A DNA stretch of 64,000 nucleotides. Source: an uncultured Flavobacteriaceae bacterium (GTDB lineage Bacteria; Bacteroidota; Bacteroidia; Flavobacteriales; Flavobacteriaceae). How positions within the stretch are numbered: position 1 is the first letter of the stretch; every line of letters begins with the position of its first letter. Positions 1 to 64,000 of this stretch are shown here, in pieces. The DNA lies in assembly GCA_947497145.1 (NCBI GenBank), contig CANMFQ010000003.1:124001-188000 (forward strand), read 5' to 3'. Made by a program: the position numbers and the translations under genes. The notes below the pieces were generated by a model. The model was not told the origin of the DNA and made no database searches. It was given only the letters and a program-made list of their open reading frames with translations.

Positions 1-704
1 TTCGATAGTTAGATAGAAATATCGTCATCTTTTTGAATTGGGAAACTAAGGAGAAAAAAGATAAAATGGGCATAGATGGAGTATTAGACTTCATGATTCA
101 TAATCATAAATTCAATGCAGAAATTAAGAAAGAAGTAAAGAATCATCAACTCTATAATCTGATTGAAAATAAAAATAAATTCAAAAATTTTCTCTTAGTA
201 GCGGAGAAATTATACCCAAAAACTAAGAAAGAACTGAGCGAGAATAATATCAACTATATAGCAGTAAACGGTAATGCTTATATAAATAAGGATGGTGTGT
301 ATTTATTTATTGACATCAACAAACCGCTTAAGACTCAAAAAAGAGAAATAGCGAATATTGCAAATGTTGGGCTTGGTAATATCCCTCAAATAATTAATGG
401 ATTATTGGATACTAATTATCTAATAAGGCTAAACACAAAAGAATATATAATCAACGACTATGCAGCCCTCTTGGATAAATGGATAACAGCGTACGCTCAA
501 ACACTAAGACCTACACTATTCAAACAAAGGTTTAAATTTCAAAATAGCAATCTAAACTGGAAGGATATTCCTCTAAACACACACAAAACTTTATGGGGAG
601 GAGAACCAGCAGGAGACATTTTAACCCATCATCTACATCCAGAAAAATATATCCTAAATACTACAGAAACAACTAGAGATTTAATGATTAATCAGGTTTT
701 TTTA

Positions 705-727
705 AAAAATCAGCAAACCCTAAATAA
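705..727. repeat. 23-bp direct repeat, copy 1
   Basis: Matches 975-997 at 21 of 23 positions (both differences are A/G). Each copy is followed by an 'acaatg..caaaaatag' element that starts a hairpin, so it looks like an old duplication of a gene end plus its terminator. Confidence 0.6.
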
Positions 728-805
728 TATTAGAGCCAGAAGAAGTGATACCTCACAAAGTTGGATTAGTGCCATCTTCTTTATAATGAACCTGATAACA
801 ATGTC

Positions 806-833
806 AAAAATAGCAGATAAATATGCTATTTTT
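806..833 (+). terminator. Terminator-like hairpin inside the damaged AbiEi frame
   Basis: AAAAATAGCA pairs with TGCTATTTTT across a short loop and runs into more T residues. A hairpin with a U-tract inside an open frame suggests that this part of the frame was originally a 3' spacer. Confidence 0.55.
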
Positions 834-974
834 TGTGCCTTTTTTGAAAAATGGATTAAAAACTCATTTATCAATCTATTTGAAACAGCTAGTTTGCCTT
901 TTTTAACTTTACTGTTCTTTAATAGCTAATATAAAATAGCTACAGCTACTAAAATTAGACTGTGAGACGTTTGT

Positions 975-997
975 AAAAATCAGCAAGCCCTAAGTAA
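975..997. repeat. 23-bp direct repeat, copy 2
   Basis: Second copy of the repeat at 705-727, followed 12 bp later by the hairpin at 1010-1056. Confidence 0.6.
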
Positions 998-1009
998 ATG
1001 ACAATGGCC

Positions 1010-1056
1010 AAAAATAGATTTTCCGTAATGTTGAAAAAACGGAAAAATCTATTTTT
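1010..1056. terminator. Bidirectional rho-independent terminator
   Basis: Arms of 16 and 17 nt (AAAAATAGATTTTCCG and CGGAAAAATCTATTTTT) pair with one bulge, with A/T tracts on both sides. It lies between the end of the minus-strand glucan locus (1089) and the plus-strand AbiEi remnant, so it can serve both directions. Confidence 0.85.
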
Positions 1057-1088
1057 ATTCAATACCTCCTTTTACGAAAAAAGGCAGC

Positions 1089-1997
1089 TTAATATTTAAG
1101 GTTCTCATCTTTATCCCATAACCCCCAATAGGCACCAACGTCACCTTCAGCCCCTACTTTCCATGACTCATCAAATGATGAAAAATAGAACATTTCAATA
1201 GAATCTTTAGCTGCCCACAATTGTGCATTGATGAAGTATTTCATTGCATTTTCCTCTGACGAAACCGCTCCTTTTAAACTACTTCCCTTACTTGGCCAAC
1301 CTGTTTCGGTAATAATCACTTTTTTACCTTTTCCTGCATCAGTTGCTTGGCCAAACATTTGTTGCATGTGATTCAGAGAATGTTCAAGGCTACAGCCTTC
1401 CCAATAAGGGTAACAATTTGATAATATAACATCACAAGCCTCTGTAATACGCGGTCGATGTGAAAATTCGTAGTATGCATCTACGTACCCAACAGTGATG
1501 TTTGGCAGTGCTTCTTTTACCTGATAAATATAGTCGAGCAATTGGTCTTCGGTCAAATCATTTCGATACATAACCTCATTGCCTACAGCAGCAATGTCAA
1601 CGCAGCCTTCTTTTGCTAATGCAATCAAACTTTCTATTTCAGCTTTGTTCACCTCCAAATCATCACCTAACCAAGCGCCGACCAAGGTTTTTAAGCCATT
1701 TTGATGCGCAATACGAGGTATGTGCTCATTACCTTCTATACAAGAAAATGAGCGTACCCATTTTGTATAGGGTTTTATGATTTCAATTCTACGTGTCACC
1801 TGTTCTTCTGTAATGAGATCTCCTGGTTTTTGCCCATCTTCGTACATACTAAAACATATACCATGCATCCCATTAGCTAATGTAGCTCTCCATAATTTTT
1901 TTAGTTCTTCAGTAGTATATTTACTAAAATCAACACCTTTATAATCAGTTAATTCGGCTGATTGTATCAAATAATCGTGCTCTCCTCTATATGACAT
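1089..1997 (-). CDS. GH17 beta-1,3-glucan hydrolase, no signal peptide
   Basis: A 302-aa glycoside hydrolase of family 17 (clan A TIM barrel), expected to act on beta-1,3-glucan or its oligosaccharides. The acid/base Glu is E141 in VGNEV and the nucleophile E231 in ITETGWPS, both intact. The protein starts MSYRGEHDYL with no signal peptide or lipobox, so a cytosolic location is inferred; the other GH17 of the locus is a lipoprotein. Last gene of the minus-strand locus, 100 bp after a small membrane protein and just before a strong terminator. It could work on imported oligosaccharides together with the phosphorylase at 7085-10483; transglycosylation is also known in GH17. Confidence 0.85.
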   Translation of the reverse strand: MSYRGEHDYLIQSAELTDYKGVDFSKYTTEELKKLWRATLANGMHGICFSMYEDGQKPGDLITEEQVTRRIEIIKPYTKWVRSFSCIEGNEHIPRIAHQNGLKTLVGAWLGDDLEVNKAEIESLIALAKEGCVDIAAVGNEVMYRNDLTEDQLLDYIYQVKEALPNITVGYVDAYYEFSHRPRITEACDVILSNCYPYWEGCSLEHSLNHMQQMFGQATDAGKGKKVIITETGWPSKGSSLKGAVSSEENAMKYFINAQLWAAKDSIEMFYFSSFDESWKVGAEGDVGAYWGLWDKDENLKY

Positions 1998-2097
1998 TAT
2001 CTTTTACTTTTAATGTTTTGTCTTAACTTGGTTTTATTTAAAAATTTAAATTATATACTTAAAGGTTTTTCCACATAAAACATCGTTTGAAAATACC

Positions 2098-2733
2098 TTA
2101 AAAAACTCCTCTACAATTTTTTCTTGAATAAATTTTGATGCGCTCTACTTCTTTTGCTCCTGCTGGTATTTCTTCTAGTTTTAATCCAGGGTAATCGTCA
2201 GCATCTCGCCATTTTTGTATGGTAGAACTAAAGAACGATGAGGCGGCATCATCTGCTTCGTAAACAATCAAATCATAGGCCTCTCCCAAATCTCCTCCGA
2301 AACGGGTAATAACCTGCCATTCTCCGTCTCTTTTGTATGATGTATTGGTATGATCGGATTGTGGATAATACCTATCGTCAGTAGGCCTAACCATTACCCA
2401 AATATCTTTTTTAAAGGACTCAGGATACACACCCATCGTTAAAATACGGCAATCCACAGAATCTTGATTTATTGGAGAAATAATCTTAACCGTATTCACT
2501 GGGCCACTTATCTTTAACTTTTTTCCTTTTGAAACTTGTTCCATTCGGGTATTCACATTGACTAAATCTGATGAATAACTACCATACATCATCATCAAAA
2601 AACCAATGATTCCCATAGGCACGCCCAATTTGGAACTTAGCAACCCTTTACCCGAATTTCCTTTTTTCATCCCGAGAATAGCAAGTAACACAAGTAAAAT
2701 TCCTATTCCTATAATTATAATTTTTGTTGACAT
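2098..2733 (-). CDS. Small membrane protein of unknown function in the glucan locus
   Basis: 211 aa. A hydrophobic segment spans residues 4-21, a short basic/Gly-rich stretch follows, and a second hydrophobic segment lies near 38-55. The ~155-residue remainder is soluble with mixed charge. I recognise no family. It sits 47 bp downstream of the sugar symporter and 100 bp upstream of the cytosolic GH17, on the same strand, so it is probably co-transcribed. Two N-terminal membrane segments fit an inner-membrane protein that exposes its C-terminal domain. A link to transport is inferred from position only. Confidence 0.6.
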   Translation of the reverse strand: MSTKIIIIGIGILLVLLAILGMKKGNSGKGLLSSKLGVPMGIIGFLMMMYGSYSSDLVNVNTRMEQVSKGKKLKISGPVNTVKIISPINQDSVDCRILTMGVYPESFKKDIWVMVRPTDDRYYPQSDHTNTSYKRDGEWQVITRFGGDLGEAYDLIVYEADDAASSFFSSTIQKWRDADDYPGLKLEEIPAGAKEVERIKIYSRKNCRGVF

Positions 2734-2780
2734 CTCATTCTATTTTTTAATTAGGTACTTAAACTAATAATTGGAAAATA

Positions 2781-4211
2781 TTATATAACTCCTCTTCTTT
2801 CCTCTAGTTGTTTTTTAATTTCTATAGCTCTTTCTTCAGATAGGTCGTATTTCCACATTACCCAAATGGCCAAGCCTGCCGTTACTACCGGAATAACTAT
2901 ATCTGCAATTCTTAACTGTGTTAGCGTCTCAACGGTTTGTGTAGCCGCATTACCATCAAACCCAATTGCTTTTAAAACGGCTCCGCCTAAAACTAGTGCC
3001 AAGCCTTGTCCAAGCTTTACAACCCACCAATACAAGGCGCCAAAAGTACCTTCTTTTCTTGGCGCACCATTCGTAAGTTCGTCCAAATCACACACATCGG
3101 CAGTCATACTCATCATTAGGGTGAATAAACTTCCTAAACCGAATGACATTAGCGGTATTGGAACAAAAGACAACCAAATATTCTCAGGAGTAAAAGCCCA
3201 CCACTTCATGGCATACCCAACAATAGAAATTGCTGTTGAAATAATGAAAGCGTTCTTTTTTCCCCATTTTTCTGCCATTTTAGACACAATTGGAATGACT
3301 AAAAATGCCGAAACCAAAGCGCCAATAGAACTAAACCAGGCAGGCCAAGTAGACGTAGCTTCATAACTTCCGTTAAAAATGTAAAAAACGAAAATAAAGA
3401 AACTAAAAGATGCTACTATTTGGTACCCATTAAATATTAAAAAAGTAGCCCCACATAATTTCATAAAAGGCTTATTCTTTACGGCTTCTTTGATACTGAC
3501 AATTAGGTCCTTTAAATTAGTAAATATTGAGCTAAACGATAATTTTTTTCTATTCTCCATCTTACCAGCATCTTTTCCTCTACAAAAAATAGCTGGTAAA
3601 AGACCAAGAAATAAACAAGCTACGCCAACATATAACGCCATAGTTCTAACGCCTTCTGCCTGATTACTAAAAATATCAGGATCTGCAATAATTACCCAAA
3701 ACCAAGGTACTATAACCCAAGCTAATAAACCTACTGTTTGAGAAAAAGCCATTAAGCGTGTACGCTCGTTATAATCAGAAGTCATTTCATAACCCAAACC
3801 AACCAAAGGTGTTGCGAACATGGTATTACCAATAAGAAAAACCATTGACATAATTAGGAAGAACCAAAAATTATAATCTGAAGAGTTATTTTCATCAAGC
3901 TGCCAAAGAAGTACAAAGGTAATTGCACTTAAAACACCACCTACAAGAATATAAGGTCTTCGTCTTCCCCATTTTGAACTGGTATTATCAGAGATAAACC
4001 CCATAATTGGATCGGTAATAGCATCAAAAAACCGAGGTAACCCACCCAAAAGACCCGCTAAAAAAGGATCCATCCCAAAAGCTGTTAACAAGAAGAACAT
4101 AAAGAAGCCTAAAGCTCCTGGGTATAAATTCAATACCAAATGTCCTGCACCAAAGGCGGCTTTTTGCCCTAAGGGGACTTTGTCTTTTGGAAGTGTTTTT
4201 ACTTGACTCAT
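2781..4211 (-). CDS. GPH-family (MFS) sugar:cation symporter
   Basis: 476 aa with about 12 hydrophobic segments. The N-terminal part has the pattern of glycoside-pentoside-hexuronide:cation symporters: a GGLPRFFDAITDPIMG stretch near residue 60 followed by a basic loop SKWGRRRPYI. Such proteins import mono- and oligosaccharides or glycosides with H+ or Na+ across the inner membrane. It lies 15 bp after the GH30 gene. With no other inner-membrane sugar transporter in the locus, it is the likely importer of the beta-glucan oligosaccharides or glucosides produced outside. Confidence 0.85.
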   Translation of the reverse strand: MSQVKTLPKDKVPLGQKAAFGAGHLVLNLYPGALGFFMFFLLTAFGMDPFLAGLLGGLPRFFDAITDPIMGFISDNTSSKWGRRRPYILVGGVLSAITFVLLWQLDENNSSDYNFWFFLIMSMVFLIGNTMFATPLVGLGYEMTSDYNERTRLMAFSQTVGLLAWVIVPWFWVIIADPDIFSNQAEGVRTMALYVGVACLFLGLLPAIFCRGKDAGKMENRKKLSFSSIFTNLKDLIVSIKEAVKNKPFMKLCGATFLIFNGYQIVASFSFFIFVFYIFNGSYEATSTWPAWFSSIGALVSAFLVIPIVSKMAEKWGKKNAFIISTAISIVGYAMKWWAFTPENIWLSFVPIPLMSFGLGSLFTLMMSMTADVCDLDELTNGAPRKEGTFGALYWWVVKLGQGLALVLGGAVLKAIGFDGNAATQTVETLTQLRIADIVIPVVTAGLAIWVMWKYDLSEERAIEIKKQLEERRGVI

Positions 4212-4226
4212 AATTTTCTGATTTAG

Positions 4227-5702
4227 TTATTGGTTTTCTACACTATTTGCTCTATTATGCTTATTGATTACTATTGTTTGAATCGCCTGAGCGCTTATTT
4301 TTATTTTAATACTTTTTTCTTCTAAAGAAAGACTGAAGTCTTTGTCTGCTTCGTGCTGATTAAATACCACTACCGCTATAGATCCATCTGGGTTTTCACA
4401 TGCTGTGGTGAATATCGAGTCATCCTTTTTCTCCATTCCAATTCTTACCGCCCCTGGGCGTATGTACTTACTAAAATGTACCATGGTATAATAGATCGGT
4501 GTCATGTAAACCTCATCTTTTTCAAGATTGACAATTACCGGTGCAATACACCAGTTTTTAAACCAGTTTGGTCCTCCTTTTATATCTAAAACCATATTCC
4601 AATCTACCCAACCGTCTACCCAATTGTTTAAACAACCAATAATATCCCTGGCATAACGATTTACGGGTGCATACTTTGGGTGCAAATGCTTATCCTCTTC
4701 TTGAGCCCAATCAAATCCCCAATCGGTGGCCTCTTTTTTCCAATACCACGCATCATCTTGCCATACGGGCACCTGAGCATCTATACACGCTTCTGATTGG
4801 ATTAAAAGCTTATTTGGCGCCTTATGATGTGCATATTGCAATTCTTCAGGAAATATAGCGAAGGTACTTGCATACCAGTGAATGGCCGTACCATCAAAAT
4901 ATTTTGATGTTTCTACATTTTTGTATTGAGCATCTACCCATTCTTTTAAATGTTCTCTGTTTTGATCATACCCTAAAATCTTCAGGTCACCTTTACCTTC
5001 TGCCTCCAGTTTGGGGCCTAAATGATTTTGAACAAAATCGGTCATTTCTTCAGGAGTGTAATGCATACTTTCCCAGTTATTCCCATTTCCCAGTGGTTCG
5101 TTTTCGACCGTAAACCCCCAAATATCAATTCCTTCATGGGTGTAAGCATCTACGTATTTCGAAAAAAACAAGGCCCAGGTATCATAATACTCAGGAAGTA
5201 ATTTACCGCCTACCCAGCTTTTGTTATCCTTCATCCAAGGTGCAGCCGTCCATGGCGAAGCAAAGATTTTAAATCCTTCTTCAGAAGCGTTCATTGCGTC
5301 CTTAATCATAGGAATCAAATCGGCTTTATCTTCTTCAATTGAGAAATGTTCTAAGTCTTTATCTCCTTCAACCGGACTGTAAGAATAATTACGCAAAGAA
5401 AAATCGCACGAATTCATATGGGTTCTGGTCAAAGAATAATTTGCTCCATCTTTACCAAAATAGGCGTCAATAATTTTTTTTCGATTTCCTTTACCAAGTT
5501 TATTCAACAGATAAGCCGACGCTTTTGTAAACGCACCTCCGAAACCCGTTATGGTCTGGAATTTTTCTTCAGGCATTAATTTTATGCCAACTGGGTTATC
5601 CCCAGTCGAAAATTCAGTAACAGGTGTTAACTTATTCCCGCTTGCCGAAGTTTCATAAACTTCAACCTTTAACGGTTCTTGTTTTTCTTGGCAATTATAC
5701 AT
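4227..5702 (-). CDS. GH30 beta-glucanase/beta-glucosidase, signal peptide missing
   Basis: 491-aa family 30 glycosidase, a family that includes endo-beta-1,6-glucanases and glucosylceramidase-like beta-glucosidases. GFGGAF near residue 53, acid/base E202 in VENEP and nucleophile E304 in IQSEA are all visible. In this locus it would remove or cut beta-1,6 branches of laminarin-like glucan. The frame opens MYNCQEKQEP: a Cys followed by polar residues, like the mature end of a lipoprotein, but only three residues precede it. The frame extends just 16 more codons upstream to a TAA without another ATG. The signal peptide is therefore absent, disrupted, or started at an unusual codon. It lies 62 bp after the GH17 lipoprotein gene. 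Confidence 0.85.
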   Translation of the reverse strand: MYNCQEKQEPLKVEVYETSASGNKLTPVTEFSTGDNPVGIKLMPEEKFQTITGFGGAFTKASAYLLNKLGKGNRKKIIDAYFGKDGANYSLTRTHMNSCDFSLRNYSYSPVEGDKDLEHFSIEEDKADLIPMIKDAMNASEEGFKIFASPWTAAPWMKDNKSWVGGKLLPEYYDTWALFFSKYVDAYTHEGIDIWGFTVENEPLGNGNNWESMHYTPEEMTDFVQNHLGPKLEAEGKGDLKILGYDQNREHLKEWVDAQYKNVETSKYFDGTAIHWYASTFAIFPEELQYAHHKAPNKLLIQSEACIDAQVPVWQDDAWYWKKEATDWGFDWAQEEDKHLHPKYAPVNRYARDIIGCLNNWVDGWVDWNMVLDIKGGPNWFKNWCIAPVIVNLEKDEVYMTPIYYTMVHFSKYIRPGAVRIGMEKKDDSIFTTACENPDGSIAVVVFNQHEADKDFSLSLEEKSIKIKISAQAIQTIVINKHNRANSVENQ

Positions 5703-5764
5703 TAGAGCGCTAATAGGGACATTTGGTGAACTTGATTGTTTTTATGTTATATTTTCAGCAGGTG

Positions 5765-7060
5765 CTATCGGTTTTCCATTACTTCATTTATGGTAGGTGG
5801 CACCAATACCGTTTTCATCAATTCGGCTTTATTTCCATCAAAGGTTTTAGTAATCGGATTTCCATTTCTTGTCAAGGCATCAAAAATGCCCTCATCTACC
5901 AAATCCCAAAGCGCATATTTTGCTTTTCCATCAATCGTAAACAAACCAAAATGGTTTTCTGACCCTTCTGCATTTCCAGCGTCTTTCCATCGTTCGTTAA
6001 AGGCTTCGAAATAAAAACAGGATATGCCCGATTTATTGGTCCAATCTCTCATGAGTTGATAATACAACCCTTCTTTATACTCATCAGTAGCTTTTGAACC
6101 TGTAGGGCCATAAAAGCCATTTGAAACCGTTGCCCAACCTGTTTCACCGATATGAATTGGTTTGTCTACACCTATACTTTTCATATAACCCGAAACACTA
6201 TCGTATTGGGCTTTTGCAAACTCCAAAGCACGAAGCATTGCGGCATCTATCTTTTCTTTTTCTGAAAGCCTTACCTCTTCATTTGGAACACCCCAAAATA
6301 TAGGGTTGTAATGTGTGTTGTGATACGGATAGGTATGCATAGAAACATAGTCTACCGCGTTCACCAATTTTTCAAGATCTTCGGTGTGGTACTCAGAACC
6401 ACCGCCACCCCATGATGAAAAATCATCAGAACTCGTGATCCATAAATCTTTGGGAAGTTTGCCCTCGCTCTTCAAAGCTTGCAAATGATTTACCCATTTT
6501 AAAATTACACCAGGCTGTACATAATAGCTCTCGGCCCATTTAACCATAGCTTCGTTTCCGACCGCCATAACTTTGACAATATCTGGGTATTTACTGGCTA
6601 ATTCGGCCGCAGTTGCTACTTCAACAGCATTGCGCTCACTTTCTTCGTAATGGTTTGGGGTTTGATCAGTAAAAGCATTTTTGCAATCGATCCACACACC
6701 GAGCATTACATACATCTCAAAATTTGAATCTTCTTTTTTTAATTCGCTAATCGCTTTTAAAAGGTTAGCCGCTTGCGGGAAATGAACTTTATAGGTACGT
6801 ACAATCTTGATACCCATGGCAGCAAGTATTTTCATGTCTTCTTTGAGCTCATCAAGCGTTGGCTCAATGTCATGGTCTACATATCTATACCCACCATAAG
6901 AAATTGCCATATAATCTGGGTTGCCTAAAATATCCTTGGCACTTATTGCTGTTGTTTCTTTCACGGTATTTACGTTGTTTTTTGTGTTGGTATTGTTTTT
7001 ACATGAAAATACAATCAAAATCAATACAATATAACTTGTTGTTCTAAAATAGCTTTTCAT
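5765..7060 (-). CDS. GH17 beta-1,3-glucanase lipoprotein
   Basis: Start chosen at the second ATG (the upstream ATG adds MKLGI), which gives a clean signal MKSYFRTTSYIVLILIVFSC with lipobox Cys20; about 431 aa. Catalytic residues of family 17 are E170 (VGNEA) and E306 (GETGWA). Expected to cut beta-1,3-glucan or its oligosaccharides while anchored to a membrane on the periplasmic or outer side. It follows the phosphorylase gene by 24 bp. Compared with the 302-aa GH17 at 1089-1997 it is longer and lipid-anchored, so the two GH17 enzymes appear to serve different compartments. Confidence 0.87.
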   Translation of the reverse strand: MKSYFRTTSYIVLILIVFSCKNNTNTKNNVNTVKETTAISAKDILGNPDYMAISYGGYRYVDHDIEPTLDELKEDMKILAAMGIKIVRTYKVHFPQAANLLKAISELKKEDSNFEMYVMLGVWIDCKNAFTDQTPNHYEESERNAVEVATAAELASKYPDIVKVMAVGNEAMVKWAESYYVQPGVILKWVNHLQALKSEGKLPKDLWITSSDDFSSWGGGGSEYHTEDLEKLVNAVDYVSMHTYPYHNTHYNPIFWGVPNEEVRLSEKEKIDAAMLRALEFAKAQYDSVSGYMKSIGVDKPIHIGETGWATVSNGFYGPTGSKATDEYKEGLYYQLMRDWTNKSGISCFYFEAFNERWKDAGNAEGSENHFGLFTIDGKAKYALWDLVDEGIFDALTRNGNPITKTFDGNKAELMKTVLVPPTINEVMENR

Positions 7061-7084
7061 GATTCCTAATTTCATTTGTTCAAA

Positions 7085-10000
7085 TTATTTTATGATAGTA
7101 ACCAACATACTATGCACCTCCCCGCTTCTTTCAAAGATGCTTTGAGAAATAGTTTGGTTCAAGCTTAGGCTGTTAAACTCAAGAACCGACGTATCGTTCA
7201 TATACACTTTAAGGCCTTCTTTATCGCCTAATTTATACATGATGGGTATTTGACAATAGGTAAAACCGAGCATGTTTTTTTCTAATTGGAGTTGTTTTGA
7301 TGCTCCGTTTACATCAATATATCGAAACTCCACAGGTTTTTTTAGAAATTCGTCTTTACGTAATAAGTAGGGTTTAAACATCAACCTACCCTGTTCGACA
7401 AAAACACCCAATTCGCCGAACCTGCTTAAAATATCTTCTTTTACCTGACCAGTCATCCCTGGTTGCTGAGCACCCTTACCCATAGGAGTGTGGGAATACG
7501 GATCAGTAGGAAAGGCGCCGTATAAGGCTGGAGATTTATGTACGCCAATGCCCTCATTTATCTCATAATAATGCTCCAATAACCTACCAATGGTCTCATC
7601 GCTTTCTTTTGCTTCTATAGCCCGCAAACAGGTTTCTTGAACAGCAAGCAACAACTTAGAAACCATATGCCAATAAATGGAGCCCAAACCTTCATACCCA
7701 AAAAATGTTCCTGATCTTCCCGTAAAGGACTTGTGATCAAAGATTTCTTCGAAAATAGTGTGCAACAACTCACTATCTTTTTCAATCAACTCTCCATATT
7801 CATCTTGTGGTAAAGCTGCCAATGCTTTCTTAAGACTTTCAACATTATTGAAGGAGCCATTGAAATGATAGTTGCCGCGAATATCGCGTTCTACAATTTG
7901 CGAATTACCATCTTTGGTAAGTCGCTTTACTAGCTCCGATTTTTCAATTTGCTCTGATGGTATATTATTCTTATCATTGAATCCTGCCAATTCTTTATTA
8001 GGATAAAGGAGATAGCTATATTGATCAGCCCTAAATAAAGCGCTGCTTTTCAAGGCATCTAATAGTGCCAAAGAATCTACTGATGAAACATAACCAGAAC
8101 TCAATGCCGCTACCTGCCCCTCTAGCATTTCAGACAAGTACGAAATTGAAACCTCGGTTTCACTTTCTAGAGTCATCAAATTATAGGCATGATATAGATT
8201 ATCTGCACGCTTGTTGGCGGCAATACTATGGTCTACATATTTTAGGGTAACACTGATAAATTCTTGTACGCTACTTTTTGCGAGCCCTTTTACCGCTCCG
8301 TTAAAACCATTTTTGTAAATGGTATTTCTAAAGATACTACCGGCATTTCCCAAACCATCCATTACGCTTTTCCTATCGCTGTTTGAGATATTGACGGATA
8401 GCATAGATATATTGTCGAGCAGTGTTGTTTTTACCTCGTTAAAAAATACTAACAAGGCTTCAGAAATCTCATAATCTTTCTCTGGAATCTCCTCGATAAT
8501 GCTTTCAAAGAATCTTAGAAACCTTCTCAGGTAGTTCAATGTCACCATTGAAACACCGTTTCCAACCAATGCGTTATTGGCATCATTCCATTCTGGGCGC
8601 TGCGTATTCATCCAAATACCTGCTTCAGGAATAAAATTAGACACCTTAGCCAATATGGTCGCCAGCAGTTTTTCAAGCATGTTTACCTTATAAACACCCC
8701 CATTCTCATTTTTCAATAAGGCAGCATCTGCTCCTAAAACAGCACGCTCTTGATGAATTTTTGCGTCTAATTCTTCATCAAATACGATGGTATCTTTAGG
8801 ATTTTCCAAAATAGATTGGTAGTCCTTAATTCTATAGGGCACATTGGCATATACAAAGATTTTTTCAGTAAAATAGTTGGCTAAATTACCAGGATAATGG
8901 TTCTCACTGAATTCAAGAAATTTCAGCAAATATATAATTTGATGATCTCCCCAATACCCAATATAAGACCACGGATCATCGGGTTCAATAATCTCCCAAT
9001 CAAACCCATTCTTGGTTACTCGATACGGATTATATCCATCAAAAGTAGTTGCATTCAAAAACTTAAAAATCATGCTATCAATAAACGCTGGGTAAGCATG
9101 TGCCAACGCTTCCCAGTTTTGAAAGATGTCGCGCCAGTTTCCTTCATAGTCCAATATCTTCTTCCCATCCTCTGTTGTAGTATTTATAGAAAATCGGTTC
9201 CAAGGTCGGCTAGGATCACCATGTCGCCTACTGAACTTCAAAGGCAAATACTCCAAACACAGTCTGCTAAAGTCTTTATCATCACTTTGGGCAGCGATAT
9301 TTTCAAGTTCTTGAAGTGTAAACTTGTCGGCAAAGCCTTCTATGACATGTACATTTTCATCAAAAACATTTTGATTGGCCTTAACTACATATTCCTTAAA
9401 ATCATCCTTTTCAATGTGATAGTTGTTATCAAAAATTCCACCCCGCATTATATTGAACATTACATTTGAATAATGTCGTGTATTACTTTTGTGATCCTCA
9501 GTAATCTGCTTTCCATCTGAGGCATAGGCCAATTTTAGTAAATTCTGAGTACCCAATTCCACATCGTCAAAAACAGCCGCCCAAATTTGGTCGTTTGACT
9601 TGATCTCATCAGAAAGATTCACAACTTTAGCCGAACTCTTATTTACATCAGCTATGGTGGCCCATTGTTTTTCTTTATTTGGACCAATATTTAGGTCAGA
9701 AACCGTAAAAAAAGCGCCTCTCTCAGCCTTAATATCAAGTTCTTCTTCAACCGGATTTCCATTTCGGAAATTATCAAGCTGTAAAGATGACAATAAGATT
9801 TTTGAATTTTCAAGCCCCATAGACCAAACAACATTTGCTTTCAGTGCTTCACTAGGTTCGGCTTTATCAACTATAATGGCACTCAAGGCAAAAACCCCAA
9901 GTCCTGATTCTTTTATCAATGCACTTCTTTTATAAGCATCAACAAGATTACTGCTTGCCTGCTGCGTACTGGCAGCAACACCGTAAGGCATAATGTTCTG

Positions 10001-10483
10001 TATGCCATCCAAAACGGTTATCTTAATCGTATTGCTAGAAAGATTGACCAGCCTACTTTTTCTAACAAAACCAAAGCGATTACTTGAATTCCATTGATAT
10101 TGATAGGTCAGATCTAGATCGTGATTGATTTCTTCAAAAATAATTTTATTTCCAAATTCGTTCTTGTATAGATTTCTGGTACACCTGAAAACCCCTGTAT
10201 ATCTATTAGAGAAAGGCTCCCAGATAAGCTTTTGTCCAGATGGTTTTTCTATCTGAAAAATGGATTTACTTCCAGTTGTATCATAAGATTCTGTAATCTT
10301 ATCGTCTGTATAATATGGAAACAAAGCATTATCACAGTCCTTTCGACCAGCGCTTAAGCCACCATTACTCGAAATGAACATCCAGTGATTTGAATCACTG
10401 ACGATGCTGATAAAAAAAGGGCGGAGTGCATCACTTTTCTCTATCTTATAATACCCTTCATTTTCAATTTTGATATAATCCAT
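7085..10483 (-). CDS. GH149-type beta-1,3-glucan/oligosaccharide phosphorylase
   Basis: 1132 aa without signal peptide, so cytosolic. Size and sequence fit GH149, whose members phosphorolyse beta-1,3-glucans to glucose-1-phosphate and a shortened chain. Features are an N-terminal beta-rich region, a central helical barrel with RHGDPSRPWNRFSI near residue 416, NWRDIFQNWEAL near 450, WNDANNALVG at 632-641, and a C-terminal beta-sandwich. The best alternative is another long inverting phosphorylase family (GH94, GH161), but the length and company favour GH149, whose bacterial genes are known to sit with GH16/GH17/GH30. It is the first gene after a 134-bp spacer with a hairpin, so it may head its own transcription unit. 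It gives the pathway an ATP-saving last step. Confidence 0.75.
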   Translation of the reverse strand: MDYIKIENEGYYKIEKSDALRPFFISIVSDSNHWMFISSNGGLSAGRKDCDNALFPYYTDDKITESYDTTGSKSIFQIEKPSGQKLIWEPFSNRYTGVFRCTRNLYKNEFGNKIIFEEINHDLDLTYQYQWNSSNRFGFVRKSRLVNLSSNTIKITVLDGIQNIMPYGVAASTQQASSNLVDAYKRSALIKESGLGVFALSAIIVDKAEPSEALKANVVWSMGLENSKILLSSLQLDNFRNGNPVEEELDIKAERGAFFTVSDLNIGPNKEKQWATIADVNKSSAKVVNLSDEIKSNDQIWAAVFDDVELGTQNLLKLAYASDGKQITEDHKSNTRHYSNVMFNIMRGGIFDNNYHIEKDDFKEYVVKANQNVFDENVHVIEGFADKFTLQELENIAAQSDDKDFSRLCLEYLPLKFSRRHGDPSRPWNRFSINTTTEDGKKILDYEGNWRDIFQNWEALAHAYPAFIDSMIFKFLNATTFDGYNPYRVTKNGFDWEIIEPDDPWSYIGYWGDHQIIYLLKFLEFSENHYPGNLANYFTEKIFVYANVPYRIKDYQSILENPKDTIVFDEELDAKIHQERAVLGADAALLKNENGGVYKVNMLEKLLATILAKVSNFIPEAGIWMNTQRPEWNDANNALVGNGVSMVTLNYLRRFLRFFESIIEEIPEKDYEISEALLVFFNEVKTTLLDNISMLSVNISNSDRKSVMDGLGNAGSIFRNTIYKNGFNGAVKGLAKSSVQEFISVTLKYVDHSIAANKRADNLYHAYNLMTLESETEVSISYLSEMLEGQVAALSSGYVSSVDSLALLDALKSSALFRADQYSYLLYPNKELAGFNDKNNIPSEQIEKSELVKRLTKDGNSQIVERDIRGNYHFNGSFNNVESLKKALAALPQDEYGELIEKDSELLHTIFEEIFDHKSFTGRSGTFFGYEGLGSIYWHMVSKLLLAVQETCLRAIEAKESDETIGRLLEHYYEINEGIGVHKSPALYGAFPTDPYSHTPMGKGAQQPGMTGQVKEDILSRFGELGVFVEQGRLMFKPYLLRKDEFLKKPVEFRYIDVNGASKQLQLEKNMLGFTYCQIPIMYKLGDKEGLKVYMNDTSVLEFNSLSLNQTISQSIFERSGEVHSMLVTIIK

Positions 10484-10558
10484 AAAATATCTTTATGCCG
10501 ATTTCTTTTAGAAATAGTTACTAATTAAAAAGTCCGTTAAAATCTCGTGGCAAGAATT

Positions 10559-10603
10559 TAAAAAGGGTCGACTAAGAATACGAATCTATCGCCAACCCTT
10601 TTT
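10559..10603 (-). terminator. Hairpin between surface block and phosphorylase block
   Basis: AAAAAGGGT (10560-10568) pairs with ACCCTTTTT (10595-10603) across a 26-nt loop. It follows the stop of the CBM lipoprotein gene in the direction of transcription and ends in T5. It could be a partial terminator that sets lower expression of the downstream block. Confidence 0.6.
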
Positions 10604-10617
10604 CACGGAAATTGCTG

Positions 10618-12840
10618 TTACTCTAGAGTTATATCATCAATATAATAGGTTCCATCAGTAGTTATTGCACTATCATTCATATCATTATCCACTTTTATCA
10701 CCAAATGGTTATATGCGGTTGGTCCTCCTATTAAGTCCGTAAAAGTAAATTCGACTTCTGTCCATTGATTAGCGTTCTCAATCGTTACAAAAACCGGTGC
10801 CGGATTTCCGGTAACAGGATCTGTCTGTGGATTTACTGCCAACTCAAATCGAAATACTACATTTGCTTTGCTTGAATACACTTTCAACTTAAAAGTATTG
10901 GTTGTAGTTAAATCAAAATTACTAGCAAAAGTATTCTGTACTCCTGCAAAGAACTCTGACCCCGCTGGCTTATCAACCTTCAACACAAAATCTGACGTAT
11001 TGATTCCGGTTTTAGAGGGATTAGCCGCTAACTCAGAGGTTAAGCCATTTCCAAAATTATTGGAAGCAAGGAAGGTCTCACAACCTTCAAAATTTACAGG
11101 AAGTGCTGTTGCGGCTATTTCCATATCTGTACAGCCACCTCCAGCTCCACCGCCGTTTGTATCACTACCATTTCCACCTGCAACAAGCGAAACCTTATCT
11201 ATTACTACAGTACCTACTTCGGCACCCATATCAAAGAGTATACGACTATTTGCTCCTCCAAAATCATTTGCCGCTAACTGTAATGTAAATGTTTGCGTAT
11301 CGGTTGTAAGGTTTACAGAAGGTGCCGTATTTGTGAACGGAGCTTCATTGAGTCCGATACCTGCAAGCATAGTACGCGCTACACTTGAAGATGCTTCAAA
11401 AGATAAAATGTAATTGGTGCCCTGTGTAATTTCTACCACCTGGCTTAAGTTCACAGAGAACGGATCTCCAGCTGCAGTAACATCAACTGAATTGAAACTA
11501 TTTCCATTTTCGGTAACAATATTCCTACCGTTACCAATCCATGGGTCGTCACCGCTTTCAAAATCACCATTCGTTAACAAGCCGTCATCAAAATCACCTT
11601 GACCGTTTGTATCACTACCATCTCCACCTGCAACAAGTGAAACGTTATCAATTACTACAGTACCTACTTCAGCACCCATATCAAAAAGTACACGACTATT
11701 TGCTCCTCCAAAGTCATTTGCCGCTAACTGTAATGTAAATGTTTGCGTATCGGTTGTAAGGTTTACAGAAGGTGCCGTATTTGTGAACGGAGCTTCGTTG
11801 AGTCCGATACCTGCAAGCATAGTACGCGCTACACTTGAAGATGCTTTAAAAGATAAAATGTAATTGGTGCCCTGTGTAATTTCTACCACCTGGCTTAAGT
11901 TCACATCGAACGGATTTCCAGCTGCAGTAACATCAACTGAATTGAAACTATTTCCATTTTCGGTAACAATATTCCTACCGCCACCAATCCATGGGTCGTC
12001 ACCGCTTTCAAAATCACCATTCGTTAACAAGCCATCATCAAAATCGCCTTGACCGGTTGTATCACTACCATCTCCACCTGCAACAAGCGAAACGTTATCA
12101 ATTACTACAGTACCTACTTCGGCACCCATATCAAAGAGTACACGACTATTTGCCCCTCCAAAGTCAGCTGCTGAAAGTTGCAAGGTAAATGTTTGTGTCT
12201 CGGTAGTTAAATTTACCGTTGGTGCTGTATTGGTAAAAGGATCTTCATTTAAACCAATACCTGCTAAAATAGTACGCTCACGGTCAGAAGAAGCGTTAAA
12301 GGTTAAAATATAGTTGGTACCCTGTGTAATTTCAACAACCTGACTAATATTTACATCAAACGGGTTTCCGGCAGTCTCTACGTTGACCAAGTTAAAGCTG
12401 TTATCACCTTCGGTAGTCACATTAAGGCCACCTCCTATCCAAGGCTCATTACCACTTTCAAAATCGCCATTGGTCAACAACCCTGAATCAAAATCAGGAC
12501 TAGGTGTAGGTATCTCCACCATAATATCATCTGAGAATGTAGCAGTAGCCCCAGAAACATTAGAAGCCTCAAGTATTACCGTATGCGTACCATTTTCAAA
12601 AGTTTTTACGGGGTTGATTTCAGTAGAAGTAGTACCATCACCAAAATCCCATTTGTAGCTATTTGCCTTCTCTGATATATTAATAAAGGTAACTGTACCA
12701 GTGTCTTCATTTTGAGTATGGGTAAAGCCGGCTACTACCTCCGGTAAATCTGTGCTGTTATCATCGTCATCGCACCCAAAAAAGGAAAGGGCCAACAGCA
12801 TTGTAAAAACGTATTTTAAATTTTTAAATATTTTTTTCAT
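10618..12840 (-). CDS. Glycan-binding lipoprotein: PKD + three CBM4/9-like repeats + C-terminal CBM-like domain
   Basis: 740 aa. Signal peptide with lipobox FFGC (Cys23) followed by DDDD. Residues ~33-110 form a PKD domain (YKWDFGDGT motif). Residues ~117-566 are three near-identical 150-aa units that each begin with LLTNGDFESG and look like CBM4/9-type beta-sandwiches. The last ~170 residues form another beta-sandwich ending in TYYIDDITLE. No catalytic module is seen, so this is probably the surface glycan-binding protein of the locus. The gene is 5 bp downstream of the GH16 laminarinase gene, and the two proteins are likely partners at the cell surface. Confidence 0.85.
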   Translation of the reverse strand: MKKIFKNLKYVFTMLLALSFFGCDDDDNSTDLPEVVAGFTHTQNEDTGTVTFINISEKANSYKWDFGDGTTSTEINPVKTFENGTHTVILEASNVSGATATFSDDIMVEIPTPSPDFDSGLLTNGDFESGNEPWIGGGLNVTTEGDNSFNLVNVETAGNPFDVNISQVVEITQGTNYILTFNASSDRERTILAGIGLNEDPFTNTAPTVNLTTETQTFTLQLSAADFGGANSRVLFDMGAEVGTVVIDNVSLVAGGDGSDTTGQGDFDDGLLTNGDFESGDDPWIGGGRNIVTENGNSFNSVDVTAAGNPFDVNLSQVVEITQGTNYILSFKASSSVARTMLAGIGLNEAPFTNTAPSVNLTTDTQTFTLQLAANDFGGANSRVLFDMGAEVGTVVIDNVSLVAGGDGSDTNGQGDFDDGLLTNGDFESGDDPWIGNGRNIVTENGNSFNSVDVTAAGDPFSVNLSQVVEITQGTNYILSFEASSSVARTMLAGIGLNEAPFTNTAPSVNLTTDTQTFTLQLAANDFGGANSRILFDMGAEVGTVVIDKVSLVAGGNGSDTNGGGAGGGCTDMEIAATALPVNFEGCETFLASNNFGNGLTSELAANPSKTGINTSDFVLKVDKPAGSEFFAGVQNTFASNFDLTTTNTFKLKVYSSKANVVFRFELAVNPQTDPVTGNPAPVFVTIENANQWTEVEFTFTDLIGGPTAYNHLVIKVDNDMNDSAITTDGTYYIDDITLE
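11143..12492 (-). repeat. Three tandem 450-bp units coding CBM domains
   Basis: The period is exactly 450 bp: the same block recurs at about 11311, 11761 and 12211. The two 3'-most units of the gene (11143-12042) are almost identical at DNA level, while the first (12043-12492) is clearly more diverged. This indicates recent unequal duplication or gene conversion. Confidence 0.9.
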
Positions 12841-12845
12841 TATAA

Positions 12846-13673
12846 TTAGTTTTGGTTTTCATTCATATATTTATATACCCTTACATAGTCGACCAACATG
12901 GTTTGTGGAAAAACGGTTTCTTCGTTTGGAGCGCCTACAAAAGTGCCGCCTACGGCAAGATTCATGAGTAGGTAAAAAGGTTTGTCAAACACCCAATCAC
13001 CAGTAACATCTTCAGGCGTTATTTGATTGTAGAGTACATCGTCAACATAAAAGTTGACATATTCGGGGCCCCACTCAATTCCAAAAATGTGGAAACCGGT
13101 ATCTAAACGGTCATTGGGCAAGGTGTATTCCTTGGATATGGCACTACCTCCACTATAACCAGGGCCATGTACACTGCCTATCAAAACACTTGGGGCTTGC
13201 CCTCTAACTTCCATGATGTCAATTTCACCTGCTGCTGGCCACGGATTTTCATCAATATCAGCACCCAACATCCAAAAGGCTGGCCATATTCCTTGTCCAT
13301 AAGGAAGTCGCATACGCGCTTCAAAACGGCCATACTTTTGTTCAAATTTATTCTTAGTCAAAAGTCGTGCTGAAGTATATGAAGAACCTTCGAAGTCCTC
13401 CCGTTGCGCTGAGATTAGCAATACACCATTTTGAACTTGTACGTTCTCGGTTCGGTCGGTATAATATTGCAATTCATTATTGCCCCAGCCATTAGAGCCA
13501 GTACCGATATCAAAGCCCCACACATCGCTATTCGGGGCGCCATCTGTATCAAACTCCTCTTGTAAGGTTAGTTCAGAAAAATTGAACACCGTTTGTGTTT
13601 CATCTGTATTGCAACTCATTATGAGCAGCAACATCAGCGGTAACATACTTATTTTGTTTATTATTTTTTTCAT
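12846..13673 (-). CDS. GH16 laminarinase (endo-beta-1,3-glucanase) lipoprotein
   Basis: 275 aa. The signal peptide ends in LLLIMSC (Cys21, lipobox), giving an anchored enzyme. The GH16 active-site motif GEIDIMEV gives nucleophile E150, D152 and acid/base E155. The beta-bulge form (an extra residue, I-M) and the substrate-cleft stretch GIWPAFWMLG fit bacterial laminarinases. It makes the first endo-cuts in beta-1,3-glucan at the cell surface. It sits between the BIG2 lipoprotein (21 bp upstream) and the CBM lipoprotein (5 bp downstream), so it belongs to the surface block. Confidence 0.92.
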   Translation of the reverse strand: MKKIINKISMLPLMLLLIMSCNTDETQTVFNFSELTLQEEFDTDGAPNSDVWGFDIGTGSNGWGNNELQYYTDRTENVQVQNGVLLISAQREDFEGSSYTSARLLTKNKFEQKYGRFEARMRLPYGQGIWPAFWMLGADIDENPWPAAGEIDIMEVRGQAPSVLIGSVHGPGYSGGSAISKEYTLPNDRLDTGFHIFGIEWGPEYVNFYVDDVLYNQITPEDVTGDWVFDKPFYLLMNLAVGGTFVGAPNEETVFPQTMLVDYVRVYKYMNENQN

Positions 13674-13694
13674 CTTGTTTTTTCTTAAGCTAGA

Positions 13695-15101
13695 TTAACG
13701 GAAGTATACATTGTCTAATAAGAAATCAATATCACCCACAAAAACTATCTGAGCCAAATTGTTCTTTTGATTTGTCAAACTACCAGTTAATGGTACTTCA
13801 ACAGTAATCCATTGACCTGCGGGAAGCTGAGCTGGGGTGAGGTTTAACCTTGTCTCAGCATCATCCTCTGTAGGCTGTCCGGTAAAAATATCCGTATCGA
13901 GTTGCCCATTGGTTCCTCTGTCTCTTACTTGAATTTGGAAATTGCCAGTGGCTGTATCATTCGTATAGATATCCAAAAACAAGGACCCTTTTTCAGTAGC
14001 ATCAATCGTAGGATTTTGGAACTGGATACCCACAAAATTAAGGTTAGAATAGAACTTGAAATCATCTCCGTTCACCGTAATTTCACTAATTTCTGTATTT
14101 CCAAAATCTGCCCTAAAGGTATCGACAGGCACATCAGTATACTGATTGCTAAACAAGGAAATGACTTCCGACTCTGGAAATTGAGGAGTTGGAGCGGAGA
14201 CAATGTCACCCGTTGAAGTAACTGCCAAAGAACCATTAGCTTTTACACCAGCGATACTGGCTGTAATCATAGCTGTACCACTTCCAACAACCGATATTTC
14301 TCCAAGCTCATTAACTTGTGCAACATCAGTATTTGAAGATGTAAACGTAAAATAGGATGGTGCCGCCGAAACAGTTTGATTGACACCTGATGCCAAATTA
14401 AAGGTTTGAGTAAGATCATTAATCAAAATGTTCGCCCCATTAAAAGTTTGTTGAACTAAATCCCTACCGTTAAAAATAGCAGGAGTTGGTTGTGCAATAG
14501 TGCCTAATTTTTCAAATTTAACTTCGTCAAACCATAATACATAACCTCCTTCATCGCCCTCAAAAGATGCACCCTCGCCCAAAAAGAACAAGCCAGTTTC
14601 ATTGGTTAGTTTAGAAGGGTCTGGAATAGGTACCACGTATTTTTCCCATCTAGTACTAACTCCTATATTGTTGCCCGTGACCAAGAATTTATTATTTGTA
14701 GGTCCAGAAATACCAAAACCTACGGCGTCTATGGTCGCTGCTTGCGATGCTTTTGCATAAAATGTAAGTGCATCAAAACCAGAAAGGTCTCTGTTCGCTG
14801 TGGTATTGAAGGTAGCGCCTAGGAAACCATTTCCAAAGGAAGGGACATCAAATCGTATTGCAGAAGTACCTGAAAACACATCGTCGGTTACTACACTGAA
14901 CGCTTCTGGGTCTGCCCCTGCATCCACAAAAGGAAAGTAATCAAGACCCGAAGAGAACCCATCAATAAAAACATCGCCATTAGCAGGAAACGTTGCAAAC
15001 TCCACTTCATCCGAAACATCTCTTTCACAACTTGCAAACACAGCAAAAATGAATGCCGACAAAAGCGAAAACCTTATATCTATATATTTCTTTTTTTTCA
15101 T
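13695..15101 (-). CDS. BIG2-domain lipoprotein, putative glycan-binding protein
   Basis: Start set at the ATG for MKKKKYIDIR, because it gives a lipoprotein signal (FAVFASC, Cys25) and avoids overlap with the upstream gene; 468 aa. Residues ~30-205 form a beta-sandwich resembling galactose-binding or CBM-like folds. Next comes a BIG2/Ig-like stretch near 250-300 (NTDVAQVNELGEISVVGSGT), then a second CBM-like domain that ends in DFLLDNVYFR. No catalytic motif is visible. Placed between the glycosidase/beta-barrel fusion and GH16, it is a likely surface glycan-binding component, perhaps standing in for SusD. That role is inference. Confidence 0.75.
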   Translation of the reverse strand: MKKKKYIDIRFSLLSAFIFAVFASCERDVSDEVEFATFPANGDVFIDGFSSGLDYFPFVDAGADPEAFSVVTDDVFSGTSAIRFDVPSFGNGFLGATFNTTANRDLSGFDALTFYAKASQAATIDAVGFGISGPTNNKFLVTGNNIGVSTRWEKYVVPIPDPSKLTNETGLFFLGEGASFEGDEGGYVLWFDEVKFEKLGTIAQPTPAIFNGRDLVQQTFNGANILINDLTQTFNLASGVNQTVSAAPSYFTFTSSNTDVAQVNELGEISVVGSGTAMITASIAGVKANGSLAVTSTGDIVSAPTPQFPESEVISLFSNQYTDVPVDTFRADFGNTEISEITVNGDDFKFYSNLNFVGIQFQNPTIDATEKGSLFLDIYTNDTATGNFQIQVRDRGTNGQLDTDIFTGQPTEDDAETRLNLTPAQLPAGQWITVEVPLTGSLTNQKNNLAQIVFVGDIDFLLDNVYFR

Positions 15102-15112
15102 TGTTCTATTAT

Positions 15113-18100
15113 TTATTTGCCTATGTTGATATGAATGTATGTTCTGATTTCCCACTCATTTCCACCACCAAATCCGACAGGACTGATAGTAGGCTCGGTT
15201 GGAAATTCTCCTGATGCCGCATTTGGAAGATATCTCGGTGAAAATTCATCAAGTGATCTCCAAGTTCCTCGAATTCCGATTTGAGTACTTGGCAGAATGA
15301 ACCAATCTGGTTTTCCAATGGTCGTTGAAAGATCCAACATCAATTGAACAGGATATGTTAAGTTAAAATCGCGGTGGTAATCAAAAGGCCCCCAGTCATT
15401 AATCTTAAAAGCATGCTGCAGTTTTATATTCTTGTACAACAATCGTACATCACCACCAATACGTTCAATTAACCTATCATCACTACCGTTGGCTTGAGCA
15501 TTTCCAAAATATAAATTCGAGATTATTCCAAACTCTGAATTCACCTTAGAAACGATGCGAGCATGTGTCTCCCATAAATCTTGAGCAGGAACGGAATTAG
15601 GAAAGGCAAACAAGGTACGCGTACCTAAAAATCCGATTGCAGCATCTTGTGTGGTAGGATGGTGTCTAAATACAAAACCAACACTAGCGGCCAGTTTTGC
15701 ATCCTCTGCCCTATCATTGTCCCATTCATACATCCAAGTACCTGGGGTGGGGTCAAATGTTAGCAATAACTCTCCCGCTACTGTTTCTCTATTAGACCTA
15801 ACCACAAATGGGTCATCGAGAATATTCCGCAATCTTCCTGGCCCTGAAACATCGTTTGGCATGGGGCCAACAAGTGGTTTCTGCCATAAAAAGTTTGGTG
15901 CGACCTGCACCTTTCCTACGTTGAACGTAAAGCCTGTCAAGAAATTAGTTTGATTGCCGCTACCACTATCTTTCAACTTCCAGCCAGTAAACGTTTTTGT
16001 GTAGTCAGCTCCGCCATTGGCCACCAGACCCATTGCCGCACCCTGTGCATACCAATTAAAAGTACCTTTAGAGTATGTTATTTTAGCTTTACCACCCCAG
16101 TTATCCTTTGAATTCACTTTGTCGGTGAAAACGGTATAATTCCCAGGCTCACCTTCAGTAAACTGAAATTCTCTACCGTTTAATGGCTCACCGCCCCATA
16201 ATCCTCCAACAGAAACGCCGAAATTTCCAAATTCTCTTTCTATATTAAGCGTTGCTCTTCTAGTTCTTGGGTTGGGTACTGCTAAAGATGAAACAATGGT
16301 TCCAAAATCATCAATATCCTCATGAAAAATACCGGTAACTTCGTAGTGTCCGATTTTGGTACGATATTTTAAAAGTACCGCCGGATTCGCACCCCACCAT
16401 AATTGCGGGCCAAATGCAGCCTTTAATCCTTTTAAAACTCCTTTTCCGTCTACTTCAATACCCGATATTTCACCGTTATAGATATCTAAATTAGGACCGT
16501 AGTTTGCTTCTGGGTACAGACCGAAAAAATCTCCTTCATAACCCCAATGGTAATGACCAGTTCTATAAAAGCCTCTTACATCAAAACTCTTTGCATTCCA
16601 TTCGAAAGAAGCATTATATACCTGAACTCTATTGAAGTCATTTAACGTAACAGGACCTTCATCTGAATTTACTTCAACGGGTCGTCCTCTATTTTCATAA
16701 AAGATTTCATCAATAGGGTTTTGGGCTACGTTACCTAGAACATTAAAATTCACTTCTGCTCTCATATTTGATGCAGGTTCACCTTGAACGCCTACAAAAT
16801 AAGACTGCATATGATCAAAACCCAATTCATTAGGGTAGGTAGTTTCTTCAGGGTCGGCAGTTTCAGGGGTCGTTAAAAGATTGCCCCCAGTATTAAAAGT
16901 GGTAAATTTTGCCTGCAAATTGCTTAAACGAATCTTGCTGCTTGACTCTCCCACCAAAGCGGCCTTATCACCCCTTGCTTTTAATACAGCATCCATTAAT
17001 TCAATGTTGTCAAAATAGTTTGTAACAAAATCCATGTCAACCCCTTCAGCATATGGATTTAGTTTATGCGCCTCTTTCAATGCATAATATGCAGCTCTAG
17101 GGTAAAGTTCATAAAGTCCCCTAGGATTGGTTGCGCCCTTGGCGCAGATACCAAACCATTCCTCGTTCATATTATTAGCACCTTCCTTGGCAAGATCCCT
17201 TGGGTAACCGCCATTAGACCAAGAAGCGTTGTTATCGTGTACATCGGCATTTTTTCTATCGTCAAAACCGAACTTCCACCACCCGTCACTAAACTGAAAG
17301 GTAAATCCACCAATAGAATTATTAGCTTTACCTAGACCAGCGGAATTTTCGTAAATCTCTTTCCAGTTACCTACCAAATAATAGGCTTGTGAATATTGGT
17401 CTTCTTTACTTTCTGCAGCATTGAAAGCATCCGCTCCAAACTCAGTAAACATTACCGGCTTATTGATTTTTTCTTTTACCACCTCAAACATATCACCGAA
17501 TGATACACCTCTATACGTGTTTGTACCGTAAATATCAATATCTGGACATTCTTCCGCCACAATATCAATAAAGAGGACATCTCCGTTACAGATAGCGACC
17601 GGATGCGAACCATCTATTGACTTCATCATCTTTGCCGCCTTGTTCATTAATTGATACATAGGTCTTCCGCGTACTTCGCCAATTGCATTTATCTTCTCTT
17701 CACCATCAGGAAAATCTTCGGTTTCCGCTCCGGCCCAAAAAAGTCCGTAGTTGTTTTCATTTCCTAATAAATATAATAGCAGACCAGGAGTATCTTTGTA
17801 CCCTTTAACAAGGTCTTCCATTTCTTTTAATAGGAATTGTTGTGTTCGTTCTTCACCGTATTTGGTAACTGGTACCCACGCCCCATCAAGGGTGAGACCA
17901 TAACGACCAAACGAGTGATTTAACATGGTGTAGATACCGTAGTTTTCGTAAATGTATTTTATCCATCTAGCGGGCACACCCGTATATTGACGAATAACAT
18001 TAACGCCCATGTTTTTTAGCAGTGACATTTCTGTATCTAAACCAGCTCTGATAACATCGTCTGGTTTTTTCCAGAATTTAGCATCCACCGTGTTGGCACC

Positions 18101-18262
18101 AATAGGAATGTAATCCCAATTCATTCCATTGATCATGAAGTCTTCGCCATTGACGACTAACTTCATTCCTTCCTCATTATTGACAACCGAAACTTTATCT
18201 GCTTGCGCAAAAGTCATTGTGGTCATTAAGGATAGGAGTAATCTGAAAAAGTTTTTCTTCAT
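15113..18262 (-). CDS. Glycosidase (GH2-like TIM barrel) fused to an outer-membrane beta-barrel-like domain
   Basis: 1049 aa, signal peptide residues 1-20 (MKKNFFRLLL...TFAQ). Residues ~35-410 form a clan-A type TIM barrel related to the catalytic domain of GH2 enzymes; E169 (LLGNENN) and E274 (TEFGADAF) are the candidate acid/base and nucleophile. Residues ~440-1049 have no enzyme motif. They show many amphipathic strands rich in Tyr/Trp/Gly with polar loops and end on a strand (EIRTYIHINIGK), as in porin-like barrels. The protein opens the surface block, nearest to the regulator. The barrel might let oligosaccharides pass in a locus that has no SusC. The exact GH family is unsure. Confidence 0.75.
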   Translation of the reverse strand: MKKNFFRLLLSLMTTMTFAQADKVSVVNNEEGMKLVVNGEDFMINGMNWDYIPIGANTVDAKFWKKPDDVIRAGLDTEMSLLKNMGVNVIRQYTGVPARWIKYIYENYGIYTMLNHSFGRYGLTLDGAWVPVTKYGEERTQQFLLKEMEDLVKGYKDTPGLLLYLLGNENNYGLFWAGAETEDFPDGEEKINAIGEVRGRPMYQLMNKAAKMMKSIDGSHPVAICNGDVLFIDIVAEECPDIDIYGTNTYRGVSFGDMFEVVKEKINKPVMFTEFGADAFNAAESKEDQYSQAYYLVGNWKEIYENSAGLGKANNSIGGFTFQFSDGWWKFGFDDRKNADVHDNNASWSNGGYPRDLAKEGANNMNEEWFGICAKGATNPRGLYELYPRAAYYALKEAHKLNPYAEGVDMDFVTNYFDNIELMDAVLKARGDKAALVGESSSKIRLSNLQAKFTTFNTGGNLLTTPETADPEETTYPNELGFDHMQSYFVGVQGEPASNMRAEVNFNVLGNVAQNPIDEIFYENRGRPVEVNSDEGPVTLNDFNRVQVYNASFEWNAKSFDVRGFYRTGHYHWGYEGDFFGLYPEANYGPNLDIYNGEISGIEVDGKGVLKGLKAAFGPQLWWGANPAVLLKYRTKIGHYEVTGIFHEDIDDFGTIVSSLAVPNPRTRRATLNIEREFGNFGVSVGGLWGGEPLNGREFQFTEGEPGNYTVFTDKVNSKDNWGGKAKITYSKGTFNWYAQGAAMGLVANGGADYTKTFTGWKLKDSGSGNQTNFLTGFTFNVGKVQVAPNFLWQKPLVGPMPNDVSGPGRLRNILDDPFVVRSNRETVAGELLLTFDPTPGTWMYEWDNDRAEDAKLAASVGFVFRHHPTTQDAAIGFLGTRTLFAFPNSVPAQDLWETHARIVSKVNSEFGIISNLYFGNAQANGSDDRLIERIGGDVRLLYKNIKLQHAFKINDWGPFDYHRDFNLTYPVQLMLDLSTTIGKPDWFILPSTQIGIRGTWRSLDEFSPRYLPNAASGEFPTEPTISPVGFGGGNEWEIRTYIHINIGK

Positions 18263-19724
18263 AACAGTTATTATTTAATTTGATTGATCTAAACCGTAGC
18301 ACACAGTACGCAGTAGTAGGCTGGACTTTTTTGGGAGGTGTAAACCTACTTTATATAAATTATCAAATCAACAATATTCATGTATACAAAAAACATACAA
18401 GCTAAATAAACAATCTGTTTTGTTGCCATTTTAGCAATTCAACCCCCATTTAATAGGGGAATCGTCAGAATACTCAAGCGGATAAAAAAAATCAAAAACA
18501 GTTGCCTAATCTTAAAAAAAGAGGAACTGTATAGATAATGTTGATATAATTATGAAGTATGTTGAGAATAAAAGATGCCCTTTTTACACAACATTGAAAC
18601 CTATTAGCCTGATTTTGACTAATTAGAAGAGATAAATTTCGTCAGCCTAGTTATTTTGAAATTTACTTGAAGTTTTCTTAAGATAAAAAAACTATAAGCT
18701 ATGAGTCCCGAAATTTAATTGATTAAACTCGCTTTATGTAATAGAAAATCTACTACATATTAAAATCACTTCAAAATAAAACGCTATCCAGTTATTTTTA
18801 TTTTAGCCATCGCGGTGAAAACACTTTATTTCTTTTCGCTTTTATGTCTCACCATAAAATTCTATTACATAAAGCGCGTTAAAAGAGTATTCAAAGGCCC
18901 TATACCTGTAACGTTGGATTTACATCTATTTTTGAGTTCATTATTGATAATCTCTATAATAGAACATTTTCTAAGTAAAATATTATCTCCCATGCGAATT
19001 AAAACGTTTTTCATGTTGTTTTTAATCTGAATAATCAGGTGAACCCCCTCGATAAAACGTAGTTGAGCAAGTTTATTGCCTTGCTAGCCTTTGTTAGCAT
19101 AGTGCTTTCCGAGTACTCCATCCAGAAAAGGTCTATTCTTTAATAAACACTAGCGTTAATATTGGCTTATACTATTGAAAACCATTATTTTACACCTATC
19201 GTTTATTATCCTATGTGACTTAAAACTATAGCACTATCTTATGGAAACTTTCCCCGTCGAGGCAATGCCTTTGAATGCCTTATTTTATTTGATATGCTTG
19301 ATTTTACATACTTCAACGGGAATACTGTCGACCGAAGAAATGTTAGTGCATTTTCATAAACAACGGGTATTAAGAAATAGCGCAAGTGGCATAAGGCGAG
19401 ATGCTACCTCTAATTGCGTAAACCTATCGCAGGATACCGTATTGGGGAACTCTTTTTTAGCTATTTTTTGACATAGAAAAGATAAAAGTGCTAAATCTGG
19501 TCATTTTAAACATTACAGGTGTCATAACCCCACCTTTATACACTCATGGGTGTTTAGAAAGATTTTTCTACAAGGGGTTAACAGCTTGACATATTCCTAC
19601 AAAACTCATCAACAACACAAAAGATCTTCGTAATTTGTAGTATAGACAATCATATACAGACCTTTTAGGTCAATAGATTGAACTCAGGTTAGCAATCATT
19701 ATAGGCTAGAAATTATGTAATGCA
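18263..19724. other. 1.46-kb non-coding region between regulator and glucan locus
   Basis: No convincing gene on either strand; the open frames present have low-complexity or unfamiliar translations. It holds the MITE-like element at 18726-18880 and presumably the promoter and operators of the surface block near 18263-18420. I found no clear TAnnTTTG box there. Confidence 0.6.
18726..18880. mobile_element. MITE-like element, copy E1
   Basis: The ends are inverted repeats: AACTCGCTTTATGTAATAG from 18726, and its complement to 18880, match at 20 of 21 positions. The inside has no coding capacity. It shares the block TTAAAATCAC.TCAAAATAAAAC and a GAAAACACTTTATTT block with the element at 51560-51739, and its left end with the one at 60282-60450. 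I see no transposase, so it is non-autonomous if mobile. Confidence 0.6.
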
Positions 19725-22517
19725 CTAGAGCCCTATGATGTAGTTAACAAGGTTTTCTTCGTGATTTAAGTTCAACTTTTTTCGAAGGCGATATCTTTTA
19801 ATATCAACACTTCTTGCTGATATGTTTAATAACTGAGCCATTTCTTTTGATGATAAATTCAAACGCAAATAGGCACATAATTTAAGGTCGCTTGGCGATA
19901 ATAAAGGGTGTATTGATTTTATCTTTTTTAAGAATTCACTATCGGCATTATTAAAAGCTTCCTTGAACATTTCCCAGTCATCATTTTGATTTAAATTCTT
20001 ATTAATAACCTTGATTACCTGTTTGACCCCATCTTTATTATCCAACCCTTCTAATTCATCCATTATTTTGGAAAGCAATTCGTTTTTTTTAATAATACTC
20101 ATTGTAGATGCTGCCAATTCTTTGCTTTTACTTTTGAAACCTACTTCGAGCTGGGCGTTTTTGATTTTAATAATTTCCTTTTCGCTTTGAACTTTAGCCA
20201 ATTCAAGGTCTTGTTTGTTCTTTTCTATTAGTATTTGACGTTGCTTTTTGTAATGCCGTTTATATAAGGTATGCAACAGCAATAAAAATAGGAGTATTCC
20301 CAATATATAAAGGGCTACCATTACATTGGAAATATACCATGGTTTTGCTACTGTAAAAGAATATGAAGCGGTATTGTTAGATAGCGTATTCCCTATTTTT
20401 GCCTTTACATCAAAGGTATAATCTCCAAAGGGGAGGTTTTCATAAAACGCTTCGGGCTTTTGCGACCAATCGCTCCAATCATCGTACATCCCTTTTAACC
20501 GATACCTATATTCCGCACTCAAATACTTATCGTAAACCGGAGTATAAAATGAAAATTTGAAATTATTATCATCGCTTTTAAAATTACCTTTCAACCTTTT
20601 GTCTAATAGAGTTTGCTTCAAACTACTGTTGCTATTAGCAACACTTCCAATAGCAACCTGAAAATTTGCGGGCTTAATTTCATTGATATTAAATACGATA
20701 TACCCTGAGGTTTTTCCCACCAAATAGGTGCCGTCATCATCTAACATAATGATGTTTTCATATCCCAAAATCCCATCCCGCATCTTCTTCGTAAGCGGTA
20801 CATTTTTTATTCTAACACTGTTGCTGACTCCCACAGGCGCCACAAAACTTATGTTCAATTTGTTAAAAATCCATAATTTATCGCCTTGCTCATCTACCAC
20901 CAATTTGCCCGAGTCATATTCTTCCTCAGTATACGCCCTACTTAAAAGACTGTCTTTGACAAACCGTTGACTGTCTCTATTGTATTGAAAAATACCTTTT
21001 CTATAGGCATACAACAGTTTATCATTGTACTTTACAATGCCAGAATTTGCACCTTTTATCAAGGTGTCTTTAACCACCTTTTTTATCTCAAAAAAAGCAT
21101 CATCTACCTCTAACTTGAAAACTCCATTATATTCATGGTTTACGAAGATTTGATTGCCTAATGTTTCAAAATATCTAGAAGAATTATCAAAACCTTTGAT
21201 CTTATTTCTTAATTGCCAAGAATCACCAGATTTCTCCAAAACATACAACCCATCATAATTGCCCTGAAGTAGCATATCTGGTCTATTTGACAACTTCGCT
21301 ATGTTCCATGTTCCCCTAATATCAGTTATTTTAGTTGCTCGGTCACCCGTAATTTCAAAAGTCCCTGAATTATGTCCACATAACAACTTTCCATCAATTT
21401 CTTTTAAACACCAAACCTGCCCTTGCGTGCCGTTTATAAACTTAAATCCATTATCTCCTCTCAATTGCCTGTAGAATAGCCCCTGATTTGTGCCTAAGTA
21501 AAGGTTATCTTCGTGAATGGCGGAAGCATAAACACTCCCTAAAAAACCCCTAGTATCGTTGAATACCTTGTAGGGTGCTTCTAGATTTACATAACTGATT
21601 CCGTAATCTAGCCCCAACCATATAGTACTGCCATTATCTTCAAAAAGGGACAAAACCGTATTGTTTGCCAATCCTCTGTCTTGGTTAATTTGATAAACCA
21701 GTTCACCGCTAGCGTTCAAGTATATGAGACCATCAGATATGGAGCCCAAAACAAAACCACCATCGTTTAGTTGAAGTCCATCATACAAACTTAGGTTTGA
21801 TAAAAATGTATTCGGAAAATTGTCGGCTTCGATGAGTGAACCATCTTTCAGATGATAAAAACCATTATTCTTGGTTAGAAATAACACTTCATTTTCACTT
21901 CCAAACATATTGATAACCTCATCATCTTTTACAATATCATCGTCAAAAATCAAAAAGTCCTTTCCCGATTCAATTTTAAAAACTCCCTCACCCAACCGCT
22001 GAAAGTAAATGTTATGATCTACCTTAAACATTTTGGTAATGGTGGTTTTAGAATCAATAGTATTCAATGAACCGTCGTTTACATTCAAAATATAAATCCT
22101 CCTTAAAGATTGAAACACGATATAATCATCGATATCTATAATATTCCAAAATTCTTCATCTTCGAGGAGTTCAATTGGCAGTTGACTTGATAAGGAAGTA
22201 TAATCCAACGTGTTCAGGTCATTTTTTTGCCAATAACCAAATTCCATAAAACAACCTGTGTAAATACGGTCTTCAACAACTTGCACCGAACGCATAATGG
22301 TTTCATTGGGCGAGGGGTACAACATCCAGCTTGCCCCATTGAACTCCAATAGTCCTTCGCTATTAGCCACATAAACTATTTTATTAGAGGATTGGGAGAT
22401 AGCCCAGTTTTGGTTTTCACCTTGATAATCGTTCGGATAAAAATTTTGAATAGGCGGAAGTTCTTGGGATCTGACTCCAAAGTTGATTAAGAAAAATAAA
22501 AAAACAACGTATTTCAT
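19725..22517 (-). CDS. Membrane sensor-regulator: beta-propeller, YXY domain, TM, LuxR-type HTH
   Basis: 930 aa. A signal peptide (1-17) is followed by a periplasmic two-component-regulator-type propeller to ~640 (repeats such as STIWLGLDYGISYVNL and NLYLGTNQGLFY). A YXY domain spans ~655-730 (YRYRLKGMYDDWSDW, FGDYTFDVKA), with one TM segment ~737-757. A coiled coil follows to ~835. The C-terminal HTH lies at ~870-930 (LSPSDLKLCAYLRLNLSSKEMAQLL, ARSVDIKRYRLRKKL). This one-protein layout, without kinase or receiver domain, is common beside flavobacterial glycan loci. It is upstream of and co-oriented with the glucan genes and is their most likely activator. Confidence 0.88.
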   Translation of the reverse strand: MKYVVFLFFLINFGVRSQELPPIQNFYPNDYQGENQNWAISQSSNKIVYVANSEGLLEFNGASWMLYPSPNETIMRSVQVVEDRIYTGCFMEFGYWQKNDLNTLDYTSLSSQLPIELLEDEEFWNIIDIDDYIVFQSLRRIYILNVNDGSLNTIDSKTTITKMFKVDHNIYFQRLGEGVFKIESGKDFLIFDDDIVKDDEVINMFGSENEVLFLTKNNGFYHLKDGSLIEADNFPNTFLSNLSLYDGLQLNDGGFVLGSISDGLIYLNASGELVYQINQDRGLANNTVLSLFEDNGSTIWLGLDYGISYVNLEAPYKVFNDTRGFLGSVYASAIHEDNLYLGTNQGLFYRQLRGDNGFKFINGTQGQVWCLKEIDGKLLCGHNSGTFEITGDRATKITDIRGTWNIAKLSNRPDMLLQGNYDGLYVLEKSGDSWQLRNKIKGFDNSSRYFETLGNQIFVNHEYNGVFKLEVDDAFFEIKKVVKDTLIKGANSGIVKYNDKLLYAYRKGIFQYNRDSQRFVKDSLLSRAYTEEEYDSGKLVVDEQGDKLWIFNKLNISFVAPVGVSNSVRIKNVPLTKKMRDGILGYENIIMLDDDGTYLVGKTSGYIVFNINEIKPANFQVAIGSVANSNSSLKQTLLDKRLKGNFKSDDNNFKFSFYTPVYDKYLSAEYRYRLKGMYDDWSDWSQKPEAFYENLPFGDYTFDVKAKIGNTLSNNTASYSFTVAKPWYISNVMVALYILGILLFLLLLHTLYKRHYKKQRQILIEKNKQDLELAKVQSEKEIIKIKNAQLEVGFKSKSKELAASTMSIIKKNELLSKIMDELEGLDNKDGVKQVIKVINKNLNQNDDWEMFKEAFNNADSEFLKKIKSIHPLLSPSDLKLCAYLRLNLSSKEMAQLLNISARSVDIKRYRLRKKLNLNHEENLVNYIIGL

Positions 22518-22650
22518 ATTGATTACTCACAGTGAAAAATAAAGTAGAATTTTTTTTCCGCGAAAAACTAACTTTATATATTGCTCAATATAAAAAAAAC
22601 AGCACTAAATCCCCAGTATCACCGGTGATAAAAAAAGAAAATTATAAAAA

Positions 22651-22682
22651 CAAAAAAAGCCGACTCCTAAAAGTCGGCTTTT
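22651..22682 (-). terminator. Terminator after tRNA-Leu
   Basis: AAGCCGACT / AGTCGGCTT stem with a 5-nt loop, followed in the minus direction by a T-tract. It begins 8 bases past the tRNA 3' end and separates it from the regulator gene. Confidence 0.85.
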
Positions 22683-22689
22683 AACGTTG

Positions 22690-22771
22690 TACAGGCGGAG
22701 AGACTCGAACTCTCACACCTTGCGGCACTAGATCCTAAGTCTAGCGTGTCTACCAATTCCACCACGCCTGC
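22690..22771 (-). tRNA. tRNA-Leu (anticodon UAG)
   Basis: 82 nt. The acceptor GCAGGCG pairs with CGCCTGT (one G-U). D-arm contains TGGTAGACACG. The anticodon stem CTAGA/TCTAG holds loop CTTAGGA, so the anticodon is TAG, Leu. A variable arm of class II type (TGCCGCAAGGT) and the T-loop GTTCGAGTC are present. CCA is not encoded. Confidence 0.95.
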
Positions 22772-22780
22772 ATTTTTTCT

Positions 22781-22812
22781 GTTAGCAATTATGCTAACGG
22801 GCTGCAAATATA
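22781..22812 (-). promoter_or_regulatory. tRNA-Leu promoter -7 box with start-site hairpin
   Basis: On the minus strand, TATATTTG (22812-22805) fits the Bacteroidetes -7 consensus TAnnTTTG. A perfect 7-bp hairpin, GTTAGCA/TGCTAAC (22781-22798), lies where transcription would start, between box and tRNA. No clear -33 element is seen. Confidence 0.5.
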
Positions 22813-23055
22813 AATTAAAAAATCTATTCTCTAAATAGTAGGGCTTTAAAAAGTTCTTTTTAGTAATTTTATTTTCTCGATAATTTAAATTTTAGCTTAA
22901 AATTGCTTTACAAACATTCGAAATAGCTTGTTTTACAGACTTTTACAGCATCATCTTACTTCTAGTCAAAAACTAAAAAAATGATTTATTTTGGTGTATA
23001 TTGTCATCCTGTAGCATGTTTTAAAGTAAATTTTAAGTAAAAACACCCAATTACA

Positions 23056-24447
23056 ATGAATAATACAAAAGAATATATTGCCAAAAACAAGGAGCGTTTT
23101 TTAAATGAGCTCATTGATTTGCTTAAAATACCCTCGGTAAGTGCCGACCCAGCATTTTCACAAGACGTTATAAATGGTTCGGAAGCAGTAAAATCATCCC
23201 TTTTGGCTGCGGGCTGTGATCTTGCTGAAATTCATGAAACAGATGGCTATCCTATTATTTATGGCGAAAAAATCATAGACCCCACCCTACCTACTGTTTT
23301 GGTATACGGTCATTACGACGTGCAACCTGCAGATCCTATTGAATTATGGGATTCGCCACCCTATGAACCCGTAATAAAGAAAACAGCCATTCACCCTGAA
23401 GGTGCCATATTTGCCCGAGGATCATGTGATGATAAAGGGCAGATGTATATGCATATAAAAGCCCTTGAATTGATGGTGCAAACCGATCAGCTGCCTTGTA
23501 ATGTAAAATTCATGATTGAAGGTGAAGAAGAAGTTGGCAGTAACAACCTTGCTATTTATGTTGCCAATAACAAAGCTAAATTGGCTAATGATGTTATTCT
23601 AATTTCTGATACCGGAATGATTGCCAACGACATACCGTCAATTACAACGGGTTTGCGTGGTTTGAGTTATGTTGAAGTTGAAGTTACAGGCCCCAATAGA
23701 GACCTGCATTCTGGCTTGTATGGTGGTGCGGTGGCCAACCCTATCAATATATTAACTAAAATGATTGCTAGCCTACATGATGAACATAATCATATCACGA
23801 TACCCCATTTTTATGATAAGGTAGAAGAGCTTTCTGATGCAGAACGAGCAGAAATGGCAAAGGCTCCCTTTTCTCTAAAAGCCTATCAAGATGCGATTGC
23901 TATTGAATCTGTTTATGGTGAAGCGGGGTATACAACCAATGAGCGTAATGCTATTCGGCCCACCTTAGATGTAAACGGTATTTGGGGTGGCTATATTGGT
24001 GATGGTGCCAAAACGGTTATTCCGAGTAAGGCATACGCCAAAATATCAATGCGTTTGGTGCCCAATCAAGATTGGCAAGAAATTACCGAACTATTTACTA
24101 CCCATTTTACCAATATTGCACCCAAAGGTGTTACCGTAAAAGTCACACCCCACCATGGCGGACAAGGCTATGTAACCCCTATAGATACCGTCGCATACCA
24201 AGCGGCTTCTAAAGCTTATGAAACTACTTTTGGCAAAAAACCGATTCCGCAGCGCAGTGGCGGTAGTATACCCATTGTATCTTTATTTGAAGAAGAACTG
24301 GGCAGTAAAACCATTCTTATGGGCTTTGGTTTAAACAGCGATGCCATTCACTCACCCAATGAGCATTTTGGGGTTTGGAACTATCTAAAAGGCATTGAGA
24401 CCATACCTTATTTTTACAAGTATTTTACTGAGATGAATACAAAATAA
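23056..24447 (+). CDS. M20-family dipeptidase
   Basis: 463 aa, no signal peptide, cytosolic. Di-zinc peptidase of family M20: H86 and D88 in GHYDVQP, the bridging Asp in RGSCDDKG (~125), the catalytic Glu in EGEEEVGS (~157), Asp in ISDTGM, and a C-terminal His in HSPNEHFG. A dimerisation (lid) domain occupies the middle. Likely hydrolyses dipeptides or similar substrates. Monocistronic: it starts after a 280-bp spacer downstream of the divergent tRNA and ends at a strong terminator. Confidence 0.92.
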   Translation: MNNTKEYIAKNKERFLNELIDLLKIPSVSADPAFSQDVINGSEAVKSSLLAAGCDLAEIHETDGYPIIYGEKIIDPTLPTVLVYGHYDVQPADPIELWDSPPYEPVIKKTAIHPEGAIFARGSCDDKGQMYMHIKALELMVQTDQLPCNVKFMIEGEEEVGSNNLAIYVANNKAKLANDVILISDTGMIANDIPSITTGLRGLSYVEVEVTGPNRDLHSGLYGGAVANPINILTKMIASLHDEHNHITIPHFYDKVEELSDAERAEMAKAPFSLKAYQDAIAIESVYGEAGYTTNERNAIRPTLDVNGIWGGYIGDGAKTVIPSKAYAKISMRLVPNQDWQEITELFTTHFTNIAPKGVTVKVTPHHGGQGYVTPIDTVAYQAASKAYETTFGKKPIPQRSGGSIPIVSLFEEELGSKTILMGFGLNSDAIHSPNEHFGVWNYLKGIETIPYFYKYFTEMNTK

Positions 24448-24473
24448 ACGCTAAGCCAGTAAAAACATATTAT

Positions 24474-24508
24474 AAAAACACCTCCCTTGAAAAAAGGGAG
24501 GTGTTTTT
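24474..24508. terminator. Rho-independent terminator after the M20 gene
   Basis: AAAAACACCTCCCTT pairs perfectly with AAGGGAGGTGTTTTT. It works in both directions and lies between the convergent M20 (+) and PhnA (-) genes. Confidence 0.92.
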
Positions 24509-24617
24509 AGATTTGTCCATAGCTTTTTTTAAGCTGCTATAAATTTTTTATAAACCTATTAATCCTAGTAACTGAAATCTGAAATTGGATATTTCATAAT
24601 ACTATGGTTGAAATAGC

Positions 24618-25196
24618 TTAGATTTTTTTGACATATTTTGTGATAATCACAATCTGGGTTGGGCCTACTTTACCTTCAATAAATTCGGCATTTTCCCGAT
24701 CTAGCGAAATTCTACGCACTGCCGTTCCTTGTTTTGCTACAAGGCTTGAACCTTTTACTTTTAAATCTTTTACAAGTACAACGCTGTCGCCATTTTGTAA
24801 AACTACTCCGTTTACATCGCGGTGAATTATTTTTTCACTCTCTTCTTCACCTTCACCTGTTTCCTTTGCCCATTTTAGGGTATCATCTTCTAAATACATC
24901 ATATCTAAAAGATCTTGTGACCAACCTTCACTTTTTAAACGTGAAAGCATACGCCAAGCGACTACCTTTACGGCATCATGCTCACTCCACATACTATCAT
25001 TTAGGCAACGCCAATGATTGGCATCTGTAGTATCAGGGTTTTCAATTTGACCTACACAGGTGCCACAGCCTAAAAGGCTTCTATCTAATCCTACAACTGT
25101 TTTGGGCGGCACTTCGTATACCTGTAAATCTTCTGTTGATGCGCATAATTCACATTGCGATCCGCTTCTTTCTTTTAATTCTTCTAATAAGGCCAT
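24618..25196 (-). CDS. PhnA-domain zinc-ribbon protein
   Basis: 192 aa. Residues 1-45 form a zinc ribbon with two Cys pairs (CELC at 15-18 and CGTC near 44-47). The C-terminal ~65 residues (GVVLQNGDSVVLVKDLKVKGSS onwards) match the SH3-like PhnA domain. The middle is helical and acidic. Despite the name, the family's function is not established and phosphonate use is not implied here. Single gene, convergent with the M20 peptidase. Confidence 0.88.
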   Translation of the reverse strand: MALLEELKERSGSQCELCASTEDLQVYEVPPKTVVGLDRSLLGCGTCVGQIENPDTTDANHWRCLNDSMWSEHDAVKVVAWRMLSRLKSEGWSQDLLDMMYLEDDTLKWAKETGEGEEESEKIIHRDVNGVVLQNGDSVVLVKDLKVKGSSLVAKQGTAVRRISLDRENAEFIEGKVGPTQIVIITKYVKKI

Positions 25197-25458
25197 TTGC
25201 TACGTTTGAACTGCAAACTTATGATTTTTTTAAATGACTAGCCACATTACACCTTGTGCTAATCTTAAATTGTGTGTTACACCGTAACACTATCTTAATC
25301 CACTTGATATAAGGCTGCAATAAACAGCAAACACAACTTAGGTATGCCGTATAGGCGCAACATATCATTTTTTTTGGAGCCGATCTATCAAAAGTTAAAC
25401 CCCTTGTTCTTATACCTTGGGCTTTTCTAAGCGAGCGTAAATCAATTATTTTTATACT

Positions 25459-25500
25459 CTACACTTGTAGAATTAAAATATTTGTTCTATGTTTGTAGAA
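25459..25500 (+). promoter_or_regulatory. BlaI-type double operator overlapping the promoter
   Basis: Two dyads, CTACA-CT-TGTAG (25459-25470) and TTCTATGTTTGTAGAA (25485-25500), have centres 28 bp apart. The second contains TATGTTTG (25488-25495), a TAnnTTTG -7 box, and the first contains a TTG about 20 bp upstream as -33. BlaI-family repressors bind TACA/TGTA dyads, so autorepression of the following operon is expected. A start near 25502 also rules out the ATG at 25489 as translation start. Confidence 0.75.
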
Positions 25501-25521
25501 CAAACTCTAATAACGAAGCAC

Positions 25522-25887
25522 ATGCAACTATCAAAAACCGAAGAAGAGCTTATGAATATAATCTGGAAACAGAAAAAAGCTTTCATGAAAGACTTATTAG
25601 ACGCTTACCCAGAACCTAAACCTGCAACCACAACTATTGCCACCCTTTTAAAGCGCATGACAGACAAGCAATTTATCGCCTATAAAAGTATTGGGCGTGC
25701 CAGAGAATATTATCCGTTGGTAAAAAAGAAAGATTACTTTTCAAAACATGTAAACGGACTCATTAAAAACTTTTTTAATGACAGTGCTGGGCAGTTTGCC
25801 TCATTCTTTACCCAAGAAACCAACCTGAGTAAAGAAGAGCTAGAAGACCTAAAAAAGGTAATAGACGAACAACTCAAGAAGAAATAG
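25522..25887 (+). CDS. BlaI/MecI-family repressor
   Basis: 121 aa from the ATG of MQLSKTEEEL; the upstream ATG at 25489 lies inside the promoter. Winged-helix DNA-binding domain at 1-75 (LMNIIWKQKKAFMKDLL, TTTIATLLKRMTDKQFI) and a C-terminal dimerisation helix region. In this family the paired M56 protease relieves repression, by cleavage of the repressor in the classic systems. The M56 gene starts 2 bp after the stop, so the pair is an operon under the double operator just upstream. Confidence 0.92.
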   Translation: MQLSKTEEELMNIIWKQKKAFMKDLLDAYPEPKPATTTIATLLKRMTDKQFIAYKSIGRAREYYPLVKKKDYFSKHVNGLIKNFFNDSAGQFASFFTQETNLSKEELEDLKKVIDEQLKKK

Positions 25888-25889
25888 TC

Positions 25890-28397
25890 ATGGAGGTGTA
25901 CATACTAAAATCAGCAGCCTGTATGGCCATTTTTCTACTTTTCTATAAACTCTTATTAGAAAAAGAGTCCATGCATTTGTTTAAGCGTTTTTACTTGCTA
26001 GGAAGTATTATGGCTTCCTTTGCAATTCCGTTTGTTGTTTTTACAACCTATGTTGCACCCATTCCTGTAGAGCACACCCCTATTACTACCCCAATAATTA
26101 CCACGCCTATAGTAGAAAACTATACGCAATCACCACAACCAACGGCGTCTATAAATTACCTTTTATGGGCAAAAATGATATATATACTAGGTGTCATGCT
26201 ATTTGGGTTTCGGTTCTTTAGCAATCTCTATCAGTTATTGCGTCGTATTCAAAAAAATACCAAATACAAACTAGGCTATATCACCCATGTACTGTTGCAT
26301 GAAAAATTTGCCCCGCATACGTTTTTCAACTATATCTTCTTAAACAAAACAACGTTTGAATCGCAAGGCTACCCAAAAGAAGTACTACTACACGAAGAAA
26401 CCCATGCCAAACAGCACCATAGTTTTGATGTTTTATGTATAGAGTTTCTTCAAGTTATCTTTTGGTTTAATCCTATCTTATTTTTCTTTAAAAAAGCCAT
26501 AAAACTAAATCACGAATTTTTAGCCGATGCTGGCGTGTTACAGCAAAATATTGACAAATCTACCTACCAAAATACACTGCTAGACTATGTAGCGGCAACC
26601 AATCAGTATACGCAGCAGCCACAACTGGCCAATGCCATCAATTATTCATCAATCAAAAAACGATTTACAATCATGAAAACAAAAACATCAAAAAAAGCAG
26701 TTTTGCTAAGAACTGCCCTTTTAGTGCCTTTATTAACGTTGTTGCTCTATGGTTTTAGCCAAAGAGCAACCAAAACAAAAGTCATGAATGAAAATGACAT
26801 TGTAGTACTAAAAGATATCCGTATTGATATTGAGAAAAACGGAAGTCTATTTCTAAATGGAGAGCCAGTAGTATTAGCCAACCTTAACGAAAAAGTAAGG
26901 GCACTTACTGCAAACCTTTCGGCAGGGGAAACAACAACCTACCAAACCGCTCATATCATTTATGATGAAGAACAATTAGCACTTATTGATAAAATACAAT
27001 CCTCATTGCAACAAGCAAGGATTAACACTATCAAACATGTTAGTAAAAACAATTCAATACTAAAAAAGCAGCAGACCACTCCTCAAGACGGTGTCACTCA
27101 AAAACAAATGGAAGAATACAAGGCATATATTACAGAGACTAAAAAAACCAATATGCATGATTACAAAACCTATAAAAGAATAAAAGCGATCTATGAGTTA
27201 ATGAGTGATAAGCAAAGAGCAAGTGTCATAAAATACGCCCCATTTCCAGAGGTAAAACTAACTGAAACGAAAACAAAAAGCCCCACAATACAAGAATTCA
27301 ATTCTTGGAAAGACAAAACAAAATATGCTATTTGGATTGACGGAAATTCTGTAGAAAACAAAACTTTAGACGTATACACTCCATTAGAGATCGTATATTA
27401 CAACAAAAGTTTTGTCTACAAAAATGCACGCTCAGCTAAGTTCCCACAACCTTATCAAACTCACCTATACACAAAAGAAGGTTTTAAAAATACATTTCTA
27501 CAACACGATGTGAACAAGTATCAACATATTTCAAAAAGGTACTCTGAGGAAATTCAGAAATTTTTAAAAGGAGATAGACTAGATAATTCTGAATTGCGCA
27601 TTTTAAAACACAGGATGGACAATCTGTATCAAACATTCTCTACGGAAATGAAAGAGAAATATAACATATTACGTCCGCCTCCCGTTCCACAAACAAAAAA
27701 CAAGAAAAAAAAACCTACCCAAAAACAACTAGAAGAATACAACAAACTGGCCAAGCATTACAACACCATGAATCGCAATCATATGCGGATTCTAAAAAGT
27801 GATGTAGAACGCTTAACAAAGCTCTACGCACTGATGACCGATAAGCAAAAAGCTGCCGCCGAATCTTTTCCTGATTTTCCAAAGCCACCACCTCCGCCAC
27901 CTCCTGCACCAAAGCGTGTAAAAAAAGGAGAGAAAAGCACTATTCCACCACCTCCACCACCTCCTGCACCAAAGCGTGTAAAAAAGGGAGAGCAGAGTAC
28001 TATTCCGCCTCCTCCGCCTCCCCCAGCACCAAAACGTGTTAAAAAAGGAGAGAAAAGCACTATTCCACCTCCTCCGCCTCCTCCAGCAACAAAACGTGTA
28101 AAAAAGGGAGAAAAGAGTACTATTCCGCCTCCTCCGCCTCCTCCCAAACCAACCAGCCCTTTAGACCATCTTATTGCAATGGCAAAAAAAGATGCCAAAT
28201 TCTATTTTGAGGGAAAAGAAATAAGCGCAGATAAAGCGATTGAACTATTAAAAAAGAATGAAAACATCCATATAAATAGTAGCAAGGCTCACGGTAAGCA
28301 ACCCATAGTGAAATTAGCTGTGAAACCTATTACAACTACAACCACAACTATTCGTATTAATAATGATGCAAATACAAATCAAGAGGTTGTTAAATAG
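25890..28397 (+). CDS. BlaR1-like M56 sensor protease, C-terminus cut by TAG
   Basis: 835 aa. Four TM segments lie at ~5-22, 33-52, 90-110 and ~272-290. The zinc site is H168-E169-x-x-H172 plus E209 in NHEFLADA. A TonB-dependent receptor-like or peptidoglycan-sensing extension follows, with two copies of an ~55-aa unit (TQKQ-EEY...LM-DKQ) starting near residues 403 and 610, then four 20-aa Pro-rich repeats (~665-750). The likely role is to sense an envelope signal and inactivate the BlaI repressor encoded next to it. After the TAG at 28395-28397 the same frame stays open for 93 codons with coding character, so this copy may have lost its natural C-terminus. Confidence 0.85.
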   Translation: MEVYILKSAACMAIFLLFYKLLLEKESMHLFKRFYLLGSIMASFAIPFVVFTTYVAPIPVEHTPITTPIITTPIVENYTQSPQPTASINYLLWAKMIYILGVMLFGFRFFSNLYQLLRRIQKNTKYKLGYITHVLLHEKFAPHTFFNYIFLNKTTFESQGYPKEVLLHEETHAKQHHSFDVLCIEFLQVIFWFNPILFFFKKAIKLNHEFLADAGVLQQNIDKSTYQNTLLDYVAATNQYTQQPQLANAINYSSIKKRFTIMKTKTSKKAVLLRTALLVPLLTLLLYGFSQRATKTKVMNENDIVVLKDIRIDIEKNGSLFLNGEPVVLANLNEKVRALTANLSAGETTTYQTAHIIYDEEQLALIDKIQSSLQQARINTIKHVSKNNSILKKQQTTPQDGVTQKQMEEYKAYITETKKTNMHDYKTYKRIKAIYELMSDKQRASVIKYAPFPEVKLTETKTKSPTIQEFNSWKDKTKYAIWIDGNSVENKTLDVYTPLEIVYYNKSFVYKNARSAKFPQPYQTHLYTKEGFKNTFLQHDVNKYQHISKRYSEEIQKFLKGDRLDNSELRILKHRMDNLYQTFSTEMKEKYNILRPPPVPQTKNKKKKPTQKQLEEYNKLAKHYNTMNRNHMRILKSDVERLTKLYALMTDKQKAAAESFPDFPKPPPPPPPAPKRVKKGEKSTIPPPPPPPAPKRVKKGEQSTIPPPPPPPAPKRVKKGEKSTIPPPPPPPATKRVKKGEKSTIPPPPPPPKPTSPLDHLIAMAKKDAKFYFEGKEISADKAIELLKKNENIHINSSKAHGKQPIVKLAVKPITTTTTTIRINNDANTNQEVVK
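27891..28150 (+). repeat. Four 60-bp tandem repeats coding a Pro-rich linker
   Basis: The period is 60 bp; each unit encodes seven Pro followed by A-P/T-K-R-V-K-K-G-E-K/Q-S-T-I. Copies start near 27891, 27951, 28011 and 28071, with a final Pro run at 28131. The linker is rigid and basic, similar in character to the Pro-rich spacer of TonB. Confidence 0.9.
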
Positions 28398-28679
28398 GCA
28401 GAAAAGACCGATAAAATTTTCATTAATAGGTCGGCTCTAAAAATTATTTCTCTTACTAAAGAAGAAGTAAAAGAGCTAGTTCTAACAGCAGAAAAAGGAC
28501 GTATTACAGGCTTTAAAATGAAAATTCCCGGTCAATCGGCCTATAATGTAGGCGGCAACAAGCTTTATGAATCAATACAACAATATATCGCTACTATTAA
28601 CGCGCCTACAACAATTGAATTTTTGATATTAAAAGCCCAAACAGCTATAGCAATAACAGCCCTATTGTCATTAATTTAA
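28398..28679 (+). pseudogene. In-frame C-terminal continuation of the M56 gene after a TAG stop
   Basis: 93 codons in the same frame directly after TAG, with no ATG near the beginning. The translation starts AEKTDKIFINRSALK and contains KEEVKELVLTAEKGRI and GFKMKIPGQSAYNVGGNKL, which looks like a folded-domain sequence with normal codon use. The simplest reading is a nonsense mutation that separates the last domain of the M56 protein. Read-through or a sequencing error are alternatives. Confidence 0.6.
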
Positions 28680-28783
28680 AAATATAGTGTACTGACAGAT
28701 ATTCATTTTTTTTTGTAACAAATCCCCCTAAACTGCGTTCTAATAGCATATATGAATATCATCAATCAAATCAGCACACTATT

Positions 28784-29884
28784 ATGTTACAGCAATTTTT
28801 TATTCTCTGCTCGGGGGCAGACACCGCTATTTTAAACACATGTACTAAAGGCGAACAAAACAAATATGCAGGCATTGGCGCCACCGTATTTTTTACGGCA
28901 GTAATGGCATTTATTGCCAGTAGCTATGCTCTTTACACCGTATTTGACAATCTTTTTACTTCCATTTTTTTCGGCTTAATTTGGGGGCTCTTAATTTTTA
29001 ATTTGGACAGATTTATTGTTTCTACCATAAAAAAAAGGAACAGTTTGAGCAGTGAGTTTATACAAGCTACACCTCGGATTATTTTAGCCGTTATCATTGC
29101 TATTGTCATTTCAAAACCCTTAGAAATGAAGATTTTTGAAAAAGAAATCAATCAGGTACTCTTGGAAGAAAAAAATGAAATGACCCTTGTTAACAAAGAG
29201 CAAATCGCTCTTCAATACACCCCTAAAATAGAAAAATTACAGCAAGATATCGCTGCCTTAAAAACCGAAATCGCCACTAAAGAAAAGGAAACAGATGCAC
29301 TATACAACATCTATATTACCGAAGCAGAGGGCACTGCTGGTTCCATGCGCTTGGGCAAAGGCCCCGTATATACCGAAAAGCGTGAAAAGCATGATGCCGC
29401 CTTGGCTGAATTAAAACAACTAAAAGTAGTTAACGCCTCAAAAATAGCTGCCATTGAAACGGAAATCGCTACTCTAAATGCCGCTTATGCTGAAGCTGTA
29501 CAAAATTCGCAGCCGATAATTGATGGTTTTGATGGATTAATGGCACGTATAACGGCACTAGACAAATTACCTTGGATGCCTTCATTTTTTATTTTCCTAC
29601 TCTTCTTAGCCATTGAAACCTCACCTATTATTGCCAAACTGTTGGCAGACAAAGGAGCGTATGATATAAAATTGGAAGAAGAGGAAAATATATTAAAAAC
29701 ATGGGTCACTCAAAAAATTCAACAACGCCAGTTAATACAAAGTACCGATGCTGTTTTGAATGAAAAAATATACAATAAAATTGAAGAAGAGGAAGCTGTT
29801 TACGCTTATAAAAAACAAAAAGCTGAAGCCCTTTTAAAATTACAAGCCGATGCGTTTCATAACCTACAGGTAAAGCAATTGTAA
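28784..29884 (+). CDS. DUF4407 membrane protein
   Basis: 366 aa. Hydrophobic segments lie at ~33-55, 58-78, 95-112 and ~260-280. A long charged coiled coil (~125-240) lies between the third and fourth. The start MLQQFFILCSGADTAILNTC and the FNLDRFIVS motif are typical of DUF4407, whose function is unknown. Preceded by ~100 bp of spacer after the broken M56 frame, and convergent with the HPt genes. Confidence 0.85.
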   Translation: MLQQFFILCSGADTAILNTCTKGEQNKYAGIGATVFFTAVMAFIASSYALYTVFDNLFTSIFFGLIWGLLIFNLDRFIVSTIKKRNSLSSEFIQATPRIILAVIIAIVISKPLEMKIFEKEINQVLLEEKNEMTLVNKEQIALQYTPKIEKLQQDIAALKTEIATKEKETDALYNIYITEAEGTAGSMRLGKGPVYTEKREKHDAALAELKQLKVVNASKIAAIETEIATLNAAYAEAVQNSQPIIDGFDGLMARITALDKLPWMPSFFIFLLFLAIETSPIIAKLLADKGAYDIKLEEEENILKTWVTQKIQQRQLIQSTDAVLNEKIYNKIEEEEAVYAYKKQKAEALLKLQADAFHNLQVKQL

Positions 29885-29904
29885 ATGCTTAGGTTTGGGG
29901 CATA

Positions 29905-30249
29905 CTAATTTTTTACTTCATTACAGATATCGCAGGTTTTAAGAAATAAAATTACCTTTTCAAGTATTTTTCGGTACTCTACATGCCGGCTGTAGTCACC
30001 TACTTGCAAACATTTCTCGTAATATTCAGCAAAATCATAAGATGACTTCAAACCAAGCATGCTCAGCTTATACTTTGATTGACCAACAATTTCTGCTGCT
30101 GCTCGTGGCTCTTCTTTTTCAATGTGTCGTAGATACATACCTACTTCCCATCGAAATTCCTCTTTAAAATATATCATGAAGCGATTAAAAAAATCTTGAT
30201 CTTCATTAGCTATTTCATTCATGTAGGACAGATTTGGGATTTCTACCAT
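29905..30249 (-). CDS. HPt-domain paralogue lacking the phospho-histidine
   Basis: Start set at MVEIPNLSY because it aligns with MEEVPNLSY of the neighbouring gene; 114 aa. The whole length matches a histidine phosphotransfer helical bundle, but the motif that should read V-H-K-L-K is V-G-Q-S-K, so the acceptor His is Gly56. The neighbour 30507-30827 has the intact motif. It cannot relay phosphate in the usual way. It could act as a decoy or dimer partner, or be decaying. The frame is intact, which argues against simple decay. Confidence 0.75.
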   Translation of the reverse strand: MVEIPNLSYMNEIANEDQDFFNRFMIYFKEEFRWEVGMYLRHIEKEEPRAAAEIVGQSKYKLSMLGLKSSYDFAEYYEKCLQVGDYSRHVEYRKILEKVILFLKTCDICNEVKN

Positions 30250-30506
30250 TTGATGAAAATTTAAATTAATAAATAATATCAAATGTAGGAATAATACTAC
30301 ATTTTTATAAATGTTTGTTGTGAAATACCTCCTTTTTGTTGACTAGCTATGTAAAGCACTGTCATTTTAAAATTCGAGAATTTTAAACATGTCAACTTCC
30401 ATTTTATCCTGCTAAAAATGGCTTTATGCAACAATAGCCCGCAAGGTATTTCTTAACTTGGCATAGGGTAAGAAAACTAGGTATTCAACACGCCCGTAGC
30501 ATATGA

Positions 30507-30827
30507 TTAAATGCTTTTAAGATATACATCTACTTTTTTAAGAATTCGTTTAAAATCAGTATCTAACGAGGTATCACCTACATGTAATCTTTCTTCGTGT
30601 ACATCAGAAAATTTATACGCGTGATTCATTCCTAACGCACTAATTCTATACTTCAATTTGTGTACATATTCGGCAGCATGACGCGGCTCATTTCTTTTAA
30701 TATGGAACAAATAAAGTCCGAGTTCCAACGGAAATTCTTCTTTAATTATCTGTAAAAACTTATCTCTAAAATCAAAATCATCACCCACAAGGTCAACAAC
30801 ATATGATAAATTAGGAACCTCTTCCAT
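30507..30827 (-). CDS. HPt-domain phosphotransfer protein
   Basis: 106 aa from MEEVPNLSY; the frame extends 19 codons upstream, but the paralogue supports this start. Single HPt helical bundle with phospho-acceptor His56 in VHKLKYRIS, followed by ALGM as in flavobacterial HPt proteins. It would carry phosphate between a hybrid kinase and a response regulator in the cytosol; neither partner is encoded nearby. Tandem duplicate of 29905-30249, 257 bp apart, same strand. Confidence 0.8.
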   Translation of the reverse strand: MEEVPNLSYVVDLVGDDFDFRDKFLQIIKEEFPLELGLYLFHIKRNEPRHAAEYVHKLKYRISALGMNHAYKFSDVHEERLHVGDTSLDTDFKRILKKVDVYLKSI

Positions 30828-30884
30828 GAAGCCTTTTGGGGTGTAAGTAAACCGTGCATCAAATTCCATAACTGTAAAAGACAT

Positions 30885-31240
30885 TAAATCAGATAATAAA
30901 ACCTATCTAATTCTTCATAATGATTCTAAAATCTAAATTATAAAAACACAAACTGTTGTTATAATTTTTGTTGTGAAACCATTATTTTAATATGCTATTG
31001 CTACAATTACATCTATTAGCAATAGTGTCTGGTTAGAGGCACCCAAAACGTAAATTTGTTTGTTTTTTTTGACCCTTGGTGTGTAGCACTTTTATGTTCT
31101 ACAAATTTTTAAAACAGCAGTTTTTATGCTGAAACCCATAACTGCCGTACAATAGTTAGATCAAATTCAGCAATTGGCTTACTTCTATTTACAGCCATAC
31201 GAAAAGTACACAACAGCACAACTACCTAGTACAGCTTTTT
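30885..31240. other. Spacer with hairpin and a dispersed repeat
   Basis: No gene seen. CTATTGCTA (30995-31003) pairs with TAGCAATAG (31017-31025). The stretch ~31025-31075 (TCTGGTTAGAGGCACCCAAAACGTAAATTTG then T-rich) resembles ~55993-56040. Confidence 0.5.
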
Positions 31241-32242
31241 CTAATTACCCCAAATGCGCTGCCAAAGGCTACGTAGTAGCTCCTTTGCATCTCCTCTTGA
31301 TTTTTTTGTCTCTATAACCTCAAACGAAGTAGGCGTTTTTTTTAATTCATACGAAAAAGCAAATTGGGTTTCGTTGGGATTTAAACTTAATAATCCGAAA
31401 CGCAAATCATTAAACAGTACTTTTTCTCCATCTTTGGTAATGGTATACCAGCCTTCAGCAATGTTCTTTAAGCGTACCACCTTATCTTCTGTTACCCAAT
31501 CACCTAACAATTGATGATTTTTTTGATATGAATGAAACCTAATAGGCTGTGAGTCAAAAAACGAATAATAGCCAATAACATACGTATCACCCGCATCAAC
31601 ATTGGCTGTCCACAGGAGAGTGGTAAATGGGGCTGGTCTAATATCCATTTCTGTATAGTTGATATTTTGCGTATCCAATTGATTGGCAAATGCCTGATAA
31701 GCAAATCCTTTTAACACTAGGCTTATCAACAAATAAGCACTACTTAGTACTAACCCTATAGTATTGTATTTTCTTCTTTTTGCTGAAGTTCGCTTTTGGC
31801 GCATTGCCAAAATAAGGCATATCAAAAACGGTATGGTATACAAGGGATCGATTACAAAAATATTCTGAAAAGCTAATCGGTACTTAAACGGCCAAAAAAG
31901 CTGTGTACCCCAAGTAGTAAACGCATCAAGAACAGGGTGCGTAAACAAGCCCCAAAACATGAGCCACGACCAGTCTTTAAAACTTGCTGGTGACTTGCTA
32001 TTTATTTTCCAAGCCAACCATCCAAAAATGGGCGCAAAAAGTACTGAAAAAAGAATGGAATGACTAAAACCTCGATGCCATTCTGTAGCCGTAACGGTGT
32101 CTACAAAAAAACTTGCTAGCACATCAAGATCAGGAATTGTTCCTGCAATAGCACCATACAACATAGCTTTATTGCCTATCTTCTTACCCAAAACTGCCTC
32201 ACCAGCTGCGGCACCTAATACAATTTGTGTTAATGAATCCAT
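31241..32242 (-). CDS. YdjM-type membrane-bound metal-dependent hydrolase
   Basis: 333 aa. Start MDSLTQIVLGAAAGEAVLG with the family's metal-binding pattern: PDLDVL (~37-42), EWHRGFSHS (~54-62) and THPVLDAFTTWG (~101-112). Four to five hydrophobic segments fill the first 190 residues, and a ~140-aa extracytoplasmic beta-rich domain follows. The family consists of inner-membrane proteins with predicted hydrolase activity; the substrate is unknown. It lies 16 bp after the MutS-like gene, so the two are likely co-transcribed. Confidence 0.88.
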   Translation of the reverse strand: MDSLTQIVLGAAAGEAVLGKKIGNKAMLYGAIAGTIPDLDVLASFFVDTVTATEWHRGFSHSILFSVLFAPIFGWLAWKINSKSPASFKDWSWLMFWGLFTHPVLDAFTTWGTQLFWPFKYRLAFQNIFVIDPLYTIPFLICLILAMRQKRTSAKRRKYNTIGLVLSSAYLLISLVLKGFAYQAFANQLDTQNINYTEMDIRPAPFTTLLWTANVDAGDTYVIGYYSFFDSQPIRFHSYQKNHQLLGDWVTEDKVVRLKNIAEGWYTITKDGEKVLFNDLRFGLLSLNPNETQFAFSYELKKTPTSFEVIETKKSRGDAKELLRSLWQRIWGN

Positions 32243-32258
32243 TTAATTAGTTGCTCTA

Positions 32259-34031
32259 TTAATCTACAATCTGCATTTTCTTCAATAAAAAAGAAGCATT
32301 CATATTTTGGCAAATACCGGTTTTAAACTTGTAATCAAAATGTAATTCATTATCAATTATTTCGGCATCAAAATAGTGATTCTTTATTTGTGGTAATTCT
32401 TGGGCTACTTCACAAAGACTCAAATCATGGGTAGCAATAATTCCTGTAGATTTTGATCGCACTAATTTTTCTACAAATTTTCTTGATCCTTTAGCTTTAT
32501 CGGTGCTATTCGTGCCTTTTAAAATTTCATCTAATACTATAAAATATTGATCCATTTGAATTTCATCAACAATGAATTTTAAGCGTTTCAATTCTGAAAA
32601 GAAATACGACTCATCATCTGTTAATGAATCAGTAGTTCGCATACTTGTTATGAGTTTAATAGGATTATAAACAACTTCTTTAGCACAAACCGGAAGCCCT
32701 ACATTTGCCATTACAATTTGTAATGAAACGGTTCGTAAAAAGGTACTTTTACCAGCCATATTTGCTCCCGTAATTATAAAAAACTGTTCTCTATCAATTT
32801 CAAAATCATTTAAAACACTCTTTTCGGGGTCTAATAATGGATGTCCTGCTCCAAGAGTTTTTGTGACAATTTCATTTGATGATAAAACAGGATAGGTATA
32901 TACAGGGTGGTTAAAGGCAAAGGTGCCCAAGCTACTATAGGCATCAAAAAAAGCAATCACCTCAAACCATTCTTTTGCGGCATTACCATGGGCAGCAATC
33001 CATTTTTCTATTTGATAGCTACTTGCCAGAGCACGAAGAAAAAAACCATTGCCAAAAATGAGGTAAAATACATTATTGTTTTGATCAAGGTTACCTAAAA
33101 GCTTTGAAAACTCATTCAGAATTTCTGATGTCTTTTTTCCTTCTCTTACAATTTTATGCCGTTTTTGTTTTAATAAAACCGACTGAAAATCGGTTGCTTC
33201 AATAATTTGTAATAACTTATAGTATTGCTGAAAAGTAGACTGAGCTTTAGAACAATGCGCTCCCAATTTAGCCACTTTTTTAGTAAAAAATCCAGCTATC
33301 ATTAACCCTAATAAGAGTTGAATGACTAGTATCCATCCAGAGAGATAGCCTAGAAAAAAAAGAACAAAAAATAGAACCGCTATTACTGAAAACCCCATGG
33401 TAACATATTTCATGACAGCTGGCACAAAAGAAACATAATCTTTTAACCATTTTTCAATGCTTTCAATAGTCGTATCTGTTTTTGTTAAAGAAGCAACAGC
33501 CGAAAACTCTTGTCGCCAACCGGGCATTTCTGAAAGCTCTTGAATAGCTTGTTGTTTTTGCCCTATATTTTTAATGTCGTTATCGACATATAATTTTGAC
33601 AAGACTTCACTACCTTGTTTTAAGGTCGTACGATTGCTGTATTGGTAAAAAGACCCTTTCCCAAAAAGATCAATATCTTGACTGTAATAATGCAACGGAT
33701 TTTTAAACTCACCCCCATCAGGAAGGTCTTTAAAATCACGTCTCAACACTTTTACCTCGGTCTCATTTATTTTTTTTAATGCTACAATTTTATCGCGTTG
33801 GTATTGCAAATTTGTATGTCGAGAAACCAAAAACAAGAATAAGGCAATTCCACCCAGGGTAATAGCCAGTACCAACTTAGCGTTTCCAAAAAACACATAA
33901 ACTGCACATGCTATCGCTATAAAAAGAACTAAGCGAATGGTACTTGAAATTGCTAATTGCCTTTTAACATTTTCTAATTCTGTAGTAAATTTTTGAATTT
34001 GGCTCTCGTAATAGGATAGTAAATCTTGCAT
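32259..34031 (-). CDS. Membrane-associated MutS-like ATPase
   Basis: 590 aa. Two pairs of hydrophobic segments (~30-68 and ~212-248) precede a MutS-type core and ATPase domain in the last ~200 residues: Walker A GANMAGKST, MRTTDSLTDDESYFFSEL, Walker B YFIVLDEIL, and a TGIIATHDLSL H-loop. The N-terminal mismatch-recognition domain of MutS is absent, so this is not the repair MutS. It belongs to a Bacteroidetes group of membrane-anchored MutS-like proteins of unknown role. Confidence 0.85.
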   Translation of the reverse strand: MQDLLSYYESQIQKFTTELENVKRQLAISSTIRLVLFIAIACAVYVFFGNAKLVLAITLGGIALFLFLVSRHTNLQYQRDKIVALKKINETEVKVLRRDFKDLPDGGEFKNPLHYYSQDIDLFGKGSFYQYSNRTTLKQGSEVLSKLYVDNDIKNIGQKQQAIQELSEMPGWRQEFSAVASLTKTDTTIESIEKWLKDYVSFVPAVMKYVTMGFSVIAVLFFVLFFLGYLSGWILVIQLLLGLMIAGFFTKKVAKLGAHCSKAQSTFQQYYKLLQIIEATDFQSVLLKQKRHKIVREGKKTSEILNEFSKLLGNLDQNNNVFYLIFGNGFFLRALASSYQIEKWIAAHGNAAKEWFEVIAFFDAYSSLGTFAFNHPVYTYPVLSSNEIVTKTLGAGHPLLDPEKSVLNDFEIDREQFFIITGANMAGKSTFLRTVSLQIVMANVGLPVCAKEVVYNPIKLITSMRTTDSLTDDESYFFSELKRLKFIVDEIQMDQYFIVLDEILKGTNSTDKAKGSRKFVEKLVRSKSTGIIATHDLSLCEVAQELPQIKNHYFDAEIIDNELHFDYKFKTGICQNMNASFLLKKMQIVD

Positions 34032-34128
34032 TAAGATTTTTTGATTTTATATTATGGTGTAAAGATATGCATACTCCTGCCATTTCAAAAGTGCGTAATT
34101 TTAAAATGGTAATAATACCATTCACGTA

Positions 34129-34488
34129 CTATGCCAATGCATCAAAATCGGCCCGCAGTTTTTTGGTGAATTTTGAAACCACCAAATTGTACGAATGGTC
34201 AATTAATTCACACACTAACTTTGGTGGAAGCTGCCCTATAAAAAGTGTATTCCAGTGTACTTTGTTCATATGATACCCCGGAATGATAACTCCATCATAG
34301 GTTTCCCGTAGCGTTATAGCCCGTTCGGGGTCACATTTCAAATTTACCTGTGAAGGGACACGCTCAAGTCCCGTCAAGGCATACATTTTACCCATCACCT
34401 TAAAAACTAGCGTCTGTTCATCAAAAGGAAACATTTCTGTAGTGCCTTTTTTGGCCATACAATACTGCCTAAATTCTTCAATATTCAT
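34129..34488 (-). CDS. MmcQ/YjbR-family protein
   Basis: 119 aa from MNIEEFRQYC (an ATG seven codons upstream is possible). Matches the MmcQ/YjbR fold: KGTTEMFPFDEQTLVFKVMGKMYAL, VNLKCDPERA, YHMNKVHWNTL, and a C-terminal helix pair. Members resemble CyaY in fold and are described as DNA-binding, but the biological role is unclear. Cytosolic, between the Dabb and MutS-like genes on the same strand. Confidence 0.88.
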   Translation of the reverse strand: MNIEEFRQYCMAKKGTTEMFPFDEQTLVFKVMGKMYALTGLERVPSQVNLKCDPERAITLRETYDGVIIPGYHMNKVHWNTLFIGQLPPKLVCELIDHSYNLVVSKFTKKLRADFDALA

Positions 34489-34572
34489 GATTTTCTCATC
34501 ATTACACATCCGTTTTGAAACGAATATGCTGTTGTACTTGGCTTTTTTAATTTACTCGACTACACTTGCTCC

Positions 34573-34896
34573 TTAAATTCCTATGGAATCATAAACAATT
34601 ACTTTTGTCCATAATCTGCTAGACTCTTCAATAAACACTTGATGTGGCACCTCATCTTGATAGCTTTTTTGAGCTTCAGCAGACTCAAAAGTTACAATCA
34701 ATGAATATGTAAAAGACCCATCAACAACTTCTCTACTTGCCGAAGGAGGCGTGCCAATGAACTTTGTTTGAGCATAGGCAGAATTGTTTAAAAACTTTTT
34801 TAAGGACGCTTCAAAAGCACTTCTTTCTTCTTGATTGCTAGGGTTTTTAAGCCAAAAATAAACTACGTGGGCAAAATTGGAATCAAATTCTTTCAT
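34573..34896 (-). CDS. Stress-responsive Dabb-domain protein
   Basis: 107 aa from MKEFDSNFAHVVYFWLK; the longer frame adds ten residues with no support. An alpha+beta barrel with the typical FAHVVYFWLKNP start and a GSFTYSLIVTFESAEAQKSYQDEVPHQVF core. Small dimeric proteins of this family have varied or unknown function. Confidence 0.82.
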   Translation of the reverse strand: MKEFDSNFAHVVYFWLKNPSNQEERSAFEASLKKFLNNSAYAQTKFIGTPPSASREVVDGSFTYSLIVTFESAEAQKSYQDEVPHQVFIEESSRLWTKVIVYDSIGI

Positions 34897-35025
34897 AGGA
34901 CTTTTTATTAGACCAAAAATGGTCATTAGTTGAAATAAAAATTTATTGCTAGCTACATTAGTTAAAAAATGTTCCTTAATTCAAATTAAAAATAAGGAGC
35001 TACAAGGGTTTTTACAAATTACCGC

Positions 35026-35652
35026 TTACTCATCTAACAACTTTTCTTTCTCTTTCTCAGGAATTTCTAAGGCCGAGTAATCCAACTTCCAACCAATGGT
35101 AGCCACAATAGACTCAATAAGCAGTACCGCTTGAAGTGCTTCTTTTCTGGCCGTTTCCATCAAACCACTTTCTGGAATTTTTTCTTTTATATGATTCTTT
35201 GCTTCATTATTTAAAGTGGTAAGGTCTTCTGGTGAAAAAGAATTGAACATCCCATTTTGAATATCATAAAACTCCAATTCGGGTTCTATGGATAAAATTT
35301 CGGGTTGCGGAAAATTCGTTAATATAATTCGCTTGTTTTCAACATCAGACGTGATTTCAACCCTTTTTAAATCATAACCTATTTGTGCCTTTGCATTAAT
35401 GACGACTAGTGCCTTCTTTTTACTACTTACCAAACTTAAAAAGCGTTCTTTGGTATTTTCATATTTATAAATTTCTGCAAACTCTCCTTCAACAGAAACC
35501 AATTTACTAACACTTCTTATTTTTTCTAAGAGTACGCTTGATTGATGCAGGGTTACTTCTTTATTTTGCTTCTTTTTAAAAAAGCTATAAATCCAATATG
35601 TGGCAATTGCCCCCAAAATTAATCCTAAAAATGTATCAAAAATATTATCCAT
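35026..35652 (-). CDS. DUF4230 protein (first copy)
   Basis: 208 aa with an N-terminal TM anchor (5-25). Core DUF4230 features are KLVSVEGEFAEIYKYE, KKALVVINAKAQIGYDL, ILTNFPQPEIL and a C-terminal helical region ending IGWKLDY. Overlaps the DUF4260 gene by 8 bp (35645-35652), so they are translationally coupled. A paralogue lies at 54370-54981. Function unknown; probably faces the periplasm. Confidence 0.85.
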   Translation of the reverse strand: MDNIFDTFLGLILGAIATYWIYSFFKKKQNKEVTLHQSSVLLEKIRSVSKLVSVEGEFAEIYKYENTKERFLSLVSSKKKALVVINAKAQIGYDLKRVEITSDVENKRIILTNFPQPEILSIEPELEFYDIQNGMFNSFSPEDLTTLNNEAKNHIKEKIPESGLMETARKEALQAVLLIESIVATIGWKLDYSALEIPEKEKEKLLDE

Positions 35653-36007
35653 TTGCTCTACCTATTTCACCCAAATGCGTGTATTTAAACCCTTTATCAT
35701 ATTTGAGGCCATACCCCATAATTCTGTCAAAGGCAGCGTGAGCAAACAAAATTACTCCTGCCAACTGGCATAAAGATATATCAAAATAAATGCCAATAAA
35801 ATAAATTGTAATCGCAACCCCCTTGTGGTGCATAAAATTGTAGGTTATTGCTCCTGTTTTATTGCCAAAAAAATAACCCAACATACCCACATCTGGGGAA
35901 AGCAATAATACCAAAAACCACCACCATTCATAATTAAGAAGATAAAAAAGATACATACCTAAACCAAACATAAAGAGCTCTTCAATTTTCAGTAGTATTT
36001 TCATCAA
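35645..36007 (-). CDS. DUF4260 membrane protein
   Basis: 120 aa with about three or four hydrophobic segments. Family motifs are WWWFLVLLLSPDVGMLGYFFG, YNFMHHKGVA and HAAFDRIMGYGLKY near the C-terminus. Overlaps the cyclase gene by 4 bp and the DUF4230 gene by 8 bp, in an operon. Function unknown. Confidence 0.87.
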   Translation of the reverse strand: MMKILLKIEELFMFGLGMYLFYLLNYEWWWFLVLLLSPDVGMLGYFFGNKTGAITYNFMHHKGVAITIYFIGIYFDISLCQLAGVILFAHAAFDRIMGYGLKYDKGFKYTHLGEIGRANG

Positions 36008-36741
36008 GCTTCAATTTTATATAGCACAGGTCTGCTAGGGCTAGCATCATTTTCAAAAGGAGCCACCTGAAGATTTAAAAAATAATCACCATCTTTAATA
36101 GCGTTTCTCACATAAATAAACTCTGTTATGGTTGCCTTTTTGCGTAGTTCACCATCAAAATTCCAAAAGACTTTGTGACAACGTAATGCTCCATCATCCT
36201 TTTCTTTATCTACAGAAGGCAAATCAATTAGCAAATGATTCACTTTCTGGCTTACAATATATTGCATTGCATCCTCCAGTAAGTAAGGCGGATTGATATT
36301 GGAATATTGCCGTGATAATTTTGATCGCGTATTGGGTAAGGTTCTAATAACCAAAGCTTCGGGCTTTTTATCATTTAAAGCATACTCCAGTTGTTTTTTT
36401 GAAATCACCAAATCATCACCATACTTTTCTGGCGCAATAGTGACTACCAGCGCCTTAAAAAAGAATTGTTTTAAATGTTGATTGATTGAATACGCTTCTT
36501 TGGTAATATGACCAACACATTCGGTATGTGTACCATGGGCATGGGGGCTAAACCAAATGTCATTAAAATTGGTTGATGCCCCAGCTGCCACCGCTCCAAT
36601 AAAATCACCATCACTATGGGGCTCAATTTTAGGATGCGAAACATACCAGGCGTTTACATTTGATTTCTTCCCAGTTATCGGTATTGAAATATCTAAAGGT
36701 TTAGAGAGGTCTATTTCTTCTTGTCCTATTTTTGCTTTCAT
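36004..36741 (-). CDS. Cyclase-family metal-dependent hydrolase (kynurenine formamidase-like)
   Basis: 245 aa from MKAKIGQEEIDL (the upstream ATG adds six residues). The cyclase family metal motif appears as HAHGTHTECVGHI near residue 72, with further ligands downstream. Relatives hydrolyse N-formylkynurenine or related amides; the actual substrate here is unknown. It heads a coupled operon with DUF4260 and DUF4230, downstream of hemW. Confidence 0.83.
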   Translation of the reverse strand: MKAKIGQEEIDLSKPLDISIPITGKKSNVNAWYVSHPKIEPHSDGDFIGAVAAGASTNFNDIWFSPHAHGTHTECVGHITKEAYSINQHLKQFFFKALVVTIAPEKYGDDLVISKKQLEYALNDKKPEALVIRTLPNTRSKLSRQYSNINPPYLLEDAMQYIVSQKVNHLLIDLPSVDKEKDDGALRCHKVFWNFDGELRKKATITEFIYVRNAIKDGDYFLNLQVAPFENDASPSRPVLYKIEA

Positions 36742-36943
36742 TTTTCTTACTATTATCATTCTATTGGGTATTAGCCAACTTATGCGTTTTTAAAAGTATT
36801 GGCTACATGAGCAAATAACCTCAACATAGCATACGCCTACCACCAAAATGTAGCGAATATTTCTACCTTATAAGCTCATAAAGAGATTCAAAGACATACA
36901 TCAGGTTAAGCTAATTCAATTAAAAAGAGGGTGCTGCAAAAAA

Positions 36944-38095
36944 TCAATCTAAGTTAACCATAAATAAATCGGCCGCAATACCATCTGCTAAAAAACGTCC
37001 TTTTTTAGTGGTTAAAAGCACATCATCATTTAGTTGTAGTAATTCTTTTTCTATGTATTTTGTTGCTTGCTTGCTTAAATAGCTACCATATTTTTGACCA
37101 AACTCTGCTATTACTCTGGTCATAGAAACTCCCCATATGGTACGCAAACCCGTCATTACATACTCATTATAAGCATCAGTTTTTGACAAAACTTCTATCT
37201 CAATAGGAAGTATATTATTGGTAATTGCTTTAATATATTTGGTATTATTCGCAGTATTCCACCCTCGTTGTACACCATCAAATGAATGCGCAGACGGACC
37301 AATACCTAAGTACTTTTTTTGTTGCCAATAAGCGGTATTATTTTTAGAAAAATAATCTGGCTTTCCGAAATTAGAAATCTCGTAATTCACAAAACCTGCA
37401 GCTTCCAAACTGTCTACCAGCAGGTAAAAATGTGTTTGGGCTAAAGCATCATCAACAGGTGCTATAATACCTTTTTTAATAAAACTAGCCAATGCTGTTT
37501 TTGGCTCAACCGTTAAAGCATAGCTAGAAATATGAGGCACCCCAAAAGAAAGTGCTTTGTCAATATTTTGTTGCCACCTTTGAGGGGTCATATTTGGAAT
37601 TCCGTAAATCAAATCTATCGAAACATTATCAAAAAAAGCCATTGCTTCTTGTATAGAAACTGCAGCTTCCTCGGCATTGTGCGCCCGATTCATCAACTGT
37701 AAATCTTCTTCATCAAAAGACTGTACACCAATACTAAGCCTATTAATACCCGCTTGTTTATAGCCTTCAAAAATTATGTGGTGATTATTGTTGGTAGCAT
37801 ACAAATCATCAGGGTTTGCTTCTAATGTAATTTCTGGCTGTTGCGAAACCCTATAGTTGTCATAAACCGTATTTAGTATCGTTTTTATTTCTTCGCTACT
37901 TAACACACTAGGCGTACCCCCACCAAAATAAATGGTCTCAACCACCTCATCTTGAAACGCTTGTTTTCGTAATTGAAGTTCTTTTTGCAAGGCTTCAATC
38001 ATCGCCGTCTTCTTTTTCATATTCGTTGAAAAATGAAAATCGCAATAATGACATGCTTGCTTACAAAAAGGTATATGAATGTATATGCCGCTCAT
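36944..38095 (-). CDS. hemW: HemW-type radical SAM protein
   Basis: 383 aa. Radical SAM cluster motif C-K-Q-A-C-H-Y-C at residues 10-17, then IYFGGGTPSVLS and the C-terminal HemW domain (NTAYWQQKKYLGIGPSAHSF, YEISNFGKPDY). HemW proteins, long annotated as oxygen-independent coproporphyrinogen III oxidase, act as heme chaperones. Here the motif CxxxCxYC is followed by D-F-H rather than the Cys of HemN, which supports HemW. Downstream of ruvC on the same strand. Confidence 0.9.
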   Translation of the reverse strand: MSGIYIHIPFCKQACHYCDFHFSTNMKKKTAMIEALQKELQLRKQAFQDEVVETIYFGGGTPSVLSSEEIKTILNTVYDNYRVSQQPEITLEANPDDLYATNNNHHIIFEGYKQAGINRLSIGVQSFDEEDLQLMNRAHNAEEAAVSIQEAMAFFDNVSIDLIYGIPNMTPQRWQQNIDKALSFGVPHISSYALTVEPKTALASFIKKGIIAPVDDALAQTHFYLLVDSLEAAGFVNYEISNFGKPDYFSKNNTAYWQQKKYLGIGPSAHSFDGVQRGWNTANNTKYIKAITNNILPIEIEVLSKTDAYNEYVMTGLRTIWGVSMTRVIAEFGQKYGSYLSKQATKYIEKELLQLNDDVLLTTKKGRFLADGIAADLFMVNLD

Positions 38096-38218
38096 CTTAA
38101 TTATTTCAACGTATTACTATTATTAAACCGGCTATAGCTTCTTACCACTTTAAAACTCATTATTTTTTTTAACACCAAAGGAGTATACATTAAAAAATGT
38201 ATTGGTGTTGTATCATTA

Positions 38219-38773
38219 TCATGAATTAATTTTCTTGGGATTATTTTTCACAAAGGCCGCCCAACCAGAATAATTTTTTCCGACCTCAATTCTACCTTCA
38301 TTGTAAAAATGGCAAACTGCCGCCGCAAGACCATCTGTACTATCTAAATTTTTGGGTAGTGTTTTTAGTCCCAGCAAACTCTGCAACATTTTTGCTACCT
38401 GCTCTTTACTTGCATTACCATTCCCTGTAATTGCCATTTTTATCTTCTTGGGTAAATATTCAGTAATAGGAATTTCCCTAGAAAGGCCTGCTGCCATGGC
38501 TACACCTTGTGCTCGACCCAATTTTAGCATAGATTGTACATTCTTACCAAAAAAAGGGGCTTCAATCGCTATTTCATCTGGGTGATAGGTGTCAATAAGC
38601 TCAATAGTACGCTCAAAAATAAGTTTCAATTTTGTATACGGGTCATTGTACTTACTTAATAAAAGTTCATTCATTTGAAGAAACTCCATTTTTTTTCCCA
38701 CTATTTTTATAAGACCGAAACCCATAATTGTTGTACCCGGATCTATCCCTAATATAATTTTCTCGTTTGCCAA
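38219..38773 (-). CDS. ruvC: RuvC Holliday-junction resolvase
   Basis: 184 aa. RNase H-like fold: first catalytic Asp in ILGIDPGTTIMGFG, Glu in EIAIEAPFFGKNVQS, and C-terminal LDSTDGLAAAVCHF with the last two Asp-region ligands. Cuts Holliday junctions after branch migration by RuvAB; the end of ruvB is also in this window, at 63512. Confidence 0.95.
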   Translation of the reverse strand: MANEKIILGIDPGTTIMGFGLIKIVGKKMEFLQMNELLLSKYNDPYTKLKLIFERTIELIDTYHPDEIAIEAPFFGKNVQSMLKLGRAQGVAMAAGLSREIPITEYLPKKIKMAITGNGNASKEQVAKMLQSLLGLKTLPKNLDSTDGLAAAVCHFYNEGRIEVGKNYSGWAAFVKNNPKKINS

Positions 38774-39015
38774 TTGTATATTGTTCGTTGTGTGATGCGT
38801 GTGTGAAAAATAGTTGTGTATACTCCAACTAAAATCAACAATCTCGCCCCAAGGGTACGAGGTATGCTGACAGAAAAATAGTTTTTATTTCGAGGCAAAC
38901 CATGCGTAATTAAACCTTTGGTTATCATCCTACGATTAAAGTTCAAATTTTAAAATAGCAAGAGCATATACACAAATGCAAAGATAAACGATACTGGTGT
39001 TTACTTTACCCGATA

Positions 39016-39495
39016 TTACTCTTTACTGTTGATAAAGATTGGTATTCTAAATTTTGCACGTACGGGAATACCCCTTTTTAGGGCGGGTTCAACATGAGGT
39101 AAACGCTTGAGGCTCTCTCCTATCTTATTACTGAATTGTTCCATTTGTTCGCCCAAAATCTCTTTGTTTTGAATATCGATAATGGCGACATCACCAGTAC
39201 TATCGACCATGAAATCAAGAAAAATAACATCATCAATATCGCTTTCACTTTCCCATTTAAACACCTGAAGGTCATGAGATAAATGCGCTAATATTCTTTG
39301 TTCAAAACAACTTTTTTGCGCTACTTTTATCGCTGTTTCGTCACAATTATCAAATAGGGGATAGTTATCAACATCATTCCAGTCGATTTGCTGTAATTCT
39401 TCGTCTACAAGCCTTTGTGTCTTTTTGTCTTTCGATTCAAAAATACTACATGAAACGAACCCCAATAAAACCGTTGCCATTAAAAACTTCCACAT
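39016..39495 (-). CDS. Lipoprotein with TonB-C-like domain
   Basis: 159 aa. Signal peptide with lipobox FVSC (Cys16). The rest has the pattern of the Bacteroidetes TonB C-terminal-like module (LFDNCDE, CFEQRILAHL, DFMVDSTGDVAIIDI, LKRLPHVEPALKRGIPVRAKFRIPI), the same form seen twice in the M56 protein at 40801-43611. It lacks a TonB membrane anchor and Pro linker. It lies 42 bp after the TPR gene and is likely co-transcribed. Confidence 0.75.
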   Translation of the reverse strand: MWKFLMATVLLGFVSCSIFESKDKKTQRLVDEELQQIDWNDVDNYPLFDNCDETAIKVAQKSCFEQRILAHLSHDLQVFKWESESDIDDVIFLDFMVDSTGDVAIIDIQNKEILGEQMEQFSNKIGESLKRLPHVEPALKRGIPVRAKFRIPIFINSKE

Positions 39496-39537
39496 TTACT
39501 CTAGTTCTATGGCGAAAATTACAATTTTTTGTGGACA

Positions 39538-40677
39538 TTAGTCTTTTGAAAAGTGTATCTCTTCTTTAAGTTCTGATATACGCCTGTTTACAACTGTGAA
39601 AATATACCGATGTTCTGCCCCATATTTTTTGTTATAACGTTCATAATACATCAATTTTTTAGCGGCATCATCTGTAGTTTCATCTATTAGGGCACATATT
39701 TGATAATACAATATTGGATCCGTAGGGTCTTCATTAGCAGCTAGTTTGTAGTATTTTAAGGCCGTTGCCAAATCATCCTCAGAACGATAAAGATGTGCCA
39801 AGCTGCTATATTCCTTTTCAAAAGTAACTTTTTGCACTTCAATACTTTTTTTAATATAGTATTTAGCACTATCAATCTGCCTATCTTTTGCAAACACCTG
39901 TCCTAAATTAAAATAAGCCTCGTGGTTATCTTCATCCATTTCAATAAGCTGGTGGTAGGTACTTTTTGCTTTTTCAAATTCCCAAGTCTTAAAATAGCAA
40001 TGTGCCAATTTGGTGTAAACAAATTTTTTCTTCTCGCCTAATGCTACTAAGCGCTCAAATAAGGGTAGCGCTTTGTCAAAAGCAGCATTATTAAACAAAG
40101 CCAATGCCTTTAAATTTATGAGGGACACATCATCGGCATAAAACTGGAGTCCCAAATCTAAATAACGTAAGGCTTCATTAGTTTCTCTTTGAATAACATA
40201 ATATTTCCCCAATTGAAATAGACTTTTTAAATGCGTACTATCAACCGTAACGGCCTTTTTATAGGAAACAATACTGCTATCAACTTGCTTGAGCCCTCTA
40301 AAAGCCTCACCCAAAAAATATAAATACGCCGGATTATTAGCATCATTATTTGCCAAAGTCTCAAACAGCTTACGCCCATCATCATACCGCTTTGTTTTCA
40401 CATAGAGCTTTCCCAGTTCAAAACGAGCAATTTGATAATCCGCAGCTTTGTCTACCAGATTTTCATACTGCAAAATTGCCTTTTGATGGTTCCCAATAGC
40501 ATTATACGCTCTGGCTATTTGCAAACTCGATTTTAGCGACCCCACTTTAGCATAATAATTTATGGCTTTGGTATAATTGGCCATAGAATATAAGCTATCA
40601 GCAATAACCGAAGCCGAAGCTTGCGCTTCGGCTTTAAAAATGCTAAAAAACAACAGAATAACACTATATTTTTTCAA
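39538..40677 (-). CDS. Secreted tetratricopeptide-repeat protein
   Basis: 379 aa. Signal peptide (to ~17, EAQA), then about nine to ten TPR units (e.g. ARYNAIGNHQKAILQYENL-like, YLYFLGEAFRGLKQVDSSIVSYKKA, HEAYFNLGQVFAKDRQIDSAKYYIKKS). TPRs are protein-binding scaffolds. It lies downstream of the M56-TonB gene and upstream of the TonB-C-like lipoprotein on the same strand, so it may belong to the same envelope unit. Confidence 0.85.
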   Translation of the reverse strand: MKKYSVILLFFSIFKAEAQASASVIADSLYSMANYTKAINYYAKVGSLKSSLQIARAYNAIGNHQKAILQYENLVDKAADYQIARFELGKLYVKTKRYDDGRKLFETLANNDANNPAYLYFLGEAFRGLKQVDSSIVSYKKAVTVDSTHLKSLFQLGKYYVIQRETNEALRYLDLGLQFYADDVSLINLKALALFNNAAFDKALPLFERLVALGEKKKFVYTKLAHCYFKTWEFEKAKSTYHQLIEMDEDNHEAYFNLGQVFAKDRQIDSAKYYIKKSIEVQKVTFEKEYSSLAHLYRSEDDLATALKYYKLAANEDPTDPILYYQICALIDETTDDAAKKLMYYERYNKKYGAEHRYIFTVVNRRISELKEEIHFSKD

Positions 40678-40800
40678 TCTTTCTTCTTTTTGGTTTGCAC
40701 TTCTATGACCCCATTTTCAGCCTTTTTACCCTACTTTTTGGCGGCTGTTTGACCTTATTAGAACATTACTATATTCCTGACAAGTGAAAAATATATCTTC

Positions 40801-43611
40801 TTACTGTAATTTAAATGTGATAGGTATTGAATACGGAACACCAACTGGCTTCCCTTTATGCTTTCCTGGGGTCATATTGGGCAGACGCTCAATAATTCGA
40901 ACTGCTTCATCTTCCAATAATTTGTGAGGACCACGTTTGTGAATATTTGTCACTTTGCCAGCCTCGTCAATCGTTAACATCACATTAACCCTCCCTTGAA
41001 TGCCCTTTTTATGTGCTTCCTTAGGATATCTAAAATTCTTACTAATATGTTTTTGAAACATTTTATTAAAACAGTCACGCTTATTAGAAGCATTTTCACA
41101 TCCGGGGAAAACAGGTACTTGATCTACTACAGAAAAAGGAACATGAACAGCGTCATCATAGTTTTCTGACTTTATTTCTTTAAAATCGCCTTGCAACTTA
41201 AACGTAATAGGAATTGAAAAAGGAACATTTACGTTCTTTCCTTTATGTACGCCAGGCTCTACTTTTGGCAGCAAAGAAATGATTCTAACCGCTTCATCTT
41301 CTAGTGATTTATGCGGGCCACGTTTTATTATATTCACAATATTACCCTCAGCATCTATGGTAAACATCACAGATACTCTTCCTTGTATGTCTTTATCTTG
41401 GGCTTCTTCCGGGTATCTAAAATTCTTACTAATATGTTTTTGCAACATTTTATTAAAACAGTTACGCTTATTAGAAGCATTTTCACATCCTGGGAAAACA
41501 GGTGCTTGATCTACAACAGCAAAAGGAACCAATACACTATCCCCTGGAACCTCCGCCCTGCTACCTATACCCTGTCTCATTTGATCCAATTGCTCATTTA
41601 AGTTTACAATTATAGGATTATTTTCATTACTACTTCGCAACAGCTGCTTTCTTTCTTTTAGGAGCTTTTGATATTGACCTTCTGCTTGGGTTTTGTCAAT
41701 ACTTTCCAAAGGCTTTTTAAAACCCCTCATTTCTTCTTTTAGTGCTCTTATTTGCGCATCTAAATTCACAATCACGGGGTTTTTCTCATTTGAACTTTGC
41801 AGTAGCTTTCTACGCTCTTCCACCAATTGGTTATAGCGTAGTGTTTTAGTATTCAAAATAGCATTGTGAGACTTCTCTAAGAATGCTGTTATTTGCTCAC
41901 CTTCCTTTGCATTTAGCTTTGAATCTATTGCCATCTTAGCTGCAATTCGCTCGCCCTTAGGACCAGTCAAATAAGAACCGTCTTCTGATTTCTTAAAAGT
42001 CATTTTAGAATCATCTCCTTTAACTATTAATGTCCAATGGATATCTAGCTTGCTTAATGCAGACATGGTCTCAAAAATTTTCTTTTCCTCTTCCTCAGTA
42101 AGCGCATCTACATTTGACACACGCACCACTACACCTTTTGTATCTAGCTTGTACTGTGGATCCAATTGTTTTTTTCTATATATCTTAAAAGCATAGTTTT
42201 CATCTGTTAAAACCAAAGCAGTATAGGCACTCTCTTTTTGAAAAATTACATCCAACTTATGATTAACACCTCTTATTTCTTCACCTGTTAAATCATTTGT
42301 ATTCTGTACGTTTAAAACGTAATATTCTTGTGGGTACTCATCATTTTTTTTAATTAAACCAACTGCCAAGCTTCCATTTTTTTTATCACCTTGTAAAGAA
42401 ATTCTCAAATTCTTATCAAGAATTTGAAATGCCTTTACCCCTTCAACATAAGCATTATAACCAACTGTAGATGGCAATGGACTATGAGGCTGTGGTTTTG
42501 CAGGCTTTACATCATCACCAAATTCAACCTTAATCTCATTACCTAGCTTGCGGTACAACAAGGCTTCTTTAAAATAATCTCTTTTGGTTAACACCTGGCC
42601 ATACTCTTGCTTGTTTCTTAACTTAGCAAATTGAAAAAACACCTTATCTATTGTACCCTTTTCAATAATCTCTTGTTCAATTTCAGTTTCAATTTCTGCA
42701 ATTAATTTCAAATCCTCTGGAGATTGCTGGTATGACTCTTCTGTAGTGTTTATCGTATCTTTATCAAAAGAGGTATAGGCCAACATGCCCAGCACCATAG
42801 GTACGAGTAATAGGTATTTTAATTGCCAAATCTTCTTTGATTTCGTTTTTTGTAACATAACTATTCGTTTTTTGATTAATGATGATTTAAAAAATTGATT
42901 CACAAATGAAATATGCTCCGTTTGAAACACTTGTGAAAGCAACTGTTCATACTGTTCTTTTTTATGTGTTTTAGCTACCTGCGCATCGGCAATAAATTCA
43001 TGCAATTCTGACACTCTTTTTTGATACACATACACTAGCGGATTAAACCAGCCTACAATACGCATCAATTCAAAAAACAACAAGTCATACGAGTGCCTTT
43101 GACGGATATGTACCAACTCATGCGCTACAATACTTTGGTGTTCTTTTTCAATGACCTTATCACCCAAAAAAATAGATTTAAAAAAGGAAAAAGCGATGTT
43201 ACTATTTGCAATAATAATCTGCTGAAAATCTTTAAAAAATTGTACTTCACCCTCACGCTTTAAGGTATAAATTTGATACAGCTTATAAGCAAAAAGGAAG
43301 GCTGCCAAAAACATTCCACCAAAGAGCAACGCATATTCCCAAGAAATACTAAAACTAGTTTCAGATGTTGCTGTTGCACTAAAAGCAGCGTCATTCAAGT
43401 TCCATAAAAACTCAGGATACTCCTGAAAAGCAGGTGATACAGTGGTTTTCATCGCCTCTATTTTTACCCAAGGCAAAATCATAGATACCACATAAGTACC
43501 CATGAGGTAGGCACGGTTCCATTGAAAAAAGGTTTCCCGTTTTAAAAAGAGATCGTATATAACCAAAAAAACCAACTGAAATGCAATGCACTCTATGATA
43601 TACTGTAACAT
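40801..43611 (-). CDS. BlaR1-like M56 protease fused to two TonB C-terminal domains
   Basis: 936 aa. TM segments lie at ~3-22, 35-50, 93-113 and ~264-282; the zinc site is H164-E165-L-V-H168 plus E205 in LHEFIADA. The extracytoplasmic part has a charged coiled region with a repeated unit (~595-680), then two TonB C-terminal domains (~700-807 and ~829-936), each with FPGCENASNKR and ending PFSIPITFKLQ or YSIPITFKLQ. The start overlaps the BlaI stop by one base (TAATG), so they are coupled. The likely role is signal-dependent release of the BlaI repressor; the TonB domains suggest coupling to an outer-membrane protein. Confidence 0.88.
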   Translation of the reverse strand: MLQYIIECIAFQLVFLVIYDLFLKRETFFQWNRAYLMGTYVVSMILPWVKIEAMKTTVSPAFQEYPEFLWNLNDAAFSATATSETSFSISWEYALLFGGMFLAAFLFAYKLYQIYTLKREGEVQFFKDFQQIIIANSNIAFSFFKSIFLGDKVIEKEHQSIVAHELVHIRQRHSYDLLFFELMRIVGWFNPLVYVYQKRVSELHEFIADAQVAKTHKKEQYEQLLSQVFQTEHISFVNQFFKSSLIKKRIVMLQKTKSKKIWQLKYLLLVPMVLGMLAYTSFDKDTINTTEESYQQSPEDLKLIAEIETEIEQEIIEKGTIDKVFFQFAKLRNKQEYGQVLTKRDYFKEALLYRKLGNEIKVEFGDDVKPAKPQPHSPLPSTVGYNAYVEGVKAFQILDKNLRISLQGDKKNGSLAVGLIKKNDEYPQEYYVLNVQNTNDLTGEEIRGVNHKLDVIFQKESAYTALVLTDENYAFKIYRKKQLDPQYKLDTKGVVVRVSNVDALTEEEEKKIFETMSALSKLDIHWTLIVKGDDSKMTFKKSEDGSYLTGPKGERIAAKMAIDSKLNAKEGEQITAFLEKSHNAILNTKTLRYNQLVEERRKLLQSSNEKNPVIVNLDAQIRALKEEMRGFKKPLESIDKTQAEGQYQKLLKERKQLLRSSNENNPIIVNLNEQLDQMRQGIGSRAEVPGDSVLVPFAVVDQAPVFPGCENASNKRNCFNKMLQKHISKNFRYPEEAQDKDIQGRVSVMFTIDAEGNIVNIIKRGPHKSLEDEAVRIISLLPKVEPGVHKGKNVNVPFSIPITFKLQGDFKEIKSENYDDAVHVPFSVVDQVPVFPGCENASNKRDCFNKMFQKHISKNFRYPKEAHKKGIQGRVNVMLTIDEAGKVTNIHKRGPHKLLEDEAVRIIERLPNMTPGKHKGKPVGVPYSIPITFKLQ
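40804..41577 (-). repeat. Tandem duplication of a TonB C-terminal domain (387-bp period)
   Basis: Two adjacent units about 387 bp apart (for example the same 10-mer at 41064 and 41451) share long identical DNA stretches. This is an in-gene duplication recent enough to remain nearly identical over many codons. Confidence 0.8.
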
Positions 43612-43970
43612 TAGTCTTCTTTTTTAATATCCTTTAATATTGACTCTAATTCTGAAAGGCTCATATCATTTTTCTTCATAAAGAAAGAAACCATACTCTT
43701 AAATGAACCCTGAAAATATCCATCAACCAATTTATTGATTGATTGGTTGCTATAATCTGCCTTTTTAAGCACAGGAAAGTATAAATAGCCCTTACCCTCT
43801 TGCTCATGATCTACAAAACCCTTACTTTCTAATATGCGCACAATAGTGGATACCGTGTTATAGGCTGGCTTTGGTTCTGGCAGTTCTTTAATCACTGCGG
43901 CTACATTACATTTCTCCAATTTCCAGAGAATTTGCATCACCTCTTCTTCTGCCTTTGTCAACTGTCTCAT
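43611..43970 (-). CDS. BlaI/MecI-family repressor (second system)
   Basis: 119 aa, start MRQLTKAEEEVMQILWKLEK. Winged-helix domain (NTVSTIVRILESKGFVDHEQEG) and C-terminal dimerisation region. Coupled to the M56-TonB gene by a TAATG overlap. Its promoter region holds TTAGTTTAAACTAA-type dyads, which differ from the TACA/TGTA dyads upstream of the other BlaI gene (25522), so the two repressors should not cross-regulate. Confidence 0.92.
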   Translation of the reverse strand: MRQLTKAEEEVMQILWKLEKCNVAAVIKELPEPKPAYNTVSTIVRILESKGFVDHEQEGKGYLYFPVLKKADYSNQSINKLVDGYFQGSFKSMVSFFMKKNDMSLSELESILKDIKKED

Positions 43971-44011
43971 ACAACTATAATTTAAACGTCTCTAAATGAA
44001 TTACTTTTACA

Positions 44012-44072
44012 TTAAACTAAACTTTTAGTTCAACATGAATACAAATATAACTATTTTTTTAGTTTAAACTAA
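44012..44072 (-). promoter_or_regulatory. Promoter with AGTTTAAACT-type operators for the second BlaI system
   Basis: Dyad TTAAACTA-AACTTT-TAGTTCAA (44012-44033) and perfect palindrome TTAGTTTAAACTAA (44059-44072) flank TATATTTG (minus strand 44049-44042), a TAnnTTTG -7 box. A further half site lies at 44079-44084. The spacing places one operator at the start site and one over the -33 region. Confidence 0.65.
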
Positions 44073-44311
44073 TTTTTTAGTTTAAAAATCTGTTTAAACC
44101 ATAATTTGCTTTAAGTAAACTACATATAAGCTGAACCTATCTTGACTTTTTTACCTGTAAATTCTAGCTTTTATGCCCTAATTCTAGCTTCTAAACAAAG
44201 CGTTATGACAAGTTCACTATGTAAATTTCTATCTCTAAAAATGAAAAAGAGCAAGCTACATTAAACCAAATTGCAGTTTTACAGTCATAGCTATAAACAA
44301 ATTTTAAAAAG

Positions 44312-44767
44312 ATGAAAAAAGTAATAATCGCAGTAACATTATTGATTAGTGTTGCAGCAATCGCACAAAAGGGAGCAGGTAGAAACCTCAAAGGGATGAA
44401 AGATTTAAGCCCTGATCAAATAGCTACTTTACAAACAAAGAAGGCCACCTTGGCACTAGACTTAACAGAGGAGCAGCAAACGCAAATGAAAGAACTGTTC
44501 ACCAAAAATGCCACCATGCGCAAAGCAAAAATGGAAAAAAGAAAAGGGCAAAAAGAGCGTGGCGACATGAAAAAACTAACTGCTGAAGAGCGCTACAACC
44601 TTGCCATAGCTCGCTTAGACCATCAAATTGAGCAAAAAGCTGCCATAAAAAACATCTTATCAGCTGAACAATATGAAAAATGGGAGCGTATGCAATACCA
44701 AAAAGGCAAGCATCGAAAAAAGAACATGCTGCAACGAAAAAAGAACAGTCAGAAAGCTAAAAAATAG
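44312..44767 (+). CDS. Secreted Spy/CpxP-like LTxxQ protein
   Basis: 151 aa. Signal peptide 1-18 (AAIAQ). Very basic mature protein, predicted all-helical. One LTxxQ-type motif in LDLTEEQQTQMKELF, a second similar stretch near LTAEERYNLAIARL, and a Lys/Arg-rich tail. The LTxxQ pattern relates it to periplasmic Spy/CpxP-type proteins, known as envelope stress chaperones; the role here is inferred. Single gene with a strong terminator. Confidence 0.7.
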   Translation: MKKVIIAVTLLISVAAIAQKGAGRNLKGMKDLSPDQIATLQTKKATLALDLTEEQQTQMKELFTKNATMRKAKMEKRKGQKERGDMKKLTAEERYNLAIARLDHQIEQKAAIKNILSAEQYEKWERMQYQKGKHRKKNMLQRKKNSQKAKK

Positions 44768-44797
44768 CAATTCGTATTTAATTGATGATTAATAAAC

Positions 44798-44831
44798 AAA
44801 AGAGCTACACGTTATCGTGTGGCTCTTTTTT
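44798..44831 (+). terminator. Terminator after the LTxxQ gene
   Basis: AAAAGAGCTACACG and CGTGTGGCTCTTTT pair with a TTAT loop, followed by a T-tract. Confidence 0.92.
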
Positions 44832-44918
44832 GCTTTACACATTAGCTTCTTTTTGTACCTACACTCATTATATGCATAAAAATGAACATTATTATGTTAT
44901 CCATATAAAAAAATAAAA

Positions 44919-44926
44919 TATGTTTG
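44919..44926 (+). promoter_or_regulatory. -7 promoter box of the sorbosone dehydrogenase-like gene
   Basis: TATGTTTG fits TAnnTTTG and lies 24 bp before the ATG at 44950, leaving a short leader. The -33 element is not clear. Confidence 0.5.
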
Positions 44927-44949
44927 TACCTAATTGACACTCCAACACA

Positions 44950-46422
44950 ATGCCAAGCATATACAAATACGTACTTCTTTTAGCCTTAATTTTAGTCGGT
45001 TGTAAAAACGAGCAAAAAGTAAACCCTCAAGAAAAGAAACCAACTACCGCGGTAGAAAATCAAGAAATTACCTCATCAAAAACCAAGACTTCAAATACCC
45101 TAAAAGCGGATGCAGATAATGGCGGGCTGTTTTTACCAGAAGGCTTTGGCGCTTTGGTAGTTGTTGATAGCGTAGGCCCTTCAAGACATTTAGCCGTCAA
45201 CAACAATGGCGATATCTATGTAAAATTGCGCACAGATAAGGGCACCTTGGGAAATATAGCCCTTAGAGACACAAATAATGATGGCAAAGCAGATCGTAAA
45301 GAATTATTTGGCGACTACCCAAACGACGGTACATTCGCTACCGAAATGCGCATACACAAAGGCTATTTATATTTTAGTTCAGAACTTAGGGTGTATCGTC
45401 AAAAATTACACCCTACAAAACTTATTCCTGAAGGAAAACCAGCACTACTTGTTATTGATGAATTTCCCATACGGTGGCACAATGCCAAATCACTGGCGTT
45501 TGATAATGAAGGCGGCATGTACGTAACCTTTAGTGCCCCAACCAATGCCTGTGAAGATGCTAAGGCAACTGGTAATGACCCAAATACCATTGTAAAAGGA
45601 GAAAACCCCTGTTCACAACTCGATATCTTAGGTGGTATTTGGCGATTTAATGACAGTACCCTAAATCAAACGCAAGCAAATGGAAAACGTTTTGCTACCG
45701 GCTTACGGAGTATTGTAGGCCTTTCATGGAATGAAGAAGACAATAGTCTTTATGCTGTGAACCACGGACGAGACTACCTGCATAACCATGCACCTCAATA
45801 TTTCAGCGAATGGCAAGATGCTGTTTTACCAGCAGAAGAATTTATAAAAATAAAGGAAGGTGATGATTTTGGATGGCCATACACCTACTATGACCATTTT
45901 AAAAACAAACGCATGCTTGCCCCAGAGTATGGTGGCGACGGAAAGAAAGAAAGCAAAGGATATACCAATCCGTTAATGGGATTACCAGCACATTGGGCAC
46001 CTAATGATTTAGTATTCTACAAAGGCAATATGTTTCCTGAGCGATATAAAAAAGGTGCTTTTATAGCCTTTCATGGGTCTACAAACCGTACACCTTATCC
46101 TCAAGCAGGATATATTGTTGCCTTTATTCCTTTTGAAAATGGAAAGCCTACTCAAAAATGGGAAGTATTTGCCGACGGTTTTGCTGGCGTAGACCGCATT
46201 AAAAAAATGCAAAATGCGAAATACCGACCTATGGGTTTAGCTGAAGGTCCTGACGGTTCTCTATACATTTCGGAATCAAAAACTGGTAAAATATGGCGGG
46301 TATTATTCAATGGAGACAAGACTGCTTTTGGAGAAGCGCAGCTTGCTAAAATGGAAAAAAGAAAAACACGTAGTTATATTAAAACACCTACTGAAGGAGT
46401 TGACAAAATCACTTCAGAATAG
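44950..46422 (+). CDS. Sorbosone dehydrogenase-like (PQQ-type propeller) lipoprotein
   Basis: 490 aa. Lipoprotein signal with LILVGC (Cys18). A spacer rich in Lys/Thr precedes a six-bladed propeller similar to soluble glucose/L-sorbosone dehydrogenases: FLPEGFGALVVVDSVGPSRHLAVN, NHGRDYL, GWPYTYYDH, FAFHGSTNRT-like and GPDGSLYISESKTGKIWR. Such proteins can oxidise sugars or aldoses with PQQ, but many relatives lack proven activity. Single gene; convergent with a response regulator gene 16 bp away. Confidence 0.82.
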   Translation: MPSIYKYVLLLALILVGCKNEQKVNPQEKKPTTAVENQEITSSKTKTSNTLKADADNGGLFLPEGFGALVVVDSVGPSRHLAVNNNGDIYVKLRTDKGTLGNIALRDTNNDGKADRKELFGDYPNDGTFATEMRIHKGYLYFSSELRVYRQKLHPTKLIPEGKPALLVIDEFPIRWHNAKSLAFDNEGGMYVTFSAPTNACEDAKATGNDPNTIVKGENPCSQLDILGGIWRFNDSTLNQTQANGKRFATGLRSIVGLSWNEEDNSLYAVNHGRDYLHNHAPQYFSEWQDAVLPAEEFIKIKEGDDFGWPYTYYDHFKNKRMLAPEYGGDGKKESKGYTNPLMGLPAHWAPNDLVFYKGNMFPERYKKGAFIAFHGSTNRTPYPQAGYIVAFIPFENGKPTQKWEVFADGFAGVDRIKKMQNAKYRPMGLAEGPDGSLYISESKTGKIWRVLFNGDKTAFGEAQLAKMEKRKTRSYIKTPTEGVDKITSE

Positions 46423-46438
46423 ATTAGTTTAAACTGGA

Positions 46439-46846
46439 TTAGCTTGCAATAGTACTTACATTCTCTTTTTTATCAGCCATTGTATTATGACTTTCTAGTA
46501 CTTTACTTATAGCAATATCAAAACGTAATCGTGTTAGAGGCTTAACAATAAAATCTACAGCACCATGCTCATATGAAGAACACTCGAAAGCAATTTTTGA
46601 AGAATTCATAACCAGTTTCAACGACTCTTTACGTGTAAGCAATTTAGTCAGTGAAAGACCATCTAAAAGGGGCATTTCTATATCAAGGATAACCAAGTCA
46701 ACTGCGCTACTATTTAAAGCTTGTAGTCCTAGGTAAGGATCAGTATAGCTTCCCGTAAGATTCAAATACTTATTTTCACGAATCAATTTTTCAGCTGCTA
46801 ACAACTGTAAAGGGCAATCATCTATTACTATAACGTTGAATTTCAT
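46439..46846 (-). CDS. Stand-alone response regulator receiver domain
   Basis: 135 aa. Single receiver domain: acidic pair D9/D10, phospho-acceptor D55 in LVILDIEMP, Ser in MNSS (~82) and K102 in FIVKPL. No output domain, so it acts by protein contact or as a phosphate sink. No kinase gene nearby. A partner for the HPt protein at 30507 is possible but unproven. Confidence 0.9.
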   Translation of the reverse strand: MKFNVIVIDDCPLQLLAAEKLIRENKYLNLTGSYTDPYLGLQALNSSAVDLVILDIEMPLLDGLSLTKLLTRKESLKLVMNSSKIAFECSSYEHGAVDFIVKPLTRLRFDIAISKVLESHNTMADKKENVSTIAS

Positions 46847-46981
46847 ACACCTACTATCTTAATTGGTTACAAGGTATTATGCAAACTCACACTACAAACA
46901 AGTAGTTACAAATATCCGCTGTCCTACCAATTTAATCGATGAAATACCAAATAGCGATAGTAAGTACCCTTTACAGGGAAG

Positions 46982-48259
46982 CTAAAAGACTGTTTCTACA
47001 GCTTTTATGGTTTCGTCTAGATCAGCATAACTCAAGGCATCATTTAAGAAATAGCTTTCAAAAGCACTTGGCGGCAAATAAATTCCTTTTTTTAACATAC
47101 CGTGAAAGTATTTTTTAAAGGTCTCATTATTTCCTTTTGCTGCAGTTTCAAAATCAACCACGGGTTGCTCTGTAAAATGTACTGAAATCATACTGCCAAA
47201 GCGGTTAATTTGATGCGTTACCCCTTTTGCTGTCAAAACGCTGGCAATACCTTCATGTAAATAGGCTGTTTTATCGGCCAAACTTTGAAAGACTTCTGGT
47301 TTATCATTCAGCTCGGTAAGCATTGCCAAACCTGCGCTCATTGCCAATGGGTTTCCACTAAGAGTACCCGCTTGATAAACGGGTCCTTCTGGTGCCAAGT
47401 GACTCATTATTTCAGCTTTTGCAGCAAAGGCACCAACGGGTAAACCTCCGCCAATAACTTTTCCAAACATCACAATATCTGCGTCAATACCCAAAGCTTC
47501 TTGCGCACCTCCTTTACCTAATCGAAAACCAGTCATAACCTCATCAAAAAGCAATAAAATACCTTCTTGGGTACATATCGACCGAAGACCTTGCATAAAT
47601 TCATCAGTAGGAATAATACACCCCATATTACCCGCTACAGGTTCGATAATAATAGCTGCTATTTCGCCTGCGTTTGCCTTTACTAAGGCACGTACACCAT
47701 CCAAATCATTATAGTTTGCTAACAAAGTATCTTTTGCCGTACCTTGGGTTACACCAGGACTATTGGGGCTGCCAAAAGTTACTGCACCACTACCTGCTTG
47801 AATTAAGAACGAATCAGAGTGACCGTGATAACAACCCGCAAATTTTATAATCTTATCTTTACCTGTATAACCTCTAGCCAAACGCACAGCACTCATACAA
47901 GCCTCTGTACCACTATTAACAAATCTAATTTTATCAATATTTGGCACCATAGAAACCGCTAGTTTTGCTAACTCGGTCTCTATTGCTGTTGGCATACCAA
48001 AGGAGGTGCCTTTCTGAGCCTTTTCAATAACAGCATTAATTACAGGAGCATGTGCATGCCCCAAAATAAGTGGCCCCCATGAAGCTATATAATCAATCAA
48101 GCGATTGCCGTCTTCATCATACAAATAAGCTCCTTTTGCTTCTTTTACAAAAATAGGATCTCCGCCAACCGCTTTAAAAGCTCTAACTGGCGAATTCACC
48201 CCACCTGGAATATATTTTTTAGCTTCTTCAAAAAGCGCACTACTTCTTTGATATAACAT
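46982..48259 (-). CDS. hemL: Glutamate-1-semialdehyde 2,1-aminomutase
   Basis: 425 aa. PLP enzyme that makes 5-aminolevulinate for heme. Typical start ([23 protein letters not shown]), [15 protein letters not shown]-like stretch, [21 protein letters not shown], and the PLP lysine in [16 protein letters not shown]. Last gene of a four-gene run (HERIH protein, PLP deaminase, glucosaminidase, hemL); starts 3 bp after the glucosaminidase stop. Confidence 0.96.
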
Positions 48260-48262
48260 AAG

Positions 48263-49099
48263 TTAATTGAATTTTTTTATCTGTACTGTTAGTTTTTGCC
48301 CAACGGCTATGGTATTATCATACATATAATTCCAACGCTTTAAGTCATCTACTGAAACTGCATATTTTTTTGAAATTGAATATAACGTATCTCCTTTTTT
48401 AACGATATACACTTCTTTTTTAACTTTTTCTTCTACATTATCACGCCGTTGATTGGCACTTTTAGTATACCCTTTATCAAACCTATGAAGTTGATATTTT
48501 TCAATGAGGCTGATCAACTTTTGCGGGTAGCGTTTATCAGTTGCGTAGCCAGCTTTTCGAAGGCCTGTCGCCCATTTTTTATAATCTGTAGCTCGGTAGT
48601 TAAATAAAAATGCATAGCGTGATCTGTTCTTTAAAAATTCGCTATGATCGCGATACGAGTACATGGGGTGGTTGTATTTTCTAAAACATTCTCCTTTGGC
48701 ATCATCATCATGCAATTCGTAATCGCCACTCCACCCTTTATGACATTTTATACCAAAATGATTATTTGTTTTGAGGGCCAACTCGCCCCTTCCAAAACCA
48801 CTTTCTAAAAGGCCTTGTGCCAAGGTAATACTGGCAGGTATACCATAAGTTTTCATCTCAAGCTGTGCTATTTCTGAAAACGTATCAATATACTCTTCAA
48901 CAGAATTAAAACTATAGCGAACAAATCTACCCTTGTCCTCAGGCATGGCATAACGTCCGTCACCATCAACAGTACTTTTAGGGTTTGTGGTTCTTTGGGT
49001 GGTATTCGGCTTTTTTCTATGCCCGTAGGTAACTTTTTTTTTAACCTTACAGCCAACAAAAAAAACACCACATAGGGCAATCAACAGCAATTTCTTCAT
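48263..49099 (-). CDS. Peptidoglycan glucosaminidase with LysM domain
   Basis: 278 aa. Lipoprotein signal with FFVGC (Cys17). The glucosaminidase (GH73-like) domain at ~70-215 contains GIPASITLAQGLLESGFGRGELALKTNNHFGIKC and ATDKRYPQKLISLIEKY. One LysM domain at the C-terminus (YIVKKGDTLYSISKKYAVSVDDLKRWN). Cuts peptidoglycan glycan strands during wall remodelling. Overlaps the upstream PLP-deaminase gene by 4 bp. Confidence 0.92.
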   Translation of the reverse strand: MKKLLLIALCGVFFVGCKVKKKVTYGHRKKPNTTQRTTNPKSTVDGDGRYAMPEDKGRFVRYSFNSVEEYIDTFSEIAQLEMKTYGIPASITLAQGLLESGFGRGELALKTNNHFGIKCHKGWSGDYELHDDDAKGECFRKYNHPMYSYRDHSEFLKNRSRYAFLFNYRATDYKKWATGLRKAGYATDKRYPQKLISLIEKYQLHRFDKGYTKSANQRRDNVEEKVKKEVYIVKKGDTLYSISKKYAVSVDDLKRWNYMYDNTIAVGQKLTVQIKKFN

Positions 49100-50010
49100 A
49101 ATATAATTTGGGGTATATTTTTCTTTTTCAACGTTTTATTCATTCCTTCAACACCTTGTAAACCGCCCGTATGAATTGCTAATATTTTAGTTTTTGGGCT
49201 AAAAAAATTCTTTTCTACTAAATCAAAAATCCCATAAATCATCTTACCGGTGTATATAGGATCTAACGGAATTTTAGTCTGCATTATAAATTGATTAATA
49301 AACAGTACAAGCGCTTCAGGTACTTTTGCATACCCTCCAAAATGATAATCGCTTTGCAACTGCCAATTTTTTCTCGATGCAAAACTACGAATATCTTCTT
49401 TTAAAAAATCACCCTTTAAAGAGGCAAAACCCAAAGCGGTTTGATTTTCATGCAAAGCATTACTAATTCCTGCAAGGGTACCCCCAGTACCAACAGCACT
49501 ACAAACAATATCAAAACTAGCATCGTCAGCAGTAATAATTTCTTCACACCCCTTTACCGCAAGGGCATTAGACCCACCTTCGGGCAACAGGTAAAAAGCG
49601 CCAAACTCTACTGCTAACTTTTTAACCAAGTCCTTTGAATTTTTATTGCGGTAAGCCTCTCTTGAAACAAATTTTAATTCCATGCCATGTGCAACGGCTA
49701 ATCTTAGGGTAGGATTATCATGCCATTTTTCTGATATTTCTTCTCCTCTAATAACTCCAATTGTTTTAAAGCCATGTACCATTCCTGCGTATGCAGTAGC
49801 TGCAATATGGTTTGAAAATGCGCCACCAAAAGTCAACAATTTTGTGTAGCCTTCCGCTTGTGCGGCTTTAATATTATATTTTAATTTTCGGAATTTATTA
49901 CCAGAAATCAAGGGGTGAATCAAGTCTTCGCGCTTTATGCAAAGGGAAACTTGCTTTTCTTTTAAAATAGGAAGTTCTACAGATTGATTTACAATTTTCA
50001 CTTCTAACAC
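49096..50010 (-). CDS. ACC deaminase / D-cysteine desulfhydrase family PLP enzyme
   Basis: 304 aa. Fold-II PLP enzyme: LCIKREDLIHPLISGNKFRKLKYN carries the PLP lysine (first K of KFRKLKY or the next), FGGAFSNHIAATAYAG, and SAVGTGGTLAGI as phosphate loop. Could be 1-aminocyclopropane-1-carboxylate deaminase or D-cysteine desulfhydrase; the sequence does not decide, and desulfhydrase is the more common activity. Coupled by 4-bp overlap to the glucosaminidase gene. Confidence 0.85.
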   Translation of the reverse strand: MLEVKIVNQSVELPILKEKQVSLCIKREDLIHPLISGNKFRKLKYNIKAAQAEGYTKLLTFGGAFSNHIAATAYAGMVHGFKTIGVIRGEEISEKWHDNPTLRLAVAHGMELKFVSREAYRNKNSKDLVKKLAVEFGAFYLLPEGGSNALAVKGCEEIITADDASFDIVCSAVGTGGTLAGISNALHENQTALGFASLKGDFLKEDIRSFASRKNWQLQSDYHFGGYAKVPEALVLFINQFIMQTKIPLDPIYTGKMIYGIFDLVEKNFFSPKTKILAIHTGGLQGVEGMNKTLKKKNIPQIIL

Positions 50011-50018
50011 TTAATACC

Positions 50019-50342
50019 TCAAAGGTACTTCATAAAACTGAAAGGGCTTCGTTCGTTTGTATAATTAAGATTGTGCTCATTCATATAGGCTTCGCGTTCA
50101 AAGCTAATATTTTGGTAGCCTGTATAAAAATTGAGATAAAAAAGACTACGCAACAACCACTCCGTTATGTAAAGAAAATAAAACGGGAGTATCAATAGCT
50201 CTAACTGTTGTTTCAAATGAATGCGCTCATGATTAATAAGTACATCATCAGCGCGTAATGAATCATTTTTTAAAATGATAAACGGCCAAAACGAGAGACC
50301 TACGTAATTTTTATAAAAAAAATGTTTAAAGACTAAAATCAT
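50019..50342 (-). CDS. Small membrane protein with HExxH motif
   Basis: 107 aa. Contains HERIH at ~38-42 within INHERIHLKQQLEL, followed by a hydrophobic segment (~50-75). This pattern matches a short Bacteroidetes family and looks like a minimal version of the M56 zinc site; protease activity is not shown. First gene of the run leading to hemL, 8 bp before the PLP-enzyme gene. Confidence 0.7.
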   Translation of the reverse strand: MILVFKHFFYKNYVGLSFWPFIILKNDSLRADDVLINHERIHLKQQLELLILPFYFLYITEWLLRSLFYLNFYTGYQNISFEREAYMNEHNLNYTNERSPFSFMKYL

Positions 50343-50461
50343 AATCAGTTATTAAACGGTGCTACAAATTTAATTGTTAAACCGTTACCGCTGCAATTAA
50401 CTCAAATATGTTGCCAACAATTACATTTTTTCGACAAAACACAGCTAAAGGCTTATAATAA

Positions 50462-50692
<231 letters not shown>

Positions 50693-50826
50693 AGCGTGTA
50701 TGGTGAGAAACAACTAAATTTACTATTTGGGTGTTTCTAACCAGTCATTAAACAGTCCTTTTCGGCATGATTTTTGAAGCCTTTTTCAACACAATCAATA
50801 TTGATGAATTCCAAAATAAAAATGTT

Positions 50827-51399
50827 ATGAAAAAAACAAAATTACTCATCATACCGGTGCTTGTACTGCTCTTTTTAAGTTCTTGTACTTCTGTTCGAGT
50901 TTTGTCTGATTACGACAAAACAGCTGATTTTAATTCGTATAAGTCATATGCTTTTTACAAAACAGGCATTGATAAAGCCCAAATTTCTGATTTAGATAAA
51001 AAGCGTATTCTTCGTGCGATAGAAGCAGAAATGAGCGCCCGTGGCTTTGTAAAATCTGAAAAGCCAGATCTATTAATAAGTATATTTACAAAAGAACACG
51101 AACAGGTTGATGTATATAACAACTACTGGGGCGGTGGTTTTGGTTGGGGTTGGAGCCCTTTTTATTGGGGAGGATTTGGCCCAGGTATTGGCTGGAGCGG
51201 TAATGCTATAAGTACAAGAACGCAAGGTTCACTTTATATCGACCTTATTGATGCCAAAAACAAAGAATTGGTATGGCAAGGTAAAGGTGTTGGATCACTT
51301 GGTAACATCAACAATATTGAAAAGAAAGAAATGCGTATCAAAGAATTTGTTTCAGAAATATTAACACAATATCCACCCAATGCAATGGCCTCAAAATAG
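50827..51399 (+). CDS. DUF4136 lipoprotein
   Basis: 190 aa from MKKTKLLIIPVLVLLFLSSC; the frame is open 20 codons further upstream, but this ATG gives a proper lipobox (Cys20). The DUF4136 domain follows (VRVLSDYDKTADFNSYKSYAFYK, GSLYIDLIDAKNKELVWQGKG), with a Gly/Trp-rich loop in the middle (WGGGFGWGWSPFYWGG). Function unknown; likely at the outer membrane. Confidence 0.88.
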   Translation: MKKTKLLIIPVLVLLFLSSCTSVRVLSDYDKTADFNSYKSYAFYKTGIDKAQISDLDKKRILRAIEAEMSARGFVKSEKPDLLISIFTKEHEQVDVYNNYWGGGFGWGWSPFYWGGFGPGIGWSGNAISTRTQGSLYIDLIDAKNKELVWQGKGVGSLGNINNIEKKEMRIKEFVSEILTQYPPNAMASK

Positions 51400-51448
51400 C
51401 CATTGAAAATCAATTTTCAAAAAACGAACACCTAATCAATATAATTAC

Positions 51449-51484
51449 ACTCCTTCTAGTTTAGCATTTCAAACTAGAAGGAGT
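51449..51484. terminator. Perfect 14-bp hairpin after the DUF4136 gene
   Basis: ACTCCTTCTAGTTT and AAACTAGAAGGAGT pair completely around an 8-nt loop. No T-tract follows in either direction, so it may be a stabiliser or processing hairpin rather than a simple terminator. Confidence 0.6.
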
Positions 51485-51559
51485 ACCTATTTAAAAAGCC
51501 GTCTCTTTACAGTAGGTTTTCTTTTTTGTACCTGCTTCAATGTGTTAAAACTACTATTG

Positions 51560-51739
51560 AACCCTCTTTGTGAAATACAAAAGCCATTATAGCTTAAAAT
51601 CACATCAAAATAAAACAGACTCCCGCGTTTTATAAGTAACCATAACAGTCCTGATATCGGAATGCTAAAATTAAGAAAACACTTTATTTTATCGAGTTTT
51701 TAAGCCTCATCACGAAGTATTAATACATAATGCGGGTTG
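51560..51739. mobile_element. MITE-like element, copy E2
   Basis: Shares with copy E1 (18726-18880) the block at 51594-51616 (22 of 23 identical to 18760-18782) and GAAAACACTTTATTTT at 51675-51690. The degenerate inverted ends are AACCCTCTTTGTGAAATA and the complement of TATTAATACATAATGCGGGTT. Its right end runs up to ~70 bp before the aromatic hydroxylase start, so it may carry that gene's promoter. Confidence 0.55.
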
Positions 51740-51808
51740 AAATTTTATTTCTGTAACTTTACAACGTTGCCTGAGACTAAAACCTCAAGTAACCTAAAAA
51801 ATAATACC

Positions 51809-53560
51809 ATGTCATACGAAAGTAATTCTATTTTAGACAAGCTTCCGCAGCATCTAAAACAATTTATAAAACCGCAAGACTATGATGAATATACCGCTAT
51901 TGACCAAGCAGTATGGCGCTATGTAATGCGTAAAAATGTAGATTATCTTAGTAAGGTAGCTCACAAATCGTATTTAGAGGGACTACAAAAAACAGGTATT
52001 TCTATTGATAATATACCCAATATGTATGGCATGAACCGTATTTTAAAAGAAATTGGTTGGGCTGCCGTTGCTGTTGACGGTTTTATTCCACCGGCTGCTT
52101 TTATGGAATTTCAAGCCTACAATGTATTGGTTATTGCATCAGACATCAGACAATTAGAACATATTGAATACACCCCAGCTCCAGACATTATTCATGAAGG
52201 CGCTGGACACGCCCCAATTATTGCCAATCCCGAATATGCCGAATACCTCAGACGTTTTGGTGAAATAGGCTGCAAAGCTATATCTAGTGGTAAAGACTAT
52301 GAACTGTATGAGGCTGTAAGGCACTTATCTATCATAAAAGAAGCTGCTGGCACCCCAGAAGCCGAAATTAAAGCTGCAGAAAAACATATTGAAGATTTAC
52401 AAAACAACATGGGCGAGCCCAGTGAAATGGCACTGATAAGAAACCTGCATTGGTGGACCGTTGAATACGGATTAATAGGCACCATTGAACAGCCTAAAAT
52501 TTATGGCGCGGGCCTATTATCCTCCATTGGAGAAAGCGCTTGGTGCATGACTGACCAAGTAAAAAAAGTGCCGTATTCTATTGAAGCAGCAAACACCTCT
52601 TTTGATATTACCAAACCACAACCTCAGTTATTTGTAACGCCAAATTTTGCATTTCTTAGTGAAGTGCTAGAAGAGTTTGCCAATACCATGGCATTGCGAA
52701 CAGGTGGCTTAAGCGGTATTCAAAAACTAATTCACTCTAAAGAATTGGGCACCATAGAATTGAGCACAGGATTGCAAGTATCTGGAAATTTTGAGTCGGT
52801 TATTGCGCATAAGGGTAAACCTGTATTTTTTCAAACCCAAGGCCCCACAGCACTATCATTTAGAGAAAAAGAATTGGTAGGTCATAGCATCAAACACCAT
52901 CATGATGGTTTTGGTTCACCCATGGGTAACCTAAAAGGCATCAACTTGGCTATTGAAGACATGAGCCCCAAAGACTTGAAAGCATACAACATCTTTGAGG
53001 AACAAACCATTACTCTAGAGTTTGAAGGCGATATAAAAATCACAGGCGAAATCATTACTGGTACTCGCAATTTAAAAGGAGAAATTATTCTTATCACCTT
53101 TCGCAACTGTGAGGTAATGCACAAAGAAACCGTGCTTTTCTCTTCAAAAGAACGTTTGTACAATATGGCAGTTGGCGAGCATATTGTTTCCGCTTTTAAC
53201 GGTCCTGCAGATTTGAATAGTTTTGATTTAATGAATCATGAAATTTCTTCATCAACCATAAAAACGACGAAAACAAACGAGCAAAAGAAACTTGAAAACT
53301 ATTACCGTCAGGTACGTGAATTTAGAGAAGGTATAAACACCACTATTTCACGGCATAAAGTTTTTAAAGAAGTTACTAATGAATTTCCTACTGATTGGTT
53401 GTTATCAGTTGAATTGTATGAATTGGCAAAAAATAATGGTGATAGTGATTTTGCAACAGAAATTGCAAATCATTTAGAAATCGTAAAACAAAACAACCCT
53501 AAATTAGGACATCTTATTGACGATGGCCTTCAGCTCATCGACCAGGCGCTCGTGAGTTAA
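51809..53560 (+). CDS. Aromatic amino acid hydroxylase (phenylalanine 4-monooxygenase-like)
   Basis: 583 aa from MSYESNSILDKLPQHL (24 further codons upstream are open but unlike the family). Non-heme iron, pterin-dependent hydroxylase core: H129 and H134 in DIIHEGAGHAP and the third ligand E219 in LHWWTVEYGLIG. Compared with PAH, about 40 extra residues lie between the His pair and the Glu, and a ~250-aa C-terminal extension replaces the tetramerisation tail. Likely hydroxylates Phe (or Tyr/Trp). Single gene. Confidence 0.85.
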   Translation: MSYESNSILDKLPQHLKQFIKPQDYDEYTAIDQAVWRYVMRKNVDYLSKVAHKSYLEGLQKTGISIDNIPNMYGMNRILKEIGWAAVAVDGFIPPAAFMEFQAYNVLVIASDIRQLEHIEYTPAPDIIHEGAGHAPIIANPEYAEYLRRFGEIGCKAISSGKDYELYEAVRHLSIIKEAAGTPEAEIKAAEKHIEDLQNNMGEPSEMALIRNLHWWTVEYGLIGTIEQPKIYGAGLLSSIGESAWCMTDQVKKVPYSIEAANTSFDITKPQPQLFVTPNFAFLSEVLEEFANTMALRTGGLSGIQKLIHSKELGTIELSTGLQVSGNFESVIAHKGKPVFFQTQGPTALSFREKELVGHSIKHHHDGFGSPMGNLKGINLAIEDMSPKDLKAYNIFEEQTITLEFEGDIKITGEIITGTRNLKGEIILITFRNCEVMHKETVLFSSKERLYNMAVGEHIVSAFNGPADLNSFDLMNHEISSSTIKTTKTNEQKKLENYYRQVREFREGINTTISRHKVFKEVTNEFPTDWLLSVELYELAKNNGDSDFATEIANHLEIVKQNNPKLGHLIDDGLQLIDQALVS

Positions 53561-53584
53561 ACGATGTATTTGCAATGGTCATGA

Positions 53585-53607
53585 GCTTTATTTCTAAGGA
53601 ATAAAGC
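53585..53607. terminator. Hairpin between convergent genes
   Basis: GCTTTATT / AATAAAGC, 8-bp stem, 7-nt loop, between the hydroxylase (+) and DinB-like (-) genes. No long T-tract. Confidence 0.4.
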
Positions 53608-53610
53608 AAA

Positions 53611-54255
53611 TTAGACCACCCGCTTCTTGATAATTCGTATTTGCCCATTGTGGTTAGATTCATGCTCTATTACATGAAACCATTTGCAATAGTTATTGGT
53701 AGGTTGATTGGCAAAAAAACGTGATGTTTGATATAGCCATTTATCGTCACGATTTTTTAATTCGTTCAAAGAAAAAGCTCTTACCTCACTCAGTTTGTCA
53801 AGATAAAAAGAAGGAGATTTTCCTTTAAAAACCCTTCTTCCCTTGTCTCCCAGACTAGTAGCAGCATCCCACATATCATCAGAAACACCAAAATCAAACG
53901 CTTTTTTGGCAATACCACTAAATGTGTTCATTTGATAATAACGTTCGGTTGCTGCCAAATGCATTAACATAGCACCAATAGTATTGGCATCTTCATCTAA
54001 AAGAAAATCAATTTCTTTTTGGCTTATATCCTTCACACCATTGATAACAGTTCCACGCATCCAATCCATCATAGAAACTAAAATACTTACTTCAGCCGTA
54101 TACCCCTTTCGTTTACCAAACTGATGAATATTCCCGTCCTTAATACTAGGCTTGGCTGCTGCCAAACCAATAGTAGGCAACAATATACCTGCCCCTAAAA
54201 TACTGGTTGACTTTAAAAAATTTCTTCTGTTTTTTGATTTTTGTACTGGTCTCAT
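53611..54255 (-). CDS. DinB-like protein with Tat signal
   Basis: 214 aa. The N-terminus holds a twin-arginine motif (RRNFLKS) and a hydrophobic stretch to ~33 (GLAAAK), so export in folded form is expected. The rest is a DinB/YfiT-type four-helix bundle with metal-ligand His residues in MLMHLAATERYY and FHVIEHESNHNGQIRIIKKR. Function unknown; most DinB-like proteins are cytosolic, so the Tat signal is notable. Confidence 0.85.
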   Translation of the reverse strand: MRPVQKSKNRRNFLKSTSILGAGILLPTIGLAAAKPSIKDGNIHQFGKRKGYTAEVSILVSMMDWMRGTVINGVKDISQKEIDFLLDEDANTIGAMLMHLAATERYYQMNTFSGIAKKAFDFGVSDDMWDAATSLGDKGRRVFKGKSPSFYLDKLSEVRAFSLNELKNRDDKWLYQTSRFFANQPTNNYCKWFHVIEHESNHNGQIRIIKKRVV

Positions 54256-54369
54256 CTTTCCTAATTTTGCTTTTAAGATAGCAAGAATCCAAACATCTAA
54301 ACCACTACTTCACAACAATTTAACGGTTCACACATCAAAAACCAACTGCTTTTCAAAAACCAATTACAA

Positions 54370-54981
54370 TCAATCAATTGTTTGAAATTCACCCAATTGA
54401 TGAATAGGCTTGTCTTTATAAACCAAGGTCCAACCCATAGAATTTGTCAGTACAAAAAATTTAGACAACTCACTTAACAGTCTATTTTTAGCATTCGATT
54501 TTAAGGTAGAAGCCTCAATCTTTCGCAGTAAGGAAGTGTTTACATTTTTCTTTATTTTGTTGTAATCAGCTGCCTCAAAAGGATTCAAATAATCTGCTGT
54601 AACATCGTAATATTCAAAATCAGGGTTTACTTTCACCTCTGGTTCTGGAATATTTTTAATGAACAATGTTTTGTTTGTTTCATCTACCTCAAAATCTATC
54701 ATACTTAAATCATACGCAATGGTAACCGCTGCATTAACCACTACCAAGGCTTTTTTATCAGCCGTTATCAAGGGGCCAAATAACTGCTGCGAATCTTTAT
54801 AATTATATACCTCAGCAAAATGACCTTCGGTTACAATCAATTTTGAAACCTTAGAAATTTGCTCCTGAATGAGCATTGAATTTTCCGTAAGAATAGCATC
54901 TTCCTTTTTGTTTTCGTAACACGACCTAAAAACAAAAACTACCCCTAAGGCTATTATGGCGCCAAGTAAAATTTTTCTCAT
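54370..54981 (-). CDS. DUF4230 protein (second copy)
   Basis: 203 aa, N-terminal TM anchor (4-21). Same core as 35026-35652: KLIVTEGHFAEVYNYKD, KALVVVNAAVTIAYDL, FIKNIPEPEVKVNPDFEYYDV and a C-terminal MGWTLVY. Overlaps the GSCFA gene by 4 bp. Function unknown. Confidence 0.85.
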   Translation of the reverse strand: MRKILLGAIIALGVVFVFRSCYENKKEDAILTENSMLIQEQISKVSKLIVTEGHFAEVYNYKDSQQLFGPLITADKKALVVVNAAVTIAYDLSMIDFEVDETNKTLFIKNIPEPEVKVNPDFEYYDVTADYLNPFEAADYNKIKKNVNTSLLRKIEASTLKSNAKNRLLSELSKFFVLTNSMGWTLVYKDKPIHQLGEFQTID

Positions 54982-55940
54982 GAATGAAATTGCATAAATG
55001 GATATTCTTTTTGGAGATTGGTGATTTTTATTTCTAAGTTTTTTAGAAATTTTTGATGTTGCTCCGCATTTGGGTTAAAAGGTCGATGTTCTAATCCTTT
55101 TTGTACGGCATCAACTTTTTTCATCGTTAAAGCTGTATTTTCATCAACCCATGAAGCCACAAATCTCTCCCAAATATAAGCTACTGCCAATTCATTTGGA
55201 TGCACCATATCAGAAGTGTAAAAACGATAGTCCCGAAGTTCGTCCATCATAATTTCATAAGCAGGAAAATAACTGCAATTAGCAGCACACTTCTGCGACA
55301 TCAAAAATTGGTGAATGGCCGTAATTAAATGCGCCTTACTTCTTTGGTTTGCTACAAAACCATCTTTAAGGTGACGCACCGGTGAAACGGTAAAAATTAC
55401 CTGAGCGGTTTTATTGATTCTGCGAATACTTTCAATAGTATTTTCTAAGCTCTTTACAATTTGCGGCACAGTTAACAGCTCTTTTACAAACTCCTTTTGT
55501 GGTACTTTATGACAGTTAGCAACCACATTTTGAGTAGCCGTATTACGATACGTCCAAGCAGTACCCAAGGTGATACAAATATGGCTCGCTTTGACAATAT
55601 AGGCTGACAACACTACTATTGCCTCATTTAACGCAGTAAGTATTTTTTCTTTGGATGTTTGACTAAGGCTAGAATGCGCATCAAAACAATGCCATGATTC
55701 ATTGAAAAAGAACACCTCATTAGCCGTATATTCTTCTTTTCTAATTGCTTTTTTCAGTACCTTCTCAATTGCCAAAGGATGAAACAATATTCCAAATGGA
55801 TTTTGTTGCGATTGAAATTTAAAATACGCCAACTTGGCTCCAATATTTTCTGAAAAACAAGACCCCAAAAGCAACACTTCACTATGGTAGTTAATTTGCT
55901 CTTTAGCCGTATCTAATTGAATTTTTGTTTGAAGTTCCAC
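54978..55940 (-). CDS. GSCFA-domain protein (SGNH-like hydrolase fold)
   Basis: 320 aa. The GSCFA family name motif appears as GSCFSENIGAKLA near residue 28, then FNPFGILFHP-like QNPFGILFHPLAI and CITLGTAWTYR. C-terminal YRFYTSDMVHPNELAVAYIWERF resembles the Asp-His end of SGNH hydrolases. Likely an esterase or acyl-transfer enzyme with unknown substrate. Coupled with DUF4230. Confidence 0.87.
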   Translation of the reverse strand: MELQTKIQLDTAKEQINYHSEVLLLGSCFSENIGAKLAYFKFQSQQNPFGILFHPLAIEKVLKKAIRKEEYTANEVFFFNESWHCFDAHSSLSQTSKEKILTALNEAIVVLSAYIVKASHICITLGTAWTYRNTATQNVVANCHKVPQKEFVKELLTVPQIVKSLENTIESIRRINKTAQVIFTVSPVRHLKDGFVANQRSKAHLITAIHQFLMSQKCAANCSYFPAYEIMMDELRDYRFYTSDMVHPNELAVAYIWERFVASWVDENTALTMKKVDAVQKGLEHRPFNPNAEQHQKFLKNLEIKITNLQKEYPFMQFHS

Positions 55941-56221
55941 GGCTTAAAATTACGAATAATCAGTTTAGCAAAGCAATTCAAGGTATTTAGTCTCTGGTCA
56001 GAAATACCAAAAAAGTAAATTTGCTTCTTTTTTGGCCATTCCTCAGCAGACACTCGTTATATCAAAATGAACGCTTCTTGACTTTTTATTTTCCCTATAA
56101 ATGATGCATTTTGCTCCCTCATTTAAAACTCCGGTAAAAAAAATAACTATTAAACTGTAACATTTTATACTTTACAATACTAACTTGTAGTATGAAACCA
56201 AGAAGCACATAATTAAACCTT

Positions 56222-56977
56222 ATGATACAACTAAATCAACTCACCAAATCGTTTACCACCAAAACAGGTAAAGGATTGAAAAAAGAAATTCAGACTGTAA
56301 ATGCCGTAAACCAAGTCTCTTTTGAATGTAAACCAGGGCGAATTTTTTCTTTACTAGGCGCTAACGGCGCGGGCAAAACAACCACACTAAGAATGATTGC
56401 AGGCATTATAAACCCTACTTCAGGTTCAGCAATTGTAGACGGCGTTGATATTTCGCAAGGAAACGATGAAGTAAAAAAGCGCATTGGTTTTCTAACGGGC
56501 TCTACAGGACTTTATGAACGTCTTAACCCTGACGAGACACTCGATTTTTTTGGCAAACTATACCAGCTACCAGCTGCTGAACTAAAAGAACGTAAAGAAT
56601 ACTTATTTGAAAAACTAGGTATTAATGAGTTTCGTAAAAAACGAATGGGTCAAATGAGCACAGGAATGAAACAAAAAGTCTCTATTGCTCGCACCTTAAT
56701 TCACAACCCCGAAGTACTCATTTTTGACGAACCCACTTCAGGGCTGGATGTTATCACGGCAGAAAGCATTATCGACCTCATTCGCGAATCGAAAGCAAAT
56801 AATAAAACGGTAATCTTCTCCTCACATATTATGAGTGAGGTAGATTTATTATGTGACGATCTCGCTATCATTAACAAAGGCAGTATTATTTACAATGACA
56901 CCTTTGATAATTTTAAGAACGACATGAAAGCCCCCAACCTAACTCAAGAATTTATTAACCGCGTTAAAGAAGCCTAA
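56222..56977 (+). CDS. ABC transporter ATPase (NatA-like)
   Basis: 251 aa. Walker A GANGAGKTT (~43-51), signature MSTGMKQK (~148), Walker B LIFDEPTSGLD, H-loop SSHIMSE. Drives the permease encoded 1 bp downstream. The pair resembles the NatAB Na+ efflux type of ABC-2 exporter; substrate not determined. Confidence 0.92.
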   Translation: MIQLNQLTKSFTTKTGKGLKKEIQTVNAVNQVSFECKPGRIFSLLGANGAGKTTTLRMIAGIINPTSGSAIVDGVDISQGNDEVKKRIGFLTGSTGLYERLNPDETLDFFGKLYQLPAAELKERKEYLFEKLGINEFRKKRMGQMSTGMKQKVSIARTLIHNPEVLIFDEPTSGLDVITAESIIDLIRESKANNKTVIFSSHIMSEVDLLCDDLAIINKGSIIYNDTFDNFKNDMKAPNLTQEFINRVKEA

Positions 56978-56978
56978 T

Positions 56979-58157
56979 ATGACCACCTTATTTATAATAA
57001 TAAAAAAAGAGCTTACAGAGCTTCTTAGAGATAAAAAAACCATTATCAACTCCATTGTATTGCCTACCTTATTGATGCCCATACTTATGTTTGGCGCTAT
57101 GAAGGTGATGGATATGGTACAAAAAAGCAATGAGGCAAAATCTATTCATATTGGATTGGTTAATGCCCCAGAAAATTTTATGAAACTGGTAAAAAGCGAT
57201 AGCTTAAATACCGTCACCAATTACAACCAACCAGTTGATTTTAAAAAATTGATTGACGAAGAAACCATACAAACTGCCATTGTTTTTCCCAAAGGTTTTG
57301 AAACTCAAATGGACAGCCTAGAAAGTAGCACCCTACAAATTTATCGTAATGGCACCAAAGACAATGTAAATGGGCGTGTTTCTAAAATAATGAAAACCTA
57401 TGCAGCTACCTTAAAAGAGCAACGCATGGCGCAGTTGCATATAGCTCCCGAAAAACTAATTCCTTTTCATGAAAACTATGTAGAAATAGGCGAACAAAAA
57501 GAGCTTATAGGAAAACGTATGGGTGGATTTATTCCCTATATTTTTATTCTCACCATGTGGGGCGGCTGTTTACTCGCAGGTATTGATTTGGTTACTGGTG
57601 AAAAAGAACGCAAGACTATTGAAACCACCTTATCGTTGCCGGTATCTAAATTTAAAATCCTCTTTGGAAAAGCTGTAGTTGCCTCTTTATTAGGGTTTAT
57701 ACCTGCTCTTTTAAATTTAGTTGGTCTCATTGTAGGACTAAAGCTAATTGACAACATTCCAGACACCTTTAAACTAGCCATTAATGAAATGTTGAATGTG
57801 CAATCAGTAACCATGATTTTACTGCTTCTTATTCCGTTCTCACTGTTTTTATCAGGTTTAATTATTGCCCTAGTAGCCGGTGCCAGCACGTTTAAAGAAG
57901 CGCAAAGTAAAGCCAGCCCCATCATCATGCTACTGCTTATACCGCTCGTTTTGGCACTAATGCCAGGTATTGAATTTTCATGGGCAACCGTTTTTATTCC
58001 GGTCTTAAATATCGGCTTGGGGGTAAAAGAAATTATGGCAGGTACGATAAATATCCCGCAATATATAGCCATGCTCGTGTCGCTTATTATATTCGCCGTA
58101 GCAGCTATCTATTTTAGTTATAAGAAATTCTCTGATGAGAATGCCATTTTAAAATAA
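56979..58157 (+). CDS. ABC-2 type permease (NatB-like)
   Basis: 392 aa. One TM near the start (~23-45), a ~140-aa extracytoplasmic domain, then five TM segments from ~183 to 380 with LAGIDLVTGEKERKTIETTL just after the second. Typical of ABC-2/NatB permeases. Adjacent to its ATPase (56222-56977). Confidence 0.9.
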   Translation: MTTLFIIIKKELTELLRDKKTIINSIVLPTLLMPILMFGAMKVMDMVQKSNEAKSIHIGLVNAPENFMKLVKSDSLNTVTNYNQPVDFKKLIDEETIQTAIVFPKGFETQMDSLESSTLQIYRNGTKDNVNGRVSKIMKTYAATLKEQRMAQLHIAPEKLIPFHENYVEIGEQKELIGKRMGGFIPYIFILTMWGGCLLAGIDLVTGEKERKTIETTLSLPVSKFKILFGKAVVASLLGFIPALLNLVGLIVGLKLIDNIPDTFKLAINEMLNVQSVTMILLLLIPFSLFLSGLIIALVAGASTFKEAQSKASPIIMLLLIPLVLALMPGIEFSWATVFIPVLNIGLGVKEIMAGTINIPQYIAMLVSLIIFAVAAIYFSYKKFSDENAILK

Positions 58158-58173
58158 TACAACATACTATTTA

Positions 58174-58254
58174 CCCAAATTATGCATCAAACACACTTTT
58201 TGAGATGGCTTTAAAGCGTCCAAAAATTGTAGGTCTTTTGATACATAATTTGGG
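58174..58254. repeat. Long inverted repeat downstream of the ABC operon
   Basis: CCCAAATTATGCATCAAA (58174-58191) and TTTGATACATAATTTGGG (58237-58254) match at 17 of 18 positions around a 45-nt interior. It could be a terminator of the ABC operon or the boundary of the accessory patch that begins here. Confidence 0.6.
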
Positions 58255-58287
58255 ATTAGTTTTTGGCAGCAATTTATATTGTTAAAA

Positions 58288-58642
58288 GCAATAAAACATG
58301 GCTTATTTTAGTGTTCTAGATATGAATTATACATATTTGGCATGTATTAAATTACTGTAATGTATATCAAAAACCGACTAAAAACACGTAATAAAAATGA
58401 AAACGACTATATTAATTATTGTTTTGATAGCATCATTAGTAGTTCGATTTTTACATCTTGAAAACAAAAAAAAGGAGGATGCTGTAAAAAAGAGGATGAA
58501 AGACAAGGCAGAAATAGCCCGAAGAATTAAGAGGCTAAAAGAATCTTCAGATAGTAAACATAAAGTATCGGGTCTTTTAATTACTATGTTGAAACAATTT
58601 GACTCACACGACAATGTTCAACCTACCTTAACAGAAGAAGAG
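58288..58642 (+). repeat. 355-bp duplicated segment, copy 1
   Basis: About 95% or more identical by eye to 59419-59776. It includes the 5' flank and the first ~80 codons of the SMI1/KNR4-like gene. Confidence 0.9.
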
Positions 58643-58717
58643 GTAAAGCCTTTGTGGTTTTCATGGTTCTTTTATTTTAACGTTGGAAATGGTAAAAAAA
58701 TAAGAATTATCGTATAA
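58397..58717 (+). pseudogene. Truncated SMI1/KNR4-like membrane-anchored protein
   Basis: 106-aa frame with ATG start. The first ~81 residues are nearly identical to the gene at 59531, with an N-terminal TM anchor (3-20), a basic stretch, and the first residues of the SMI1 domain (LTEEE). After position 58642 the sequence is unrelated and soon runs antisense over the end of the lipoprotein gene 58661-59032. The SMI1/KNR4 domain is missing, so it is a 3'-truncated duplicate, though the anchor peptide might still be made. Confidence 0.8.
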
Positions 58718-59032
58718 TGTGACGCAGTAGCCACCCATCGTATCTAAATCTACTGGGGTCTGCCTGATGTTGAATTTTAGACTTGTACCTTCTTGCCGAA
58801 AGCTTTCTGCCAGATTGAGTACTAGGATTCTGTTCAGGATCGTTCCATCATTGGACGTTATACTTTTATCAAGTTCAATTTCATAAACTTGACCTTCATC
58901 GGTCTGACACGATATTGGCTTAAGAACGATACCCTCAATATTATCTAAATAAAGTATTCCATCATCATCGGAGCATGAAAAACTCAGCAACAATAAGAGT
59001 ACCGCCAATAATATCAATACTTTCCTTTTCAT
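58661..59032 (-). CDS. Small lipoprotein of unknown function
   Basis: 123 aa. Strong lipoprotein signal (LLLLLSFSC, Cys20) followed by SDDD; the mature part is beta-rich with no recognised family. It lies between the two copies of the duplicated SMI1 segment, opposite in strand, and its 3' end overlaps the tail of the truncated copy. Confidence 0.7.
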   Translation of the reverse strand: MKRKVLILLAVLLLLLSFSCSDDDGILYLDNIEGIVLKPISCQTDEGQVYEIELDKSITSNDGTILNRILVLNLAESFRQEGTSLKFNIRQTPVDLDTMGGYCVTLYDNSYFFTISNVKIKEP

Positions 59033-59418
59033 GTGGTTAAATTAAATTATTTTTTACAATTATGCAGATAATCGACTTTTATTGAGGATACAAATTTTAC
59101 TGAATCGTTGCGTCAATTACAAAGCAATATGCCCTTGGTGAGAGTTTTCCTCGAAGCCCTTTACAATCAAATATACAGAAGGGAAATGGTTTCAAAAGAT
59201 AAGTGGGCCAAATGACCAATTCTTATGTTTGGCCGATATTATATTTAACCCTATTCTGGGCTTTAAGCAAAAAAGTATGGCCCTGTATGACAGCTACCCT
59301 TCCACTAGGCCGTATAGCATAAATTAATCCATCCGTAGAATCTAATACCTCAAATCCGCAAGTAAGTAATTAGTTCTTAATGCATAAAGGCATTAATTTG
59401 CGGTGATTTTTCTTAACA
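59033..59418. other. Spacer with nested hairpin
   Basis: No gene seen. A two-level hairpin lies at ~59355-59403: an inner TTAATGC/GCATTAA stem and an outer CCGCAA/TTGCGG pairing. It directly precedes duplication copy 2. Confidence 0.45.
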
Positions 59419-59776
59419 GCAATAAAAAATGGCTTATTTTAGTGTTCCAGATATGAGTTATACATAGTGTTTGGCATGTATTAAATTACTGTAATGTATA
59501 TCAAAAACCGACTAAAAACACGTAATAAAATTGAAAACGACTATATTAATTATTGTTTTGATAGCATCATTAGTAGTTCGATTTTTGCATCTTGAAAACA
59601 AAAAAAAGGAGGATGCTGTAAAAAAGAGGATGAAAGACAAGGCTGAAATAGCCCGAAGAATTAAGAGGCTAAAAGAATCTTCAGATAGCAAACATAAAGT
59701 ATCGAGTCTTTTAATTACTATGTTGAACCAATTTGACTCACACGATAATGTTCAACCTACCTTAACAGAAGAAGAG
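59419..59776 (+). repeat. 358-bp duplicated segment, copy 2
   Basis: Second copy of 58288-58642. It differs by a 3-bp insertion (TACATAGTGTTTGG versus TACATATTTGG) and a few substitutions, one of which changes ATG to TTG at the gene start. Confidence 0.9.
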
Positions 59777-60199
59777 TTACATAAAATTGAGGAACAATTA
59801 CAGCTAAAGTTACCCCAATCTTATAAGTTGTTTTTAAAATATTTTGGCGATGGTGGTAGTTGGATATATGCCAATTCAATTGATAGTATTCGTCAATTGC
59901 CTTGGCTATGTGAGTATCGTACTGAATTAGATGAAACAATAGAGCTGTACAATGAAAAAACGATTAAGACTAACACTCTATTATGCTTAATGACCGAAGA
60001 TTCAAACGGAGGAGCTTGGTGCTGGTTAACTTCTGAAGCTACTGAAAATGGGGAATGGCCTTTAGCTTATTATAGCTTAGATGATAAAAAACTACATTAC
60101 AAAGTTGAAAATTTTACTGAATGGCTAACAATTTTAGTGCACTCACAAGGGGAAGTCATAATGGAATTAGATGTTGACGATAATTTGGGCTTGGGATAA
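59531..60199 (+). CDS. SMI1/KNR4-family protein, membrane-anchored, TTG start
   Basis: 222 aa if started at TTG (59531), the position that is ATG in copy 1; the next in-frame ATG (59630) would lose the TM anchor (residues 3-20). The SMI1/KNR4 domain spans ~80-205 (LTEEELHKIEEQLQLKLPQSYKLFLKYFGDGGSW, GGAWCWLTSEA, FTEWL). Many bacterial SMI1/KNR4 proteins are immunity proteins against polymorphic toxins; no toxin gene is visible nearby. Orphan immunity is therefore the most likely reading, by inference. Confidence 0.8.
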   Translation: MKTTILIIVLIASLVVRFLHLENKKKEDAVKKRMKDKAEIARRIKRLKESSDSKHKVSSLLITMLNQFDSHDNVQPTLTEEELHKIEEQLQLKLPQSYKLFLKYFGDGGSWIYANSIDSIRQLPWLCEYRTELDETIELYNEKTIKTNTLLCLMTEDSNGGAWCWLTSEATENGEWPLAYYSLDDKKLHYKVENFTEWLTILVHSQGEVIMELDVDDNLGLG

Positions 60200-60281
60200 T
60201 CGCTAAACTCACTGAACGAAATATGCGCTCCTTGCTTTAAAGTATGCGTTTTTATGGCCCATTTTGTTTTTAGCAGCGCTA

Positions 60282-60450
60282 AACCTAGTTTATGATTTAG
60301 AAAATCTATTACCACTTAAAAACAAAGTTTTTTCAATTTAAGCACAGCAATGCCACCCCAGAATGATGCACTTCTCCTTTTTTAGGAAGTCTAAAAACTA
60401 GAACATTCTTTATTTAATTGAGCTTTTAAGTCAGTGTATCTTACAATCCA
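60282..60450. mobile_element. MITE-like element, copy E3
   Basis: The left end AACCTAGTTTATGATTTAGAAAATCTATTACC aligns with AACTCGCTTTATGTAATAGAAAATCTACTACA of E1. The right part (AGAACATTCTTTATTTAATTGAGCTTTTAAG) aligns with E2. It ends at or just inside the 3' end of the antitoxin remnant at 60441. Confidence 0.5.
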
Positions 60451-60632
60451 ATTTCCTCATCTGTTTCCATGATTTCAATAAGATGTCTTTTCTGAGCTTC
60501 TTTCAGTTTTCTTTTATACCGCGTTACATCTTCAAACTTTACGCTACGATGTTTTGTAATTTTGGAAAAATCTATTTCCCCTTTCGCTAACAACTTAACA
60601 AAATGAGGTCTATAACAACCTAAAATTTCAGC
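60441..60632 (-). pseudogene. Remnant of an excisionase/MerR-type HTH antitoxin
   Basis: Minus-strand frame with no start codon, directly after a stop. The translation reads AEILGCYRPHFVKLLAKGEI, then a DFSKITKHRSVKFEDVTRYKRKL stretch and a charged helix to TDEEIGL, stop at 60443-60441. This matches the C-terminal three quarters of Xis/HTH_17-type antitoxins that usually precede a PIN-domain toxin (consensus SRPxLVKLLExGEI, HRRIxxEDLxxYK). The N-terminus and the toxin gene are both missing; MITE-like copy E3 occupies the place where the toxin would start. Confidence 0.7.
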
Positions 60633-60777
60633 TTATCATAGGTCACCCTTCATCAGGGACAACTAAAATTTACACCTACACAACAAATATTTTCATTCTC
60701 TTTGACAATCTTCTAGCTTAGGACTACCGCAAATCAGCTGCTACTAACATGTATAAACAAATCTGACAAACAAAAGT

Positions 60778-61812
60778 ATGGACATATTCAATTCAAATAG
60801 AAGACTAGAGGAATTAGTAATGTATGGAATAGACTGGGGGGTATTTCTACGCCACAACATGGAAGACCCTATTGCTCCCTTTATCTTTTTAAAAAATGGC
60901 AATGAACAATATATTCGTATGTTAATGACTGATGGCGACCCATTGGAATATGCCAAAAAAGTACTTGAAAAAGAAGAAAAACCATTTCAACAATTTATTA
61001 TTGGCTTTGAAGGTTACCTCAGAGATGACAAAAATGAAAGAGTTGATTCAATTATCGTTCATGGTTTTGACATTACGCAAGAAAAGGGTGTTTCATTAGG
61101 CCAGATGTTTTCTCCAAAAGAAAAAGGAGCATTTAAAAAGATTGATAAGGTTGTATTCTTAGGCAGCCCTGATTTAATTTTACCGCATCAACCAAGTGCT
61201 AATCCAGACTATTCGGTTGAAGAAATTGGATTTAATGCCATTGCACTGTCAGACAAAGAAAACGATTTAACAAAATACGTGGCAATTTTTTCCCACGATA
61301 ATCCAACTATAATAGCAAACACGGTTAAAAGATTTCTAAGAAGTAAGTTTTCAGGGGAAGATTCTGCTAAATTAAGTGGCGATTTTGATATTAAAATTCC
61401 AGATAATTGTGTGAAAAATGACGAACTACTAAGCTTTCTAGTAAAAAATGCAATAACTGAAACATTAGCAGAAGAAAGCACCAAAAGATGGAGTAAGAAC
61501 AATAATCGTCAAATAACTATTGAGGCAACGTATAATGAAAAAATCATTTTTGAAACAGACACAGCTGTTAACCACATTGATCAAAACGATGTCATAGCAT
61601 CAGATTTATCTTCATATTCGACTGCCGAATTGGACGCTCAGTTTAATTCGATACTGCAAATACCAAATGCTAGAACTAATATAGAAGCACTTACTAAAAT
61701 GTCTGAATTAATCGGAGAATATAAAAAAAGGAAAATACCAACTCCTGACAAAAGAAATACGACTAGATCGCAGGCGAAACCTCAAAAAAAATGGTGGGAA
61801 TTTTGGAAATAA
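60778..61812 (+). CDS. Unrecognised 344-aa protein in accessory patch
   Basis: No signal peptide, no TM segment. The N-terminal ~170 residues are alpha/beta with an acidic character. A region at ~190-270 has regular charge patterns. The tail ends in a basic, disordered stretch and K-K-W-W-E-F-W-K, an aromatic C-terminal tag seen on unrelated bacterial proteins. I cannot assign a family. It follows the SMI1 gene and the antitoxin remnant, so a defence, toxin-immunity or similar accessory role is possible but unproven. Translation from ATG at 60778. Confidence 0.65.
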   Translation: MDIFNSNRRLEELVMYGIDWGVFLRHNMEDPIAPFIFLKNGNEQYIRMLMTDGDPLEYAKKVLEKEEKPFQQFIIGFEGYLRDDKNERVDSIIVHGFDITQEKGVSLGQMFSPKEKGAFKKIDKVVFLGSPDLILPHQPSANPDYSVEEIGFNAIALSDKENDLTKYVAIFSHDNPTIIANTVKRFLRSKFSGEDSAKLSGDFDIKIPDNCVKNDELLSFLVKNAITETLAEESTKRWSKNNNRQITIEATYNEKIIFETDTAVNHIDQNDVIASDLSSYSTAELDAQFNSILQIPNARTNIEALTKMSELIGEYKKRKIPTPDKRNTTRSQAKPQKKWWEFWK

Positions 61813-61868
61813 AACTAACCGCGATGTAAGCGCTACTATACAACCTTTTTCGTTGAAGTAAAGCCACA

Positions 61869-63203
61869 TCATCCTCGCAAAACAAACTTTAAATCTATCT
61901 TTTGAGGTTTTAAAGTTAGTAACGGATTTAACTCAATAGCTTCACCAGTTGGTTGTAATTGGTACTTTTTTAAAATAGAAGCCACAGTCATTACCATTTC
62001 ATACATGGCAAAACTATTTCCAATACACATGCGAGGGCCAGCACCAAAAGGAAAGTAACATTTAGAAAAGTCCTTTTTATTGGTAGAATCAAAACGTTCT
62101 GGTATAAAGGCATTAGGATCCTTCCAAAAATCGGTATGGCGGTGTAATTCAAAAAAGCTAATCAGCCATACCGTATCCTTTTCGTAAGTATGATTGTTTA
62201 CAACATCTACATCGGCACTTATTCTATCTAAAATATACAAGGGAGGATATAAACGCATAGCCTCTTCAATACACTGTTTTGTATACTTCAACCCCGTAAG
62301 CTGTGTTAGTATATCAGCCTTCGAAAAATCAATATCTTTAATTTCAGCAAATACTTTCTCTTGAATTTCAGGATGCCTAGCAATAAGGGCTAAGGTAAAA
62401 CTCAATGCGTTGGCAGTAGTCTCATGTCCTGCTGTAAAAAGCACCAACACTTCATCAATTAGTTGCGCTCTTGGCATAGACGTACCATCTTCATAGCGTG
62501 CCTTTAAAAGCATATCTAACAAATCGTCTTTTTCTGCTTTTGAGTCTATCCGTTGCTGTACAATATCATGTAAAATTGCCTTCGCATCAACACTCATTTC
62601 TAAATGCCGTTTAAGGTCACCCTTTAACTGAAACCACCATTTCAAATAGGGTAGTCGCAATTCTTTCACCAACATTTCTTGAATACGCATGGTGATATCT
62701 TTTAACGTACGCATCCTATTGCGAATATCAGCAGTACTGAATAAGGATTGTGCAACCACCTGAAATGCCAAATCACCCATTACAGGAAAAATATCTTGCG
62801 TTTCATTGGGTTCTATTTCTTCTAATTCTCGTTCAATAGCCTTGTGCATAATATGCAAAAGACCTTCCAACTTTTTCTTGTGAAAAGCAGGCTGTATCAT
62901 TCTGCGATGTACCCGCCAATATTCTCCATTTGAAGTTAATAATCCCTTGCCAACATATTTGGCCAAATCCTCGGTTTGCAAGGGTGATTTTCCATAATTC
63001 TTATGATTTTTTTGAAGGATGTATTGAATTGCTTCCGCATTTCGGGTAAAAACCCAGGTATTGCTTTTTCCTAAATCTATTCTAAAAGTATCTCCATATT
63101 TTTTAAAGCAGGCTTTGTGAAATGGCAGCGGATTTTTAAGAATAGATTTTCGATTCTTTAAAACTTCATAGCGCGAAATAACTGGAACATCTTTCATACC
63201 CAT
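61869..63203 (-). CDS. Cytochrome P450
   Basis: 444 aa. I-helix FTAGHETTANALSF (~255), E-x-x-R motif in IEEAMRLYPPLYILDR, and heme-binding loop FPFGAGPRMCIGNSFAMYE with the axial Cys. No TM anchor, so a soluble bacterial P450. No ferredoxin or reductase gene adjacent. Substrate unknown; the sequence pattern is near bacterial fatty-acid or CYP4-like P450s, but this is not decisive. An ATG at the third codon is an alternative start. Confidence 0.93.
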   Translation of the reverse strand: MGMKDVPVISRYEVLKNRKSILKNPLPFHKACFKKYGDTFRIDLGKSNTWVFTRNAEAIQYILQKNHKNYGKSPLQTEDLAKYVGKGLLTSNGEYWRVHRRMIQPAFHKKKLEGLLHIMHKAIERELEEIEPNETQDIFPVMGDLAFQVVAQSLFSTADIRNRMRTLKDITMRIQEMLVKELRLPYLKWWFQLKGDLKRHLEMSVDAKAILHDIVQQRIDSKAEKDDLLDMLLKARYEDGTSMPRAQLIDEVLVLFTAGHETTANALSFTLALIARHPEIQEKVFAEIKDIDFSKADILTQLTGLKYTKQCIEEAMRLYPPLYILDRISADVDVVNNHTYEKDTVWLISFFELHRHTDFWKDPNAFIPERFDSTNKKDFSKCYFPFGAGPRMCIGNSFAMYEMVMTVASILKKYQLQPTGEAIELNPLLTLKPQKIDLKFVLRG

Positions 63204-63511
63204 AAATTTAACCCATATTGATCGATAACCTTTACCGCAACACCTACTTTCTAACTAGTCTATAATCAGAGACTAAAAAGAAGAACGCTTAGCGAAAGCA
63301 CCAAGAAACAAGCTATTTTTTATGCTTGATTCTTTTAGAACATAGGACTTAATACTTCTTTCATTACAAACCCAGCTTTTATACTAAAACGCACAGTTTT
63401 CAACATGCTAATTGGAAGAAATCACTCGTCATTTTTACGATACGTAATCGCTTCTAACTGGTTGGTCAGACAGCATTGTGCATTAAAAAACGTACTAGGG
63501 CATAATTGCGG
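63204..63511. other. Spacer between ruvB and P450 genes
   Basis: 308 bp with no gene. Apart from the likely P450 promoter I see nothing recognisable. Confidence 0.5.
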
Positions 63512-64000
63512 TTAAAACAAACCGGGCTGTATACCACCTTTAATTTTTCCGAGATGTTTATAGGCCAATTCTGTTACCTCTCTACCTCGTGGCGTACGCA
63601 TTATAAAACCTTGCTGAATTAAAAATGGCTCATAAACCTCTTCAATGGTTTCTGCGCTCTCAGATACGGCGGTTGCCAGTGTAGTGATGCCTACAGGACC
63701 TCCTTTAAACTTATCTATGATGGTGGTAAGTATTTTATTATCCATTTCATCCAAGCCGTGCGCATCTACGTTTAATGCTTTAAGGCTAAATTTTGAAATC
63801 TCCATATCAATACTACCATTGCCTTTAATTTGGGCAAAATCACGAACACGGCGTAAAAGGGCATTACATATTCGTGGTGTACCCCTACTTCGACCTGCAA
63901 TTTCTATAGCAGCATCTAAGTTTATGGGCACTTTAAGTATTTCGGCACTACGAACAACAATGGTTGACAACAGTTCTGTAGAGTAATACTGCAACCTACT
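63512..64000 (-). CDS. ruvB: Holliday-junction helicase RuvB, C-terminal part
   Basis: 163 codons visible; the gene continues beyond the window. Contains the end of the AAA+ lid ([31 protein letters not shown] with the sensor-2 arginine) and the winged-helix domain ([43 protein letters not shown]). RuvB drives branch migration with RuvA; RuvC is encoded at 38219. The Leu of RLQYYS is coded by TTG and is not a real start. Confidence 0.95.

Follow-up and report, generated by a model that had tools for sequence, protein, structure and literature searches.

A beta-glucan operon that lacks SusC and SusD and opens with a gene for a glycosidase fused to a beta-barrel-like domain is supported by our analysis as a conserved design, and not an accident of the genome of the uncultured Flavobacteriaceae bacterium in which it was noticed. 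The operon lies in what we call the window, which is the whole stretch of 64,000 nucleotides analysed (C3:124001-188000), and it consists of ten minus-strand ORFs (1089-18262) with intergenic gaps of 5-134 bp (Table 1). We assign a probability of roughly 50% to the reading that the genome has here an additional laminarin (beta-1,3/1,6-glucan) operon that does not depend on SusCD, wherein the fusion protein and its SGBP-B-like neighbour fill the slot that SusC and SusD hold in a paralogous locus on contig C4, and oligoglucans enter the cell through the barrel.

Table 1. Features of the SusCD-less beta-glucan operon and its upstream regulator (positions in the window).
Feature	Position	Strand	Remarks
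GH17 without visible signal peptide (putatively cytosolic)	1089..1997	-	Pfam/NCBIfam
211-aa protein, no family match	2098..2733	-	Pfam/NCBIfam
GPH/MFS_2 inner-membrane sugar symporter	2781..4211	-	Pfam/NCBIfam
GH30, putative beta-1,6-glucosidase	4227..5702	-	Pfam/NCBIfam
GH17 with lipobox, putative periplasmic laminarinase (predicted location)	5765..7075	-	Pfam/NCBIfam
GH149 beta-1,3-glucan phosphorylase, no visible signal peptide (putatively cytosolic)	7085..10483	-	NCBIfam equivalog
Lipoprotein with PKD and three CBM_4_9, putative second surface glycan-binding protein (predicted location)	10618..12840	-	Pfam/NCBIfam
GH16 lipoprotein, putative surface endo-beta-1,3-glucanase (predicted location)	12846..13673	-	Pfam/NCBIfam
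SGBP-B-like lipoprotein (lipo486)	13695..15101	-	CBM-BIG2-CBM model; constant neighbour downstream of fusion
Glycosidase-barrel fusion, 1049 aa	15113..18262	-	Opens the operon; signal peptide, then glycosidase, then barrel-like domain at the C terminus
Fusion, outer-membrane-barrel-like domain (residues 441-1049)	15116..16942	-	About 26 antiparallel strands; long and short gaps alternate
Fusion, clan-A glycosidase domain (residues 22-440)	16943..18199	-	Closest to GH158; putative acid/base E169, nucleophile E274
Regulator with Y_Y_Y and LuxR-type HTH domains	19725..22517	-	1,462 bp upstream of operon

Our analysis, mainly searches with Pfam and NCBIfam models, bears out the first-pass annotation in its list of ten co-oriented genes, including those for GH16, GH30, two GH17 enzymes, two binding lipoproteins and a symporter. 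The 'GH149-like' phosphorylase of that list is a true GH149, scoring 1770.7 bits with NF058639 (cut-off 1150). The GH30 copy in this genome lacks an in-frame signal peptide. Two products matched no family in these collections. One is the 211-aa protein, for which there is also no relative in 26 neighbourhoods or 80 scanned loci. The other, lipo486, carries a lipobox, and SGBP-B is among the best matches of its structural model, ranking second in Foldseek behind reelin. The absence of a SusC/SusD pair, likewise claimed earlier, is real: none of the ten genes matches a SusC or SusD family (Pfam/NCBIfam), and the window holds none of the 26 SusD matches of the genome (PF07980, all 31 candidates scored) and none of the SusC-type matches listed for it (at least 41; TIGR04056, 38 of 92 candidates scored). 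The domain scan of the window covered the ORFs ahead of its 24-64 kb part. The locus is thus not a canonical SusCD PUL, and the remaining hallmarks of such loci, namely CAZymes, binding lipoproteins, a regulator and a transporter, are co-localised.

The first-pass annotation suggested an uptake route of a different design, and named a co-regulated SusCD for beta-1,3-glucan, located elsewhere in the genome and needed for growth, as one finding that would speak against it. Half of this counter-evidence exists. Outside the window, C4 carries a cluster ordered regulator-SusC-SusD-lipoprotein-GH16-GH149-GH17-symporter, whose regulator is 45% identical to that upstream of the operon. The two loci agree in enzyme families, regulator type and gene order after the transporter, and the best PDB match of the C4 SusD is 6gcz (E 5.1e-71), which we take to be the laminarin-binding SusD of a Gramella. 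Judged from sequence, the C4 cluster is a canonical, laminarin-type SusCD PUL paralogous to the operon, and its presence counts against the SusCD-independent reading. It is also consistent with an alternative wherein the barrel, in the manner of an autotransporter, holds the glycosidase at the surface as an anchor or exports it there, while oligoglucans enter via SusCD encoded elsewhere; relatives of the glycosidase that have no barrel exist, and these favour the anchor and weigh against our preferred reading. For reasons given below, we consider the anchor unlikely. A further, tandem SusCD cluster (C3:110-120.5 kb) begins about 4.5 kb past the last gene of the operon, also outside the window. 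We rejected it as the likely missing transporter, short of proof, because an opposite-strand AbiEi_2-type gene and a gene for a 637-aa lipoprotein lie in between, and because its SusD proteins best match 9sje and 3qnk, whereas the C4 SusD best matches 6gcz. The latter structure also appears lower down in the match lists of both tandem-cluster SusDs.

Evidence that the design is conserved comes from the loci of the best 80 of at least 557 relatives of the fusion. The fusion, the SGBP-B-like lipoprotein and the GH16 form a nearly invariant trio (78/78; 70/72), and all 80 loci kept from these relatives have Bacteroidota titles, as do both matches among 72,556 plasmid records. A SusCD pair adjoins the fusion in 15 of the 80 best loci, and the two share a cluster in 3 of 26 neighbourhoods; the fusion is therefore not simply a substitute for SusCD, and such co-occurrence again suits the anchor. 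Contig ends may hide further SusCD pairs, for example in loci L111 and L156. However, the fusion is also present where SusD is absent. Three of 27 near-complete genomes that carry the fusion have no SusD by PF07980 and PF12771; PF07980 alone gave five of 27, in two of which a PF12771 SusD was then found. SusC absence is complete for genome G255 only, just 38 candidates having been scored in G000, G066 and G051, and the odds that we give for SusCD independence rest on SusD, not SusC. The suggestion of a different uptake design is therefore sustained as to a conserved SusCD-less arrangement that extends to genomes without SusD by these two families, and is weakened by the C4 PUL, with passage through the barrel itself being something we infer.

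The same loci bear on whether the fusion is instead a helper to SusCD in trans, acting as a periplasmic trimming enzyme or as an accessory porin for glucose and laminaribiose. Composite loci with the order REG-SusC-SusD-lipoprotein-GH16-fusion-lipoprotein-GH16-GH149 fit this idea, as do the 11 changes of the 'SusCD adjacent' state on the fusion tree, at least eight of which are forced by supported branches and which indicate that both states work. A title cited in PMC12016534 also points to an outer-membrane protein for glucose uptake in the SusCD-less cellulose cluster of Cytophaga hutchinsonii. In contrast, the regulator directly precedes the fusion without SusCD in 50 of these 80 loci, and three genomes are SusD-free by both families. 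On balance, we regard a purely auxiliary role as distinctly unlikely.

The fusion has a signal-like N terminus followed by a glycosidase domain with a clan-A fold and a catalytic Glu pair that is invariant in 28 of 28 members, as expected for GH158. A structural comparison, which covered residues 16-437 and listed glycosidase-type matches alone and is thus uninformative on the barrel, placed GH158 closest, with GH5, GH2 and GH157 within about 2 Z units. Sequence similarity to GH158 is weak: phmmer gives E 0.0032, behind an antibody chain of no relation that reaches 0.0017, and the profile E is 0.0014. The GH158 endo-beta-1,3-glucanases BuGH158 (6pal) and GH158(Pro) (9oro) are 13-20% identical to the domain, and their solved chains (404-424 aa), unlike the fusion, have no barrel. 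The sole GH2 match is to the TIM-barrel model PF02836 (22.6 bits against a cut-off of 21). In GH2 enzymes, sugar-binding and Ig-like domains precede the TIM barrel, and no model of such domains matches the fusion.

In the AF2 model, very short turns alternate with long loops over 26 strands in the C-terminal ~600 residues, where the strand count is our own reading and four short strands within loops (529-533, 536-540, 876-878 and 884-886) were removed before the gap test. Together with the signal peptide, this alternation is the topology of an outer-membrane beta-barrel, and on the strength of this topology we consider the domain likely to be one. The first-pass description of a glycosidase/beta-barrel fusion thereby holds for a glycosidase N-terminal part and a strand-rich, barrel-like C-terminal part, and the structure prediction it called for returned this topology without a closed, high-confidence model (pLDDT 66.8, pTM 0.44; strand 445-452 of low confidence; closure not seen). 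Within the domain, average conservation peaks in the predicted outer loops (0.93-0.94 for two longer ones), a feature that would be needless for an anchor. Moreover, classical (type Va) autotransporters end in a 12-strand translocator of about 280 residues; the present domain is far larger, and it matches no Pfam autotransporter family. Neither is it a TonB-dependent transporter of the SusC type, given that no Plug domain is found in the fusion at E 0.001 and that a profile comparison with five SusC proteins of this genome gives a probability of 0.1. For the copy in the window, Pfam models yield no match to the barrel part up to E 10, and PDB sequences yield one unconvincing match (E 1.3).

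The modest confidence of the AF2 model, and the fact that the terminal aromatic residue usual for such barrels is mostly absent from fusion C termini, argue against our preferred reading and leave room for a soluble or surface beta-rich domain, such as carbohydrate-binding repeats. Strand amphipathicity alone is also compatible with such a domain. We rejected it as proof of a barrel, since a CBM lipoprotein scores as well (z 2.6, against 3.8 for the fusion domain and 1.8 and 2.9 for two SusC barrels) and beta-sandwiches are not separated. The turn and loop alternation over 26 strands speaks against such a domain, as does the lack of any match to a beta-sandwich family in Pfam up to E 10 in eight members, and we hold this alternative to be quite improbable. 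Two of these eight gave weak, unrelated Pfam matches. Finally, the barrel might export glucan, or the glycosidase might trim a polymer on its way out, as happens with PNAG and cellulose. A periplasmic enzyme domain with an outer-membrane barrel is the general plan of exporters, yet such a role is highly improbable given that the genes constantly found beside the fusion serve degradation (GH16, GH17, GH30, GH149, symporter) and that no glycosyltransferase family is matched in the ten genes.

Under the SusCD-independent reading, laminarin would be captured and cut by the GH16 and the two binding lipoproteins at the surface, and short oligoglucans would cross the barrel by facilitated diffusion, since in the absence of a plug TonB would not drive the passage. 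At the pore, and with some preference on its periplasmic side, they may be cut by the GH158-like domain of the fusion. Periplasmic GH17 and GH30 would complete the breakdown, the symporter would carry products across the inner membrane, and GH149 would perform phosphorolysis in the cytosol.

The operon itself has been published. The laminarin PUL of Muricauda lutaonensis (PMC13188888), given as 'GH2', GH16, GH149 or GH3, GH17, GH30, MFS and GH17, has the same gene set, and a LuxR regulator leads many such clusters. Contig SGIU01000001 (strain 176CP4-71) in that paper is our locus L127, with the order REG-fusion-lipoprotein-GH16-lipoproteins-unassigned ORF-GH17-GH30. By position, its 'GH2 beta-glycosidase' seems to be the fusion, and its MlGH17B the counterpart of our GH17 without a signal peptide. 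The main text of PMC13188888 does not mention SusD, TonB, outer membrane or porin, and SusC occurs once, in a reference title. We found no description of the barrel, of a glycosidase-barrel fusion or of SusCD-less laminarin uptake in the literature covered, with supplements, figures and most subscription papers lying outside this scope. In laminarin PULs that are highly expressed during blooms (PMC10108472), a gene given as GH0 lies next to GH149; as a guess from its position, it may be the same fusion. The canonical laminarin PULs of Formosa (PMC6246565) and the North Sea variants (PMC6298971) contain the same enzyme families and regulator type; relative to these and to C4, the fusion and the SGBP-B-like lipoprotein replace SusC and SusD. 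Formosa also has a GH17-MFS fusion, in which a CAZyme is likewise joined to a transporter (PMC6246565), albeit an inner-membrane one and not an outer-membrane-type barrel. The atypical cellulose PUL chu_1276-1280 of C. hutchinsonii (PMC12016534) is likewise free of SusCD and combines an endoglucanase and a CBM protein resembling SGBP-B with a beta-barrel predicted to lie in the outer membrane. It differs in its substrate, its sigma-factor control and its separate barrel and enzyme, and the likeness to CHU_1276 is one of general plan.

Considered across the family, the fusion may tentatively be viewed as a glycosidase-coupled, TonB-independent outer-membrane glycan importer, in which a new family of ~26-strand barrels, a GH158-like enzyme and an SGBP-B lipoprotein would form a third glucan route in addition to SusCD and general porins, in Bacteroidota ranging from marine Flavobacteriia to gut Bacteroides. 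Marine members of the phylum feed to a large extent on laminarin, and SusCD is used to define and count PULs. Where the literature covered here names an outer-membrane step, it names SusCD, and CAZyme clusters without susCD have been noted (PMC5827456, PMC10108472, PMC10811738), for which the design described here, if conserved, would be a possible explanation. In that case, PUL counts based on SusCD would miss a class of loci with at least 557 relatives. A gut Bacteroides carries a SusCD-free version of the locus, and this copy brings the uptake question into a genus with genetic tools.

The ten co-oriented genes that the first-pass annotation placed at the start of the window are real minus-strand ORFs with gaps of 5-134 bp, and the functions it named (two GH17 enzymes, a GPH/MFS_2 symporter, GH30, GH149, a PKD/CBM_4_9 lipoprotein and GH16) were borne out, GH149 scoring far above the curated equivalog cut-off. 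Its claim that the locus has no SusC/SusD pair also holds, as none of the genome's SusD matches, and none of the SusC matches listed (38 of 92 candidates scored), lies in the window. We count the upstream regulator as part of the unit. The gap between the regulator and the operon holds no ORF of at least 120 aa among those listed, and may be the site of the control region. No relative of the product without family was seen in 26 fetched neighbourhoods or 80 scanned loci. No in-frame signal peptide precedes the first start codon of GH30, where in-frame stops occur, unlike in most of the relatives listed, whose N-termini are signal- or lipoprotein-like; this reflects either a real change or an assembly error.

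Features in and near the window (window coordinates unless otherwise indicated)
Feature	Position	Strand	Length	Remark
AbiEi_2-type gene	33-929	opposite to operon		type IV toxin-antitoxin
Beta-glucan operon	1089-18262	-		ten genes
Product without family	2098-2733	-	211 aa	
Stretch ahead of GH30 start	5703-5764			
SGBP-B-like lipoprotein	13695-15101	-		directly downstream of fusion
Glycosidase-barrel fusion	15113-18262	-	1049 aa	
Regulator-fusion gap	18263-19724		1,462 bp	
Regulator, Y_Y_Y/LuxR-HTH	19725-22517		930 aa	upstream of operon
Long ORF	25890-28397			several proline-rich repeat units (PPPPPPAPKRVKKGE-like) close to C-terminus
Tandem SusC-SusD cluster	L010:6219-16557 (C3:110-120.5 kb)			outside window, same contig

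The genome (5.1 Mb, 198 contigs) contains 26 PF07980 (SusD) matches, and the search for a laminarin SusCD proposed in the first-pass annotation located a canonical laminarin-type PUL on another contig, C4. Its co-oriented genes encode a regulator, SusC, SusD, a PKD lipoprotein, GH16, GH149, GH17 and a symporter, and by sequence it is paralogous to the locus in the window (identities: GH149 63%, GH17 61%, symporter 45%, regulator 45% and GH16 42%). The best PDB match of its SusD is 6gcz (E 5.1e-71), which we take to be the laminarin-binding SusD of a Gramella. Genome-wide there are two GH16 and three GH17 matches, those outside the window all being confined to the C4 locus, and a single GH30, located in the window. 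The window locus and the canonical laminarin-type PUL on C4 are therefore twins, and whereas the latter carries SusC-SusD, in the former that slot is occupied by the fusion and the SGBP-B-like lipoprotein.

Two further SusCD pairs start approximately 4.5 kb past the last operon gene, separated from it by an AbiEi_2-type gene on the opposite strand and by a DUF5018 lipoprotein. After these tandem pairs come a large FG-GAP/VCBS-like protein and then a ROK-like regulator (both named by eye), and the cluster is probably another PUL.

The predicted structure of the lipoprotein (pLDDT 88.5) can be read as CBM-BIG2-CBM. Foldseek returned reelin first, with Bacteroides SGBP-B proteins (7kwb, 7k44) and CBM30/CBM11 modules among the best matches thereafter. 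As the constant neighbour of the barrel, this protein stands where SusD does next to SusC. It directly follows the fusion in 25 of 26 neighbourhoods when opposite-strand ORFs are ignored (the exception, G144, is rearranged), and GH149 is present in all 26. Among the best 80 of at least 557 relatives, the lipoprotein comes next in all 78 loci with a downstream ORF and GH16 second in 70 of 72. The symporter ORF, 476 aa in the window, reaches 777-855 aa in many relatives (L055, L056, L057 and others), a length that would fit the published MFS-GH17 fusion.

A SusC-SusD pair lies within the fusion cluster in three of the 26 neighbourhoods (G103, G226, G053); further SusC-like genes are distant, at the neighbourhood edge (G191), or on the other strand (G131, G034), and the neighbourhood of G046 covered only 2.7 kb upstream. 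Upstream of the fusion in the best 80 of at least 557 relatives, we found SusC/D in 15, a regulator directly and without SusCD in 50, a regulator on the other strand in 7, and other arrangements in 8. On a 107-row tree, adjacency to SusCD requires 11 changes, of which supported branches make at least 8 unavoidable, versus 16.8 with shuffled labels (0 of 500 shuffles as low as 11), and thus it is clustered but labile.

Of the 295 other genomes sampled from the phylum, 26 encode full-length relatives of the fusion (56-76% identity); when partial or weak matches and its own genome are counted, 42 of 296 match and 254 do not. A barrel-profile search, scoring at most three candidates per genome, matched 35 of 395 genomes. 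Complete matches in 32 of these lie in frames of 1,046-1,084 aa, and therefore the barrel is fused in all 32; the other three are fragments broken off at contig ends or stops. Close relatives of the glycosidase domain (51-57%) in G104 (L041), G123 and G242 are encoded by frames spanning 449-465 aa, which leaves no room for the barrel, and at L041, the one inspected, no barrel lies within 1.5 kb downstream.

Among 27 near-complete genomes with the fusion, PF07980 is present in 22 and absent from 5, two of which (G144, G204) carry a PF12771 SusD. The remaining three (G066, G051, G255) have no SusD by either family. No SusC exceeds the cut-off in G255 (27 of 27 candidates scored) or among 38 of 54 candidates scored in G066; in G051, one barely does (375.6 versus 368.25; 38 of 50 scored). 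In the family of G066, PF07980 is absent from 37 of 57 genomes, or 28 of 44 among the better ones.

A Persicobacter megaplasmid keeps the order fusion-lipoprotein-GH16. One Bacteroides finegoldii record encodes a DUF6377 protein, perhaps the regulator, along with the fusion (58%), a lipoprotein (35% to that in the window), GH16 (50%), a fimbrillin-family protein, a hypothetical protein and BglX; no gene annotated in this region is a SusC or SusD gene. The record, 'plasmid 29' (L187, NZ_OY725931.1), encodes rpsA and valine-tRNA ligase and looks like a chromosomal fragment under a plasmid label.

The analysis shows the gene content, the pairing, the fold and the topology. In the mechanism we consider most likely, the presumed substrate, laminarin, would be bound at the cell surface and cut by GH16, and oligoglucans would diffuse inward through the barrel, a putative pore, to be cleaved by the fused enzyme domain. 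GH17 and GH30 would then act in the periplasm, followed by symport and phosphorolysis by cytosolic GH149; the protein locations, direction and orientation are those we infer.

Earlier papers already describe a window-type operon as a Muricauda laminarin PUL (PMC13188888), GH149 clusters without susCD (remarked on in 2018; PMC5827456), an NS4 genome whose laminarin PUL has no susCD (PMC10108472), CAZyme loci without susCD from polar sediment (PMC10811738) and, for laminarin use, GH17 fused to an inner-membrane transporter (PMC6246565). Likewise, an atypical SusCD-free cellulose PUL of C. hutchinsonii is reported to include a barrel, an SGBP-B-like protein and an endoglucanase, but there the barrel and enzyme are separate proteins, whereas those in the window are fused (PMC12016534). 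Given that SusCD-free loci and a transporter fusion are in print, and that no description of a glycosidase-barrel fusion was found in the literature searched for such fusions or SusCD-less laminarin uptake, the novelty would lie in this variant, whose barrel-like domain appears from its sequence to belong to no known family and for which a role in uptake is plausible.
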